Assembly: GCA_030272155.1 (NCBI GenBank)
Contig: CP126191.1
Coordinates: forward strand, 828,501-892,500
Direction of reading: 5' to 3'
Source of the DNA: Tetradesmus obliquus
Taxonomy: Eukaryota; Chlorophyta; Chlorophyceae; Sphaeropleales; Scenedesmaceae
Length of the DNA stretch: 64,000 nucleotides
Positions 1-64,000 of the stretch are shown here, piece after piece (within the stretch, counting starts at the first letter, position 1; every line of letters begins with the position of its first letter). The notes under the pieces are model-generated. The model ran no database searches. It worked only from the letters and a program-made list of their open reading frames with translations, and was not told the DNA's origin. A program made the translations under genes and the position numbers.

Positions 1-352
1 TCAATCCCCACCTGCTGCTGATGATGAACGAGCTTGCTCCTGCTGCTGGCGTGCTGGGCGGCCCTGCTGCTGCTGCTGCTGCTGCTGCTGTACAAGGCAC
101 AAGCAGTGCGCAAGATCCAGCAGCAGCAGCAGCAGCAGCAGCAGTTGGCGGTAAGCGCAAGCGGCCAGCAGCAGGTGCTGCAGCCGCCGATGGCAGCAGC
201 AGCAGCAGCAGCAGGCCTGTTGCTGTTCCTGCAGGCCGCCACATCATAAGTACCCTGGAAGGGGGCAGGTGGTTTGGGCTGTGGCCTACGCAGCGCAGCA
301 AAACAGTGCTGCCCAGCTCCACCTGCGACAGCAGCAGCGGCAACAGCAGCCC

Positions 353-386
<34 letters not shown>

Positions 387-475
387 CTGTGGCCAGATGG
401 CATACTGCCTGTCATGTGGGCAGCCCTGCCGCTGCTGCCAAATGCTGCTGTTCAAGGCGATCCCCAGAGCAGCAC

Positions 476-510
<35 letters not shown>

Positions 511-808
511 GGCAGCGACAGCCGGCAGGTGGTGGGTTAGGTCCAGCAGTGCAGGGCTTGTGCTGTGCAGCTGGTGGCACCATCAGCCTGCTGCCTGCTG
601 CTGCACAGACTGCCACCTGGTGGGTGCGCAGCGAGCCAGCTGCTGGGGCCCCAGCAGCAGCAGCCCCCCCTGCAGCAGCAGCAGCAGCCCCAGCAGCAGC
701 AGCAGCTGCTGTTGCTGCTGGTGGTCCAGCAACTTCGCAAACCAGCGGCAGCAGCCACGGCCTGCAGCGGCAGCAGCAGCAGCAGCAGGACCCACTGCAA
801 GCACAACC

Positions 809-843
<35 letters not shown>

Positions 844-3800
844 GTGGTGGTGAGGAGCGCAGTGAGACGTACCTGCACGTGGTGCCCTGCCCGCCTGATG
901 TGCCCTCCCCTGAGCTGTTCACATGGCAGGAGGTGACACTGGCGCTGAAGCTGCAACTAGTACTGCCACGGCAGCAGCAGCAGCAGCAGGACATGCCTGT
1001 CGAAGGCGCTGGCGCTGCCGCTGCTGCTGCAGCAGCAGCAGGAGGGTCAGCAGCAGCAGCATTGGACGAGCCGTTCTCGCGCCGCTCCTTCAACATGGAT
1101 CTGTTGTATGGCCCTGGGGCCCCTGGATCATCTGCTGCTGCTGCTGCTGCGCAGCCGCAGCCTCCGCGCAGCAGGCACAGCAGCAAGAGCTCGCGCAGCC
1201 GGGCCCCACCAGCAGCAGCAGCAGCAGCAGGGGATGTGCTGAAGCTGAGCGTGCAGCTGCAGGGGCGCTGCCCGCTGTGCTGCCAGATGTTTGGCAGTGT
1301 GGCGGCGCTGGCGGCGCACATGGCCTGCAGCCATGACAAGCTGGGCTGCTGCTGCCCTGATGCTAACAGCATACAGGTGCGACACTTGGCTTCTGCGGTT
1401 GAAGTTCTGTTGCGTTAAGCTGATTATGGTTGGGTGTTTGTAGATGTGCAAGCAATGCAGGTGTTGGCAGTAGGGGACATGTCTGGTCCCGGCGCACATG
1501 GCCTGCAGCCATGATAAGCTGGGCTGCTGCTGCCCTGATGCTGGCAGCATCCAGGTGCGGCACTTCGTTTGGTTGGAGTCCTTTGGCTGTAAGGGAGAGT
1601 GGATGTGTTGTGTGACATGGTGCAGGCAGCAATCAGGTGCGGCCTGTAGCCTGTGTGATGTGACGCCACAAAAGAGACAATGTACCACATAATGGAGGTG
1701 TTTGTTGTGGTGCTGGTGGTACGTGCTGGGTTCAAGTTGTGGTTGGGTTCTTGGTGCATGTGCCGGATACGCGGGTGTTCGCAGTAGGAGACATTTGTCT
1801 TGACCTGGCCGTATGGTGCTGCAGTTAAACACATCATTGATTTGGTCATGCAGCTCTTCCCCTTAGATCCGAATGGTGAAGAGCAAGCATCATATTGTGC
1901 TGCTGCTGATGTTTGTCTGCTGCTGCTGCTGCTGCTGCTGCTGCAGGTGTGGGTGGACGGCAACGCTGAGCAGCAGCAGCAGCAGCAGCCAAACAGGCGG
2001 CGGCGCGGCGATGATGAGCTGGCAGAGTACGAACAGGTGAGGAGGCAGCAGCCAGGGGGAGCGTGTGCGTTTTGCAAACACCCTCAGAACGGCAGCAAGT
2101 GTGTTTGCCTATCTGAGCGATGAGGCAGCAGCCAGGGCGCGTGTGTTGTGCTGTTTGCAAGGGAAACCCCTCAAATCAGGAACTTTAAGCAGGATTGCCC
2201 ACCTCAGAGGTGCTTGGTCACATGCAAATTGCTGTTGCAGCACTGCTGGCATCGCTGCTCACAACAACTCAACACTTATATCGCTCTTTTGCATCACTTG
2301 CCAGGCTGCCAGAAACCCTGCTGACCTTTTGTTTGTTTCGTCACCTGTGTGAACACTTCTGCTTGCAGCCGTACTGCTTCCACCGTCGCTCCATGCTTCC
2401 CCGCCGCCTCAAAGACCTAGGCCTGGCTAAACCCCAGGCCACACAGCTGCTAAACCCCAGCTGGGGCGCGCCGCTGCTGCGCGCGAGCCGCATGGCTGCC
2501 CGGCAGGGTTTAGCCGCTGCTGGGGCAGACGGCAGCGCAGCAGGGTTTAGTTCAGGGCCAGATAGTGGCGCAGTCAGTGACAGCAGCGCTGGGCTAGGGC
2601 TGCTGCACAGCTTGGAAACTGGGAAGGCTCAAAATAACAATCCTGCAGCCAATCTGACAGGCCCTGCAGCAGCAGCAGCAGCAACGGACGGCAAGGGCGG
2701 CAGGAAGCGCGGCACGACGGCCAAGGCCGCCGCAGCAGCCACGCACAAGGGCCGCCAGCAGCAGCAGCAGCAGCAGCAGCGGGGTGCTAAGCCGCCGCTG
2801 AAGCCTGGATCCAAGGCTGCTGCTGCTGCTGCTGCTGCTGGCAAGGCTGCAGGGGGCCAAGGGGCCTTCCCTGTTGCTGCTCGAGGGGGGTTAGGGGTGT
2901 ACTATCACAGCCAGGGCGCGAATGCGCTGGGGTCTGCTGAGCTGGGCAGCGGCTACCAAGATGACGTGGACAAACAGTACCAGCGGGTGAGCGGCGGGTT
3001 GGAAGCGCAAACATCTTATGCATTATCTGTGCTTGCTTTGGCTTCCAGCTGGTCTGTTCTGGCTTCAGGTGAGCCGTCGTGCTTATGTGCGTATTAGCAG
3101 CGGGTGTGTACTATCACAGCCAGGGCGCCAATGCGCTGGGGTCTGCTGAGCTGGGCAGCGGCCACCAGGATGACGTGGACGAGCAGTACCAGCGGGTGAG
3201 GCAGGTTGGGTTCTGACTTTGCTGGATTGCTTTGTGAATGGCAGGATGCTGCCAGTGTGTGCTGCTGCATGTGGCTATGGGGATGACGTGGACCAGGAGC
3301 ACCAGCGGGTGAGCAGGCTGGCAGGTCTTGATGATGGTTTGAGGATTATAATGCCTTAGGGGTTACATGCCTGGATATGTAATTCCATATTGTGCCGCTG
3401 CGTGTGACTGTCAGGATGACGTGGACGAGGAGTACCAGTGGGTGGGCGCATGGCTGGATCTGTTTCCGTGCCTTTTTGCTTATGCTGCTCATGGCTTTGA
3501 TATCCCTGTGATGGCGTGCGGCTGACCATTCAATTGAATCCTGTGTTGCTGCATGCCAGGCGTTTGACCTGCGCGCCTTGTATGAAAAGGCAGACACCAC
3601 ACTGGCTGAGCTACATTGTTTGTGAATCCTCTAAGCAACTGTCGCTGACAATCACTGATAACTCTGCTCCTCGCGCTGCCGGCTGCCAGGTATTTGACCT
3701 GCGCGCCTTCCAAAAAAGCAAACACCACCCTTGACCTTTTCTTTTCTCTAAACCCTGTGTTGCTGCTGCTGAACCCTGCCGAACCCTGCTGCTGCTGTAC

Positions 3801-4241
3801 CAGGTGTTTGACCTGCGCGCCTTCCACGAAAAGGCAGACACCACCCTCGCAGAGCGCCAGCTCATGCTGGCCTGGAATGCCTTCATGAACTGGCCACACC
3901 TGCCGCCACGCCCCAGCAGCAGCAGAGTTCAGCAGGGTTCAGCAGCCGCCAGATCAGGAGCAGGGTTAAGCTACACGCTAACCCCTGATCTGGTGCTCGA
4001 CTGGGCGGCATTCGCGGCGCCGCGCTGCGCACTGCATGCGGCGCTAGAGCGGGTTTATACCGCGCACCTGCTGCAGCTGGCAGGGTTTGGGGTTTTGGGG
4101 GCTGCTGATCTGGCGGCCTGCATGCAGCGGCTGAAGGATGCCAGGGCGGCTGGGGTTCAGGGGCAGGGTTTTATGACAGCACATGAGCTCGGGGTTGTGG
4201 GCGCTGAGGCGGAGGGCTTGGGGTCTGGTGCTGCTGCTGCA

Positions 4242-4272
<31 letters not shown>

Positions 4273-4952
4273 GTGGTAGTGGGACAGTGGCGGAGCGGCA
4301 GGCGTCAGCTGCAGCAGGAGGGCAGAGCGAGGCTGCTGCAGCAGCTACTGCGGAAGCTGCTGCCGCTGCTGCTGCTGACCCCCCTGCAGCTGCTGCTGCT
4401 GCTGCTGCCGTCAGTCAGGAACAGCACCAGGGCAAGCAGCAGCAGCAGCAGCAGCAAGGGAAGCTGCAGGCTTGTGCTGCAGAGGGCAAAACAGCAGAGG
4501 CAGAGCACGGCGGCGCTGCTGCTGCTGCTGCTGCTGCTGGCCAGGGTGCTGCCACACGCCTTGCTGCTGGTCTGGTGCAGGCAGCAGCAGCAGCAGCAGG
4601 TGACAGCGGTGCAGCGCAGCAGGGCAGCACCAAGCCACGGAAGAAGGCGGCATTGAAGCCACAGCTGCAGCAGCAGCAAGACAAGCAGCAACATGCGGAG
4701 CAATGTGCAGCAGCAGCTGCTGAGGTGTCAGGCACAGCAGCAGCAGCAGCAGCAGCAGGCAAGCCGCCACCTGACGACGCTGAACCTATGGATGTTGACA
4801 CAGCAGCACCAGCAGCGGCAGCAGCAGCAGGTGGTGCTGGTGCAGCGCAGCAGGCCAGCACCAAGCCTGGTAAGAAGCAGAAGCAGAACCTGCAGCAGCA
4901 GCAGCAGCAGCAGGAGCAGCTGCTAGGTGCAACAGCTGAGCTGTCAGACAAG

Positions 4953-4990
<38 letters not shown>

Positions 4991-6459
4991 TAAGCCACCA
5001 GCTGCTGCTCCTGCGCTGCCTTCTGCTGCTGATGGTGGCGGCGCTGATGTAGCGCAGCAGGGCAGCACCAAGCCCCACAAGCAGCAGAAGCAGAAGCCCC
5101 AACAGCAGCAGCAGCAGCAGCAGGATGGGCAGCGACGCCTAGCACCGGCAGAGGGGCCAGCAGCAGCAGCAGAAGCAGCAGCAGGTGCCGCTGGCACAGC
5201 GCAGCAGGTCAGCACCAAGCCACATAAGAAGATGAAGCAGAAGCAGCAGCAGCAAGATGAGCAACGACCTGTAGCACCTGCAGAGACGGCAGCAGCAGCA
5301 GCAGGTGTCGCTGATGCTGCACAGCAGGCTGCCAGCAAGCCACGCAAAAAGATGAAACTGCAGCCCAAACTGCAGCAGCAGCAAGGTCAGCAGCAGCAGC
5401 AAGGTCAGCAGCAACCTCCAGCAGCGGCCCTGCCACCACTGCCAGCAACAGCAGCAGCAGCAGCAGCAGCAGCTGGTATCACCAGCAGTCAGAGCTCGCC
5501 GCTGCCTCTGGGCCAGGACAGCCCTCCTGCTGCAGCAGCAGCAGCAGCAGCAGAAGAGGAAGATGACAGCCCTCCTGCTGCTGCTGGTGGTGATGAGCTG
5601 AAGCACCTGATAGATGACCTGACAGGGTTTGGCTCGAGGTCTGCCTCGCCCGCGCCGCTGCAACTGGTCCTAACACCACATGTTGCAAAACGCGCAGCAG
5701 CGCTGCCAGCAGCTGGTAAAGACAAGGACGCTGGCAATGCAGCAGCAGCAGCAGGTGGTAGTGGTGTAGCTGTTGGTGCTCAGCATGAGGGTAAGCAGCA
5801 GGCAGGTGCAGCAGCAGCAGCAGTGGCAGATGCTGTTGCTGCAGCTGGTGGTAAGGAGCAGGCATGCACACACGCAGGAACAGCAGCAGAGACAGCCACA
5901 GCAAAAAAGAAGAAGCACAAGAAAGAAAAGAAGGAGAAGAAAGGTAAGGAGGGTAGTCAGAAGCAAAAGGCAGTGTCTCCAGGCACAGCCGCACAGTCGG
6001 GGGCTGGGGCGATGAGCGCCGCCGGCCAGGGTGGCGCAAGCATGCAGCAACCTGCAGGTGCAGCAGCACAGCAGGCTGAGCAGCAGCAGCAGCAGCAGTT
6101 GCCAGCTGGTGTGCAGCAGGCCACAGGCACAGCAACCGCAGAGAAGAAAAAGCACACGAAGGAAACCAAGGAGAAGAATGAGAAGAGTGAAGTGAAGGAA
6201 GGCAGTAAGAAGCAAAAGACACCGCCACCAGGCGCTGCCACCCTGTCGGGTGCTCGAGCGACAGGTGCTGCTGGCAGCGGCAAGGCGGGCCCAACTGTGC
6301 AGCAACCTGCAGGGGCAGCAGCAGCACAGCAGGGGCAGAAGCAGCAGCAGCAGGGGCAGGGGCAGAAGCAGCAGCAGGTAGCAGCTGGTGCCCAACCAGC
6401 AACAGCCACTGCAGACCCCAAGACAGGCAATGGTGCACAGAGCACAACAAAGCAGGCCC

Positions 6460-6496
<37 letters not shown>

Positions 6497-7151
6497 CACC
6501 CAGGAATCTGCCACAGCGGCAGCAGCAGCAAAGAGCGATGGCAGCAGGCCACCTGCGCCAGCAGCAGTCACAAAGCAACACTCTGCGCAGCAGCAGCCGC
6601 AGCAGCATGCCGCGGCGGCGGCGGCACCAGCCAGCAGCAAGGCAGCAGCAGGCAATAAGCCACTGCCAGCAGTGCAGCAGCAGCCTGATGCAGCGGCAGC
6701 GAAAGCAGCAGCGGCAGCGAAAGCAGCTGCGGGAGCAGCAGCAGCAGCAGCAGCTGGTGCAGGCAGCAAGCCACACACCCCAGCAAAGCCAGTGGCTGCC
6801 ATACAGCAGGACAAGGCAGCAGCAACACAACAGCAGCAGCAGCAGCACAAGGCGGCGACCAACCACGCTGAACCTCCGGCCTTGCAGAGACCACCACCAC
6901 CAGCAGCAGCAGCAGCAGTCCCCAAGCTACAGCATCAGGCAGCTGCTGCTGCACCTGCGGATGACACAGCTCCTGCAGCAGCTGTAAAACAAGAGCAGAA
7001 GCAGCAGCAGTCGCAGCAGCAGCAGCAGCCGGAAGGTGTGCTATGGCAGGGCAAGATGTGGCAGGTCAGCTACCAATTGGTGCGCCCTGCCGCTGCTGAG
7101 GCGCGCCCCGCAGACAACCAGCCTACTGCTGCTGATGATGATAAGCTCAAA

Positions 7152-7198
<47 letters not shown>

Positions 7199-7287
7199 AG
7201 GTGTGCTGTGGCGCGGCAGGATGTGGAAAGTCAACAGCCAAGTGGCGCACATTTCTGCTGTTGAAGCGCGCGCTGCAGATGTCACGC

Positions 7288-7327
<40 letters not shown>

Positions 7328-8700
7328 ACCACTCCAGACTCAGAAGCAGCAGCAGCAGCAGCAGTGGCAGCAGCAGCAGCAGCAGGTGGCTGGCACTGCC
7401 CCATTGCATGAGCTGCCGCTTGACCTGCTGGCTGACTTCAGGTGAGCCCTGCAACAATACGAACTTAAAAGTTTAAGGTTTAGCGTTCTTGAACTTGCAG
7501 TCAAAAATGCAGCACTGAGCCCTGCAGCAGCGTTGCAATGAACAGTCAGCCCCCGGCCTGTGACTGTGAAGGGTTGTCTCATCGCCAACCTGCCCACAAA
7601 TGCGTGACACGCACTGCGGCAAACAAGGCACAAGCTGCATCAACCACCAACCAATCACACCAGGGTCTTGACATGACAGTCTCATGCATGCTGCTTTACT
7701 GCTTCTGTGCATGGCCTCCGTTCTGGTGTCTCACCCGCGCAGCCGCTCAACTATGCATCTGCTGTGCGCGCTGCTGCTGTGCCGCAGGCACAAGATTGAT
7801 AAGGCCGTGAGGTGGTACCAGCAGAACCCTCCACAGCAGCGGCGGCTGTTCTGGGTGCAGCCTGACCCAGCAGCAGCAGCAGCAGCGGCGGCGGCAGCAG
7901 CAACAGCAGCAGGCCAGCCGCGCTTGCCGCACCCTGCAGCAGAACCCCGGCAGCTGGCAGGGTTTATCCAAACCTTAGTCAAGAAGGAGCGCTGCGCCCT
8001 GGTGAAGATCAAGGCGGGGCTAGCCTTGCCTGCTGAGGGTACCCACCCAAACCCTAAGGTCGCTGCTGCTGCTGCTGCTGCTGCCAAAGCAGCTGCAGAG
8101 TCAGCAGCAGCAGCAGCTGGTGCGGCGGCTGGTGGTGTGTTGCATGGCAGCGGCCATGACTGGTATTTGTTTCTGGTGGTGCCGAGTGCTGAGGTGTGCA
8201 GAAGCCTAGGAGTGGCACTGCCTGTGGATGGCAGCGGGCAGCAGCAGCAGCAGCAGCTGCTGCTGGGCTTGCTGGTGCCTCCGACACCTCCATCATTAGG
8301 CGGACCTGCTCAGCAGCAGCAGCAGCAGCAGAAGGGGCAGCTGCAGGGGCAGCCACAGAAGGGGCAGCAGCCAGCTCATGGACAGCAGCAGCAGCCGAAG
8401 ATCAAGCAGGAGCCAGCAACCAAGCAGCAGCAGCAGCAGCACCCGCTCAATGCGCCAAGCGCAGGCCCTGTGGGAAGGCTGCAGACTGCAGCAGCAGCAA
8501 CAGCAGCAGCAGCAGGTGGTGCAGGTGGTGGTGGTGGTGCTGCTCCTTCCCGCAGCAGTGGTGGTGGTGCTGTGCCTGTTTCCTTTGGCAGGTCGCGGCT
8601 GCTGCCTGATCAGTACGGCCCTGGCCAGCAGCAGCAGCAGCAGCAGAAGCGCAAGCATGGTGGGGGTTCACTGCCCCAGCCCAAGCGGTCGTTGGGTTGA
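1..8700 (+). CDS. SUZ12: Su(z)12/EMF2-like PRC2 subunit with C-terminal SPOC-like domain (5' end may lie outside window)
   Basis: Exons inferred from splice phase: 1-1376, 1947-2036, 2369-2986, 3804-7441, 7788-8700 (stop 8698-8700); about 2204 residues counted from the ATG at 21, though the frame is open to the window edge. Seen: a C2H2 finger (C417, C420, H433, H438) in exon 1, followed by a VWVDG segment like the FWV after the finger in EMF2. A VEFS box spans the exon 3/4 junction (YYHSQGANALGS, YQDDVDKQYQR, then VFDLRAF, LAWNAFMNW, DWAAF). By family, this places the protein in Polycomb repressive complex 2, which methylates H3K27. A roughly 1000-residue Ala/Gln/Lys-rich linker follows, then a SPOC-like domain: two copies of VLWxGxMW (about residues 1767 and 1822), [30 protein letters not shown] and WYLFLVVP. 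Canonical Su(z)12 ends at VEFS. The assignment is firm for finger plus VEFS and moderate for SPOC. Confidence 0.82.
1494..1556 (+). repeat. Shadow copy of the 3' end of SUZ12 exon 1
   Basis: About 60 bp repeat the end of the zinc-finger exon (HMACSHDKLGCCCPDA) 170 bp downstream, followed again by a GTGCGG donor. The complete finger exists only in the upstream copy, which splices in phase to 1947, so this copy is read as intronic. Confidence 0.85.
3108..3446 (+). repeat. Three shadow copies of the 3' end of SUZ12 exon 3
   Basis: The exon end encoding YYHSQGANALGS...YQR recurs nearly complete at 3108-3195 and in shorter form at 3280-3308 and 3412-3440. Each is followed by GTGAG or GTGGG. They sit in the intron after the intact copy ending at 2986. 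Confidence 0.85.
3556..3740 (+). repeat. Two shadow copies of the 5' end of SUZ12 exon 4
   Basis: Segments beginning with the acceptor CAG and coding (A/V)FDLRAF occur at 3556-3612 and 3688-3735, upstream of the intact exon start at 3804. Both break off within 20 codons; the second has lost its frame. Confidence 0.85.
4612..5395 (+). repeat. Five in-frame basic modules in the SUZ12 linker
   Basis: The linker repeats a motif of the form AQQ-x-STKP-x-KK followed by poly-Gln, five times at 50-80 residue spacing (STKPRKKAALKP, STKPGKKQKQ, STKPHKQQKQKP, STKPHKKMKQK, ASKPRKKMKLQP). The units are separated by poly-Ala. They are basic and proline-containing, resembling tail-like or DNA-contacting peptides; that role is inferred. 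Confidence 0.75.
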
Positions 8701-9944
8701 GTCTGTCCGCCAGGGTAGATGTGAGATGTGGCTTGATGTCACCTGCTGAGCTGCATGCAGCGATGCCAGCTGCTGCGCTGGTTTCAAACTACAAACGATG
8801 TGCATGTGTGAGAGATGGAGCGGTGCCTAAGGCGCTTCTGATTTCAAAATAGCGCTGGCACATGATAAGGATGTCAAGAATGGGTCAATAATCCATGGGT
8901 TTAGGGGTTGTAGGCGAGTTGGCTGGTGCGGTTGTCCCAACAATAAGCTACCAATCGCTTGCTGTGAAATGTTGCTCGTTGTGGTTTTGCTGTGTGGCTT
9001 CTTCAGGGTGGGGTCAGCAGACAGCAATGAGGTTGCGCACCACAGTTGACAATTGGTGGTTGTGATGGATGCGTGCGTGCCTACCAACATATGCAGGTGG
9101 TGTGAGCTTCCATGCATGCTTGAGTACGCAACCCAGCTGCACCAGCATGGTGCTGCGGTGTTGCAATCGCACTACGGTTGCAACATTTGTGTTATGGCGC
9201 TCATGCTTGTTGTAACAGGGATGGTTTGCTGTGCCAGCGCCTGCTGGTTGGTTGATTTGGTTGGTTGATGACACACAACCCTGAACCCTGCTCAGGTTTT
9301 GCTGCCTGACCATTGCTGCAAGCATCGCTGCCTTGCTCACTCGGTGCCCTTCCGCAACTGCTGTCTGTACAACCGTTACTATCCTGCCAATCCTTGCACG
9401 TTGCAGCTGGCGTGTCTCGTGTCTGGCAAAGCATCTCGAGTCCAGTCAGCCTGCTGTGCCCACAAGATCCCATGCTGCAGCTACGCAGCCATATTGTGCT
9501 GAATGGGTGCATAGCAAGGCCAAGGAATGGCTGCCTGCCGCGCTATGCGCCTCAGCGGAGCGGAGTTACTTCCAAGGTGCGTTTGATTTCAGGCCGATCC
9601 TTCGCAACACGCAGCATGGGTGCCTGGAACATCTTAAGATGTTAGAAAGATGCCAAACTAGGTTACGGCTGTGACTGTGCCGGTGCTATGCCCTGTACTC
9701 ACCGTCAAGCTACTACTACTGATGCTGTGGACAGCTAGTCACTGTGCAAGTGCATCAATCAACGCCAAGGACAGTGTCCATGTGCTGTGCTTGCCTGGGA
9801 TTGAATATATTAGTTGATTTATGCCGCTTTTGAGTGCATGCAGCAAACAGTTCTCGCTGGCTGGCTCCATCTGTTGCCGACTGTTGCTGCCACCATGCCC
9901 CAACCCCTGCCCAAACACTTTCCTGGCTGCTGCATGCCCTGCAG
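8701..9944. other. Intergenic: SUZ12 3' region and upstream part of the lipase gene
   Basis: No family-recognisable coding segment. A TGTAA polyadenylation-type motif lies at 9211-9215, about 510 bp past the SUZ12 stop. The stretch 9290-9660 is open in two frames and may hold first exons or the 5' UTR of the lipase gene, but no start codon could be fixed. Confidence 0.5.
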
Positions 9945-12900
9945 CTCCCCCAAGTGCTGCAGCGCAGCAGGCTGCAGTTCCTGCAAGCAGCAACACGCTC
10001 CAGGGATGCTGCTGAGTCAGCAGCGCCGCAGCAAGTGGACCCAAGCGCACGCTTTGACCTGCCGCTGGCGATCGCGCTTGCTGCAGGTCTGGGATGCTCT
10101 GTTACAGCAGGCTTTGTAACAAAGCAGCAGACATCAGCAGTCACTTTAGATTGAAGTTTTTGAATAGAATGAATGCTGCGGTAATCAGGGATGGCATGGC
10201 CAGCAGCAGCAAACTGTGGCACTTCATGCACACAGGCAGCTGGCGGCAACTGCTGGCAAGGCTGCCTCCCTGTAATGTGCACACTTTGCTGATTTTCATC
10301 AGCAGTATCTTGCAGGAACTACAGGCGCGTGTGCGGTCCAGTATCAGCCATTCACCAAGTCCTGCAAGGAAGAGAATTCATGCATGCTGCCATGATGATG
10401 CTGCCGCTGCTGCCCTGCTGATATGACTCAGCAATCACCGTGTTTCACAGCCTATTTCGAATGACTTCAACACGATCCTGCCACTGCTTCTGCTGTTTGT
10501 TGCTTTTTTTCCGCCTGCAGTTGCTTTTCAGGCCTACTTGGAGCCCAGCGGCAGCGAGCAGCAGTACCGGGAGGTGCTGTTAAATGACACGCAAGTAACA
10601 TACACAGACAGGTGCGGGCGTGTGTGCATGGCGCAGCGCTCGGGGCAGTGGCATTGGGATGGACAGCACGGAAGGGATCTGCAGCAGTGCAGGCAGCAGC
10701 AGCAGCACCAGCATGCCTGCCGAAGCGGCGCCACCACACAGCTAGGTCAGCTGCACGAGCTCTCCTGGGGCTGACAGCGGGTAGAAGCATCGGTATACTC
10801 CGGTGATGCAGCTGCAACATCAGTTCCTCCTGGAAGTCTTGCTGCACACCACCTATGTGCGGCGCCCAGCCCCCTGCATGCAGCTCCAGCAGCTCAACGT
10901 GCATTCACCTCCCCTGCCTGCCTGCCTGTTTGCTGCAGCACGTTGCTAGAGTCGGCTGTCAGTGACATGCTGCACTGTCACTGACGTGCCGCACTGTGTT
11001 TTGCTGCTGCCATGGCGGCTGGCTGCAGGGACTTCCTGCTGTCCACCTTTGCCGGCCTGCTGTAAAACAGTGCTATGCGCTGATCGGTTGACATGCCGCA
11101 CTGTGTGTTTGCCGCTGCTGTGGCTGCTGGCTGCAGGGACTTCCTGCTGTCGACGTTTGCTGGCCTGCTGCAGCTGACCATCCACGGCGCAGAGGGCCTC
11201 AAGGCAGTCAACGTGAGCGGCTTGCAGGACAGTCTGATCCTGCTGATGCAGCTGCTTACATACTGCAGCAGGCTTGTGTCAGCTGTGCTGCCTGCTTCTG
11301 CTGATGCAGCTGCCTGCATCATGCAAACAAGTAGATCTGGGACGCTCCCAGCTGTCCTGCGGGCACCTGCGTCATGCCGTGGCGCACCATCATGGCGCAC
11401 CATCATGGTGTGGGGTGCTGTCTGCATGCTAGATGGTTTGCCAAATCCTACACAACTTGTCAACTTGGCTCTTGTTGTCCTTCATCAGCCCGGCAACGCG
11501 TTCCGCCGTACGCACTCTTTCTAACCTGCACCATTGCTGCTGCAGATCACGGGCGGCTCGGACCCCTACGTTGTCGCCACGCTGGGCGACTCCTCCGCCA
11601 CCACCGCAGTACGCTGGGGCGAGCTCAGCCCCAGCTTCGAAGAAACGCACACGCTGTACGTTTCAAACACCCAAAAAGACGTGCTGCGGTTGCGCGTGAT
11701 TGACAAGAACAAGCTCATATCCGATGTGGACCTGGGCGTGGCCATGCTGCCTGTGGCTGCAATCATTGAGCAGCAGGGGCAGCGGCTGCAGCTGGAGCTC
11801 AAGGGTGCGCTGCTTGCTGGGTGTGCTGTAGTTGATAGATTTGTATGTCGAGGTGCTTTTAGTGTGTTGAAATTGGGGCAGGTCTCCATTTGCTGAGCCG
11901 GCTGCAGCAATGAATGCCTACATGCCGAGGACTCTGTTTGCGCTGTGTGATGGGTGGACCTGGCCGTGGCGATGCTGCCGGTTTCTGCTCTGGTTGAGCA
12001 GCAGGAGCAGCGGCTGCAGCTGGAGCTCAAGGGTGCGCTGCTGCGAGCATTGTATTGGTCTATGTGGTCTTTAAGCTGCTGCCTACCTACGTTGTGTGTC
12101 ACACCCTGCATGCTTGCAGGTCACATCTGCTTGCATCATATTGAGCCCTGCATGTGTTGGCGGGTATATGTGCTGTTACTAGTCTCACTGCTGCCGCGCT
12201 GCTGCTGGCCGTGCTGCCCTGCAGGCTCCAACAACGCGCAGGGCAGCCTGACCGTGTCGGCGCAGTTCCTGCCCTTCAGCGAGGCGCTGCTGACAGCGGC
12301 TGTGGCAGACAACACGCAGGTGCGTTTGGCATGGTCATCTGCTTTGTTTGATGGGTGTGGATAGTGGTCCTGCCTTTCAGCGAGGCGCTGCTGCAAGCAG
12401 CTGTGGCGGACGATACGCAGGTGCGTTTGGCAAGGTGGCTTTCGGTGACAGGCTGGTTTTCTGATGAGTGGCTGTATGTTCTGCTGCTGATGCGGCTTTT
12501 GGTTAGAGAATAGGCTCGCCTCAGTTCTGCAGGGAGCAGCTGGCTGCATCATTTGCAAAAGGCACACAGGCAGGTGAGGGAGGGTGGCGATCTGCGGATC
12601 ACATTGCGATGTGCCCTTTTCTGGCAGCTGCCCGCCTGCATTATAGCGAACCTCAGCATGTGCCCCGTGCCTTTGCTGCTGCGTAATCACAGGTGCCTGC
12701 TGTGCCAGACAACAGCCTGGCAGTGATTGAGGAGCAGCTGCCTGGCGTGCTTGAAGATCAGCTGCGGGCAGCGGCTGAGCTGCAGAGGCCGCTTGCACAC
12801 GCATCTCTGGCTAGCTAAACATGCTGTGTTCACTGAACCTCAGCACCTGTGTGCCCTATCACTGCTGCTTCAGGTGCCTGCTGTACCTGACAACGGCCTG

Positions 12901-13261
12901 GCTGTGCTTGAGGATCAGCCGGAGGCAGTCTGACAACAATGAGTGGCCTGGTTGCTGCTGCTGCACGTGCCTGCTGTGCGGTACAACAGCCTCGCCAGGG
13001 TGCACCTAATATGAAATCCTCTGTGCTACTCTGCTTGCTGAGCAGGTGCCTGCTGTGCCAGACAACGGCCTGGCCGTGATTGAGGAGCAGCTGGATGCCG
13101 TGGCTGAGCTGCAAGAGGAGGTGGCGGGCTGCTTCAGCGCACAGGTGAGCAGCAGCAGCAGCAGCAGCAGCGGCTTTTGACTGCTTAGTTGCCAGCCCAG
13201 CGTGCCACTGTGCTGTGGCTGAGCTTCAGGAGGAGGTGGCGGGCTGCTTCAGTGCACAGGT

Positions 13262-13296
<35 letters not shown>

Positions 13297-16200
13297 GCGG
13301 CAGCAGCACTGCGCCAGCGGCACAGCATCAGCAGCCTTTGCGGAGACCGGCCGGCTGGGTTGATGTGAGCCCAGCGTACGTGTGTGTACAGCACAGTGTG
13401 CGGCTGCAGCTGCTTCATGGTAGAGCAATGCTTTTCCTGTGTTTTTCTTCACAATCAGGTGTGTAGTGTATCATAGGCAGCACGCTAAGCGATCACAAGC
13501 TGATGGACTGATGCTGTTCTGATCTTCAGCGCTCTGCGCTTGACACGCAGGCCGGCGCAGTCCAGGCAGAATTGGCTCCAGTAGTGGAACAGGCGGCAGC
13601 AGCAGCAGCACCAGTGGCAGAGACGGTCAAGCAAGCAGTAGCACCTGCAGCGGAGCAGGCGGCAGCTGCAGTGTCGGGTGCGGCTGCTGCTGCAACAACA
13701 GCAGCAGTGGTGGCTGTGGCGGAGGCTGCGGCTGGTGCGAGTGCGGCAGATGGCAAGGCGCCTGCGCTGGGGCAGGTTGTTGAGGGCGCAGCAGAGCAGG
13801 CAGTGCAGGTATGGAGCGGGCTGAACTAACAAAATAGTTATGAGTCTGCCTTGCAAGCAGCATGGCTTGTTGTACCGTCCCCTTGGTGTTTCGTCCTATG
13901 TTTGGGTGGAACGGTTCCAGGAGCAAATCCTTTGCAGGTGTCCATCTTGCGTGCAGTGCATCTGCAGCCTGACTGCATTCAAACATCACTGTCAACGTTT
14001 TCTGACGCTGCGTGTCGCACATCGTGCGCGTTTGACACTCTTGTGTGTCCTGCAGACGCTGACAGGCGCGCCAGATGTCTTTCAGGGGGCTGGCTCAGTA
14101 GCACTGTCACCACCATCATGCCTGCTGCTACATGATATCTGTCATCATGCCTTTTCTGCCTCGCAGACGCTGACCGGCGCGCTGGACCGACTGCAGGGGC
14201 GGTTGCAGCAGCGCGGCCTGAGCCAGCAGGCTGATGCCATAGGGGGCGCCACCATTGTGCCTGCCGTCACTTGTCTTCTGTTGATCACGCTCTGTATTTG
14301 TGTCATTTGTGTCCTGCGAACGCTGACGGGCGCTCTGGATCGCCTGCAGGGCCGGCTGCAGTTCAGCACTGGCACCACCATCATGCCTGCTGTCACTTGT
14401 CTTTCTGTTGATCACGCTCTCTTGTTTGTGTCATTTGTGCCCTGCAGACGCTGACGGGCGCTCTGGATCGCCTGCAGGGCCGGCTGCAGCAGCGCGGCAT
14501 GAGCCAGCAGGCTGACGCGATTGGGGGCGCCAAGCAGAGCCTGGTGGGCAAGGTCAACGAGGCGGCAGGCAACATCAAGAGCTACGTGCAGGTTGGTCGC
14601 ACAGCTGCTGCTGCTGCTGTCTCACTTCAGCGATGTATGCAGCGGTTGCTTCTGAAATGTCGCTCAGCGTACAAGCGCACGCACCCCATGCTGATGCATG
14701 TGCCAGCCCCGCCGCTGCTGCTGCTGTGTTCAAATTCTCAGCCGCTGTAGCCTCAGGACAACCCTTGGCTGCGCTGCTCCTGCCGCGCTTTGGTTTCTCT
14801 GCCACTGGTGCTGCTGATGGTTCAACCGCCTGAACGCTACATCATACGCAGTCTGAGGGGCTCAGCTCGTTGCCGGTGACAGACCTGCAGGCCATCATCT
14901 CCCGCATTGCCGCCAGCAGGGCAGCAGCAGCAGCAGCAGGCAACACAAGCAGCAGCTCACCAGATGCAGACACTACAGACGCAGCAGACGCTGCTGCTGC
15001 TGCTGCTGGGGCTGAGTCAGCCATGCCTACATTAGCACCTGAGCAGATGCCTGGTGCCTGGAAGGCGCTGGCGTCTGTGGCTGGGCGCATGGTGGAGGAT
15101 GTGTTCAGGCCTATCGCATTCATTGATAACCCCACCACAGACACGCAGGTGAGCCCTCCGGTCTGGGTCGGAGTGCAGTGAAATGAGTGGCTGGGCGCAT
15201 GGTGGAGGATGTATTCAGGCCAGTGGCGTTCATTGACAACCCCACCACAGACACACAGGTGAGGGTGTGTGCAGGCCTGCAACTTTCTGGGGTGGAGTGG
15301 GGTTGCAGGCAGTGGCTGGACGCATGGTGGAAGATGTGTTCAGGCCGGTGGCTTTTATTGAGAACAACACCACAGACACGCAGGTGGGGATGTGTGCTGC
15401 GGCCTGCAGTTGCCGGGTGGGGTGCAGTCAGTTGCTGGGCGCATGGTGGAGGATGTGTTCAGGCCGGTGGCTTTTATCGAGAATAACACCACAGACACAC
15501 AGGTGAGCCCTCCAGTCTGGGTTGTTGTGCAGTCCGTAAGTGGCTGGCAGGATGGTGGAGGATGTTTTCAGGATGTGTTCAGGCATGTGATCTGCATTGA
15601 CAACCCCACCCCAGACACGCAGGTGAGGATGTTTGCGGGTATGCATTGGCCAGGTGGGGTGCAGTCGGTGGCTGGCTGCATGGCGAAGGATGAGCTCAGG
15701 CCTGTGGCGCTAGAATGAAAACAACAGCACCATCACACAGGTGATGGTGTCTGCAGGCCCATGTTCCAAGGTTGGATGGGACATGCAGCAAACGGCGCAG
15801 CGTCCCTTGGCTTGGCGTCCCCCGTTTCTGCAGCTGCCAAGTTTTTATGTGTGCAATGCATTTCTGCAGCGTCCACATGCGTAAAGGGTCGGTGAGCTAG
15901 GCTGCAGCAATTGTTGTATGGCTCGCTGCCATGTGCCGGCAAACAGCTCAGCATCCCTGCCGCTCAACTAAGAATGGCTGCTGCTGCCGCCGCTGCTGCT
16001 GCTGGCCAGGTATGGGTGCATGTCAGCAGAGAGCTGCGAGAGGTGGTGGTGGCCTTCAGGGGCACGGAGCAGGTGGGTCGGTGTGCCTGCACGGATCTGC
16101 TTCAGTTGCACAGCATTGTTATACAGTGCGCTCTGCATGTGCTCAATCAGGGCAAGCTGGAAATGCGCACAGTCTGATGAGTGTGCCGTCACAAACTGCA

Positions 16201-19200
16201 CTATCCTTCACTGCCGTGCCCCCGCCGCTGCTGGTGCTGCTGCTGCTGGTGTGCTTGGCCCCTCCGGTTACGCATGCTGCTGCATTGCCCTCAGGTCAAG
16301 TGGAAGAACCTTGTGAGCGACTTGGTTCCAAACTCGCATCGTGCTCACTGCTCATTGCGCTGCGCGCCCTCAGGTCAAGTGGAAGGACTTTGTGAGCGAT
16401 ATCAACCTCATCCCTCAGACGCTGGACGTGGAGCGCACAGGGGGGCTGGACCTGGGCATTGGCAGCATCCCGCTGCCCTTTGCCACGTTCAAAAAGAGTG
16501 AGTGACGCTGCAGAAAAGTAGACGGCGGGTGTTTAGTGACCCAAGTGCAGACAATCGCATCACTCCGCCCCTCTGCCTTCAAACAGAGTTAGTGACTGCC
16601 AGAAGTAGGGACTAGGGTTTGTGTTTTAGCAGTTTCAACATCATGTAGAGCGCACAGGGGGGTTGGACCTGGGCATTGGCAGCATCCCGCTGCCCTTTGC
16701 CACGGTCAAAAAGAGTGAGTGACGCTGCAGAAGAGTAGACGGCAGGTGTTCAGTGACTCGAGTGCAGACAATCGCATCACTCCGTCCCTCTGCCATTCGC
16801 GGCCCTCAAAAAGATTGAGTGACTGCCAGAAGTAGGGGCTAGGGTTTTTGTTTTGATAGTGTCAGCATCATGTGGAGCGCACAGGGGGGCTGGACCTGGG
16901 CATAGGCAGCATCCCGCTGCCTTTCGCAACCTTCAAAAAGTGTGAGTGAGCGATAGCTGCCAAACGAATAGTAGACAGACAAGGCAGCTGACGGTGCGCA
17001 GCAGCGTATACTCAGCCACTAATAAGCATGGCATTTAAAATATCATACATGAGTTACACCATGTACCTTGTTGCCATTTCCCTCCCATCAACAGACAAGG
17101 AGCTGATGGTGCACAGCGGCTTCCTCACCGCCTACGACTCTGCAACAATCAACCTGATGCAGGACACTTTGCATGCCTGCTTTCCTCTTTTGCCTTCTTC
17201 CTACAGGCAAGGGGATCCTGACGGTACACAGCGGCTGATGCACCACTTATACTTGTGCTGTGTTGCGCCCCCTTTTGCAACTTTTAACAGACAAGGAGCT
17301 GATGGTGCACAGCGGTTTCCTCACCGCCTACGACTGCGTCAAGGTCAAGGTGCTGCGCCAACCCGATGCCCCCTGAATTTCTTTCGCATCTCACCTTCTC
17401 TTCTAACTATGTCCACCGTATAGTCAAGGAAGCTAATGGTGCACAGCGGCTGACCAACAGCTGTATGGCTTTCAATCAAATCAAATAATGCACCTTGTTG
17501 CCGTTTGGATCCCTGCTCCTGCTGACCAGACAAGGAGCTCATGGTCCACAGCGGCTTTCTGACCGCCTACGACTCTGTCAAGGTCAAGGTGCTGCGCCTG
17601 GTGGACCAGCTCACGGCAGACGCAAGCGCGCAGCAGCCTTGGGACGTGTTCATCACGGGGCACAGCCTGGGGGGCGCGCTGGCTACGCTGTGCGCGTATG
17701 ACCTTGCGGGGCGCAGGTGCGTAAAATGGTTGAATATACTTCAAGGATTGTTGTTTTCGTCACGGGGCACAGCCTAAGGGGCGCGCTGGCTACGCTGTGC
17801 GCGTATGACCTGGCGGGGCGCAGGTGCGTAAGATGGTTTCGAGTTGGTTTGAAGAGTGTTGTGTTCATCACGGGGCACAGCCTTGGGGGCGCGCTGGCAA
17901 CGCTGTGCGCGTATGACCTGGCGGGGCGCAGGTGCGTAAAATGGTTGAATATACTTCAAGGATTGTTGTTTTCGTCACGGGGCACAGCCTAAGGGGCGCG
18001 CTGGCTACGCTGTGCGCGTATGACCTGGCGGGGCGCAGGTGCGTAAGATGGTTTCGAGTTGGTTTGAAGAGTGTTGTGTTCATCACGGGGCACAGCCTTG
18101 GGGGCGCGCTGGCAACGCTGTGCGCGTATGACCTGGCGGGGCGCAGGTGCGGCGAAGATTGCTGGTCCGCATCCGGTTTGACAAGTGTGGCAGTCCACCC
18201 TTGGCATTGCAGGTGGTGTGCGCTGGCCACGCTGTGCACGTACGACCTGGCGGGGCGCAGGTGCGCAGCATACATCATGTGTTTGTATAAGTGATGGTGT
18301 GCACTGTATGGTTGTAGAAATTTTGCTTCAAACGCGGCGAGGGGCTGAGTTTGCGCAAGAAACACAAAGCTTGAACTCTGGCATACAGTGATCCCATGGT
18401 GGGAGTATGCGGGGTGGTAGGCGAGTGCTGCTGAGGGCCTTATGACAGCATCTGTCACAGAGGTGGGCATTGCTTGTTCTGACAACCGTAGTTGCAACAT
18501 GAAACATGACCGCACCTGTCCAAGCTCTGCTGCTGCTGCTGCTGCTGCCCGCTGCCCGCTGCTGCTGCTGCCTGCTGTTGCTGATGTGCCGGCGTTGCAG
18601 GGGCCCTGCTGCTGCGGGCCGGCGCGTGCACATGTACACGTACGGCGCGCCGCGCGTAGGCAACAAGGCCTTTGCTGACGCCTTCAATGAGCGGCTGAAG
18701 GGCGACGCCTGGCGCATCACCAACAAGGCAGACATCGTGCCCAGGTAATGCTAGATGCTATCTAAATGATTTTGCGCTCTATGCACTTTCATTGCACCAT
18801 CAACGCAGCTGTGGTATACCATGCTACGTAGCATGCATGTGGTACGTGGCTGTCTCCCAAAGGCTGCAAAAGCGCATGCTGTGCTGATGCTGTCTTGATC
18901 TCTGTACATGATGACCTGCCCTATCAGCTGTCGTCTATCATCGAATCAGCTTGCTGCTACATGCTCTGCCAGCTGTTTTCGCATTGTTGTTCCACCGCAG
19001 CGTGCCGCAGCCCATGGGTGTGCGGCTGGACGGCAGCCCTAAACATCACTGCACTGCTTTGTCACTATCAATTGCTGCAGCGTGCCGCGCCTGATGGGCT
19101 ACGCGCACGCGCGCACGGGTGTGTGGCTTGACGGCAGTCCTAAACATAACTGCACTGCTTCGTTACTCTCAATTGCTGCAGTGTGCCGCGGCTGATGGGC

Positions 19201-21109
19201 TGCGCGCACGTGCGCACTGTGCAGCACCCAAACTTTGTAACCCTACATCTGATTGCAACAACAATGTTGCTGCTTTTACTGTGGCTTGCTGCAGCGTGCC
19301 GCGGCTGATGGGCTACGCGCACGTGCGCACGGGTGTGCGGCTGGACGGCAGCGGCTGCCTCACCTTTGTTGACGCCAGCAGGGACGTGCTGGGCGAGGGG
19401 CGCGAGGTGGCAGAGGTGGTCATGGTGCGTGAGATGTACGGCTGAGTAAGTTGAGTTGTACGTTTGCTGGTGCTGTATGCCTTATGTCTGCTGTTGCGTG
19501 CAGTGTGTTGTATGCAAGACCTGCGGCTTGCATGTGCTGTTGGTTGGGGATGGTCAGTGTGGGTTGAGAGTGGAGAGTGCCTCACCTTTGTTGACGCCAG
19601 CAGGGACGTGCTGGGCGAGGGGCGCGAGGTGGCGGAGGTGGTCATGGTGGGTAAGATTTGTGGGCTGTGGGTTTGCTGCTACTGTGTATGTGTCTGCTGT
19701 TGCTCCAGTAAAATTATTGGGCTGTGGGTTTGCTGCTACTGTGTATGTGTCTGCTGTTGCTCCAGTGTGTTGTATGCAAGAGCTGCGGCAACGCTTTCAT
19801 GTGCGGTTAGTCAGGGATGCTCAGTGTGGGTTGGGAGTGGAGAGTGCCTCACCTTTGTTGATGCCAGCAGAGGCGTGCTGTGCGAGGGGCGCGAGGTGGC
19901 GGAGGTGGTCATTGTGAGTGGTTTTGTTTTTGCTGCTGCTGCGGAGTCTAGCAGCAAGCGAATGTCTCAGGTGTTTCTGTTGCATGTGCGTGCAGCGTGC
20001 ACTTGGTGTGAGCAGCGCTGACCTACTACAAGCAGCCTTTACATGTCAGATCGTCACAGGGCCGAGCGCTGTTGCGAATGTCTCAGGTGTAGCAGGGTGT
20101 GCTGCAAAGCGATCTGCCGCCACAGCTGCCAGAGCTGCTGCTGCTGCTGCCGCCGCTGCTGCTGCCGCTGCTGCTGCTGCTGCTGCTGCTGCAGGAGCTG
20201 GCGTCTCAGGCGCTGGAGGTGGCTCAGGGTCAGCGTGCACTGGAGGACGTGGTGGATGCCATCCAGGAGCACGAGATGAGCATCCTCAACGCCCTGGTGC
20301 GCCGCTTGATTTGTGTTGCCAACGGTTATTGTTGCTGCGTTGCCGCTGCGCTGCATTGCTGCGCATGCATCAGTGCATGTATGTTGTTGACGCCATCCAG
20401 GAGCACGAGATGAGCATCCTCAACGCTGTGGTGCGCCGCTTTTTGTTGTGTTGCATTGATGAGTGTGCTGGTTTCAGTGCCTGCAAGTGGTTGGTGCCAT
20501 CTAGGAGCATGAGATGAGCATCCTCAACGCACTGGTGCGCGGCAAACTCCTGCCGCTTGGCTGCGTTGCTGTGTGCATGTGGCATGCTGCGTGTGTTCTT
20601 GCTACCCGTCAATGCCACTGGCCTAGGATGGGCTGCGCGTCCCACGGGCTGTGTGCAGGTAGATGTCAGCGCTGCCTTGTCACTGGCATTGTTGTTGTCG
20701 ACTCATTGGTGCTGTGTGTTGCTGCAGGCAAATGGTTCAGCGCTGGGGCAGCACATAATAAACTTCTATCTGGCTTCATTGCTTGAATCAGCGCCTCACT
20801 TTCCTGTGGATTTCCTGGTTATAATGCACTGCTGCAGGAGCAACGTCTCTGCGCTGGGGTGGCCACCCCCCGCCATTCACAGCCGCAGCCAGTCACAAAC
20901 ACTTTATTCGTTTCGCACTTTCTCTGCAGGTGGACGGCTCAGCGCTTGGCCAGCACATGGAGGACTTTTACCTGGCCACGCTTAAAGAGGCAGTGCTGGC
21001 AGCAGACCCCGCACTTGCCGGGCAGGTGCAGCAGGCGATGCAGGAAGCAGCTGATAAGGTGGTGTCGCCAGCGGCTGAGTCAGCGGCAGCAGCGCCGGCA
21101 TCGCGGTGA
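9945..21109 (+). CDS. C2-domain class 3 (alpha/beta-hydrolase) lipase, 16 recognised exons
   Basis: Phase-consistent exons: 9945-10086, 10521-10611, 11137-11212, 11546-11804, 12225-12319, 13046-13144, 13530-13808, 14448-14591, 14852-15148, 15908-16072, 16374-16497, 17530-17716, 18601-18744, 19295-19424, 20195-20296, 20930-21109; 837 residues from the first recognised exon. A C2 domain (LQLTIHGAEGLKAVN, GGSDPYVVATLGD, LRLRVIDKNKLISDVDLG) covers exons 3-5. It is followed by an Ala-rich linker and the lipase fold: WVHVSRELREVVVAFRGTEQ, GHSLGGA with Ser636, DIVPR with Asp697, and a likely catalytic His787 in QHMEDFYL. C2 domains bind Ca2+ and phospholipid; class 3 lipases hydrolyse acylglycerols or polar-lipid esters. 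Substrate and compartment are not evident. The first exon lacks an ATG, so 5' exons are missing from this model. Almost every intron contains exon shadows. Confidence 0.88.
11016..11063 (+). repeat. Shadow copy of lipase exon 3 (5' side)
   Basis: The acceptor and first 40 bp of exon 3 (RDFLLSTFAGLL), with the preceding intron flank, are duplicated about 115 bp upstream and run into a TAA. The downstream copy splices in phase. Confidence 0.85.
11945..12040 (+). repeat. Shadow copy of the 3' end of lipase exon 4
   Basis: Roughly 90 bp resembling the exon 4 end (DLxVAMLPVxAxxEQQxQRLQLELKG) recur in the following intron and keep the GTGCGC donor. Confidence 0.85.
12368..12425 (+). repeat. Shadow copy of the 3' end of lipase exon 5
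   Basis: A second copy of the FSEALLxAAVADxTQ segment with its GTGCGT donor lies about 100 bp after the real exon end at 12319. Confidence 0.85.
12690..12940 (+). repeat. Two shadow copies of the 5' end of lipase exon 6
   Basis: Acceptor-bearing segments coding VPAVPDN and VPAVPDNGLAV-like sequence occur near 12692 and 12871. Both diverge within 25 codons; the intact exon starts at 13046. Confidence 0.85.
13215..13265 (+). repeat. Shadow copy of the 3' end of lipase exon 6
   Basis: The AVAELQEEVAGCFSAQ coding segment and its donor, which continues directly into a CAG tract, recur 118 bp after the real exon end at 13144. Confidence 0.85.
14053..14365 (+). repeat. Three shadow copies of the 5' part of lipase exon 8
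   Basis: Segments starting with the acceptor and coding TLTGA(L/P)D begin near 14053, 14165 and 14320. The second runs through QQADAIGGA. All break off before the intact exon at 14448-14591. Confidence 0.88.
15186..15740 (+). repeat. Array of five shadow copies of the 3' end of lipase exon 9
   Basis: The exon end coding VAGRMVEDVFRPIAFIDNPT recurs five times after the real exon. Copies end at 15258, 15383, 15502, 15622 and 15740 (spacing 110-125 bp), each with a GT directly after the conserved CAG. Decay increases along the array; the last copy contains a TGA. Confidence 0.92.
16290..16336 (+). repeat. Shadow copy of the 5' end of lipase exon 11
   Basis: CAG followed by a VKWKNLVSDLVPN-like segment precedes the intact VKWKDFVSDINLIP exon by 80 bp. 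Confidence 0.85.
16650..16947 (+). repeat. Two shadow copies of the 3' end of lipase exon 11
   Basis: The segment coding ERTGGLDLGIGSIPLPFAT recurs at 16650-16720 and 16874-16945, together with about 100 bp of following intron. Each keeps a GTGAGT donor. Confidence 0.9.
17090..17460 (+). repeat. Four shadow copies of the 5' end of lipase exon 12
   Basis: Versions of the acceptor plus KELMVHSGFLTAYDS begin near 17092, 17205, 17288 and 17424. The first and third are well preserved; the other two are reduced to a 30-bp core. The intact exon starts at 17530. Confidence 0.9.
17717..18262 (+). repeat. Five shadow copies of the catalytic-serine exon end, including an exact 215-bp duplication
   Basis: The 3' end of exon 12 (TGHSLGGALATLCAYDLAGRR) is repeated with ends at 17823, 17931, 18038, 18146 and 18260. 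Copies alternate GHSLRGA and GHSLGGA. The 215-bp dimers 17717-17931 and 17932-18146 read as identical, so the last event was recent. Every copy retains a GTGCG donor. Confidence 0.93.
18990..19225 (+). repeat. Three shadow copies of the 5' end of lipase exon 14
   Basis: Copies of the acceptor and VPRLMGYAHVRTGVRL-coding stretch begin near 18992, 19077 and 19178. The intact exon begins at 19295. Confidence 0.88.
19570..19920 (+). repeat. Two shadow copies of the 3' end of lipase exon 14
   Basis: The CLTFVDASRDVLGEGREVAE segment recurs at about 19573-19648 and 19845-19915 with donor-like GT following. Between them a 55-bp intronic sequence (19655-19770) is itself tandemly repeated. Confidence 0.88.
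20384..20865 (+). repeat. Shadow copies flanking the lipase exon 15/16 intron
   Basis: Two copies of the exon 15 end (DAIQEHEMSILNALV) lie at 20384-20445 and 20495-20545. Two copies of the exon 16 start (acceptor plus SALGQH-like sequence) lie near 20727 and 20836. One intron thus holds donor-side shadows first and acceptor-side shadows last. Confidence 0.88.
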
Positions 21110-21126
21110 GCTGGGCAGCAGCAGTG

Positions 21127-21655
21127 ATGTAGGCCATGCAGCAGCAGACTTTGGGAGCTGCAGCGGCGGCAGCAGCAGCAGGAGAGGAGGGCAAGGCAGC
21201 AGTTGCAGAGCCAGCAGCAGCAGCGGCCATGTATTGGTCAAGGAAGCAGTGCTGGCAGCAGACCCTGCACTTGCCGGGCAGGTGCAGCAGGCGCTGCAGG
21301 CGGCAGCAGACAAGGTGGCGCAGCCCGCGGCTGAGTCAGCAGCAGCAGCAGCACCAGCCTCTCGATGAGCAGGGCAGCAGCAGTGATGTAATGCAAGCAG
21401 CTGCAGACTTTGGGAGCTGCTGCTGCAGCAGCAGCAGCAGCAGGAGGAGGAGAGGAGGGTAAGGCAGCAGTTACAGAGCCAGCAGCAGCAGCAGCAGCCA
21501 TGCATGCGATGATCAAGGAGGCAGTGCTGGCAGCAGACTCCGCATTGGCCGGGCTGGTGCAGCATTCGCTGCAGGCGGCAGCAGACAAGGTGGTGCCGCC
21601 AGCGGCTGAGTCAGCAGGGGCAGCAGCACCAGCAACACCAGCACAGCGATGAGTG
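21127..21655 (+). repeat. Two further copies of the lipase terminal exon, each with its own stop
   Basis: The C-terminal segment KEAVLAADPALAGQVQQ through the stop is repeated at about 21236-21368 and 21508-21652, with a roughly 110-bp Ala-rich spacer that is also repeated. The second extra copy is in frame with an open GGGEEGK-containing stretch. They may be 3' UTR or alternative 3' exons. Confidence 0.85.
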
Positions 21656-23131
21656 GGTCAGCAGCAACGATGCAGCGCATGCAGCAGCAGGCTGTAGCAG
21701 CTGCAGCAGCAGCAGCGGGACTCCCACTTTGTTGGCAAGGCAGCAGCGGCGGCGGCAACTGCGGCAGCCTTCAAGCAGTATGTACGACTGCCTTCCTGTG
21801 GTGTTAAATGCCAGGCAGTGCTTTTATAGGCTGCAAATATCAGGCTGTCAAGCAATGCACTATTGATGGCTTGTTTGGCGTTGATTAGGGCAGAAATATG
21901 TCCAGCTTGCAGCCAATTGCAACAGTAGTGATGGTCATGACACAACACGTACTGCAGGTTGGTGCGGATCTCTGGTTTGCTGCACAAGCACAAGTCACTG
22001 CAACAGAGCTACATTGGTGCTGATATCGGTGCTGCCCAGAGTGCATGTGAGATCTGCAAGCGGCACTGTATCATGTTCTGGGGCACAGTGCTCATTGCTG
22101 CTGACCTTGGCAAAATGTTGACGAGGTCAGCCGCAGCTGCGAGATGGAACCAGAAGAAGGTGCAGAGCAGCACCACCACCCAAATTGCGTCGTTCAAGTG
22201 ACGCTCTTGTTTGTGCGTATCCCTGTGTGTAGGACAAAGCATCATGTGGCCACATGGGGTTGAGTGTTGCGGCAGACTGAGCTGGTGCTGTGCTGCCACC
22301 CCTGGATTCAAGCACTTGGTGGTCTTCCGTTCACCGTCCGCATCATCAGCATCTTTATGTTGTCATTTGAGCCATGGCGGAAATGCCGTTGGCCCCTTGC
22401 GCCATCGCAGCAGAAGATGGCGCTGCGTTGGGCATTTGCCCTGGGCGGAGCCTTTTACTTGCAAGTGCATATGCACCTAGATACGCATATCTCAAACGTG
22501 CAAGTGGGCGTGCAGGCATTGTCATCTGGCGACTTCGCCACAACAGCATCGTGCTGGCTGAGCCTAGAATATCAAGAATGGGCAGGCACATGTGATGCGT
22601 GGGCAGGGGTTTGTTTGTGTTCGCTGCTGGCGGTGCACCGAGTTTGCAGCCATAGCATGCGCAGTTGCTGCTGCGCTGTTGCAGCGGCGCTGCATGAAGC
22701 ATGGTGCTGAGCATGTGTAAGCTGCAACCCCGCATGAGGGTCTACCCTCTTCAAGACAAACAGTTTGAGTTCATAGATGGCGGGTAAAACTGAGATCGCG
22801 GGATCCGACCTTCAGGAGACATACTCCGCGGAGACTGGGCTGTTTTGAAAACTGTGACAGCAAGCTGACCGCATAAGATGCGCTGCACGAGTAACCGCGC
22901 CAACGCTTGTGTGCTGGTGTCGGTGGGTTTGGGTCCCACCTGCGGCAGTGGCCACTATGGTTTTGAAATTTAAATCTGGGGTTCAACCAAAAACCTTATT
23001 TCATGCAGCTGGGATCCTGCGATCAGGCTGCCATTGTTTTCGTATCTAATTTTTTTTTCGTATCTAAATTTGTACGCTCAACGACCTTTTTGCTAAATTT
23101 TGAAGTCTTCAGCACCCTTGCAGAAGGCAGC
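21656..23131. other. Intergenic, no gene recognised
   Basis: No reading frame resembles a known family. The stretch contains the likely lipase 3' UTR and the promoter side of the next gene. It is less GC-rich near 23030-23100, where T-runs precede the next start codon. Confidence 0.45.
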
Positions 23132-25137
23132 ATGGACAAGTTGCTAGACATCCTGCAGCTATGCCTCCCTCGCCTGACCCCCAACGACATGTGCATGCTG
23201 AGATGCACCTGCTCTGAGCTGCGAGACATGAAAGTGTCCTGGCGAGACCACAGCATTTTGTTCCAGCTGGACGGGTCGATCTCGGCTCTCGCCTGGCTGC
23301 AGAAGAACATTGTGTGCATGCAGACTCTGAGGCTCGACATAAACTTCAGCTTGCCGGGTGAGCTGCTGCATGACGCCATGAAGGGTGGCAGGTGAGCAGC
23401 AGCGCTGAAAAAGCAAGAGCAGCAGTAGCCTGAACAATGGACTGGCCAGCAACTGCAGCACCAGCCTAAATCAGCAATTGCAGCAACTGCAGCACTAGCC
23501 TAACCAGCAGCTGCAGCATGGTGCAGTGGTATCCTTTACGATAGTCTGTAATGTAGCCTCTAGATCTTGCGCTGCTGCTTGGCGGCAACAGCGCGGCATA
23601 GGGCAACTTTCTTGCAACAACAGATGCGCATCATGGGCAGCCCATGGGTTCGCCATTTTGCAGTAGTGCACATGTGTACAGCTAAATGTTATGTTCGATG
23701 GTGCCTGCGATAGCTATGGAAGCTGCTGTTTGTGTTGGCGTAGTTGATATCTGCACCTTCACTTGCTTGCAGGAACTTGACGCACCTGTCCATTGAGAGC
23801 CAGTACATCGAAAAGCTGCCACGTTTGCCACCAAAGCTGGAGTATTTGGAAGTGGAAACCTGCACCAAGCTGCGCATGCTGCCAGCGCTGCCACTTACAC
23901 TGCGCCAGCTGCACTGTGTAGGTTGTGACGCACTGCAGGCGCTGCCGAGCAGCCTCAGCACCACTGCTGTCTCTCTGCTTGACTGCAGCAGCTGCGGTCA
24001 ACCCAAGTGTCTTCCGCAGCTGCCGAGCAGCTTGATTGAGCTGAGGTTCAGCAATCGCTGCAACCTGCTGCGCTGGCCGGTGCTGCCTGAAGGCCTGAAG
24101 CGCCTGGACCTGAGCTATTGCAACAAGCTGACGGCGGTGAGCGGCAGCTGCTAGACAGTGCCATAGTATGGTTTGTGATGATCCACAGCCTGTTACAGTG
24201 ACCAGGCAAGAGTAACAGCAGCACGGTGCTGTTTCTCTCCATTGATTGTTAGCTCTAATGTAGCATATTGTCCGAGACACAGTACCGCGTGTGTTGCGCT
24301 ATCGCTGTAGGCCACTGTAGGCTATGGTGAATGGCCGCGAGCATTACCATCATGTCACCGATGTAAGCAGACTGCACCACCTACGCACTCTCAGCAAAGA
24401 TCAAGTAGTTGCGTACTGCCGGCCAGCTGTGTTTCGCCGGGCCATTTAAGCAGGTATGCGACTGATTGTATGCCTGCTGTGCTCCTCTTTGGCTGCCGTG
24501 TGCCTTGCAGCTGCCAGAGCTGCCAGCATCGCTGAGCAGCCTGGACTGTTTGCACTGCTACTCTCTGCGCAAGCTGCCGCAGCTGGCACACACGGGCATC
24601 ACTGGCCTCAACCTCGAGCACTGCTTACTGCTGGAGGAGCTTCCATACATGCCAGACAGCCTTGAAAAGCTGAACGCACAAGGCCTCGCACGAGTCACCA
24701 GGCTACCCAAGCTGCCGACAAGGAGTTTGCGGCAGCTGCGCATCAGCACGACAGCCATCAGCGTGCTTCCCGGCTCACTGCCGCGCCTTGAGCAGCTGTG
24801 ATGCAATGTCACCCCCATTCAGCGGCTGCCGCTGCTGCCCAGCTGCAAGGAGCTCTGTGTGGCTGGCTGCATGCAGCTGCGGCAGCTGCCGGAGCAGCTG
24901 CCTGCCAGCCTGACACTCCTAGACTGCAGCGAATGTAGAGCGCTGGATCGGCTGCCTGCACAGCTGCCACCCAAGCTTGGGTATCTGAACGCTAGCTACT
25001 GCACAGCACTCAAGCAGCTGCCGCAGCTGCCGCCTGCACTGAAGACGCTGAACTGTGAGGCCTGCAGCAGCTTGCAGCAGCTGCCGGACTTGTCCAAGTT
25101 CCGATTGAAGCACATTTTCGCGAAGGGATGGCTGTGA
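23132..25137 (+). CDS. LRR protein with F-box-like N-terminus, interrupted by one in-frame TGA
   Basis: Exons 23132-23391, 23773-24136 and 24511-25137 join in phase. The N-terminus (LLDILQLCLPRLTPNDMCML then RCTCSELRD) resembles an F-box. The rest is about 20 leucine-rich units of the pattern LPxLPxxLxxLxxxxCxxL, similar in style to algal LRR/F-box proteins and bacterial LPX-type effectors. F-box/LRR proteins select substrates for SCF ubiquitin ligases; that role is inferred. A TGA at 24799-24801 interrupts a repeat (LPRLEQL-stop-CNVTPIQRLP), but the same frame continues with seven more intact units to the stop at 25135-25137. This is a nonsense allele, a young pseudogene, read-through or a sequence error. 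Introns have no exon shadows, unlike the neighbours. Confidence 0.72.
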
Positions 25138-25589
25138 AGAATGTTCGCATGGGTGGCTGCATGCTGCATTTGAAGTAGTGCGGCTGAAGCGTGTTGGGTG
25201 TGGTGGTGTGTTTGCTGCCACACACTATGCAGTGTACCGCCAGAGGCTGCGGTGCAGCAGCATACGCAGGGAACATTGTGGCTGTGGGCAAGGGTACCAT
25301 GCACAGTTCACCAAAAGTATGTATGCGTCTCAGTTTTTGCAGTACGGTATGCACCGATCTGCACCGGTATGGCGGGCTCGGCCGATCTGAACATACCGGC
25401 TCTGGTGACCTGTCACAGTGTGGATGTGTGGTGCTGCCTCACAGTGGTGCACATGCTGCAGCAGCCCTGAGTGCCTCTTTTTCTTCTGAGTGACTATGTG
25501 CTGTCTAGAGCTAGCTGTTGCACTATCGCCGCACTGCATGCAATCACAAGGGTGTTCAACAGGGTTCCCTTTGGCCAAAAGTGGGCTTT

Positions 25590-26115
25590 AGCGAACCGAC
25601 ACAACAGTTGTAACAGTGTTACGTCAGAACTCTGGAACTCGGCTGCGTGTGCAGCCACCGGATGTGCTGAACACAGCACAGCATAACCTGGGGTGGCAAC
25701 CTCAAGGCCAGCATATGCCAACTGATACAGCAACACCTCGTTAAATGCTCCAACTTGGCATTCAATGCTACAGGCTGATCGATATCATCAGCCTGTAGCG
25801 CAAGCATAACGTTTTGCCAACAAAAACGGATCGGAGCCAGACAAGAAGTGCTAGTGCGCTAATGTGTTGTAACAGTGGTGCGTCAGAAACTCTGGAACTC
25901 GGCCGCCTGCGTAGCCACCATATGTGCTGAACACAGCACGGCATAACCTGGGGTGGTAAATTCAAGGCGAGCATCTGCCACCCAGTACAGCAACACGCCG
26001 TTGGATGCTCCAACTTGGCATTTAGTGCTACAGGCTGATCCACATCATCGGCCTGTGGCGCAAGCACAACGTTGTACCAACAAAAACGGCTTGGAGCCAG
26101 AGAGAACTGGGCAGT
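25590..26115. repeat. Tandem repeat, 260-bp unit, about two copies
   Basis: Sequence such as GCTCCAACTTGGCATT (25747 and 26007) and the surrounding 260 bp recur with about 10-15% differences. No open frame is conserved between copies. Confidence 0.8.
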
Positions 26116-27359
26116 GCGCTATTGTGTTATGTCATGGACGCAACAAACGGAAGCCTTCTGGTCAGAAAGACAAGGCCATGCACGTGAACAGCAGACTGCC
26201 AGGCCGGGCCCACGAATGCAGTCAAAGCAAGCCTGCACCACAGCATCATGCTGCTTGATGCTGCCTGTGACTAGCCAGTAGCAGTTCGTCCCCCTTGGTA
26301 ACACAAAAAGCAAAGCAAGCCCGCCAACGACTGCAAACCCTTCTTCTGCTCAAATCACTGAAGCTGTGCCGTACACGTATACAGCAGCAACTGTGATGGT
26401 ACCAGAATCAAGCACATGACAGCCGTGAACAAGGCACTGGCGCCATACTGAATGAGAAAGTTAGTCAACTCAAGGCCAGCGTGTATATCCGATATCAAGA
26501 GTCATGATGATCACCAAACAAGCGGCAACTGCCGCAGGCTGCAACGCCTGTGCAGCGGTACAGGTACTATGGTGTATGCATAAGCTGAAGTTGCATACAG
26601 GTGTAGGCATATTGTACATATAATTTATGAATGTAAGGCTCCTGACTGGGGTTCCCACTCCTCATTTGAATGGAGCATGTAATGTCACGTAATGAAATAT
26701 TTATAAATGTATGTACGCGTGCATGTCAAACTGCAAGCTCTCGGTCAGCAACATTTGACTAGCCAGTAGGATGTCGGCCCCCCTGGTGACAACAAGAATG
26801 CACCACGAGGCAGCAGAATGCACGTTGTTGCTATCAGACTCCCCGCAGCTGATCCCTGCACTTCCATCAAGCCCAGAAACTGTCACGGCCACAACACTGC
26901 AGGTAGCAGCTGCTATACAGCTGCTACCGCCCTCAACTCAACTAAACCGAACCTGCCATGCACAGGTGCCTTGCCAACAGCTGAGCCAGCTGTTGCTTGC
27001 TGACTCTGCAAACCTTGCATGAGATCCTCATCGCCACACACGTCCCCTTCCTTGACTTACGCGGGTGTGAAGTGTGAAAACACCACGCGTAGCTCATTCA
27101 TTCATTCATGCGTTCATTCAGGCATGGAGCTCGCATCCCAGCCGCCTGTCAGATAGCCACATACTAACTGCTTGCCAAACTGCCACATAGCCGACCACCT
27201 GCCAAAATGCCACATACCGCCTCCCGCAATGTGGCAGCATGCATGGCAAGACAATTCAGGCACGTGTCAACATATCTGCTGTCACAACGAGACGGTGTCA
27301 GTGATGTGCTCAAGAACTGCGCTGTCTCCCCTTGAACAAAGCAGCAAGGTGCAGAAGCA

Positions 27360-28410
27360 TGCATTGAGATTGTGATGTGCAAAAGAAACCAAACATGGCA
27401 GGCTGCTGCGTACAGTGCCGTGCACGTACTGGGACTGACTACTGTGCGGCAACGGTGCATGACCTGTAATAGCGAAAGGGATACGGGCAGCAGAGACGGG
27501 ACACCGAAACAATCCACTAACAGCTGCATATGACGAGGCAATAAGCAAAAGGGTTGCAAAGCAGAGCGGCGTAGATGCTGCTACAGACAAGGCATGCCAC
27601 AGGCCACACGTTCCAGCTCCCCAACACCACAGTTCAAATCCACTCCTTGGTTGCTAAGATGGCATGCCAACTGCTGCTGCTGCTGCTGCTGCTGTTGCTG
27701 CTATGTGCTGGATGCATCCACAACTGCAAGATTCAAGATACCCATCTGCAGCAAACAGGCACAGTGCACTGCTAATCACCCTGTCACCTGATCAGATCTA
27801 GAAGCACCAAATCAAACACCATGGAAGCTTCATGACACACACCGCAACGTGTGATGTTTCAAAACATCATCGTTGCCGTTTTGAGCTGCGTGCATGCATG
27901 GTGCTTAGGTGTACAGAAAAACGTGGTAGCCTGCTGCCTATGGCGCTTGCATGTACTGCAACTGACTGGTGTGCGGTAAACGTGCCTGACCTGCAGAAGA
28001 CAAAGAAAGAGATATGTGCAGCAGGGACTGAAGCTCAACTGAAAACGACATGTGCATGTGAAATCAAACACACACTGCAGAAGATGCTGGCGCAGACATG
28101 TTCACAGGCGCACACTTCCCATCTTCCCACCTTCCCATCTAACCAAACTGCGGTTTACTGCTGTTCAAACCCACTCCTTGGTCACAGCGGTAATGCTGAA
28201 CGGTGCTACAGGGCAGAATGCATTCCCAAAAGCAAGATACTGAGCACTTATCCAAATATCTGAGGCAGTCACAGCCAACAGTTGATCACCTCTCAAAGCA
28301 AGATGCAGCTATCTTAGACACCTATAAAAGCGCCACCACACAAATCACAACATGTGATGTTTGAAACGTCGTCATTATGGTTGTAACGGCACGTTTATCT
28401 TGCCCCCTTA
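27360..28410. repeat. Diverged tandem duplication, about 500-530 bp unit
   Basis: Ordered matches link the two halves: CACTCCTTGG at 27641 and 28172, and GTGATGTTT at 27851 and 28354. Intervening sequence is strongly diverged, and neither half has a convincing reading frame. Confidence 0.6.
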
Positions 28411-28621
28411 TGTTCAGCAGCATGCACTGCATCTCTCTAGTCTTTCTTAGCTGATCCCATATGTTGTCCATTCAAGCAGCGGCAACTGAAGCTCACAGCT
28501 TGGTGGCCAGTGGCCACCTGTTATAATGCTGCTGCGCGTACTGTGCAAAACCACAACCGTACAACAAATCTTCCTGGCTGCTGCCACTTCAAACAACAAA
28601 GATATACCCTTCCCCTGCACC

Positions 28622-28626
28622 TTACA
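28622..28626 (-). terminator. TGTAA polyadenylation-type signal for the Gln-rich gene
   Basis: TTACA on the + strand reads TGTAA on the gene strand, about 140 nt past the stop at 28764. TGTAA is the usual chlorophyte polyadenylation motif. Confidence 0.4.
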
Positions 28627-28763
28627 AGAAACTGTGTCTCAGAGTCGCCCTGCCTTGGTCATGCCGAATTGCTACATGCATTGCTACATTTGCATGTAAT
28701 GCATATCACCCAAACCCAAGGTGGTACAACCAGGGCTGACCAAGAAACCAAGATCAAGACAAA

Positions 28764-28956
28764 CTATAGATCAACATAAGCGTTGCAGGTGAAGCTCCGA
28801 TGTACAACAACATCAACAACATCAAATGACCAGCTCTGCATCAGACCACAGCCAGTCGATTGCTTCTTGCTCATCGTCATGCGGCTGCCGCAGCTGTTGC
28901 GGCTGACACAGCTCCTGCTGACCCAGCAACAGCTCATTCTGTTTCTGCTGACCCTC

Positions 28957-28988
<32 letters not shown>

Positions 28989-29102
28989 CATGCTATTGCG
29001 GCTGACGCGGCTCCTGCAGACCCATTGACAGCCGGTTCTGTTGCTCTGCCGATACAGCAGCTGCTGCAACTCGTCGACCTGGTGCAACCGACCGAGCAGC
29101 TC

Positions 29103-29157
<55 letters not shown>

Positions 29158-29247
29158 CGTGCTATGTCATGCCCAGCACCCACCTCGTCAGCCTGCGACC
29201 AGCCAGCACAGCTTGATGGCTCAGACTTGATCACAAACCGCTGCTGC

Positions 29248-29288
<41 letters not shown>

Positions 29289-29379
29289 CCGTGCTATGTC
29301 ATGCCCAGCACCCACCTCGTCAGCCTGCGACCAGCCAGCACAGCTTGATGGCTCAGACTTGATCACAAACCGCTGCTGC

Positions 29380-29412
<33 letters not shown>

Positions 29413-30818
29413 CGCTGCAGCGCCAGCAGCGGCCAGAAGTTGCCATTGTGAGGTCCTAGCTCCCATGCTGCGTCACCAAACTGCTCCCGTTCCTTGTACA
29501 GCTGGGCAGCAGCGTCAACCAGTGAGTCTGGTGTGTACGTGCATGGGAAGCACTGCACGTACAGCAATGCACGCTGCAGCTGCGTCAGCGTGTTCAAGGT
29601 GACGACTTGCGCCAGCAATGTATACTGAGCGTACTGCAGGAGGGCAGTCTTCAGCTGATCCTCAATCACGTCTGGAGATGGCTCGCAAACAGCTGCCTCA
29701 TCCTCCTGCTGCTGCTGCTGCTGCTGCTCCTTACGAGACTGTTTGTTTGCTGCACTCCTGCTGCCGCCGCTGTCTCCTCCGCTGAGGCTGCTGCCGCCGC
29801 CGCTGCCACCTCTGCTGAGGCTGCTGCCACCATCGCCGCTGCTGCAGCCTCCGCTGCCACCCCTGCTAAGGCTTCCGCCGCCGCTGTTGCCACCCCTGCT
29901 GAGGCTGCTGCCGCCGCCGTTGCTGCTGCCGCCGCCGCTGCTGCTGCCACCGCCGCTGCTGCTGCTCACATCTAGCTGCTGCATCTGCGCCGTCAGCGCC
30001 TGCAGGCTAGTGCTGCCAGCAGATGCACTCAGCTGGGAGATGTGTGCACCCAGCTGTCCGCAGGCGCGCTCCAACAGCTTTGCACACACACTCAGTCTCA
30101 ACGCCTGCTGCCTTGTGAGGCCGATTGCTGCTACTGCCTGCACCACATGGGTCTGTGGCGCATCTGCAGATTGGTGTGTGAGCACGTTGCAGGAGGCTGC
30201 CACTGAGAGAGGGTAGTAGTTGAAAAGCAGCGCCAGCACTGTCAGCGCAGCATGCCTGCAGACAACCGGCAGCAGCGGCAGGGCACAAACAGGTCACTGA
30301 GAGAGGGTAGTCGTTGAAGAGCAGGGCCAGCACTGTCAGCGCAGCATGCCTGCAGACAGCCGGCAGCAGCGGTGGCAGGGTAGTAACTGAAGAGGATGGC
30401 CAGCGCTGTTAGCGCAGAATGCCTGTAGCACAGTTCAAGGCAGCAGCGGTGGCAGGGCACAAACAGGTCACTCCACAGCGTGAGAGACTGCTGTGTGAAG
30501 CCTACTCAGCTTGCCTAGTCTTACAGCAGAGGAAGCCGGCTGGACGACAGCCAGTGTGCAAACAGCAGCAATAGCTACGATGCATGCGACGCTTGCCACA
30601 GCTGCTGCATGCGCCACATGACAGATAGTCCATCCATCTACAGAGTTGTGTTGCTGTGCATGGCCTGCCTTGATTATATAGCATGACAAACGGCTTGATG
30701 GTGAAGCTTTTGCTCTGCTGACTGTGCTGCAACTGCGCTGCCACGGGACTGCGAGGTGCTCACCTATCACTAAATGCATCCAGCTGCTGCAGGAACCCTG
30801 CAGCTGCAGGGCGGCTGC

Positions 30819-30852
<34 letters not shown>

Positions 30853-30970
30853 TGTGACAGCTGCGCTGCTGTCATTAGCTTCAGGCTTTATCAGCATGCT
30901 GTCAGGTGGCAGTAAGTCGGCTGGCTCCTCTTTGATGATGGGCACAGGCTGCAGTGTAACTGGCTGAGCC

Positions 30971-31019
<49 letters not shown>

Positions 31020-31265
31020 TATGAAATATCGACTGCATCTGCTGCACCTGCTGCTGCGGCTGCTGACGCTGCCTGGTGCATTCCGCAAGAGCTAGCTCCA
31101 GCAATCCTTTCAGGATGTCATAGTCAGCCCGCAAGACCTGCACCCAGTCATCTGCTGTCATGCTCAGCACACACTGCAAGTCCTGCTGCGATGCGTTGCG
31201 CAGCAGCTGCGCCACATATGAATTGTAGGCCACGCTGCTGCTGCTGATCTGCAGGTTGAGACGCC

Positions 31266-31301
<36 letters not shown>

Positions 31302-31416
31302 TTTGTGGTTTGCCAGGAGTTGCTGCTGCTGCTCGAGCAGCAGCATCGTCTGATGTGATGCTTGAGCCCTGCATGCTGTCGCTGCTTGATGGCCTGCTGC
31401 TGTTGTTGTTGCACAT
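28764..31416 (-). CDS. Gln-rich putative nuclear regulator with repeated SUMO-type motifs
   Basis: Two exons join in phase: 31416-30764 and 30255-28764 (about 714 residues). Upstream exons are possible. No family was recognised. Seen: a predicted-helical core (VAYNSYVAQLLRN, DDWVQVLRADYDILKGLLEL), a second helical block after the splice (HAALTVLALLFNYYPLS), a Gly/Ser-rich segment, then a block around QYTLLAQVVTLNTLTQLQRA. Four psi-K-x-E motifs (PIIKEEP, MLIKPEA and two FVIKSEP) fit SUMO attachment sites. The two FVIKSEP copies lie in an exact 132-bp duplication embedded in poly-Gln. This suggests a transcription regulator, but that is inference. Acceptor-side shadows of exon 2 occur at 30294-30357 and 30379-30431. 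The C-terminal 90 codons may be in the wrong frame: another frame gives an acidic end, DDEQEAIDWLWSDAELVI, stopping at 28822. Confidence 0.55.
29158..29421 (-). repeat. 132-bp in-frame duplication with poly-Gln flanks
   Basis: The unit beginning GTGCTATGTC occurs at 29159 and 29291 on the + strand. It encodes FVIKSEPSSCAGWSQADEVG plus poly-Gln in the Gln-rich protein. The two copies read as essentially identical. Confidence 0.88.
30294..30431 (-). repeat. Two shadow copies of the 5' end of exon 2 of the Gln-rich gene
   Basis: Segments equivalent to the exon 2 acceptor and HAALTVLALLFN-coding start lie upstream (on the gene strand) of the used acceptor at 30255. The nearer copy is almost intact; the farther one is more diverged. 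Confidence 0.82.
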
Positions 31417-31742
31417 GCTGCTGGGCTGATCGTACTACTGGCTGCATTCAATCTGGTGTGAGGTTGAAGGTGCATCTGCGGCATTGTCGTGCAGCTGCAG
31501 CTGCAGCTGCATCTCCGGGCACTGCTGCCAAGCCTGACAGGTGCAGCAGCAGCAGCTCCTGGCTGCCTACGAAGTCCAGAAGCGCCTGGCAGCCACGTCA
31601 GCAGCGGAAATACATCAATGTAAGTTGCTTCAACGTAATGGCTGGGGAAGCGCGTGCGTGCTAGCTGCCAGCCTGCGGGTACCCCCACCGGTAAAAGCAG
31701 CTGTACTGTTTGGCTCAACGAATCGCAACAATCGACTCACCA

Positions 31743-31974
31743 GCTCCTGCGCTGCCGCATCCTCAAGTTCCTGCTTCTCTGCCTTGCAGCTGGCACTGAG
31801 CACGTTCACGACCTCCTCTAGCTTGTTGCGAGACCGGGTGTAGGTATTTCCTTTCCGCAGCTTCCTCTTTGGCTGGTACAACCGATCCTGCGGTGTTGGC
31901 CTCAACGTTTTGTATGTCATTTCATTTATGTACCTAGTGCGCTTCTGCGGGAAGGCAACCGAATGGCACGACAC
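31743..31974 (-). CDS. Possible upstream exon of the Gln-rich gene
   Basis: An open frame with a basic stretch (QPKRKLRKGNTYTRSRNK) runs into a coiled-coil-like segment (LEEVVNVLSASCKAEKQELE) and ends at a good GTGAGT donor. Its position just upstream on the same strand suggests it belongs to the Gln-rich gene. The basic-plus-coil layout recalls bZIP proteins, but the spacing of key residues does not fit well and the splice to 31416 could not be resolved. Confidence 0.3.
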
Positions 31975-33962
31975 TACATGTTCCTGCAGAATTTCGGAAG
32001 CAAGCAGAAAGTCATATTGCAGGCATCAGACACTTTCATCCGCTCAAAGACCAACAACATCAAAGCGTTATGCAAAAAAGCAAGACGCCGATGGAACAGA
32101 ACCTGCAGAACCCCGACAACATGATTCGGACAGCCACTGTTACGGACCTGCACACCCTCATTGAGTTGAACGGCAGTGCTATGGCAGTCGCCAAACCAGT
32201 GCACAAATCGGGTGGAAGAGCCGAACACCCAGACCAACGGACCTCAATGACCGAAGACACTGCAACAGAACAACCTTGGAAGGTTGTGTACACATCAGAA
32301 ATGCATTTAAAGGACATGCGGCTCCACAGCTTGCCTGTCAGCTGGCACGCTCTGCATGGGCAAGTACAGACTTGCTCCTCAAAAGAACACAGCATAGTAT
32401 GCATAAAATCGAGGCCCCATAGCCCTGCGTACGCATACCATGTGGCGCGCGTCACCAACAGTCAAAGCACAGCAGACTGCTTCATCATAAACATTGTGAT
32501 AGACATACCAACGTGGGTATGTCTGCACAATGTTCGATATGTTTGCACGACGTGTCCGTACACGGGCAGAAACACGTCACAACAACCTTGCAGCCGGGCC
32601 AATAACAGCAGGCACTGCCGTGGCACACACACTTCTCCGCATACCAGCCAACCTCCCAACAGGCGGCAAACTGCACTGCGGTTGCTAGCTTAGCTGCTGC
32701 TCACCACACATGCTGCGACAGCAACTGATGCAACCCAACAGACAGCAGCTATGCCGCATAGCGGCTGCAAAAGTGCCGCCGCTAGGCCAGCAGCTGCACC
32801 ACACGGCTACACGCAACGCTGAGCGGTACAACTTCAAGCAATGCTTGAAGGTGCGCAGCTTTGCTTTTCTCATGCTATGCTAGACTGTCCAGCTTCACAA
32901 CTGCATCACTGTGTTGCACAGCACTGCCCTGGCAAGTGCTGCAAAACGCTTCGCACCGCTCGCTTGGCGTAAAAGCTGCGACACTGCTGCACCAGTAGAC
33001 CTGGAGACACCACGGCTGCAGCCTGCAGAACGCGTGAGCACAATGTCGCTTGAAGCTGACACCAAACCTGCAGACGCATGCCACATGCTGTTGCACCCGT
33101 CTGCGATGGCAACGCCCTTGTAGTGCAGCTCAGGAAACTGCTCATGTATTGCAACCGCCAATACCTGCCAAAGCCAAGACTCCCCAACTAGCTGCTGAAG
33201 TTGGGAGACATCCATGCGCCATCCCGCATGCTGCAGGTGCTGCAGAAGTGTCTCTCAACAGCAGCACAAGCCGGCTTGCCAGCTGTGTGCATTGCCAGCC
33301 GATCATGTACTTGCGACGGGCCCGTGGCATAGCCGCTGCTGCTGCTGCTTCTGCTGCTGCTGCTGCTGCAGCAGCAGCTGCTTGCTGCTGTCTTGCCGCT
33401 TTGAAATGGACTATTAGTAAAAGCAAACATGGATACAGTGTGAAAGAGACGTTTTGCTGAAAAGCCTGAGGCACCAGCATCTTGGGGCCGCCGCAGCCAC
33501 TGCAGCCGCCGCAGCCGCATCACTTGGGGCGGCCGCTGCAGCAGCCGCACAATTTGCTGAAAAGCCCGAGGCCGCCGCATCACTTGGGGCCGCCGCCTCC
33601 CTCCACCTTTGACAGGTAGTAGTACCTGCGCAGGCGCAGCAGCACAGCAGGCAGCAGCGGCCGCAATTGTCAGTCGAACAGCCGTTTGCGGCCACATACA
33701 TGCACTTGCCCATGCGCTTCATGAGACAACAGCGCACCACGATTGCAACATCAATCTGCTGGTGATATGCTGCAAACCGCTGCTTCAACAATAACCTCAG
33801 CACTTTGTGCTCGTTGCGCCCTGCTTGCACATGCTGAGAGTGCAGTATGTTGCGGCCCACTCTCAATTGCTTAGATGCTAGCTTGGTGCCAATGCTGTTG
33901 CTGCTGCTTATGCAGGCGGTTGCTTTTTTGCACCCTAGGTCTGCTGCTGCTGCTGCTGCTGC
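31975..33962. other. No supported gene; low-complexity and possible UTR
   Basis: A 207-codon + strand frame (32070-32693) and a - strand frame at 33215-32895 exist but show no family similarity or splice context. A GCC-rich repeat lies at 33455-33606. Confidence 0.4.
33455..33606. repeat. GCC/GCA-rich minisatellite-like tract
   Basis: Short units containing TTTGCTGAAAAGCC, CATCACTTGGGGC and runs of GCCGCCGCAGCC recur two to three times. It lies downstream of the small membrane-protein gene. Confidence 0.6.
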
Positions 33963-34745
33963 TCACCACAGCTTCTTTGCTCCGTGCATGTTGCCGTAGC
34001 GCCCTGGCACAATGCCCATCTTGATGCGAGGGTTGTCCGGCCAGTACCTGCAAGCATGCAGAGTACGCATAAGTCATTAACTGGTGGTTGGTTGGTGGAC
34101 AGCCGCAAGGGATGTCAGCGCAGTGCAATAAGTCGTGCAGTCAACTGACAAAGCCTGACTCCTGCATTATGCCGCAGTTGCTCAGCCAGCAGCAGCTGCA
34201 GGCACGGCAGCAGCACATGACAGTAGCATATGCGTACGCAGCTCGTGCGGGAGTGCAATGCAGCCCAGCTGCAGCAATGCTGTGCAGTAGCGGGCTTGCA
34301 GGGTAGCAGATCAGCCAGAGGCTGGATGTCAGCAGCGTGCATCATCCCCTGGACCATCCTTGCTGCAATGCATTTGCTTGCTTGCTGAGAAGAGACGGTG
34401 CACAGCCAGCTGCTGCGCTGCCAATCCTCCACCTCTGTTGCTGCTGCGACATCTCGAACTGCTGCTGCTTCCTGCTGCTGCTGCTGTTGAAAGCACCCGC
34501 CCCAATCCACGCACCCACCTGTCAGGCGGCATGCCTTCGAAGCCCCAGAATGCTAAGTTCCACGCAAACAGCGCCAGATGAAAGCCCGCTGCTGCTGCGG
34601 CCAGCACATGCTCCCGCTTCATCGCCCAGTCTGCATTTCTCCGCACTTGTCGCAGCTCTGCTGTGCTGCACAGCGCGCTTGCAGGAACTCTGCGGGGGTC
34701 GTGCCGTGCTACCAGCAGCTCCAGCGGCAGCTCATGCCGCGGCAT
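33963..34745 (-). CDS. Small single-pass membrane protein, 103 residues, unknown function
   Basis: Exon 1 (34745-34519) starts MPRHELPLELLVARHDPRRV. After a 471-bp intron, exon 2 (34047-33963) gives YWPDNPRIKMGIVPGRYGNM and ends KKLW-stop. Splice phase fits exactly (donor GTGGGT after GAC-AG; acceptor TTGCAG). One hydrophobic helix (about residues 32-54, LAAAAAGFHLALFAWNLAF) lies between a basic N-terminal half and a basic, Pro/Gly-rich tail. Size and layout recall small accessory subunits of organellar membrane complexes, but I recognise no family. No exon shadows are visible. The compact model with consistent phase argues for a real gene. Confidence 0.62.
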
Positions 34746-37288
34746 TGTGATGCGCCTGCCGCTGGTGCTGGCTACTTCTGCAGCAGTAAATACATCAGGG
34801 AAGTAGCAACGTGAGCTGCAGGCTGCTGTGCAGAGACAACAGCGCTGGCTGCTGCTGCTACTGTTGCTGCTGCTTCAGCTGCTGCTGCAGGTGCATGTGC
34901 TACCGGCTGGGCCATTGCTGCTGTCACCCGTATACACAGCAGAAAGTGCTAGGTGCTTTGTGTAGCGGACATTGCATCGGCGTTGCAATGCCTTGACACG
35001 AGACGAGCACTGCCTGCAGGACATGTTGGACCCTCACCAGAAAAGCCGTCTGGCTGTGGTAGCGACAGAGCACGCTCCGCCATCGAGCCTAAATACACTA
35101 AGCTTGATCAAACTAGCGTGCTTGAAGCGTGCAGCGAGATGTGTCGTGTTTTGATGTGCACTCGCGATTTTTCCCAATCCTGCTTACAAAGGACGGTGCT
35201 GCAGGTTTAAATACTTGTTAAGCAAGATCAAATGCATGTCAAATCAGTCTAAGCCGCTGGAAACTGCAGTTGCTCAGCATGAGGACCCCACCCTGCAAAA
35301 TGACAGCTGTTGTATGTCATGTCCTTTAGTCATGTTCTGTCAGGCCAACTGCAGTGTCTGCCGTGTCGATGTGCTGAACGTAGCTGGGAGCACAGGTAGA
35401 ATGTGTTTGTGGTTCAATGGCATGCAGCGCACGGCACACACGAAGAGCATTCTCGCCACAGAGCGTCACTGGCCATGGCTGCACAGTGCACATGTTGCTT
35501 ACAGCAGCATGGCACCGACGTGTGGCGCATGGGTGCGTAGACTCCCCACAGGTAACGCTTACCCAGTTACCAGTCACCAAAGTAGGGCCACAGGCCCACC
35601 CACTAAGGAGCCGCACAGGTAACCTGACTCCACATGGGGCACAGGTATGTTGACTAATGTGGTAGGTTTGAATTTACCACAGAGGTATGTGACACAAGCC
35701 AGGTGTGTTGACTACTAAAAGGTATGCTGACGCCCCACAGGGGTGCTGACGCCACACAAGCACGATGCCCACATGCCAGCACGCTCCGTCGCATCCGCAC
35801 AGTTGCAGCACTCGCATATACGGACGGTGGCACCAGCAACGGCAGCACCGTTACTGATTGTTGATTGCTCCAATACAAACCCTGCAACTTGGTGTTATAT
35901 TAAGCTGCATTAACATCATGGACTGTCCCACATAGCCATGCATCAGCCCGGCTGTTGGTCCTGCAGAAGTGCTACACTCACGCGTGCCAGCGTTGAGTTG
36001 TTGCTGCAGCATCAGGCACAACAAGCACCAACTGAGGACGTACTTGCTGCAGTGCAGTGCAGCCTAGCTGCTGTATTTTGCTCATCTACCGCAGCTGTTG
36101 TCCATCGCCTGCTGCCAATTGCAGCTGCAGGACGCACGCAACCCTAGTGGCGCTGTCAGGTGTGCCACTGGCAGGCCGTCACTGCCAGGCTGGCAGCGTA
36201 AGCAGCCAAAATGAACTCGGCTTAGAAGGAAGGCGCGATAGCTCAGCTGTACAGCCAAGCCGGCAATCAAGAATACCATGAAGCGGTAAAGAAGAAGAGG
36301 GGTTACACGGTGTGCACAGGCAACTACGTTGCAACAAACACCCGAAAACACAGGAAAACGAAGCGGTAAAGCTTTGCAAGCCTGCTGTTGCAGCAGCAAC
36401 TTTCTTCAATCGCAGGGCATGCCTTAGTACGTGTCAGCGCGGTTGAGCTGAATGCTTGTACATGTGCACGTTCACTGCCTGTTGTCTGTATGCTTTGCCT
36501 CTCTCGCCTACAGCAGCGCTTGCTGGGGGCAGCCCACATGGCTGATGCCACCCCTGACCCTTCCCTGCAAATCGACTGCTGTGATGAAGGCACGGCACAT
36601 GCACACGTGAGCAGCGCTGCACTATCAACAACCCTGGACATACTTATACCGCCTGAGAGAGGCGCAGCAAGCACAGCTAGACCCAGACTGTTGTTTTGTT
36701 TGACATGAGGCTGCTGTTACGTCCGAGCACGCGCTGATCAGACGTGGGACTTGTTATTCCAGACCCCATCACACAACCCTGTCATTGCCTGCCCCACAGC
36801 TACCAAGGCAGGCACGTGATCAACCATGCAAGGATCACATTTGTAGCGCTTTGTATTACAGTAGAAGCGTAGCATAGGTTACGTGTGCCCACTAACCAGC
36901 AGCAGCAACCCCCCTTTCGGAGCACTTCAAACTCACTTCACAAGGTGTGAGGAGCTTGTCCATCAGCTTCTGCTTTGGTAGTATAACTCTTGTTGAGTAG
37001 ATTAAGTAGCGTGGTGGTACAGTGCCTTGTTTTGGGCTGTCCTTGGGCAGTGGGACACGGTTGGCTCTCTGGCTGGTGTAGCCATGCTCTCAGCCACTTG
37101 TTAACCACATTTAGGTCTCTTGTAAACGTATCTGTGCTTCAGCAACACAGGCCGCAGAGACGTAGCACTACAGGCGATTCGCAGCAGTGCGGAGGTTGGA
37201 AGGCAGCAGGCACTCTTCAACAAGCGCAACCATGCGAATGCAGTTCTAAACAATAGTTCCCTGCGTGTGCGACGTTTGTGCAGAAGCC
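34746..37288. other. Intergenic, no gene recognised
   Basis: No frame resembles a known protein. A short diverged repeat of the form AGGTATGxTGAC occurs several times between 35615 and 35755. The right end is the promoter side of the dehydrogenase gene. Confidence 0.45.
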
Positions 37289-39560
37289 ATGGTGGACCTC
37301 AAGGGCAAGGTTGCGCTGGTCACTGGCGCAACATCTGGCATCGGCCAGGTCACTGCAGAGTACCTTGCAGGTAAACCTACAGCACGTTTGCACCAGACGT
37401 TTTCTTAGCTTCTCACATCAGCTGCCAGCCAGCAAAGGCACCGGTCAGCTGCGCAGCAGGTACCATCAACAGCAGTGTACTGGAGGTAACTGAACAGCAG
37501 CACCCCAGTGAGCAGTGCAATGCAACAGCCTTCTTGCTTTGACGGTCGTCAAAGGCAAGAGGAACACCCCTCTGTTGCTTTTTAGGCAAGCCATAGCCGA
37601 GTGAGGCAGTGGCTGCTCGCAAGCTCTGCTGCTGCTGATGCTGTTGCTGCTGTGTACCTGCAGAGCATGGCGCAACTGTCATCCTGGGAGTGAGGAACAC
37701 AGATGCCGGCAAGAAGCTGGCACAGGAGATCATGTGAGTAGCTGTGCAGCTATTATTACCAGCAGCAGCATCAGCAGCAGTATCTACAGGACAGTGTTCG
37801 CAGGCAGCGGCAGAGCAGCAACATAGGGTGGCGCTGAAGGCACCGACTGGATACCTGCAGCTGCCGCAAAAAAGCACCAACGGCAAACCTACCCCAGGCA
37901 GCAGAATCAGCAGCCAAAGTACTCTGCCCACCTCATTCCCGCGCTTCCTGCAAGCTCCTGCAAGCACCCACGCGTCTCCTGCAAACTCCCTGCAGGGCCA
38001 AGTACCCCGGCTCCAAGGCGGAGTGCGGCCCGCCACTCGACCTGATGAAGCAGGACAGCGTGAAGGCATTTGCCGAGGCCATCAACAAGCGGCCCGGCTC
38101 GCTGGATATCCTGGTCAACAATGCAGGGCTGGGCTACACCAAGAAAAGCTTCACTGAGCAGGGAGTGGGCATGCTCACCCAGGTGCGGCGCGCAGCAGCT
38201 TCTTCGCTATCTTTGATATGTTGTAGTGCTGCTTTTGGCGTGCAGTATGGGTGTGAGGGTGGGGTGGGATGATGTTTGGCCAGGGAGGGGTTGCGGGCGG
38301 CAGAGGGGTTGCACAGTGTGCTCACCGCGGCGTTTAGTTAGTGTTTGTTACACATGGGGCGGCCTGAGAGAGGTCTGTTACAGGGGTGGGCAAGCTATTG
38401 CCTTAGAGCGAGTCACTTGCCCCTCTTTCAGTTCACATATCATGAGAACCCGATAGCAAGCCACAAGATGCAACCAAAGTAACACTCCAGAGGCATCTTG
38501 CAGCCCCTACCTCCCCATAAACCAACAAGTACATGCAGTGCAGCATGCGCGAAGTGCAGCCCGAAAAGCAGCAGGGTGCTCAAAGCACAGGGCACAAAAC
38601 GCACAAGGGAAGGCAGGCATGGTCCAAACAGCAAGCGGGACGCACAATGGTGCTGCTTACCATAGGTGTTTGGCATGATTGCACCAAGGCACTGCTGTAC
38701 ACACCAGACTGCAGCAAGCAGGAGCACGCGGGACCGACAGGAGACACTGCATGTGACATGCAAACCAAGGTGCTACTGCTTCTGCAGTTCTCATGGCTGA
38801 CAAGCATAGAAGCACGCAATGCGACACACAGAGCTGGAAAATCAAGCACAGTGACACACGACATGCAACATGGCCTTGCCAGAAAGTGGAAATTGGACAA
38901 CTACTGACAGCACATCATGTAAAAGCAGGAAGGTCAACCAGAGCGGGGCGCCAGTACAATGCGCAGCTGTGCTGGATCAGAACGCAAGAACGGGTGATCT
39001 CCAGGCACCGCAACACGCCAATGAGCCGGCGCAGCCTCCATTGCCTCAAAATCAGCAAGCAATTCCCAAAACCGCAAAACCGCCTGCTGTTTTGCCTCCT
39101 GTAACACCTGCGCTATTAGTTGCTGCCGCTGTTGTTGTTGTTGTTGCAGCTGCTGCTGCTGCCTACGCTGCTCAACCAACGGGCGGCCTGGCATGCACAG
39201 CGAAACGCGCTGCAGTGTGACTACAGTGCCGCTGCTGCTGCTCCAGCCATCCGCCTGCACCGCCCAGCTCCCTCTGGAGCTGCTGCCCTCCCCCCTCTCA
39301 CCAGCAGTTGGCCTGGTGTCGCCGTAGTATAGTGGTCAGTATCCCTGCCTGTCACGCAGGAGGCCCGGGTTCAATTCCCGGCGGTGGCGTCGCTTTGTCT
39401 TTTGCCACCATGCGTTTGCATCTTGTAAGCGCAGTGAGCAGGCGTTGAACACCCTTACACCATTATCCATGTTGACCTCAACAGTTTGGGTGCTGGGATG
39501 CTGACAGATGGACTGGCATGGACACTCAGAACACTCAGCAGCAGCAGCAACCCTCCACTG

Positions 39561-39592
<32 letters not shown>

Positions 39593-42500
39593 TCAACCCC
39601 GTCACTGCATGCACACCTGGAAGTACAAAAGCGTTGCACCAGGACACTACGTGGTGCACCACCACACAGCAGCTGTCGGGAACCAATCGTTTTCACTTCA
39701 GGTTGGGGCAGCACATTTGAGCGCATAACCCACGCTCAACATAGGGTTGTTATGCAGCAGCAGCAGAGCAGCAACACTGGAAAAGATAGGTGACGGCACA
39801 TACCTAGAGCTTACTATATCAATGACAGTCTAGAATGCCAGCAACCATCGTGATCAGCCTCAGCAGGCACTGCCATGCATCCCTCAATGCGGTGCATGGC
39901 CGTTGGTGGCAATTTGCTGTTGCAGCAGATGGCACGGTGACTGGTGCGTTGACAGGCAGCTGCATTGCCAGGTACAGCCAAAATCGCCGGAGAGGTCTGT
40001 TACAGGGGTGGGCAAGCTATCGCCCTACAGCGAGTCACTTGCCCCTTTTTCAGCTCACATATCATGAGAACCCGATAGCAGGCCACAAGATGCAACCAAA
40101 GTAACACTCCAGAGGCATCTTGCAGCCCCTACCTCCCCATAAACCAACAAGTACATGCAGTGCAGCATGTGCGAAGTGCAGCACGAAAAGCAGCAGGGTG
40201 CTCAAAGCACAGGGCACAAAACGCACAAGGGAAGGCAGGCATGGTCCAAACAGCAAGCGGGATGCACAATGCTGCTGCTTACCATAGGTGTTTGGCATGA
40301 TTGCACCAAGGCACTGCTGTACACACCAGACTGCAGCAAGCAGGAGCACGCGGGACCGACAGGAGACACTGCATGTGACATCATCATCATCATGTTACTC
40401 ATCAAGCCATAGCATCAACGCCATCGGCCCCGCGCCCCAATGTGACATGCAAACTAAGGTGCTACTGCTTTTGCAATCCTCATGGCTGACAAGCATAGAA
40501 GCACGCAATGCGACACACAGAGCTGGAAAATCAAGCACAGTGACACACGACACGCAACATGGCCTTGCCAGAAAGTGGAAATTGGACAACTACTGACAGC
40601 ACATCATGTAAAAGCAGGAAGGTCAACCAGAGCGGGGCGCCAGTACAATGCGCAGCTGTGCTGGATCAGAACGCAAGAACGGGTGATCTCCAGGCACCGC
40701 AACACGCCAATGAGCCGGCGCAGCCTCCATTGCCACAAAATCAGCAAGCAATTCCCAAAACCGCAAAACCGCCTGCTGTTTCGCCTCCTGTAACACCTGC
40801 GCTATTAGTTGCTGCCGCTGTTGTTGTTGTTGTTGCAGCTGCTGCTGCCGCCTACGCTGCTCAACCAGCTGGTTATGCTGTTGCTGCGCAGCAGTGAGAG
40901 CTGCAAGCTGAAACAAATTTGTAATAGGTACCTGCCATTGCGGCGGCGGCGCAGACGGCCGCGGCGCGGCAGGTGCGGGCGGCGGAATGCGCAGCTTGTT
41001 AGCCTGCCGTCTGCCAACATCCATGGCATTTAAAGCAGCTCAACAGACAACCCCCCAAACACCCTGGTGGAGCCGCTTAGGGCCAGGAGGCCGCTGCATC
41101 AACCAGACATGCCGCATAGCAAGCGGCGGGCGGCCTGCAGCCCGCGTACACCATGTTGCAGGCAACGCAGACAGTAGGCTGTCAATCACCGCTACCGCAA
41201 CCGGGCACTCCCAAAAATGGTGCACCAGACCAGGACACGCAGCGCCACACATGCAGGTATCATGCTGCTGGTGCATGCGCTGCGACGTAGGCAAGCCATC
41301 CATGACCAGCCGCCAATACGTCTCCTTGTACGCAATCTCCCAGCGCATCTTCCATAGTGCGCCCTGGACGGCTGCCACACATTGCAAACCACGAGTCAAC
41401 GCCTCGGGCGGGGCACCCGCACCGAGCGCAACACTGACAAACCTAGTGCGCCGCTCCTGGCGCTCAGCACGCAGGGGACCAAGCTGCAGTGAGGTAGCTT
41501 CACGAACAGACAATTGTGCAACTGACACCGTCTTGCCACGATGATTCCGCCAGCCTAGCCTCGCCACCAACATGGCCTCAACATGCTGCTCTGCTGCAGA
41601 AGGCATACATGGCCGGTCTGGCACAGCTGCAGGCGGCCAGGGCCGGTCTGCTGCAGGATGCCGCACAACAGCCAAGGCAGCCCGATGCCACGGCATGGGC
41701 AGCAAGTTAACCAAGTCTGTCAAATCTGCCGATTCGTTGTCTGCATTGCTGAAGTTGGAGCCGTACGGCAGCAATGGGTGTGGCAGCTGCTGCCGTGCAG
41801 CATGCTTGATCACATGCCAAGCGCGACAGAGATCGGCCACAGTGCGGATGCGTGGCGACACTTGCCGCCAGAACATGCATGTGGCCCGCGCACAGAGGGC
41901 ACGGGATGCATTTGCAGCCCACCGGGCACAAACCCAACCATTGCTTGCAAAAAAGGGTTAGCAAAGACAGGAGCCAAACTACACCAAGCCCCGGGCTGCA
42001 GCACCGGCGCATCCTGCACAGCCTGTAGCTGTGCACGCAACTGCTGCATGTCTGACAGCTGTTGAGGATGTGGCGGCGGCAGTGCAGGGGCAGGCGCCGC
42101 AGGCGCCAACGCCTTCACATCACAAACTTTGCCTAGCGCTTGAAGACCAGCAATCATGCGGCGCAGCGGCGGGGGAGGGAGGGACTGCTGAGGGAACGCC
42201 TGCGACGGCTCCATCGGCGTTTGCGTGTCTTCAAAGCTGTCAAACAAGGACAATGGGCCCCACCACTTATGCTTAGAACGCAATAGCGCCCGCCCAATGC
42301 GGATCCAAGGCAGCTCAGTGTCAGGCGGTGCAGTAGCAAACTGCGCGCCCCACCAAGCATGCCGTGCACGTATGTGGTCAACCCATGGCAAAGCACCAAA
42401 GCCACCTTCAGCCGGCCTGCCCGCCAAAAAGCGAGCAGCCACACCAGTGAAACGCTGCACAGACGAAGCAGGTGCCAACCCTCTATCCACTAACTTCCCA

Positions 42501-43685
42501 ACCGACGCAACAAGGTGCTGACGATCAACATCAGGCGGCAAATCAGAGAATTCAGCTGCATAAAGCAAGGTGCTCACACCATACGCAGCGCTACCCATAC
42601 CTCTGCCAAACACCGAAAGCTGCGGAATGTGCGACAGCCGCGCGAGCGCAGCATCCACAGAAGCCAGCTTCTGACCCCAATCCATCGGAGAGTCAGAGCC
42701 CACGCACACACCCAACATATTGGCTTGCAGGACAGGGCTGAGCGGCAACACACCAGCAGCATGCTGCTGAGAGAGCGTCGCGTGCTGCTGCCGCGCAGTA
42801 GCACCCAGCAAAAGCAACTTGGATTTATGCAGGTTGAGCTGCTGCCCAGACGCGGCTGCCATAACCTGCATATGTAGTAAAAACTGTGCAACCTGTGCAG
42901 GGGAGCGCAGGTAGACCTGCGTGTCATCAGCAAACTGAGTCGCTGACAACTGCACACCTTGCACGGTGATGTTGATGCCTTTACTCTGCAAAAACCTCAA
43001 CAATGCCTCACCAACAAACAAGTAGAGCAGAGGAGACAGGGGACACCCCTGCCGCACTCAAGCATCAAACCTGCGCATGCCAGAAACAAAGCCATTCATG
43101 CACGCGCACGCATGCGTGTTGGTGAGCAGCAACTTCACCCACTTACAGAACTCAGGCCCCACGCCCATAGCACTCATGACAGACAGCAGGAAGGGCCTGT
43201 CCAAGGTGCCGAAAGAGGCTTGTTACAGGAGAGGTGCCGCGAGAGAGGCTTGTTACAGGTGCCGGGAGAGAGGCTTGTTACAGGAGAAGGCAAGCTATCA
43301 CCCGAGAGGTGCCGCGGCATGCACGGCGAACTGCGTGCAACAGTGTGAACATTGCCGCTGCTGCTGCTCCAGCCATCTGCCCTCACCGCCCAGCTCCCTG
43401 TGGAGCTGCTGCCCTCCCCCTCTCACCAGCAGCTGCCTGGTGTCGCCGTAGTATAGTGGTCAGTATCCCTGCCTGTCACGCAGGAGGCCCGGGTTCAATT
43501 CCCGGCGGTGGCGTCTCTATGTGTTTTGTTCCTGCTACAAACGGCTTCCGGTTCAATTTGTTGTAGGCTTCTGACCTTACCTTGAATGCCACGTGTTACA
43601 CCACGTTTCACAACACATATCATGGCGGGCTCCAAGCAGCAGCAACGCCACCATGTAGCCACTGCTGCTTACATGCTTTTGTCTC

Positions 43686-43733
<48 letters not shown>

Positions 43734-46700
43734 ACGTCAACCACCTGGCCCCCTCCCTACACGCTCACTCGGCTGCTGGAGAGGAAGTTTTTGATGTGTT
43801 TCTGTCACTTCTGTTTCTGTCACTTCTGCTGCTGGAGAGGAAGTTTCTGATGTGTTTCTGTCACTTCCGCTGCTGCTGCCGCAGGTGAACCACCTGGGCC
43901 CCTACATGCTGACTCTGCCAGTGCAGAGGAACCTGCTTACATGTTCCTCTCCCTGCTGCTGCTGCTGCCCCTGCAGGTGAACCACCTGGGCCCCTACACG
44001 CTGACGCGGCTGCTGGAGCAGAAGTTGGTGGCCAGCAAGGCGCGCGTGGTCAACGTGGTCAGCGTGACGCACCGCATCACCACCATCAGGTGGGTTGAGA
44101 TGACTGTAGAAAAGTAGTATTGTAGTAGCTTCCGGCTGAGCTGTTTAGCAACACGTGATGTGGTGGTTTGTGGTCAATGTGGTCAGGGTGACGCACCGCA
44201 TCACCACCATCAGGTGAGGCAGTGAGGTGCATCTGCCAGCCCCCCGGGCACTCATCAGCTCATCAAGCTAGCTCCTGCTTTCTCAATAGCCTACCTGGAG
44301 GCTCAATGAAGGTCATGAGGTGCACATGTGTATTGTTCTCTTGTCTTATTGCCACTGGGCTTGTGCCAGCTGCTGATTTTTAGCTGACATGCTCGCGCTG
44401 TTGTGTCGCGAACGACTGTCACGATGCAGGGACGCCAAGGCGCTGTTCACCGACTGGAAGGGCGGCTTCTACCAGCACAACAAGCTGGCTAACGTGTACA
44501 CAGCCTTCGAGTTGCAGCGCAGGTGCGGATGTGATTGAGCTGCAGCACATGTAGATCTGCCAGAGTCAGTGGCTATGCATACATATTTGGCCACAGCTGC
44601 TTTGCACTTGCTGGCCAACGTGTACACAGCCTTCGAGCTGCAGCGCAGGTACGGCTGTGTGATTGAGCTGCTATAAGTCCGGCTGTGGATACATGTTTGG
44701 CCACAGCTGCTTTGCGCTTGCTGGCCAATGTGTGGTCCCCGAGCTGCAGCACAGGTGCGGCTGTGTGTTTGAGCCGCAGCGCACAATTGCTGCGTGAATG
44801 AATCCAGCCACAGCTTGGTGCATGCTGCGCTGCACCGCGCAACAAAAGGAGTCGCAGCGGGCAACCCTGGCGCTGACTGAAGTGCTGGTTGTGACAGAGC
44901 TTTGGCAGGAAGTAGCATAGCAGCCAGTACAGTCCAGCAGCTGTGCACCCAACCCCCTATCCTTGCAGTGTGGAACCAATGAGTGTGCTGCCTGCCTTCA
45001 GCCGCCAATTGTAATTGTCGCTTCAACCAGCTGTCATCTACTCAATTCTACATCCTGCACTTGGCGTGGCCTGTCGCTGCAGGCTGGGTGCGTGGGGCCT
45101 GCAGGCCGTGGCTGCCTGCCCTTAACCAGCCGCCATTGATCTCACTCCTACTGTGCTGCATGCTTTGTGTGTCCCTGCAGGCTGGGCGCACTCGGTCTGC
45201 AGGCCTAAGCTGCCTGCTTTTCACCAGCTGCCATGTATCTCACTCCTACTTTGCTGCACATGTTCATCGTGGTTTGCTGCAGGCTGGGTGCACGGGGCCT
45301 GCAGGCCGTGGCCGCCGACCCCGGCGCTGTGCGCACCAACATCTACAACAACAGTCCCAAGCTGGGCCGCGGCTTCATCAAGACCATGATCGACAACTGC
45401 TACGCGCCACCAGAGGACGGCGCGCAGGTACGGCTGCTGCTGTTGTTGCGTGGCTTAGCTGCCTTTCTGGTATCGTTACGCAGCAGCCTAGATCGACAAC
45501 TGCTATGCGCCACCAGAGAACGGCGCGCAGGTGCGGCTGCTGCTGTTGGGGTTATTGACATGCAGCAGCCTAGATCGACAACTGCTGTGCGCCACCAGAG
45601 GACGGCGCGCAGGTGCGGCTGCTGCTGTTGGGGTTATTGACATGCAGCAGCATAGATCAACAACTGCTACGCGCCACCAGAGGACGGCGCGCAGGTGCGC
45701 GTGTGGCTGCGCTGTAGCAAGAGTGTGCATGCATTTTGTCATGCAGCAGGAAAGGGCCGCAGGAGGTGCACGTGTCGCAGTGTTGTGAAGCGTATGCATG
45801 TGGCATGCTAGCAGCATTCACTGTGCAGCAAGGGGAGTTTGCAGGAAAGTCCTGCAGCATCAGGGCAGCAATGTGTAGCAGGCACCTGCATTCACATGTG
45901 CTAAAATCAAGCATGAACCAAATGATCAAACTGCCGACCCCGCAGGCGGTGATCTACGCGGCCACCTGCGACTGGGCCGCCGACCAGCGCAAGCGCAAGG
46001 ACGGCTCGCCCCTGCAGCCGGCGGAGGACCTGCGCTACTACGCGCGCGGCGTGTTCACCTGGCCCCAGGTATGTCAGGATTTTCACTGTATGTACTGCAA
46101 ATTGGTGTTGTCCACTGCTGTAGATGTTTGCCTTGCTGTGCATGCCGCGTGTTCACCTGGCCGCAGGTGCGTGCTGCGCTTGCAACACGTCGCGTAATGT
46201 GCCTTACTTCAAAGAAAATCTGCTGCTTGTTTCCCTTGCTGTGCACGCGGTGTGTTCACTGAGTTGTACGCGCATGCCCTGTGGCGCCTTGAGAGCAAGC
46301 AGCAGCACTGCAGCGCAGGCATATGCTGAAGCGGGCATCAATCTGGAACGTTAGTTGGGTTTGCTGTGCACTGCTGACACATGTGTGCGCTGCTGCTGCT
46401 GCTGCTGCTGCAGCTGTGCAACGACTGGGCGCTGGGCGGCAAGGGCATCAAGAAGGTTAAGGGAGACATCTGGGGCGCCAGCACCGTGGTGCTGTCCTTC
46501 CTGGATTGGCCACTGCGCAGGTGGGTGTGCTGCAGGGCTGTGCTGCCGCATGTGCATGTGGTAACTTGGAATGTTGGGGGTTGTGTTTCGAATGCTGTGT
46601 TTGGTGGTGGTGCTCAGCTTCCTGGACTGGCCGCTGCGCAGGTGGGGTGCCGCAGCGCTATGCTGCTGCACATGCACGTCAGCATATGATCAAAGTGGTC

Positions 46701-47139
46701 TGTGGGTCAAATGCTGTTAACATGGAGTTTTCAGAATTTTTAGCTGTGTTTTGGTGGTGGTGCTCAGCTTCCTGGACTGGCCACTGCGCAGGTGAGGGGC
46801 TGCAGTGCTGTACTGCAGCTGGGCTGGTGCTATGCATGTCCGGCACTTATGTATGCATGTGCGGCACTTCTGTTTGCATAATGTGTGGCACGTGTCGGCT
46901 ATCGCATCTTGTGTAGCTGCGTGCGTTGTTGTGCATAGGATGTCGGTGAACTCCCTGTGCGCGATCCCTGCTGCTACTGCTGCTGTTGCTGCTGCTGCTG
47001 CAGGCTGCTGGGCAACGGCCTGATGGGCAAGACCAAGCTGTGCAGGCCGGGCAGCCACGCGTATGACGCAGACATGTCGGCGCAGGTGTGGGAGGCCAGC
47101 GCGGAGTTTGCCGGCGTGCCTGTGCAGCCACAGGTGTAG
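37289..47139 (+). CDS. Short-chain dehydrogenase/reductase, retinol-dehydrogenase-like, 9 exons
   Basis: Phase-consistent exons: 37289-37370, 37664-37733, 37996-38182, 43977-44089, 44430-44522, 45283-45427, 45946-46068, 46414-46520, 47004-47139; 351 residues. Classical SDR motifs are all present: Rossmann TGATSGIG (12-19), NNAG (92-95), NHLGPYTLT (115-123), Ser142 in VVNVVSVTH and YQHNK (Tyr165, Lys169), then ADPGAVRTN. The family reduces or oxidises carbonyl/alcohol groups with NAD(P)H; the NHLG and PG.V.T features fit the retinol-dehydrogenase/WWOX-like branch. Substrate is unknown. No transit peptide is obvious before the Rossmann fold. The third intron is 5.8 kb and houses two LINE copies and two tRNA genes. 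A TGTAA motif at 47460 may end the transcript. Confidence 0.9.
38366..39178 (-). mobile_element. LINE copy 1: 3' end only
   Basis: About 810 bp nearly identical to the 3' end of LINE copy 2. It codes the last ORF2 segment (VLQEAKQQAVLRFWELLADF, then PAHWRVAVPGDHPFL, ending at 38934) followed by a roughly 570-bp 3' UTR ending near a TGTAACAGACCTC motif. It is 5'-truncated, as is typical of LINE retrotransposition, and lies antisense in the dehydrogenase intron. Confidence 0.85.
39216..39389 (+). repeat. tRNA-Asp cassette with conserved 5' flank (copy 1)
   Basis: About 100 bp upstream of the tRNA (from CCGCTGCTGCTGCTCCAGCC) matches the flank of the second tRNA at 43345-43441 with few differences. 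The duplicated unit therefore includes flank as well as the tRNA gene. Confidence 0.8.
39318..39389 (+). tRNA. trnD-GTC: tRNA-Asp (GTC)
   Basis: A 72-nt cloverleaf: acceptor GTCGCCG/CGGTGGC (two G-U pairs), D-arm GTATAGTGGTCAGTAT, anticodon loop with GTC in CCTGTCACG, T-arm CCGGG-TTCAATT-CCCGG and discriminator G73 as in eukaryotic tRNA-Asp. No intron. A T-run (CTTTGTCTTTT) follows as Pol III terminator. Confidence 0.95.
39990..43215 (-). mobile_element. LINE (non-LTR retrotransposon) copy 2, 5'-truncated
   Basis: Antisense in the dehydrogenase intron. Reverse-transcriptase motifs are visible on the - strand: MGVGPEFCKWVKLLLTN, RQGCPLSPLLYLF and FADDTQVYLRS, then a long connection region and a zf-RVT-type C-terminus (WRLVMDGLPTSQR, CMCGAACPGLVHHFWECP), ending RSDPAQLRIVLAPRSG at about 40623. 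The frame is broken: a stop just before RQGCPL (about 43058), a frame change near 41810-41876 and a stop near 41037. No endonuclease domain remains, so the copy starts within RT. The style fits L1-like LINEs of volvocine and other chlorophyte algae. It cannot be autonomous. Confidence 0.88.
40383..40452. repeat. Small insertion in the LINE 3' UTR bounded by TGTGACAT direct repeats
   Basis: Relative to LINE copy 1, copy 2 has about 68 extra bp here. They are flanked by the 8-bp direct repeat TGTGACAT, which is present once in copy 1. The insert begins with CATCATCATCATG and contains GCCCCGCGCCCC. It looks like a short element with a target-site duplication. Confidence 0.65.
43205..43310. repeat. 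Tandem GAGAGGCTTGTTACAGG units at the LINE 5' junction
   Basis: Three copies of a unit like GAGAGGCTTGTTACAGGAG lie between the LINE copy 2 5' end and the tRNA flank. The last is followed by AAGGCAAGCTATCACC. The same motif (GAGAGGTCTGTTACAGGGGT then GGGCAAGCTAT) forms the 3' terminus of both LINE copies, so these may be remnants of other LINE ends. Confidence 0.65.
43442..43513 (+). tRNA. trnD-GTC: tRNA-Asp (GTC)
   Basis: Identical in sequence to the gene at 39318-39389, with the same conserved upstream flank. It lies in the same dehydrogenase intron, 460 bp before exon 4. A TTTT run follows within 20 bp. Confidence 0.95.
43733..43925 (+). repeat. Two shadow copies of the 5' end of dehydrogenase exon 4
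   Basis: VNHLxP-coding segments occur at 43733-43795 and, with an acceptor CAG, at 43882-43922. They precede the intact exon at 43977. A 45-bp internal repeat (TTTCTGTCACTTCTG) links them. Confidence 0.85.
44178..44216 (+). repeat. Shadow copy of the 3' end of dehydrogenase exon 4
   Basis: The VTHRITTIR coding stretch with a GTGAGG donor recurs about 125 bp after the real exon end at 44089. Confidence 0.87.
44603..44760 (+). repeat. Two shadow copies of the 3' end of dehydrogenase exon 5
   Basis: LANVYTAFELQRR-coding sequence recurs at 44608-44648 and, degraded, at 44722-44756. Donors GTACGG and GTGCGG are retained. The catalytic YQHNK is not included in the copies. Confidence 0.87.
45078..45215 (+). 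repeat. Two shadow copies of the 5' end of dehydrogenase exon 6
   Basis: Acceptor-bearing copies of the RLGARGLQAVA start occur near 45080 and 45176. The second runs into a TAA. Confidence 0.87.
45485..45696 (+). repeat. Three shadow copies of the 3' end of dehydrogenase exon 6
   Basis: The IDNCYAPPEDGAQ segment recurs with ends at 45530, 45612 and 45693 (spacing 103, 82, 81 bp), each keeping a GTGCG donor. The middle copies share a 60-bp intronic spacer. Confidence 0.9.
46136..46264 (+). repeat. Shadow copies of the 3' end of dehydrogenase exon 7
   Basis: A VFTWPQ-coding copy with GTGCGT lies at about 46140-46167. A more decayed version with the preceding CTTGCTGTGCACGC flank lies near 46232-46262. 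Confidence 0.8.
46596..46796 (+). repeat. Two shadow copies of the 3' end of dehydrogenase exon 8
   Basis: The VVLSFLDWPLRR segment recurs at 46600-46639 and 46752-46791 with donors GTGGGG and GTGAGG. Both are well preserved although intronic. Confidence 0.9.
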
Positions 47140-47588
47140 ACGGGCAGTAGGAACAGAAGGAGAGGGGTGACACGCTGTGCACAGGCAGCAGCAGATGGGT
47201 GTAGCGCAGATCGAGGCTGTGGGTGGTGGTAGAGGGCGTGTACAGAGCTTGGAGAAAAGATGGAGGTGGACAGTTTTGCCGTGTAGGTGCTGCAGCCGCC
47301 GGCATATTCGTCTGGCAGTGGGTGCTGCATAAAGACATTGGCAGCTATTTTGCGTTGGTAGCCTGTTGGTAGCCGGGGAATTGGGTTTTAGCCAATTTCG
47401 TGGTCTGCTTTGGATAATAAACAGTACTGGTGCTGCTGCTCGATTGTTCGAAAAACCTTTGTAAGCGCCCGGATTCGAAGGGGCTACCTGCAAAAACGGC
47501 CTTCAAATGAGCTGCATTTGCTGAATTGACATCAAACGCCGGCACCGCCCTCTCCAAGAGATCTGTCCCGCAGCACCAGTTGTGTGCT

Positions 47589-47660
47589 GTCGCCGTAGTA
47601 TAGTGGTCAGTATCCCTGCCTGTCACGCAGGAGGCCCGGGTTCAATTCCCGGCGGTGGCG
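47589..47660 (+). tRNA. trnD-GTC: tRNA-Asp (GTC)
   Basis: Same 72-nt sequence as the other two copies, downstream of the dehydrogenase gene. The far upstream flank is not obviously shared, and no LINE is attached. A TTTT follows immediately. Confidence 0.95.
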
Positions 47661-48535
47661 ATAGTTTTGTCGTTCCACACTGCTGCTTCAGGATCCCACT
47701 GTTGCATGTCTCCGAGACAGCGGCTGCTTGACACTGCAAGCTCGCCTTGCAGGCTCTCCCCTGTAAGTTCTTCTTCTTGCTTTGCTGGCAGGCAAAAATG
47801 CACGGTGTGGTTGCAGTTGCTATCCAAGTCGCCATTCCGTCAGTGCTCTGCCAAGAGTTGTATCACAACATGCAAGTCACGCTTGGCGCCTTTGCGCCAT
47901 GATCACTTCCCGGAGTGTCATCCACTCGCCGCAGCTGCCACATCACGAACACATGTCCAGCGCAGGCGAGGTGGCACAGCCAGCCATGAACTGCATACTC
48001 TGGCTTTGGCATGCATCAGCATCCGGACCATCCAGCATCAGCATCAGCTGTTAATGAGCCACCACCAACAACATACACACGAAGTGAAGCCAGGCCATAT
48101 GCTGACCATGGCTAACAGAACAACAGCTCATGCACCCCAGCTTCGCATACAACCTCCCAAACCACCAGCTCCAGGCTGTAACACCCACACAAAACACCAC
48201 ACGCCAACAGAGCACAACCGCCTCCTGCTCTCTGAACTGCCAACCGCCGAATGAAAAACACAGCAGACTGCTTACACCAACCTAATTTGAGCGACACATC
48301 ACTAACAAGCCGCCGCCAGCCCTGCAGCCTCCCAGGGTCCCAAGAAGGCATCAAGCCCATCCACACTCTCAGCCTCGCACGGTGCGCTGCTGCACGCACT
48401 GCACCACATCACCCCACTTGTACCCTCTACCGTGCATTGCGCCTACAACCGCCAAGTTCGCCCCCCTCCCTGCTCCTCCTGTAACCGCACTTCATCCTGC
48501 AGCCTGCACCACACTGGCAGCACATCTGCACACGC
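47661..48535. other. Intergenic and IF-2 3' region
   Basis: No coding segment recognised. TTACA at 48272-48276 gives a TGTAA signal on the - strand about 260 nt past the IF-2 stop. A 30-bp copy of the IF-2 terminal exon end lies at 48376-48410. Confidence 0.5.
48376..48410 (-). repeat. Shadow copy of the 3' end of the IF-2 terminal exon
   Basis: The sequence coding the last residues ([12 protein letters not shown]) recurs about 170 bp past the stop codon. Confidence 0.8.
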
Positions 48536-50937
48536 CTAGCTACGCACGGTGCGCTGCTGCACGCACTGCACCACATCCCCCGGCTTGTAGCCCCCAAACC
48601 GGCCCTCATCCAGCACCACACCACACTCCCCAGCCTTGCCCACAGCTGACACATCATTCTTATGCTGCCGCAGGCTGCTGCAGGGCCCCTCATACACCAC
48701 CTCCCCATCCCGCACAACCCTAAACACCACCCCAGACGCGAGCTGTAGGGAGCCCTCCTGAACCCTACACCCTGCGACGCTGCCCACCTCCCTGCGGTTG
48801 CGCAGCAGCGGGAACACTTGCAGGACGGTTGCACTGCCCAGCACCTGCTCAGCCAAGCTGCCTTGGCCTCCAGCCACACCTGACTCTGCTGCAGTGATGC
48901 AGGACTCTATTTCATCTAACAAGTGGTAGATTACGCGGTGCTGCAGTACCTCCACCTTGGCTGTTTTCAATGCTGCATCTACATCAGCAGCAGGGGCCCG
49001 CAGGTTGAAAGCAACCAGCCGAGCGCCAGTGGCAGCTGCCAGGTGTACATCAGAAGAAGTGATAGGTCCTACACCGCAGTACACCACCTTCAAGTGCACC
49101 TTGCCGGCTGCTGCTGCTGTCACTGCATCACGCACAGCCTCAGCCGAGCCCTGCACGTCCGCCTTTATAACAAACGTTATAACGGGCGCGTCAGGAGGCA
49201 GTGTTGCTGCCTCGTCTGCTGCAGCAGATGTTGCGTCCGCTGCGCCTGCTGCTGCAGGCGACGGCTCATCATCTGTAGCCGCGTCTGCTGCTGCGTCGCT
49301 GGCTGTTGGCTGCATGCCTGCAGCTTGCTGCTTAAGCTGCTCCTCTTCGAGCTGCATGGACTGCTGCAGCATTGACTTGCGCTCGCTGTTCGTGTGGCGC
49401 TTGAAGCCGCCCAGCTGCAGCTCGCGGATGCGCTGCCGCAGCTGCCGCTTCCTGCAAGCAGCAGCGGGACAGGTGTTACTGGTCAAACATGGTCAAAGAT
49501 GGTCAAACGTGTTTTTGAAAATCCGAGAAAGCAGTGGCGAAGCATGCAGGGGAGCTAGCTGGAGCAACGTGCACGCACCGGAAAGGACACCGAGGCAACA
49601 TGCAAGGGCAAGCGGCAGCCTTGCCGCGTCATCATGGTTTGGTACCAATTCCTGTGTTGAGAGTGTTGCTGCACTTGCAACTCTCACATCTCATGAATTG
49701 ATACCAACCCATGCTTAAGATGAACCAACCCATCGAGATGTCATAAAGACCATGACAGGCCGTGTGCAACACCCCGAACAGCACAGCTGCAGCTGCTGCC
49801 AGGTCACATGCGCTACACAACATGCTAACATGCAAACTGCAATCTCACTGTCAACAACACCTGTGTGTTGAACTAAATCACATACAAATGCAACCACAAT
49901 GACAACAACACGCCTGCAGCCGCCCCACCTCTCATACTCCTGCTGGCGCAGCTGCGCCTGCCGCCTGCTGTGCTCCGCCTGCATCCTTGCTAGCTGCCCC
50001 TGCCTGAAATCCTCCGCCCGCGCCGCCCTCGCTGCAGCCATCTTTGCTGCTCTCGCATCGCTGCCCACAACAATGAGCTCGTCTCCTGCAGCTGGGATGG
50101 CTCGCAGGCCCGACACGACAGCGGCTTGGCCGGGGCCTGCTTGGGTGATGCTGGCGCCACGGCCGTCCTTGATGGCGCGCACCTGACGCAGCAGAAGGCG
50201 GTGTGTGCGGTGTGTGCAGCCATGAGATGGACTAGCTGTATGTGAGTGGGCGTGCAGGCGCTACAGACCCAGGCCCACTGCCAAAGAAAGGGACACAGCA
50301 GGTACTGCGCTGGACACCAGGCGGCCGCTGCTGCTGCTGCTCCAGCACGAAACAAAGGGAACCCAGGAGGCTGCTGACACAGCCGCAAGCCACGCCGGCA
50401 ACGGTACAAAAGCGGGTACTGAACAGGGCGTGTGGCACAAACTTCTGCTGCTGCTGCTACTGCTCCTGCTAACCGTAAGTTGTAACTAGCAGTTGCATGC
50501 AGCAGCATGCGCTCACCTTGCCGTGCTCTGTCCCGACCACGATGGGGTCGCCCAGGCGCAGCGTGCCGCTGCGCACAATGACCGTGGCGACAGGGCCCAG
50601 GCCCTTGGCAACCTGCAGGGAGCACCAAAATTGTGCAGGTGGGTCAATTGCAAAACAGTTGACGTCTTGTTGCTGGGACTTGTCACACAAATGCAGTGCT
50701 GCAGCATGTGTGGCATTAACCATGATGCAACTGCAGCAAGAGCAGCAACACCCAAGGAGACCACGGGACCTGAGGTGTTGAATGTCAAACATCAGCGTGA
50801 TTGTCTTGCACCGTACTGCCTACATCACAGTTAATGGTCAAATGTAAACTGCTTCAGGCAGAGCAGCCGCACCTGCGCCTCCACCACCACCGCCGTGGCA
50901 GGCACGTCGGTGCGCGCCCGCAGCTCCATCACCTCAG

Positions 50938-50997
<60 letters not shown>

Positions 50998-52129
50998 GCG
51001 TAGGTAGTGATAGATTATTACTAGCTGCACATCGCCACCATACTCCTCCAGCTCCAGCCCCTCTGACATTATGCCATTCCTTGCTCTCTCGGTTGATTGC
51101 CATGCTTGGAAACTAATTCAACAATCACACACGTTTGACAAAGCACCTCATCAAGACCGTGTTTGCTGCACTACAATGTGTGGTGTGCAACAACAGCAGG
51201 TGACACCCACCTGCAGCAGCAGCGCCTCCTCTAGTGCGTCCAGGCCCTGGCCCTTCCGTGCTGCTGTCTCCACCAGCTGCACGTCCCCGCCATACTCCTC
51301 CAGCTCCAGGCCCTCAGACAGCAGCTGCAGCTTCACCTGCTCAATGCGCGCCTGCAGAAAATGAAAATGGCACAAACAGCAACATATGGGTGGCTGAGAC
51401 GAATGAGATTGGGCTGAGACTGGGATTGTTTCAAAGACCCCCCAGAGTAAGAAAAAATATGGTTGGCAGCACACGGGTGCTGAGCTGCCTGCCTGTCTGT
51501 TTGGCTTCCTGCTGCAACAAATTCAGCAGCTGCAAGTTCAAACATTCACAACATGAAAAAGTAACACATGTGTGAGAGGCCTCACCCGGGGCAAGTCACA
51601 CTTTGTCAGTGCCACCACCACCAGCACCTGCCTGCTTGTCTGCATGGCTTCTGCTGAGGCAGCATCTGCAGCTCGTACTTAACACTACAACATCACAAAG
51701 TAACACATGTGTAACATATCCCACCTGGGGCAGGTCACACTTGGTCAGCGCGACCACCACCGGCACCTGCCTGCTAGTCTGCATGGCTTCTGCTGAGGCA
51801 GCATCTGCAGCTCGTACTTAACACTACAACATCACAAAGTAACACATGTGTCACATATCCCACCTGGGGCAGGTCACACTTGGTCAGCGCGACCACCACT
51901 GGCACGTGTGCGGCACGGGCGTGTGCCAGCGCCTCACGCGTCTGTGCCATCACTCCATCATCGGCAGCTACCGCAAGCACCACAATGTCGGTTGCTGCTG
52001 CTCCGCGCGCGCGCATGGCGCCGAATGCTGCGTGGCCGGGGGTGTCTAAGAAAGTGAGGCGCTCGCCGCTGCCGGGCATGACAACTTCAAAGGCGCCGAT
52101 GTGTTGTGTGATGCCGCCGGCCTCTGCAG

Positions 52130-52185
<56 letters not shown>

Positions 52186-52787
52186 CGACAGCAGCAGAGC
52201 ACGCACAGCTTTAGCTTTGGCAAGACGCCACAAGACAAAGCAGGGGACACAAGAGGCAGCAGCAGAGCATAAATAAACTTGGTTGTGACAATATGGTCCA
52301 CAGCATGCTGTTCAACGCACCTCCCGCAGTCACGTTTGACCAGCGCAGCGCATCCAGCAGACTGGTCTTGCCATGATGTACATGGCCCATCACCGTCACC
52401 ACAGGTGGACATAAACCGCACAGCTGACCAGCATCCAGTTTGCAACTAGCAACTACAAATAGATCATTCGGGGCAAAACAATATATCAGTGGAGGTCAAA
52501 CATAAGATGCGATGTATATTTCCTAAACATAACTCAACGCTTTCACAATACTGGTTTAAACAACGCACCTCCTGCAGTCACGTTTGAGGAGCGCAGTGCA
52601 TCAAGCAGACTGGTCTTGCCATGGTCAACATGGCCCATCACCGTCACCACTGGCGGGCGCGGCGCTGCTGCTGCTGCTGCTGCTGCTGCTGCGGCGGCAT
52701 CTTCTGGAGGCCTCAGCAGAATCTTGCCGAACTCAAGCGCTGCCAGCTCAGCAGATTCGAGTGAGACGACGTCCTCGGCTGCACAGC

Positions 52788-52853
<66 letters not shown>

Positions 52854-55031
52854 CATCACGTCAAAATTAAGCAGAATCGTGCCCAAGTCGAGCGCTGCCA
52901 GCTCAGCTGATTTGAGTGAGACCACATCCTCGGCTGCAGGGAGAGAAGGGACGTCCGCAAATCAGCAGCAGCAGCAGCAGCAGCAGGGGCAATAGAATCA
53001 TTAAGAATCTGCCAAAATCAAACGCTGCCAGCTCAGCTGATTTGAGCGAGACCACATCCTCAGCTGCAGGGAGAGAGGGGGTATTTGTAGAAAGCAGCAG
53101 CAGCAGCAGCAGGGGCAGTGGTATCGTTCAGGATATTGCCAAACTCGAGCGCTGCCAGCTCAGCTGATTCCAGCAACACCACATCCTCGGCTGCAGAGAA
53201 AATGGCAGGAGGATTGCAGACAGCAGCAGCAGCAGGGGAAGCAGATGTAGTCAAGAGAGCCAGCATCCTCAGCTGCGTGACGAGGTGCAAGGCAGGTGCA
53301 ACAAGCCCCGGTTGCATGCCAACCACCACCACACGGCTCAACTACAGCACAAACCACAAGTTGTCATTATGTTTCACTTTAGTAACAGCTACATGACTGT
53401 TACGCCAGTCACCAACCTGATTGCAGCTCCTCTCCCAGCTGCTCCTGCAGCAGGGACTCCCGCTGTGCCAGTTCAGCACCCAGCAGCAGCGCCAGCTGCT
53501 GCACAAAAAGCACATGCCTGTTATCAAGTCAATTTGTAACATTTGTAAGAGTTATAACACATCCTCACCTGACTGCAGCTCTTCTCCCAGCTGCTCTTGC
53601 AGCAGGGACTCCAGCTGTGCCAGCTCAGCACCTAGCAGCAGCGCCAGCTGCCGCACAGAGCACATTGCAGGCATCTGAACCTCTTGCAACTGCCGCTGAC
53701 CGCTGCTGCTGCTGCTGCTGCTGTCGGCCGCACTAGCTGCACCGAAGTTCTGCTGCTGCTGCTGCGTGTGCAGCTCGTCGTCGGATTCGGAGTCTGTTTC
53801 GGAGTCAGACAGCAGGTCATCTGCTGCTGCTGCTGCTGCTGCTGGATCAGTGTCGCTGCCTGGTTTGGCCTGCTGCAGCTGCTGCAGCTTGCTCGCCCAG
53901 CGACTGCTGGCGGCGCTGCCCGCTGCTGCGGCGGCTGCAGCAGCAACACATACATACGACAGGGTTGGCGTACATACAACAGCGTGGCTACACAGCGAGA
54001 AGGAAGAGCAATTTGGGGGATGTGAGCATGCGGCACGCGGTGTGGTTTATGACCATATAATGCATATGGCAGGATGGGAGACATGTATGTATACAATGGT
54101 GCAGGGCGTGGCACAAGACAGCACTTGGCACTGATTGAGCGGTCATATGTAGAGGCGCCGATCCCAGCTGCCTGCATGCTTGCATGTATAAGAACGAATT
54201 TACACATCCTCCGAGCCCTCACGGACCGCAGTGGATGCGAAACTGCGCATTCAAGCAAAGCTGAGCCACAAGACCTCTCGTCCTAAGTCTCCTGGCCATC
54301 CGCGTAGGGTGCAGCTGGTGCATGCAGGCATAGCACTCGTCAGCGTGGCTGGCATGTAGGCTTAGCATGTGCTGCAGCCAGAGGAGCAAGGCAGAATGAC
54401 TGCTCACATGCCAGGGTGCGGCAAACTTAGCTTTAGATGCAACAAAAGCACAGCGCTGCACAACACAAACCCACCTGCTCTCCGCGCAGCTTTCTTCTCA
54501 GCCTTTGCCGCTGCTGCTGCTGCCAGCCCAGCCTGCTTGCCCTTGGCCTTCACTTTCCTTCGCTTTGCTGCAGCCGCCTTTGCATCCAACCCCTCATCAA
54601 CTGCAGACTCCTGCTGCTTGCCGCGCCCTGCTGCTGCCGCACTACTGCTGCTGCTGCTGCTGCCGCCGATGTTTTGCAGTAGCGCCCTCATGCGCGCCTC
54701 TGTCTCTTGCTCTAGCTGCCAGCTGGCAGCAGCAGCAGCAGCAGCAGCTGCTGCGTCTGGTGCTGCTGCAGTTGGCGTTGCTGACCAGGAACCAGACGGC
54801 GTCTGTGTAACTGCAGCTGACTCTGCTGCTGTTGGGGGCCGAGAGACAGCGGCCCACGCACGGTCTGCTGCAAACTGCTGCTGCTGAACATGCTGCTGCT
54901 GCTGTTGCTGCTGCTGCCACGAGCCAGACAACACATCCGCAATGCCACTACTGCTACTGCTGCTGCTGCTGCTGTCTGTGGCGGCAGTGGAGCGGAGCAG
55001 CTCAGCGTCTTGCAGCAAGGCACCCAGACCC

Positions 55032-55069
<38 letters not shown>

Positions 55070-55856
55070 CAGGCCTGCAGTATCTGCATTACTGCTGCTG
55101 CTGGCTGCTGCGGGCTTCCCTGCTGATCCAAAAGCTGCTGCAGCTGCCTGCAGCCGCTGCTGCAGGGTCTGCTGCAGCTCTGTGGAAGGTGACAAACTGC
55201 CATCGCTGCTGCTGCTGCTGCTGCTGCCGCTGCCGCTGTTATCAGCTGCAAGCACCTTACTCAGATCAGACTGCCAGCCAGAGCCGTCAGCAGCCTGCTT
55301 CATAACACCGCTGCTAGACCCTAACACACCGGGGTTCAGCAGCAGATCTTGCAAGCTGAAACCTTCGGCTGTTGGTGCTGCTGCTGCTGCTGCTGCTGCT
55401 GATGGTCGCTTTGCTGTTGCTGCTGATGCAGCATGGCTGGCCTCCTGCATTATGGCACTCAGATCGAGCTTAGGGGCATCATGCATAGCATCAGCAACAT
55501 CAGCAACTGCTGCAGTTGTAGCTTCAGCTGAAGCACTGGCAGCAGCAGCCGCAGTTGAGGTGTCTGGTGCTGCTGTTGCCGCCTCCGTTTCTACTGCTGC
55601 TGCTGCTGGTGTGTCAGCATGAACCACCTCTGCAGCTGCAGGTGCATCCGCTGTGCTGCTGCTGCTGCTGCTGCTTGGTTGGAGAGCTTTCAGGATCGCT
55701 TCCAAGCTGCTCCCTGCTGCTACTGGTGCTGCTGCTGCCGCCACGCTGCTGCTGCTGCTGCTGCTGCTGCCAGGTGCTGCCACTGCATGTGGTCTGGCCT
55801 GCTGCTGCTTGCCCAGGCTCTGCAATAGTGTGGCTAAAGATACCTTGGCCGTCTGC

Positions 55857-55889
<33 letters not shown>

Positions 55890-56745
55890 AGGCCATGCTC
55901 CAATGTTTCGTGATCTGGCTTGTGAGCTGGCTTATGATCCGGTGCTCGATCAGGTGCTTGATCTGGCGTCAACTGATCCTGCCTGGGCCCCCGCCATTTC
56001 TTTTTCTTATTCAGCACAGCTTCAGCATCTGCTGCTGCTGCTGCAGCAGCATCTGCCGCTGCTTCAGTGTAAGCTTGAATGGATACTTCACCAAGCGCTG
56101 CCCCACTGCTGCTGCTGCTGCTGCTGCTCTCTGCAACAGGCGGATGCAGAGTATCCAGCCCCGCTGGCCCGCTGCTGCTGCTGCTCACTACCCTGCTGCT
56201 GCTGCTGCTGTCTGCCTCAATGCTGCTGCCAACTGCAGCAGGTAACTGCAGAGTATCCAGCCCAGCTGCCCCGCTGCTGCTGCTGCTGCTGCTGCTGCTC
56301 ACCGCAGCAGGTGGATACAGCGAATCCAGCAGAGCGGCCAAATCCTGCTGGGTTCCTGCAGACTCTTGCAGTCCCTCTGCTGCTGCACTTTGCTGCTGCT
56401 TATGCCTGAAGTCCGCAAGCAGCTGCTGCAGTGACACCCGTGCCTGCTGCAGCTGCTGCTGCTGCACCTGTGTGCTTTGATTCGCCTGCTGCAGCAGCTG
56501 CAGCACATGGTGCGCCAGGTCACTGCTAGATGCTGCTGCTGCTGCTGCTGCTGCTGGTGCAATTTCATCCAGCAGCTCATACAAAGGAGGTGCTGATGTG
56601 GCAGCAGCAGCAGCAGGGGTGGCAGCAGTAGCTGCTGCTGCTGCTGCTGCTGTTTGCTGCTGCACGTCCTGCAGGTTCAGTGGCTTGGTCATGGCAATAA
56701 CTCGCTCCATAGCCTCATGCACGTCTCGCTGCTGCTCCATTGCTG

Positions 56746-56776
<31 letters not shown>

Positions 56777-56807
56777 GTCAGGATCAGAAAGCTGTGCTGA
56801 ATCTGGC

Positions 56808-56838
<31 letters not shown>

Positions 56839-57422
56839 GTTGAAAGTCTGCCAGCACAGCATCAAAAGATGACAGCAGCTCGCCATCTGAAGCAGCAGCA
56901 GCAGCAGGGGTGGCAGCAGCAACTGCTGCTGCTGCTTGCTGCTGCAGCTCCTGCAGGTTCAGTGGCTTTGACATGGCAACAACTTGCTCTGTTGCTTTAT
57001 GTACATCTCGCTGCTGCTCCCGTGTTACTGCTGCTGCTGCCTCTGATTCAGCAGGAACAGACAGCTGTGCTGCTTCCGGCGCTGCTGCTGCTGCTGCTGC
57101 TGTTGGCTGAAGCTCTGCCAGCAGCACAGCAGCGAGTGATGACAGCAGCTGGGCTTCAGAAGCAGCAGCAGTGGCTGCTGCAGCAGCAGCAGCGGCAGCA
57201 CTGCCACTGCTGGCTGCTGCAGCGGCAGCAGCAGCAGCCTGTCGGTGCTGCTGCAGCTGCTGCTTCAGGTTCACCAGCGGAGCCTGCTGCTGCTGCTGCC
57301 GCTTCGGTTTCGCCGCCTGCTGCTGCTGCTGCTGTACACTGGCAACCGGATCCTTGGTCCGCTGCCAGCGCTGCTGTGCTTTTGCTGTGGATGCTGCCTC
57401 CTGCTGCTGTGCTACTTCCGGC

Positions 57423-57454
<32 letters not shown>

Positions 57455-57523
57455 GGATGGCTCAGAAGGTGCTGCATCAGCAGGCCTCGTCTGCAGCTGT
57501 TTCAGGTAAGCTGCCCAGCCAGA

Positions 57524-57563
<40 letters not shown>

Positions 57564-57622
57564 GGAAGTGTGTCCCCTGCCTGCCAATGATCCAGCCGCT
57601 GCTGCTTATGCTGCCTGTGCTT

Positions 57623-57661
<39 letters not shown>

Positions 57662-58462
57662 CTCTGCAGCCTCACCTTCCGCATGCAGCTGCTGCAGGCG
57701 CCGCCGTGGCCGTCCCTGCTGCTGCTGCTGCTGTTGCTGCGCCTGGCGCGTCTGCTGTTGCGAAGCCCAGTACTGTGTTACCGCGCTTTGTTTTTGCTGC
57801 TCTCGCTGCAACTCTTGCTGCAGTTCTGAAGCCCCAGCTTGCCTGGCCCTCCTTCGCAGCTGTTTGTAAATAGAAGCCACCTCACGCTCATAAGCTTCTG
57901 GCGCCTCGCCTGCTGCTGCTGCTGCTGCTTGTGGGGGCGGCAGGGGTTTAGGAGACAGCACCATCCTAAACCCTCCTGGAAGCTCGACAGGCACAGCTGC
58001 CACATCAGCAACTGTCACGCCAGCTGGCTGGTTCTGCTTGACTTGCCATGATGATGAGGGCAGTGCAGCACCAGCAGCAAGCTGCTGCAGCAAGCTCTGC
58101 ACACCTGCCTGCTGCTGCTGCTGCTGCTGCTGCTGAGCTGCACTGCTGCTGATGCTGCTGCTGCCATTGCTGCCACTGGACGGGCTTGGCTCCTGTGGCA
58201 GCCGCCGCTGCAGCATCTGCTGCATGTCCTGCCATGAGGGTGGATCCTGACCCAACCCACTGCTGCTGCTGCTGCCGGTGCTGCTGCCGCTGCTGCTGCT
58301 GCTGCCGTTGCTGCTGCTGCTGCCAGCCATCATCTGTGTCATGTGACCTAAGCTGGATGCAGCAGCAGAGCCTTGCCGCAGCACATGCTGCCCTTCAGCA
58401 GCAGCAGCAGAGGGCTCACTTGAGTGTATGTGCAGGCGTTGCTGGAAGCTGTGGCTCGCCCC

Positions 58463-58500
<38 letters not shown>

Positions 58501-59136
58501 GCCGCCCGGGGCTCACACTGCGGCCAGGGCTGAAGGTTTGGCTACTGCTGAGGCTGTGGCTGGTGGCAGCTGCCACGTCAGCATGGCAGCTGGCGGCTGG
58601 CTCAGTGCTACTGCCAGCAGCAGAGGGTGCAGCAGTGCTGCTGCTGCTGCTAGGGTTGCTGGCGTGCTGCTGCAGCTGAGCAGTGCCTGCAGTGCCTGCA
58701 AGAGTGGTGGCGTTGATTCCCAGCATGGGCAGTGATCAATGAGTGATAGATGACAAAATATCACGTCATTATAATCATGCACAGCGCAAACATACTGCCA
58801 GGCTGTGGAGTGTGGAAACTACAGTTCAATACAGCATGCAGTTGACAGCAGCACAGTACCCACTGGGTAACCCGGCACCGCAGCAGCGACGTGGGCAGCT
58901 GCGCTGCTTCAGATTGGCTTACCTGACGTACTTCCTTCATATTGAATGGCAGCTGCGTCCTGTGCACCGTGATCTACACCATTAGTGCTACCACTTGCCG
59001 CAGCGGCGTCTTTGCAGAACGTTCTCGCAACAGCTTCGCATGCAGCTTGTTCGATTGCAATGCTACCGTTCTGCAAAAGACTGCTGGCCCGCTTCAGCTC
59101 GCTGCCCAGCAGCGTTTTGCATGCCGCTTGTTTCAT
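48536..59136 (-). CDS. infB: Organelle-type translation initiation factor IF-2, very long N-terminal extension
   Basis: Ten phase-consistent exons on the - strand: 59136-58923, 58695-54475, 53934-53569, 52778-52569, 52123-51864, 51351-51211, 50938-50873, 50612-50517, 50182-49929, 49451-48536; 2247 residues against 700-1050 usual. GTPase motifs: GHVDHGKT (1649-1656), [11 protein letters not shown] (switch I), DTPGH (1697-1701), TKCD (1751-1754, in place of NKxD). Later domains match IF-2: [27 protein letters not shown] and [14 protein letters not shown], with a complete C-terminal fMet-tRNA-binding region. The protein is nuclear-encoded and acts in plastid or mitochondrial initiation; the N-terminus ([20 protein letters not shown]) could be a transit peptide. 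Exon 2 codes about 1400 residues of Gln/Ser/Ala-rich sequence carrying short helical motifs. The start at 59136 follows an in-frame stop. Confidence 0.92.
50941..50998 (-). repeat. (CTG)n tract abutting the IF-2 exon 7 acceptor
   Basis: About 18 CTG units on the gene strand lead directly into CCAG and exon 7 at 50938, occupying the place of a polypyrimidine tract. Confidence 0.88.
51024..51067 (-). repeat. Shadow fragment of IF-2 exon 6
   Basis: About 40 bp matching the part coding [12 protein letters not shown] lie in the intron after exon 6, next to the (CTG)n acceptor tract of exon 7. Confidence 0.75.
51585..51790 (-). repeat. Two shadow copies of the 3' end of IF-2 exon 5
   Basis: The [14 protein letters not shown] segment with its donor recurs at 51720-51768 and 51586-51634. 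Each comes with the same 70-bp flank (CTTCTGCTGAGGCAGCATC), so the unit is about 135 bp. The nearer copy preserves TKCDLPQ. Confidence 0.9.
52129..52182 (-). repeat. (CTG)n tract abutting the IF-2 exon 5 acceptor
   Basis: About 17 CTG units on the gene strand end in TTCTGCAG, the acceptor of exon 5 at 52123. Confidence 0.88.
52302..52407 (-). repeat. Shadow copy of the IF-2 P-loop exon end with a changed G1 motif
   Basis: The 3' end of exon 4 ([20 protein letters not shown]) recurs in the next intron reading GHVHHGKTS, with the GTGCGT donor intact. The intact P-loop lies in exon 4. Confidence 0.9.
52789..52851 (-). repeat. (CTG)n tract before the IF-2 exon 4 acceptor
   Basis: About 21 CTG units on the gene strand precede TGTGCTGTGCAG, the acceptor of exon 4 at 52778. 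Confidence 0.88.
52858..53200 (-). repeat. Three shadow copies of the 5' end of IF-2 exon 4
   Basis: Segments coding AEDVVSLxSAELAAL with the CAG acceptor lie at about 52864-52938, 53000-53068 and 53125-53195, upstream on the gene strand of the used exon at 52778. Spacing is about 130 bp and each is separated by a CAG-rich spacer. Confidence 0.9.
53413..53512 (-). repeat. Shadow copy of the 3' end of IF-2 exon 3
   Basis: About 90 bp coding [20 protein letters not shown] recur in the next intron with a GTTGGT donor, 150 bp after the real exon end at 53569. Confidence 0.88.
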
Positions 59137-60235
59137 TATTGCAGCACGCAGTAATCATTCAGCCATTTGAATGTGTTGCTGTTTCTCAAGTTGTGCGCGT
59201 GCCTGCGCTACAGGTGATCTGCGCAGTGCCTGCGATGTGCTGCTCAAATGAAAGCAACCAGCTGCTTGCGCAATGTCGCGTTGGACGCTTTCCCAGTACT
59301 ACGAATATCAAGAGCAACAGTATTGAAAGTGACCCGTGCACTCAACATCGGTCATGATGAACTGTGACTGTCAGTTTCAGTCAGCCTGGCATCCCAGAGC
59401 ACAGCAGGCCTGACACGCCCATGGTGCTGCCACTCTGCCTGAAATCAACCAGAAACAATACATTGAAGCTACCAAAACGTCGTGAGTGGGCTGCAGCTTC
59501 AAGCCACAAGGATGTTAGCTGGACGTGACCGCAACTCGAACTGGTTCCTTTCATCAGCACAGTCTGCTGCATGGGATGCGCGGGTGATGGCACACTGTAC
59601 AACAGCGCAAGCCACGAAGCAGCCAGCAGACCTGACACCTTCATGCAAAGGCCTTAGCAGCATACAAATGTACACCCCACATATGCAAACTCTCTGTGAA
59701 CACCCCACCCTTAGTTCAAGCCAACTCAGTGCAAACCATCCTGCAGGCAACTAGTTGCACTGAAACGCAACAGGCAAGCGGACGGCAGGCACACTGCAGC
59801 ATATAAAGAATGTTGCAGCATTCAGGCCTGTAGGTGTGCTTTCCCTGTAGCAGCGCGCGCTGCCGTCAATCTTAGCCGCCTCACCCACAACGCACCACCC
59901 AAGTGACACCATGCATACAAGCTGTGCCCAGCCACCCCAGGCACTAGTCAGGTGAGAGTGATGACTGCCACAGCTCACGCCGTACTGCCAGCACTGCTGC
60001 TGCACATGCTGCATCCTGCGCACTGCAGAGGCTGCTTCTTGGTGCGAAACAGCAATCCCCACACCACCATCTGATTTGTCTACATGTGCCAAGTACCAAG
60101 TGGACATTGTGCTTATTGTGTGTGCGCGCAGCACGCGTCAGCTCAGCACTCACAGGTCAAGCTGATGCTTCGTTTAAGTAACAAGTGAAACAAGTGCTGC
60201 TTCATAAGCGCCGCTCATGATTGCAGCAGGCACAG
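59137..60235. other. Intergenic, IF-2 promoter side
   Basis: No gene supported. Short - strand frames at 59644-59381 and 60134-59751 show no family features. A TATAA-like string (ATATAAAG) occurs at 59800, too far from the IF-2 start to assign. Confidence 0.4.
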
Positions 60236-60770
60236 GCCGCCAAACAAAACACACGGCACGCATCACGCTGCAGCAGCAGGTGCGTGCAAGCGTAGCATGG
60301 TAGCACACATGAACAGCCCAGCAACTCTGCAGCTGTATGCGGGCAGGCAGAGGCCGCCTTACACAGCAGCACACATCACGCTGCAGCAGCAGGTGCGTGC
60401 AAGCGTAGCACACATACACAGCCCAGCAATTCTGCAGCTGTATGCGGGCAGGCACAAGCCGCCTTACACAGCAGCACACATCACGCTGCAGCAGCAGGTG
60501 CGTGCAAGCGTAGCACACATGAACAGCCCAGCAATCCTGCAGCTGCATGCAGGCAGGCACAGGCCGCCATACACAGCAGCACACATCACGCTGCAGCAGC
60601 AGGTGCGTGCAAGCGTAGCACACATGAACAGCCCAGCAATTCAGCAGCTGTATGCGGGCAGGCAGAGGCCGCCTTACACAGCAGCACACATCACGCTGCA
60701 GCAGCAGGTGCGTGCAAGCGTAGCACACATATACAGCCGAGCAACTGCAGCTGCATGCGAGGTGGCAGGC
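60236..60770. repeat. Minisatellite, 105-bp unit, about five copies
   Basis: CATCACGCTGCAGCAGCAGG begins at 60261, 60374, 60479, 60584 and 60689; the last three intervals are exactly 105 bp. Because 105 is divisible by three, both strands stay open in some frames. No function is implied. Confidence 0.92.
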
Positions 60771-61111
60771 TTTCTTTGAGTGCGCTTGTGCGCGTGGCAG
60801 CACTGCCGGGTTGATGATAACAACCAATGCCTGGGCTGCCAGGCTGCTTGTGCAAGCTGCACTTGAGGAGCGAGGAGCTGCTAGTAATGGCAGCGGGGCA
60901 GGTAGGGGAGACACGCTGCACAGCCGCAGCAGCAGCCACGAGCAAGCAGGATGCTCCAACAGCAGCACCAGGCTCGCAGCTACACCGCCAGGCCGTGGTC
61001 GCTGCACAAGTGATGTGTACAGATGGACAGTCTAGCATGGAAAATGCAAGTCTGCACACCTTGATGGTGTATGGTGGCGGCATTGCAAGCCACAACAGAT
61101 GGAGGGACACC

Positions 61112-61605
61112 TCAGCACAGTGTGTGCATCAGCCCAGTACCCCAACACCAGCAGCCCTGGCAAAAGCACAGTGTGTGCATCAGCCCAGTACCCCAAACAA
61201 CACCAGCAGCCCTGGCAAAAGCACAGTGTGTGCATCAGCCCAGTACCCCAAACAACACCAGCAGCCCTGGCAAAAGCACAGTGTGTGCATCAGCCCAGTA
61301 CCCCAAACAACACCAGCAGCCCTGGCAAAAGCACAGTGTGTGCATCAGCCCAGTACCGCAAACAACACCAGCAGCCCTGGCAAAAGCACAGTGTGTGCAT
61401 CAGCCCAGTACCCCAAACAACACCAGCAGCCCTGGCAAAAGCACAGTGTGTGCATCAGCCCAGTACCCCAAACAACACCAGCAGCCCTGGCAAAAGCACA
61501 GTGTGTGCATCAGCCCAGTACCCCAAACAACACCAGCAGCCCTGGCAAAAGCACAGTGTGTGCATCAGCCCAGTACCGCAAACAACACCAGAAGCCCTGG
61601 CAACA
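61112..61605. repeat. Minisatellite, 55-bp unit, nine copies
   Basis: GCACAGTGTGTGCATCAGCC begins at 61115, 61166 and then every 55 bp to 61551. Units are almost identical; the main variation is CCCC or CCGC after CAGTA. All three + frames are open across the array. Confidence 0.95.
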
Positions 61606-62144
61606 GCTGCGCTGCGCCTCTGAACCCGGTTCCGTTCACCTCATACACCAACCAACCAAAGAAAGCACACATTAGAACCCCGTTTGACAGCCAATCGTTT
61701 GTTTGTTGCTGTTGCTGCTGCGCAGGTGCTGCCGCCCAAGCTGCAGGTCCTGCTGGACAAGCTGCCATCAGCACACCAGCAGCGCAGCAGCAGCAGCAGC
61801 ACAGCGGCAGCACACAACAGCACTACCATGGAAAGATGGAGAGTCACAACCTGTGTTGCGGCACAATAGCCGGGCCAAATCAACCAGCACCCCTCCGACC
61901 TGCCAATCAAGCGTCTGAAAGCATAACTGCTACAGCCTGCAGTGCGCCGCTGTGACCGAAGCACACAGTCGCCCGGCATGCACTGACGTCTGCAGCACTG
62001 CGGCTCTCAGCTGTCACATGACCCTTCAGCTCCCCTTGCAAACACTCACGCTGCTGACTACTGGAACACACAGGCAGCATTGGCGCTGCTTCTCCAAGCT
62101 TCGCAGGCATGCTGCACCAAGCTGCAGCGCTGCACTGCGAGCAA

Positions 62145-62910
62145 ATGACCTGGGGATCTCATCCCGCCAGCCACCACAGCAGCAGCGATGTGCTGCAAAC
62201 GCACCCATGGTAATGCACATATACGCCCAGGCATGGGCTGCTGCCATAACGCAGCATGCTGCAGCCCACAAAAGGAGCAGGACCCCAAGACACCAGCCAC
62301 CACGGCAGCAGCAGCAGCAGCCATGTGCTGCAGCAACATGCACGGCAATGCACAGCCTGCTGCCCTCCCCATGCCCAGGCATGGGCTGCTGCCATGAAGC
62401 ATCACGCTGCATCATGCCGCAGCCCACACGAGGAGCAGGACGCCAGGACACCAGCCACCACTGCAGCAGCAGCAGCAGCAGCGATGCGCTGCAGAAGCAC
62501 CCATGGCACTGCACAGCCTGCTGCCCTCCCCATGCCGCGGGCGAGCAAGCAACCTGGGAATCTCAGCTCATGACCCGCCACACGGCAGCGATGCTAATGC
62601 ACATAGACGCCCATGCATGGGGTGCTGCATGAAGCATAAAGCTGCATCATGCCGCAGCCCATAAACGGAGCAGGACCCCATGACACCAGCCACCACAGCA
62701 GCAGCAGCAGCAGCAGCCATGTGCTGCAGAAGCATGCGTGGCAATGCACAGCCTGCTGCCTCCCCATGCCGCAGGCGAGCAAGTAACCTGGGGATCTCAG
62801 CTCATGACCCGCCACACGGCAGCGATGTGCTCCAGCAGCATGCATGGCAATGACCTGCAAGCCACCACAGCAGCAGCGATATGCTGCAAAAGCATGCATG
62901 GCAATGCCCT
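62145..62910. repeat. Complex satellite-like block with irregular units
   Basis: Sub-blocks recur in shuffled order: AGCAGGACxCCA-xGACACCAGCCACCAC (62277, 62434, 62669), a CAG run with GCGATG or CCATG, and GGCAATGCACAGCCTGCTGCC. Spacing varies (157 and 235 bp). No coding frame is conserved. Confidence 0.8.
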
Positions 62911-63554
62911 GCCCGCTGCCAAATTGATGCACACAAAGGCCCACAAAGGCCTAGGCAGCAGCAGAAGCCGAAGACACCTGCGCTGCGATCGCAACATCTC
63001 ATCAATTACATGCCAGACGCATTCCATCATCAAAAAACAAGCACGCAGTGGCACACATGCATTCTGTTCTTTGTGAACGCCCATTCTGCGCAGGGAGTGA
63101 TGAGCTCTGATGCCAGTACATGCATGCAGCGTGGTAGCTGGTGCGAATGCCTGACGCCCAGCAGCAGCATATGTTGCAACCCATAAATACATAAGCAACC
63201 CATTAAAACAAGCCCCAGTCCAAGCCAGGGCAATACAACAAGTCCTGCATATACTGCTGCCCCTGCAGCTGTACTGCCTCAATCGTACCACCATATGAAA
63301 GCCCCGAAACCAACACGAGCAGGCGTGCAGCGCCGTCAATGAATGTGCATCCGCTCCGCAGCAGCTGTACAGCTCTTCACTTGCAATGGGCATGCATGCT
63401 TGTGGCGTGCAACACAGCACACACGGGAACACACAGCACAGAGGTGTGCAGCACACCTGCATATCCTGCAGGATCGCTCTGCATAGCAGCCGTCGAGCAA
63501 CCTTCCGCCTAGGCTGGCATTGCCTGTGCAGATATGCAGCTGCGGCAGCACAGC

Positions 63555-63622
63555 ATGCGCGGTCAACACAACAGTCAACACAACGGTCAACTCAACGGTC
63601 AACGCAACGGTCAACACGTTGA
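63555..63622. repeat. 12-bp tandem repeat, about five copies
   Basis: Units of the form GGTCAACxCAAC run from 63560 to about 63615. Confidence 0.85.
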
Positions 63623-63777
63623 CTCTGCAGCCCCGAGCACTCGCTGCAATCCCGCCACACATCCCCCCCCTCAGGGCAGCACGCTGCCTCGCTGTACGCC
63701 TGCCACCAGCATACCTCCACCTCACAGCCGAGGCAGCAAGCTACCTCAACTCCCCGATACTGCGCTGTGTCCGCTGT

Positions 63778-63880
63778 GTTTGTGTGACCAGCAGCCACAC
63801 AATGTGTGACCAGCAGCCACACAATGTGTGACCAGCAGCCAATGTTTGACCAGCAGCCACACAATGTGTGACCAGCAGCC
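63778..63880. repeat. 22-bp tandem repeat, about five copies
   Basis: GTGTGACCAGCAGCCACACAAT repeats with one shortened unit. CCACACAATGTGTG is imperfectly palindromic. Confidence 0.88.
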
Positions 63881-64000
63881 CACCACTCGGGCAGCTGCCT
63901 CAAATGCACACTGCTGCACTATACAGCCGTCAACTCCACATCCACCCATTACTTGACAGGACTCATCACCAGGTTGGCCACAGCGCCAGTCAAATCCTCA

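Follow-up and report, generated by a model that had tools for sequence, protein, structure and literature searches.

Head-to-tail copies of coding-exon edges recur in introns and 3' flanks of sampled Tetradesmus obliquus genes

Several genes in a 64,000-nt stretch of the genome of the green alga Tetradesmus obliquus (C1:828501-892500, hereafter the window) have introns that contain degraded repeats of the edge of the exon next to them. This raises the question of whether such copies are a chance feature of one locus or the trace of a recurrent process and, if the latter, what produces them and why they persist. Two known phenomena involve related arrangements: introns can be gained by tandem duplication of a segment carrying AG/GT, and in tandem exon duplication, as with mutually exclusive exons, exon sequence is repeated within a gene.

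We analyzed a 277-kb sample consisting of the window, 43 stretches picked solely by Lipase_3 or proteasome Pfam matches, and six random 10-kb loci, all drawn from a genome of 104,662,953 bases in 17 contigs (GCA_030272155.1, given as 104.70 Mb, 17 contigs and a GC of 56.5 in the available text of PMC12571836). Genes were modelled with a single custom gene finder, on which all intron and edge counts depend; its training set consisted of 50 Pfam hits, and it recovered 93% of the bases of these same 50 hits. A splice cost of -8.5 was adopted, -5, -7 and -9 being compared by Pfam recall and by visual inspection of a lipase gene. A self-trained gene finder, which drifted toward CTG/CAG runs, was dropped. 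Thirteen copy-like exons were removed from the first gene models before counting, and filtering left 59 genes and 176 introns. In the window, Pfam matches identify a C2 plus Lipase_3 gene, a piece of a short-chain dehydrogenase and an IF-2 gene, while no Pfam match was obtained for the protein encoded at 43977-47139. The gene finder missed one lipase exon near 16010-16072; with this exon added by eye, the lipase exons located between about 16010 and 19435 give a single continuous Lipase_3 match. The window also holds, at 3735-7445 (+), a 1236-aa open frame with many CAG-type runs, whose internal repeats near 4573-5383 are spaced by 231, 207, 147 and 120 nt, each a multiple of three.

To detect copies, 60 nt of each exon edge were compared with the adjoining intron (score of at least 36). 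A match to the terminal 60 nt of the upstream exon was found inside 42/176 introns and one to the initial 60 nt of the downstream exon inside 36/176, as against 0/880 length-matched introns of other genes and 0/176 reverse complements for each edge type; the excess of intron-to-flanking-exon matches over controls that the original prediction put forward as a genome-wide check was thus found in the sample. Exon bases lying 60-120 nt away from the edge were matched in only 5/139 and 2/139 cases. Introns with either type of copy amount to 18/27 in the window, 31/122 in the Pfam-chosen loci and 13/27 in the random loci, that is, 44/149 outside the window, and 19 of the 80 edges of Pfam-anchored exons have a copy. 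Two further random loci, a small replicate with seven introns, gave one donor and one acceptor hit. Copies cluster by gene, at least one being present in 26 of the 48 genes with four or more edges (overdispersion 2.4). Self-comparison of the masked window yielded 99 direct pairs, most of them less than 500 bp apart, and no inverted pair, and a sensitive self-comparison of the whole sample yielded 365 direct pairs less than 1 kb apart; shuffled sequence gave 27 direct pairs, whatever their distance, and inverted pairs numbered 66 in the sample and 33 in the shuffles. Exon-edge copying is therefore confirmed as real and recurrent across the sampled genome. CTG runs were considered as a cause of the copies and rejected, as they are not enriched. 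Across the whole sample, exons at copy-bearing edges have a GC of 0.636, compared with 0.620 at other edges (p 0.001).

In the window, the search listed 47 copies, 32 donor-type and 15 acceptor-type, on 24 exon edges (Table 1). Two of them, at 21240 and 21515, are copies of a stop codon whose exon end had been mis-called, and one, at 20734, is weak (identity 0.76); without these three, the count still exceeds the 40 originally claimed. Copies were also predicted in five of seven genes. This proportion was not reproduced, edge copies being present in three of the five modelled window genes with introns, and it becomes plausible when the pairs in unmodelled stretches are counted.

Table 1. Exon edges, their copies and stop-codon copies in the window
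Feature	Position	Strand	Identity or source
Acceptor-type copy, start of exon 11137-11212 (C2-domain lipase gene)	11029..11062	+	identity 0.91
Donor-type copy, end of exon 11546-11804	11954..12032	+	identity 0.87
Donor-type copy, end of exon 12225-12319	12368..12420	+	identity 0.87
3 acceptor-type copies, start of exon 13046-13144	12693..12996	+	pipeline list, array printout
Donor-type copy, end of exon 13046-13144	13211..13259	+	identity 0.92
2 acceptor-type copies, start of exon 14448-14591	14167..14374	+	identity 0.88, 0.98
Intact exon heading donor-type array	15047..15148	+	
5 donor-type copies of exon 15047-15148, all ending CAG/GTG	15187..15740	+	
Acceptor-type copy, start of exon 16374-16497	16295..16320	+	
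2 donor-type copies, end of exon 16374-16497	16645..16940	+	identity 0.96, 0.93
3 acceptor-type copies, start of exon 17530-17716	17095..17451	+	
Intact Lipase_3 exon (GHSLGGALA), copies on either side	17530..17716	+	
5 donor-type copies, last ~70 nt of exon 17530-17716, each before GTGCG, 107-114 bp apart	17753..18260	+	
2 acceptor-type copies, start of exon 19295-19435	19081..19225	+	
2 donor-type copies, end of exon 19295-19435	19578..19920	+	identity 0.96, 0.91
2 donor-type copies, end of exon 20126-20296	20383..20534	+	
Lipase gene last exon, TGA stop ends at 21109	20930..21109	+	
2 stop-codon copies of lipase gene: last ~126 nt of CDS, stop and 3' flank; spacing 256, 278	21240..21650	+	
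Donor-type copy, end of exon 43977-44089	44170..44213	+	identity 0.95
Donor-type copy, end of exon 44430-44522	44610..44648	+	identity 0.95
2 acceptor-type copies, start of exon 45283-45427	45083..45205	+	
3 donor-type copies, end of exon 45283-45427	45491..45694	+	identity 0.95-0.97
Short donor-type copy, end of exon 45946-46068	46144..46166	+	
2 donor-type copies, end of exon 46414-46520	46607..46791	+	
2 donor-type copies of IF-2 gene exon 51864-52123	51588..51769	-	
Donor-type copy of IF-2 gene exon 52569-52778	52321..52408	-	
Donor-like pair, coding-like piece ending CAG/GTGAGG, outside gene models	53415..53665	-	by eye
Donor-like pair, coding-like piece ending CAG/GTGCG, copy 178 bp downstream, outside gene models	1312..1593	+	by eye
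Donor-like pair, exon end before GTGAG, copy 209 bp downstream, outside counted introns	2894..3209	+	by eye

Over the whole sample, 169 hits were reduced to 164 by a low-complexity filter and to 152 by requiring a position within 20 nt of the edge. These 152 copies (88 donor, 64 acceptor) belong to 81 of the 352 edges, with one to six copies per edge. Successive copies are spaced by a median of 125 nt (IQR 108-147, 5-95% range 92-259), a wider distribution than the 80-125 bp first proposed from the window. In the 16 arrays that we printed, the units are contiguous and head to tail; visual inspection showed that copied donors continue into intron sequence and that copied acceptors are preceded by intron sequence. 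The exon part of the unit has a median of 48-50 nt and a maximum of 92 nt among the 135 copies spaced 50-220 nt, and the intron part a median of about 74-80 nt, donors and acceptors behaving alike. An intron part shorter than 45 nt was found at 3/45 edges (expected: 41%), and the units are placed within a narrower range than a uniform distribution would give (KS p 7e-5, calculated on 86 non-independent copies). Edges with copies make up 64/218 for exons of 80-220 nt, 13/95 for exons of at least 220 nt and 4/39 for exons below 80 nt, a relationship that depends on binning (p 0.10 with a split at 250 nt; p 0.003 for the post hoc comparison of 80-220 nt with at least 220 nt). The median length of copy-bearing introns (65 by this criterion) is 539 nt, or 251 nt once the arrays are subtracted, compared with 312 nt for the others. 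Among three similar lipase genes on contig C8, two acceptor copies occur in one and are absent from the other two; the intron end and exon of the copy-bearing gene resemble those of its nearest sister, where this sequence is single. An intron of a lipase paralog on this contig (C8:1658274-1661618) also contains a 42-bp minisatellite (1005-1219 of locus L002), for which the two sisters show no counterpart in their aligned intron.

Copying is not restricted to edges that carry a splice site. A downstream copy was detected for 6/34 called CDS ends, as compared to 1/1122 crossed controls; one of the six proved to be a mis-called donor edge, leaving 5/33. In these five cases and, as judged by eye, in the window lipase gene, the copies span the coding end, the stop codon and the 3' flank. 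The nearest stop copies of the six genes are spaced by 99, 108, 108, 89, 258 and 256 nt, with coding parts of 36, 27, 55, 36, 109 and 126 nt, respectively. With few cases at hand, the rate at CDS ends (5/33) does not differ from that at splice edges (81/352; p 0.38). Both stop-codon copies of the window lipase gene are still open to a TGA. In a proteasome beta gene, the protein stops where the solved chain stops, ahead of its copies. At CDS starts, a very small sample, 0/7 have a copy. Splice sites are thus not required for edge copying, since stop codons are also spanned in six genes. In the sampled genes, the adjoining intron or 3' flank often contains head-to-tail copies of short pieces straddling a coding-exon edge; these copies are apparently ignored by the cell and decay.

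A focus on edges could in principle be produced by selection alone: tandem duplication would strike the genome at random, exonic duplications would be purged and intronic ones would fade faster, so that those at edges would stand out. Tandem pairs are indeed present in unassigned DNA, which holds 14 of the 50 strong arrays of the sample (at least 80 nt and at least 80% identity) and where 69/1326 windows repeat. Moreover, as long as copy-bearing introns are not separated from the rest, repeats are as frequent in interior windows (109/575, or 91/411 with a 250-nt target) as at edges. In a denser interior scan, 264 of the 287 hits fell in copy-bearing introns, where copy-to-copy matches may mix with independent duplications, and 23 elsewhere; among introns without an edge copy, 7/108 have any interior hit. 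When the 176 introns were classified by BLAST, 27 had donor copies, 22 acceptor copies, 18 both, 4 interior repeats only and 105 none, two introns with 'wrong-way' pairs being entered in the last class. Edge copies thus occur in 67 introns versus 4 with interior repeats only, whereas a simulation of random tandem duplication with age and decay, slowed on the exon side, predicts an edge/interior ratio of 0.75-1.0; in a second simulation half of the detected duplications lie at edges, which gives the observed 67/71 a P of about 4e-16. The strong arrays tell the same story, with 32 across an exon edge, one exonic and three intronic, these three consisting of a copy-to-copy match, a 42-bp minisatellite and an unclear case (a coding-score test applied to the strong arrays did not discriminate). 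These data support an edge focus in excess of the random-duplication-with-decay null, as the claim of tandem, recurrent copies focused on exon edges implied, and we regard random duplication as an unlikely explanation.

About as improbable, in our opinion, is a process acting at the splice junctions themselves, for instance through R-loops or spliceosome-linked breaks, that would duplicate the surrounding DNA. It would agree with the way the units hug the junction, at donors and acceptors alike, with a placement narrower than uniform. On the other hand, six genes have similar units that span a stop codon, and the rate there does not differ from that of splice edges, albeit on few cases. As the stop-codon copies lack a splice site, a process focused on exon-intron boundaries, as originally suggested, looks too narrow as a cause; the edge focus itself stands. 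A filter acting on splicing only likewise fails to explain the scarcity of short noncoding parts, as this scarcity is also observed for the nearest stop copies of the six genes.

Could the copies be maintained by selection as alternative exons, decoys or splicing signals? Many of their splice sites are intact and strong: the GT is preserved in 75/88 copies and the AG in 54/64, and the score of the copy site equals or exceeds that of the true site at 28/43 donor and 16/38 acceptor edges. Furthermore, copy-private dN/dS, at 0.48-0.55, is below 1, with values of 0.55 for the closest copy (from 18 S and 30 N) and 0.49 for the other copies (0.13 for exon-private changes), and exon-to-copy pN/pS is 0.28, or 0.33 with transition bias, where about 0.5 is expected if only the copy drifts. 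The closest-copy dN/dS and this low pN/pS count against strict neutrality. The dN/dS of the other copies also includes exon changes, since an older copy differs as well at sites where the exon had changed by the time a younger copy formed; such mixing can account for copy-private dN/dS, and for pN/pS only partly. Against a function, use of the nearest copy would cause a frameshift at 58 edges and an in-frame stop at 20, leaving an open frame at 3, so that the frame is broken at 78/81 edges, and gaps within copies are frame-breaking in 26 cases versus frame-keeping in 3. Nearest-copy offsets are evenly distributed modulo 3 (23, 28 and 30 edges for 0, 1 and 2). The splice dinucleotides are kept no better than the neighbouring bases, the fractions above being near the 0.865 expected from the identity of 0.93 beside the edge. 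The proposal that the copies serve as a source of alternative exons is therefore not borne out, and a functional role seems to us very improbable.

Introns born from tandem duplication of exon DNA around AG/GT, the other origin envisaged at the outset, would likewise account for the tandem units and for the AG/GT at many copied edges, yet a newborn intron would begin with the sequence of the next exon and end with that of the preceding one, whereas the copied donors run into intron sequence in the 16 arrays inspected by eye, which leaves this origin with hardly any credibility. An assembly artefact, to which tandem arrays are generally prone, is just as implausible given the median divergence of about 10% between copies and exon and the presence of copies in the window, in Pfam-chosen loci and in random loci.

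The reading that we favor, and consider probable, is that recurrent tandem duplications of about 125 bp that include coding DNA persist where the innermost splice site or the first stop codon lets the extra copy be ignored. The duplications, mostly spaced by 90-150 bp, take in about 25-90 nt of coding edge along with a mostly longer noncoding piece, and one would persist only if its extra copy stays out of the protein. Downstream of an exon, the first donor would have to be chosen, upstream of it the last acceptor, and past the CDS the first stop would end translation; the skipped copies decay and make introns longer. Site use is deduced here from protein homology. In four proteasome genes, models that skip the copies align without gaps to the chains of 7qve at 10 of 11 copy-bearing joins, the eleventh (residue 186 of the C6 gene) showing a 13-residue insertion in the query. 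The claim that the intact exon is always the innermost copy is partly a product of the way the models were built; independently of them, homology agrees with it at these 10 joins. Competing splice sites are decided in favor of the nearest pair, either across the exon (exon definition) or across the intron (intron definition), according to the accessible part of PMC9225289. Innermost sites winning at both ends would be what exon definition predicts, because the closest sites across the exon are then preferred; in that part of PMC9225289 the proximity rule was established with an alternative-splicing database and minigenes, whereas we deduce it from the copy that has remained intact. Exon definition is also expected mainly at short exons, and the support that exon length lends to it varies with the bins chosen.

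Persistence of ignored copies leaves aside where the duplications arise. The far greater involvement of coding edges than of intron interiors suggests that the duplicating process is linked to coding sequence or to its edges and not to splice sites as such. More tentatively, we propose a lineage-specific process aimed at coding edges (donor, acceptor and stop), with breakpoints mostly 25-90 nt inside and mostly at least 45 nt outside; introns and 3' flanks would grow from decaying edges, and the arrays would record the choice of the innermost site.

How do these copies compare with known systems? They share with AG/GT intron gain a tandem duplication at AG/GT, but here existing introns are lengthened and the content of the unit is different. 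As in tandem exon duplication, exon sequence is repeated, but mostly its edges only (a copy extends to the other end of the exon in 3/152 cases), and the open frame expected of mutually exclusive exons is a rarity among nearest copies. The copies are direct, head to tail and a short distance apart, like small tandem duplications. The available text of PMC8355091 attributes the latter to break repair, by fill-in of staggered breaks and end joining. The likeness is that a short stretch is duplicated head to tail; by contrast, the insertions described in that text are short (<100 bp) and in human DNA, and we saw no connection with coding edges in it. Among the matches listed by a literature search drawing largely on papers outside subscription, none described exon-edge copying.

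Edge copying may help to explain how introns grow and how splicing finds the right site. If the sampled rate holds genome-wide, it would provide a concrete route of intron lengthening and a mutational process tied to coding edges, as well as thousands of natural experiments with duplicated splice sites in which exon versus intron definition could be tested in the organism. Gene annotation would also be affected, the first gene models having called 13 copies exons.

Other repeats were encountered in the sample. In the window, a 55-bp minisatellite whose copies are about 97% identical occupies 61114-61607, with adjoining arrays at 60222-60768 and 62201-62827, and an identical 82-bp repeat flanks a CTG run on both sides at 29158-29371. 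Elsewhere, locus L064 contains at 2589-3215 a 184-bp direct repeat whose two copies are 100% identical and 443 bp apart.
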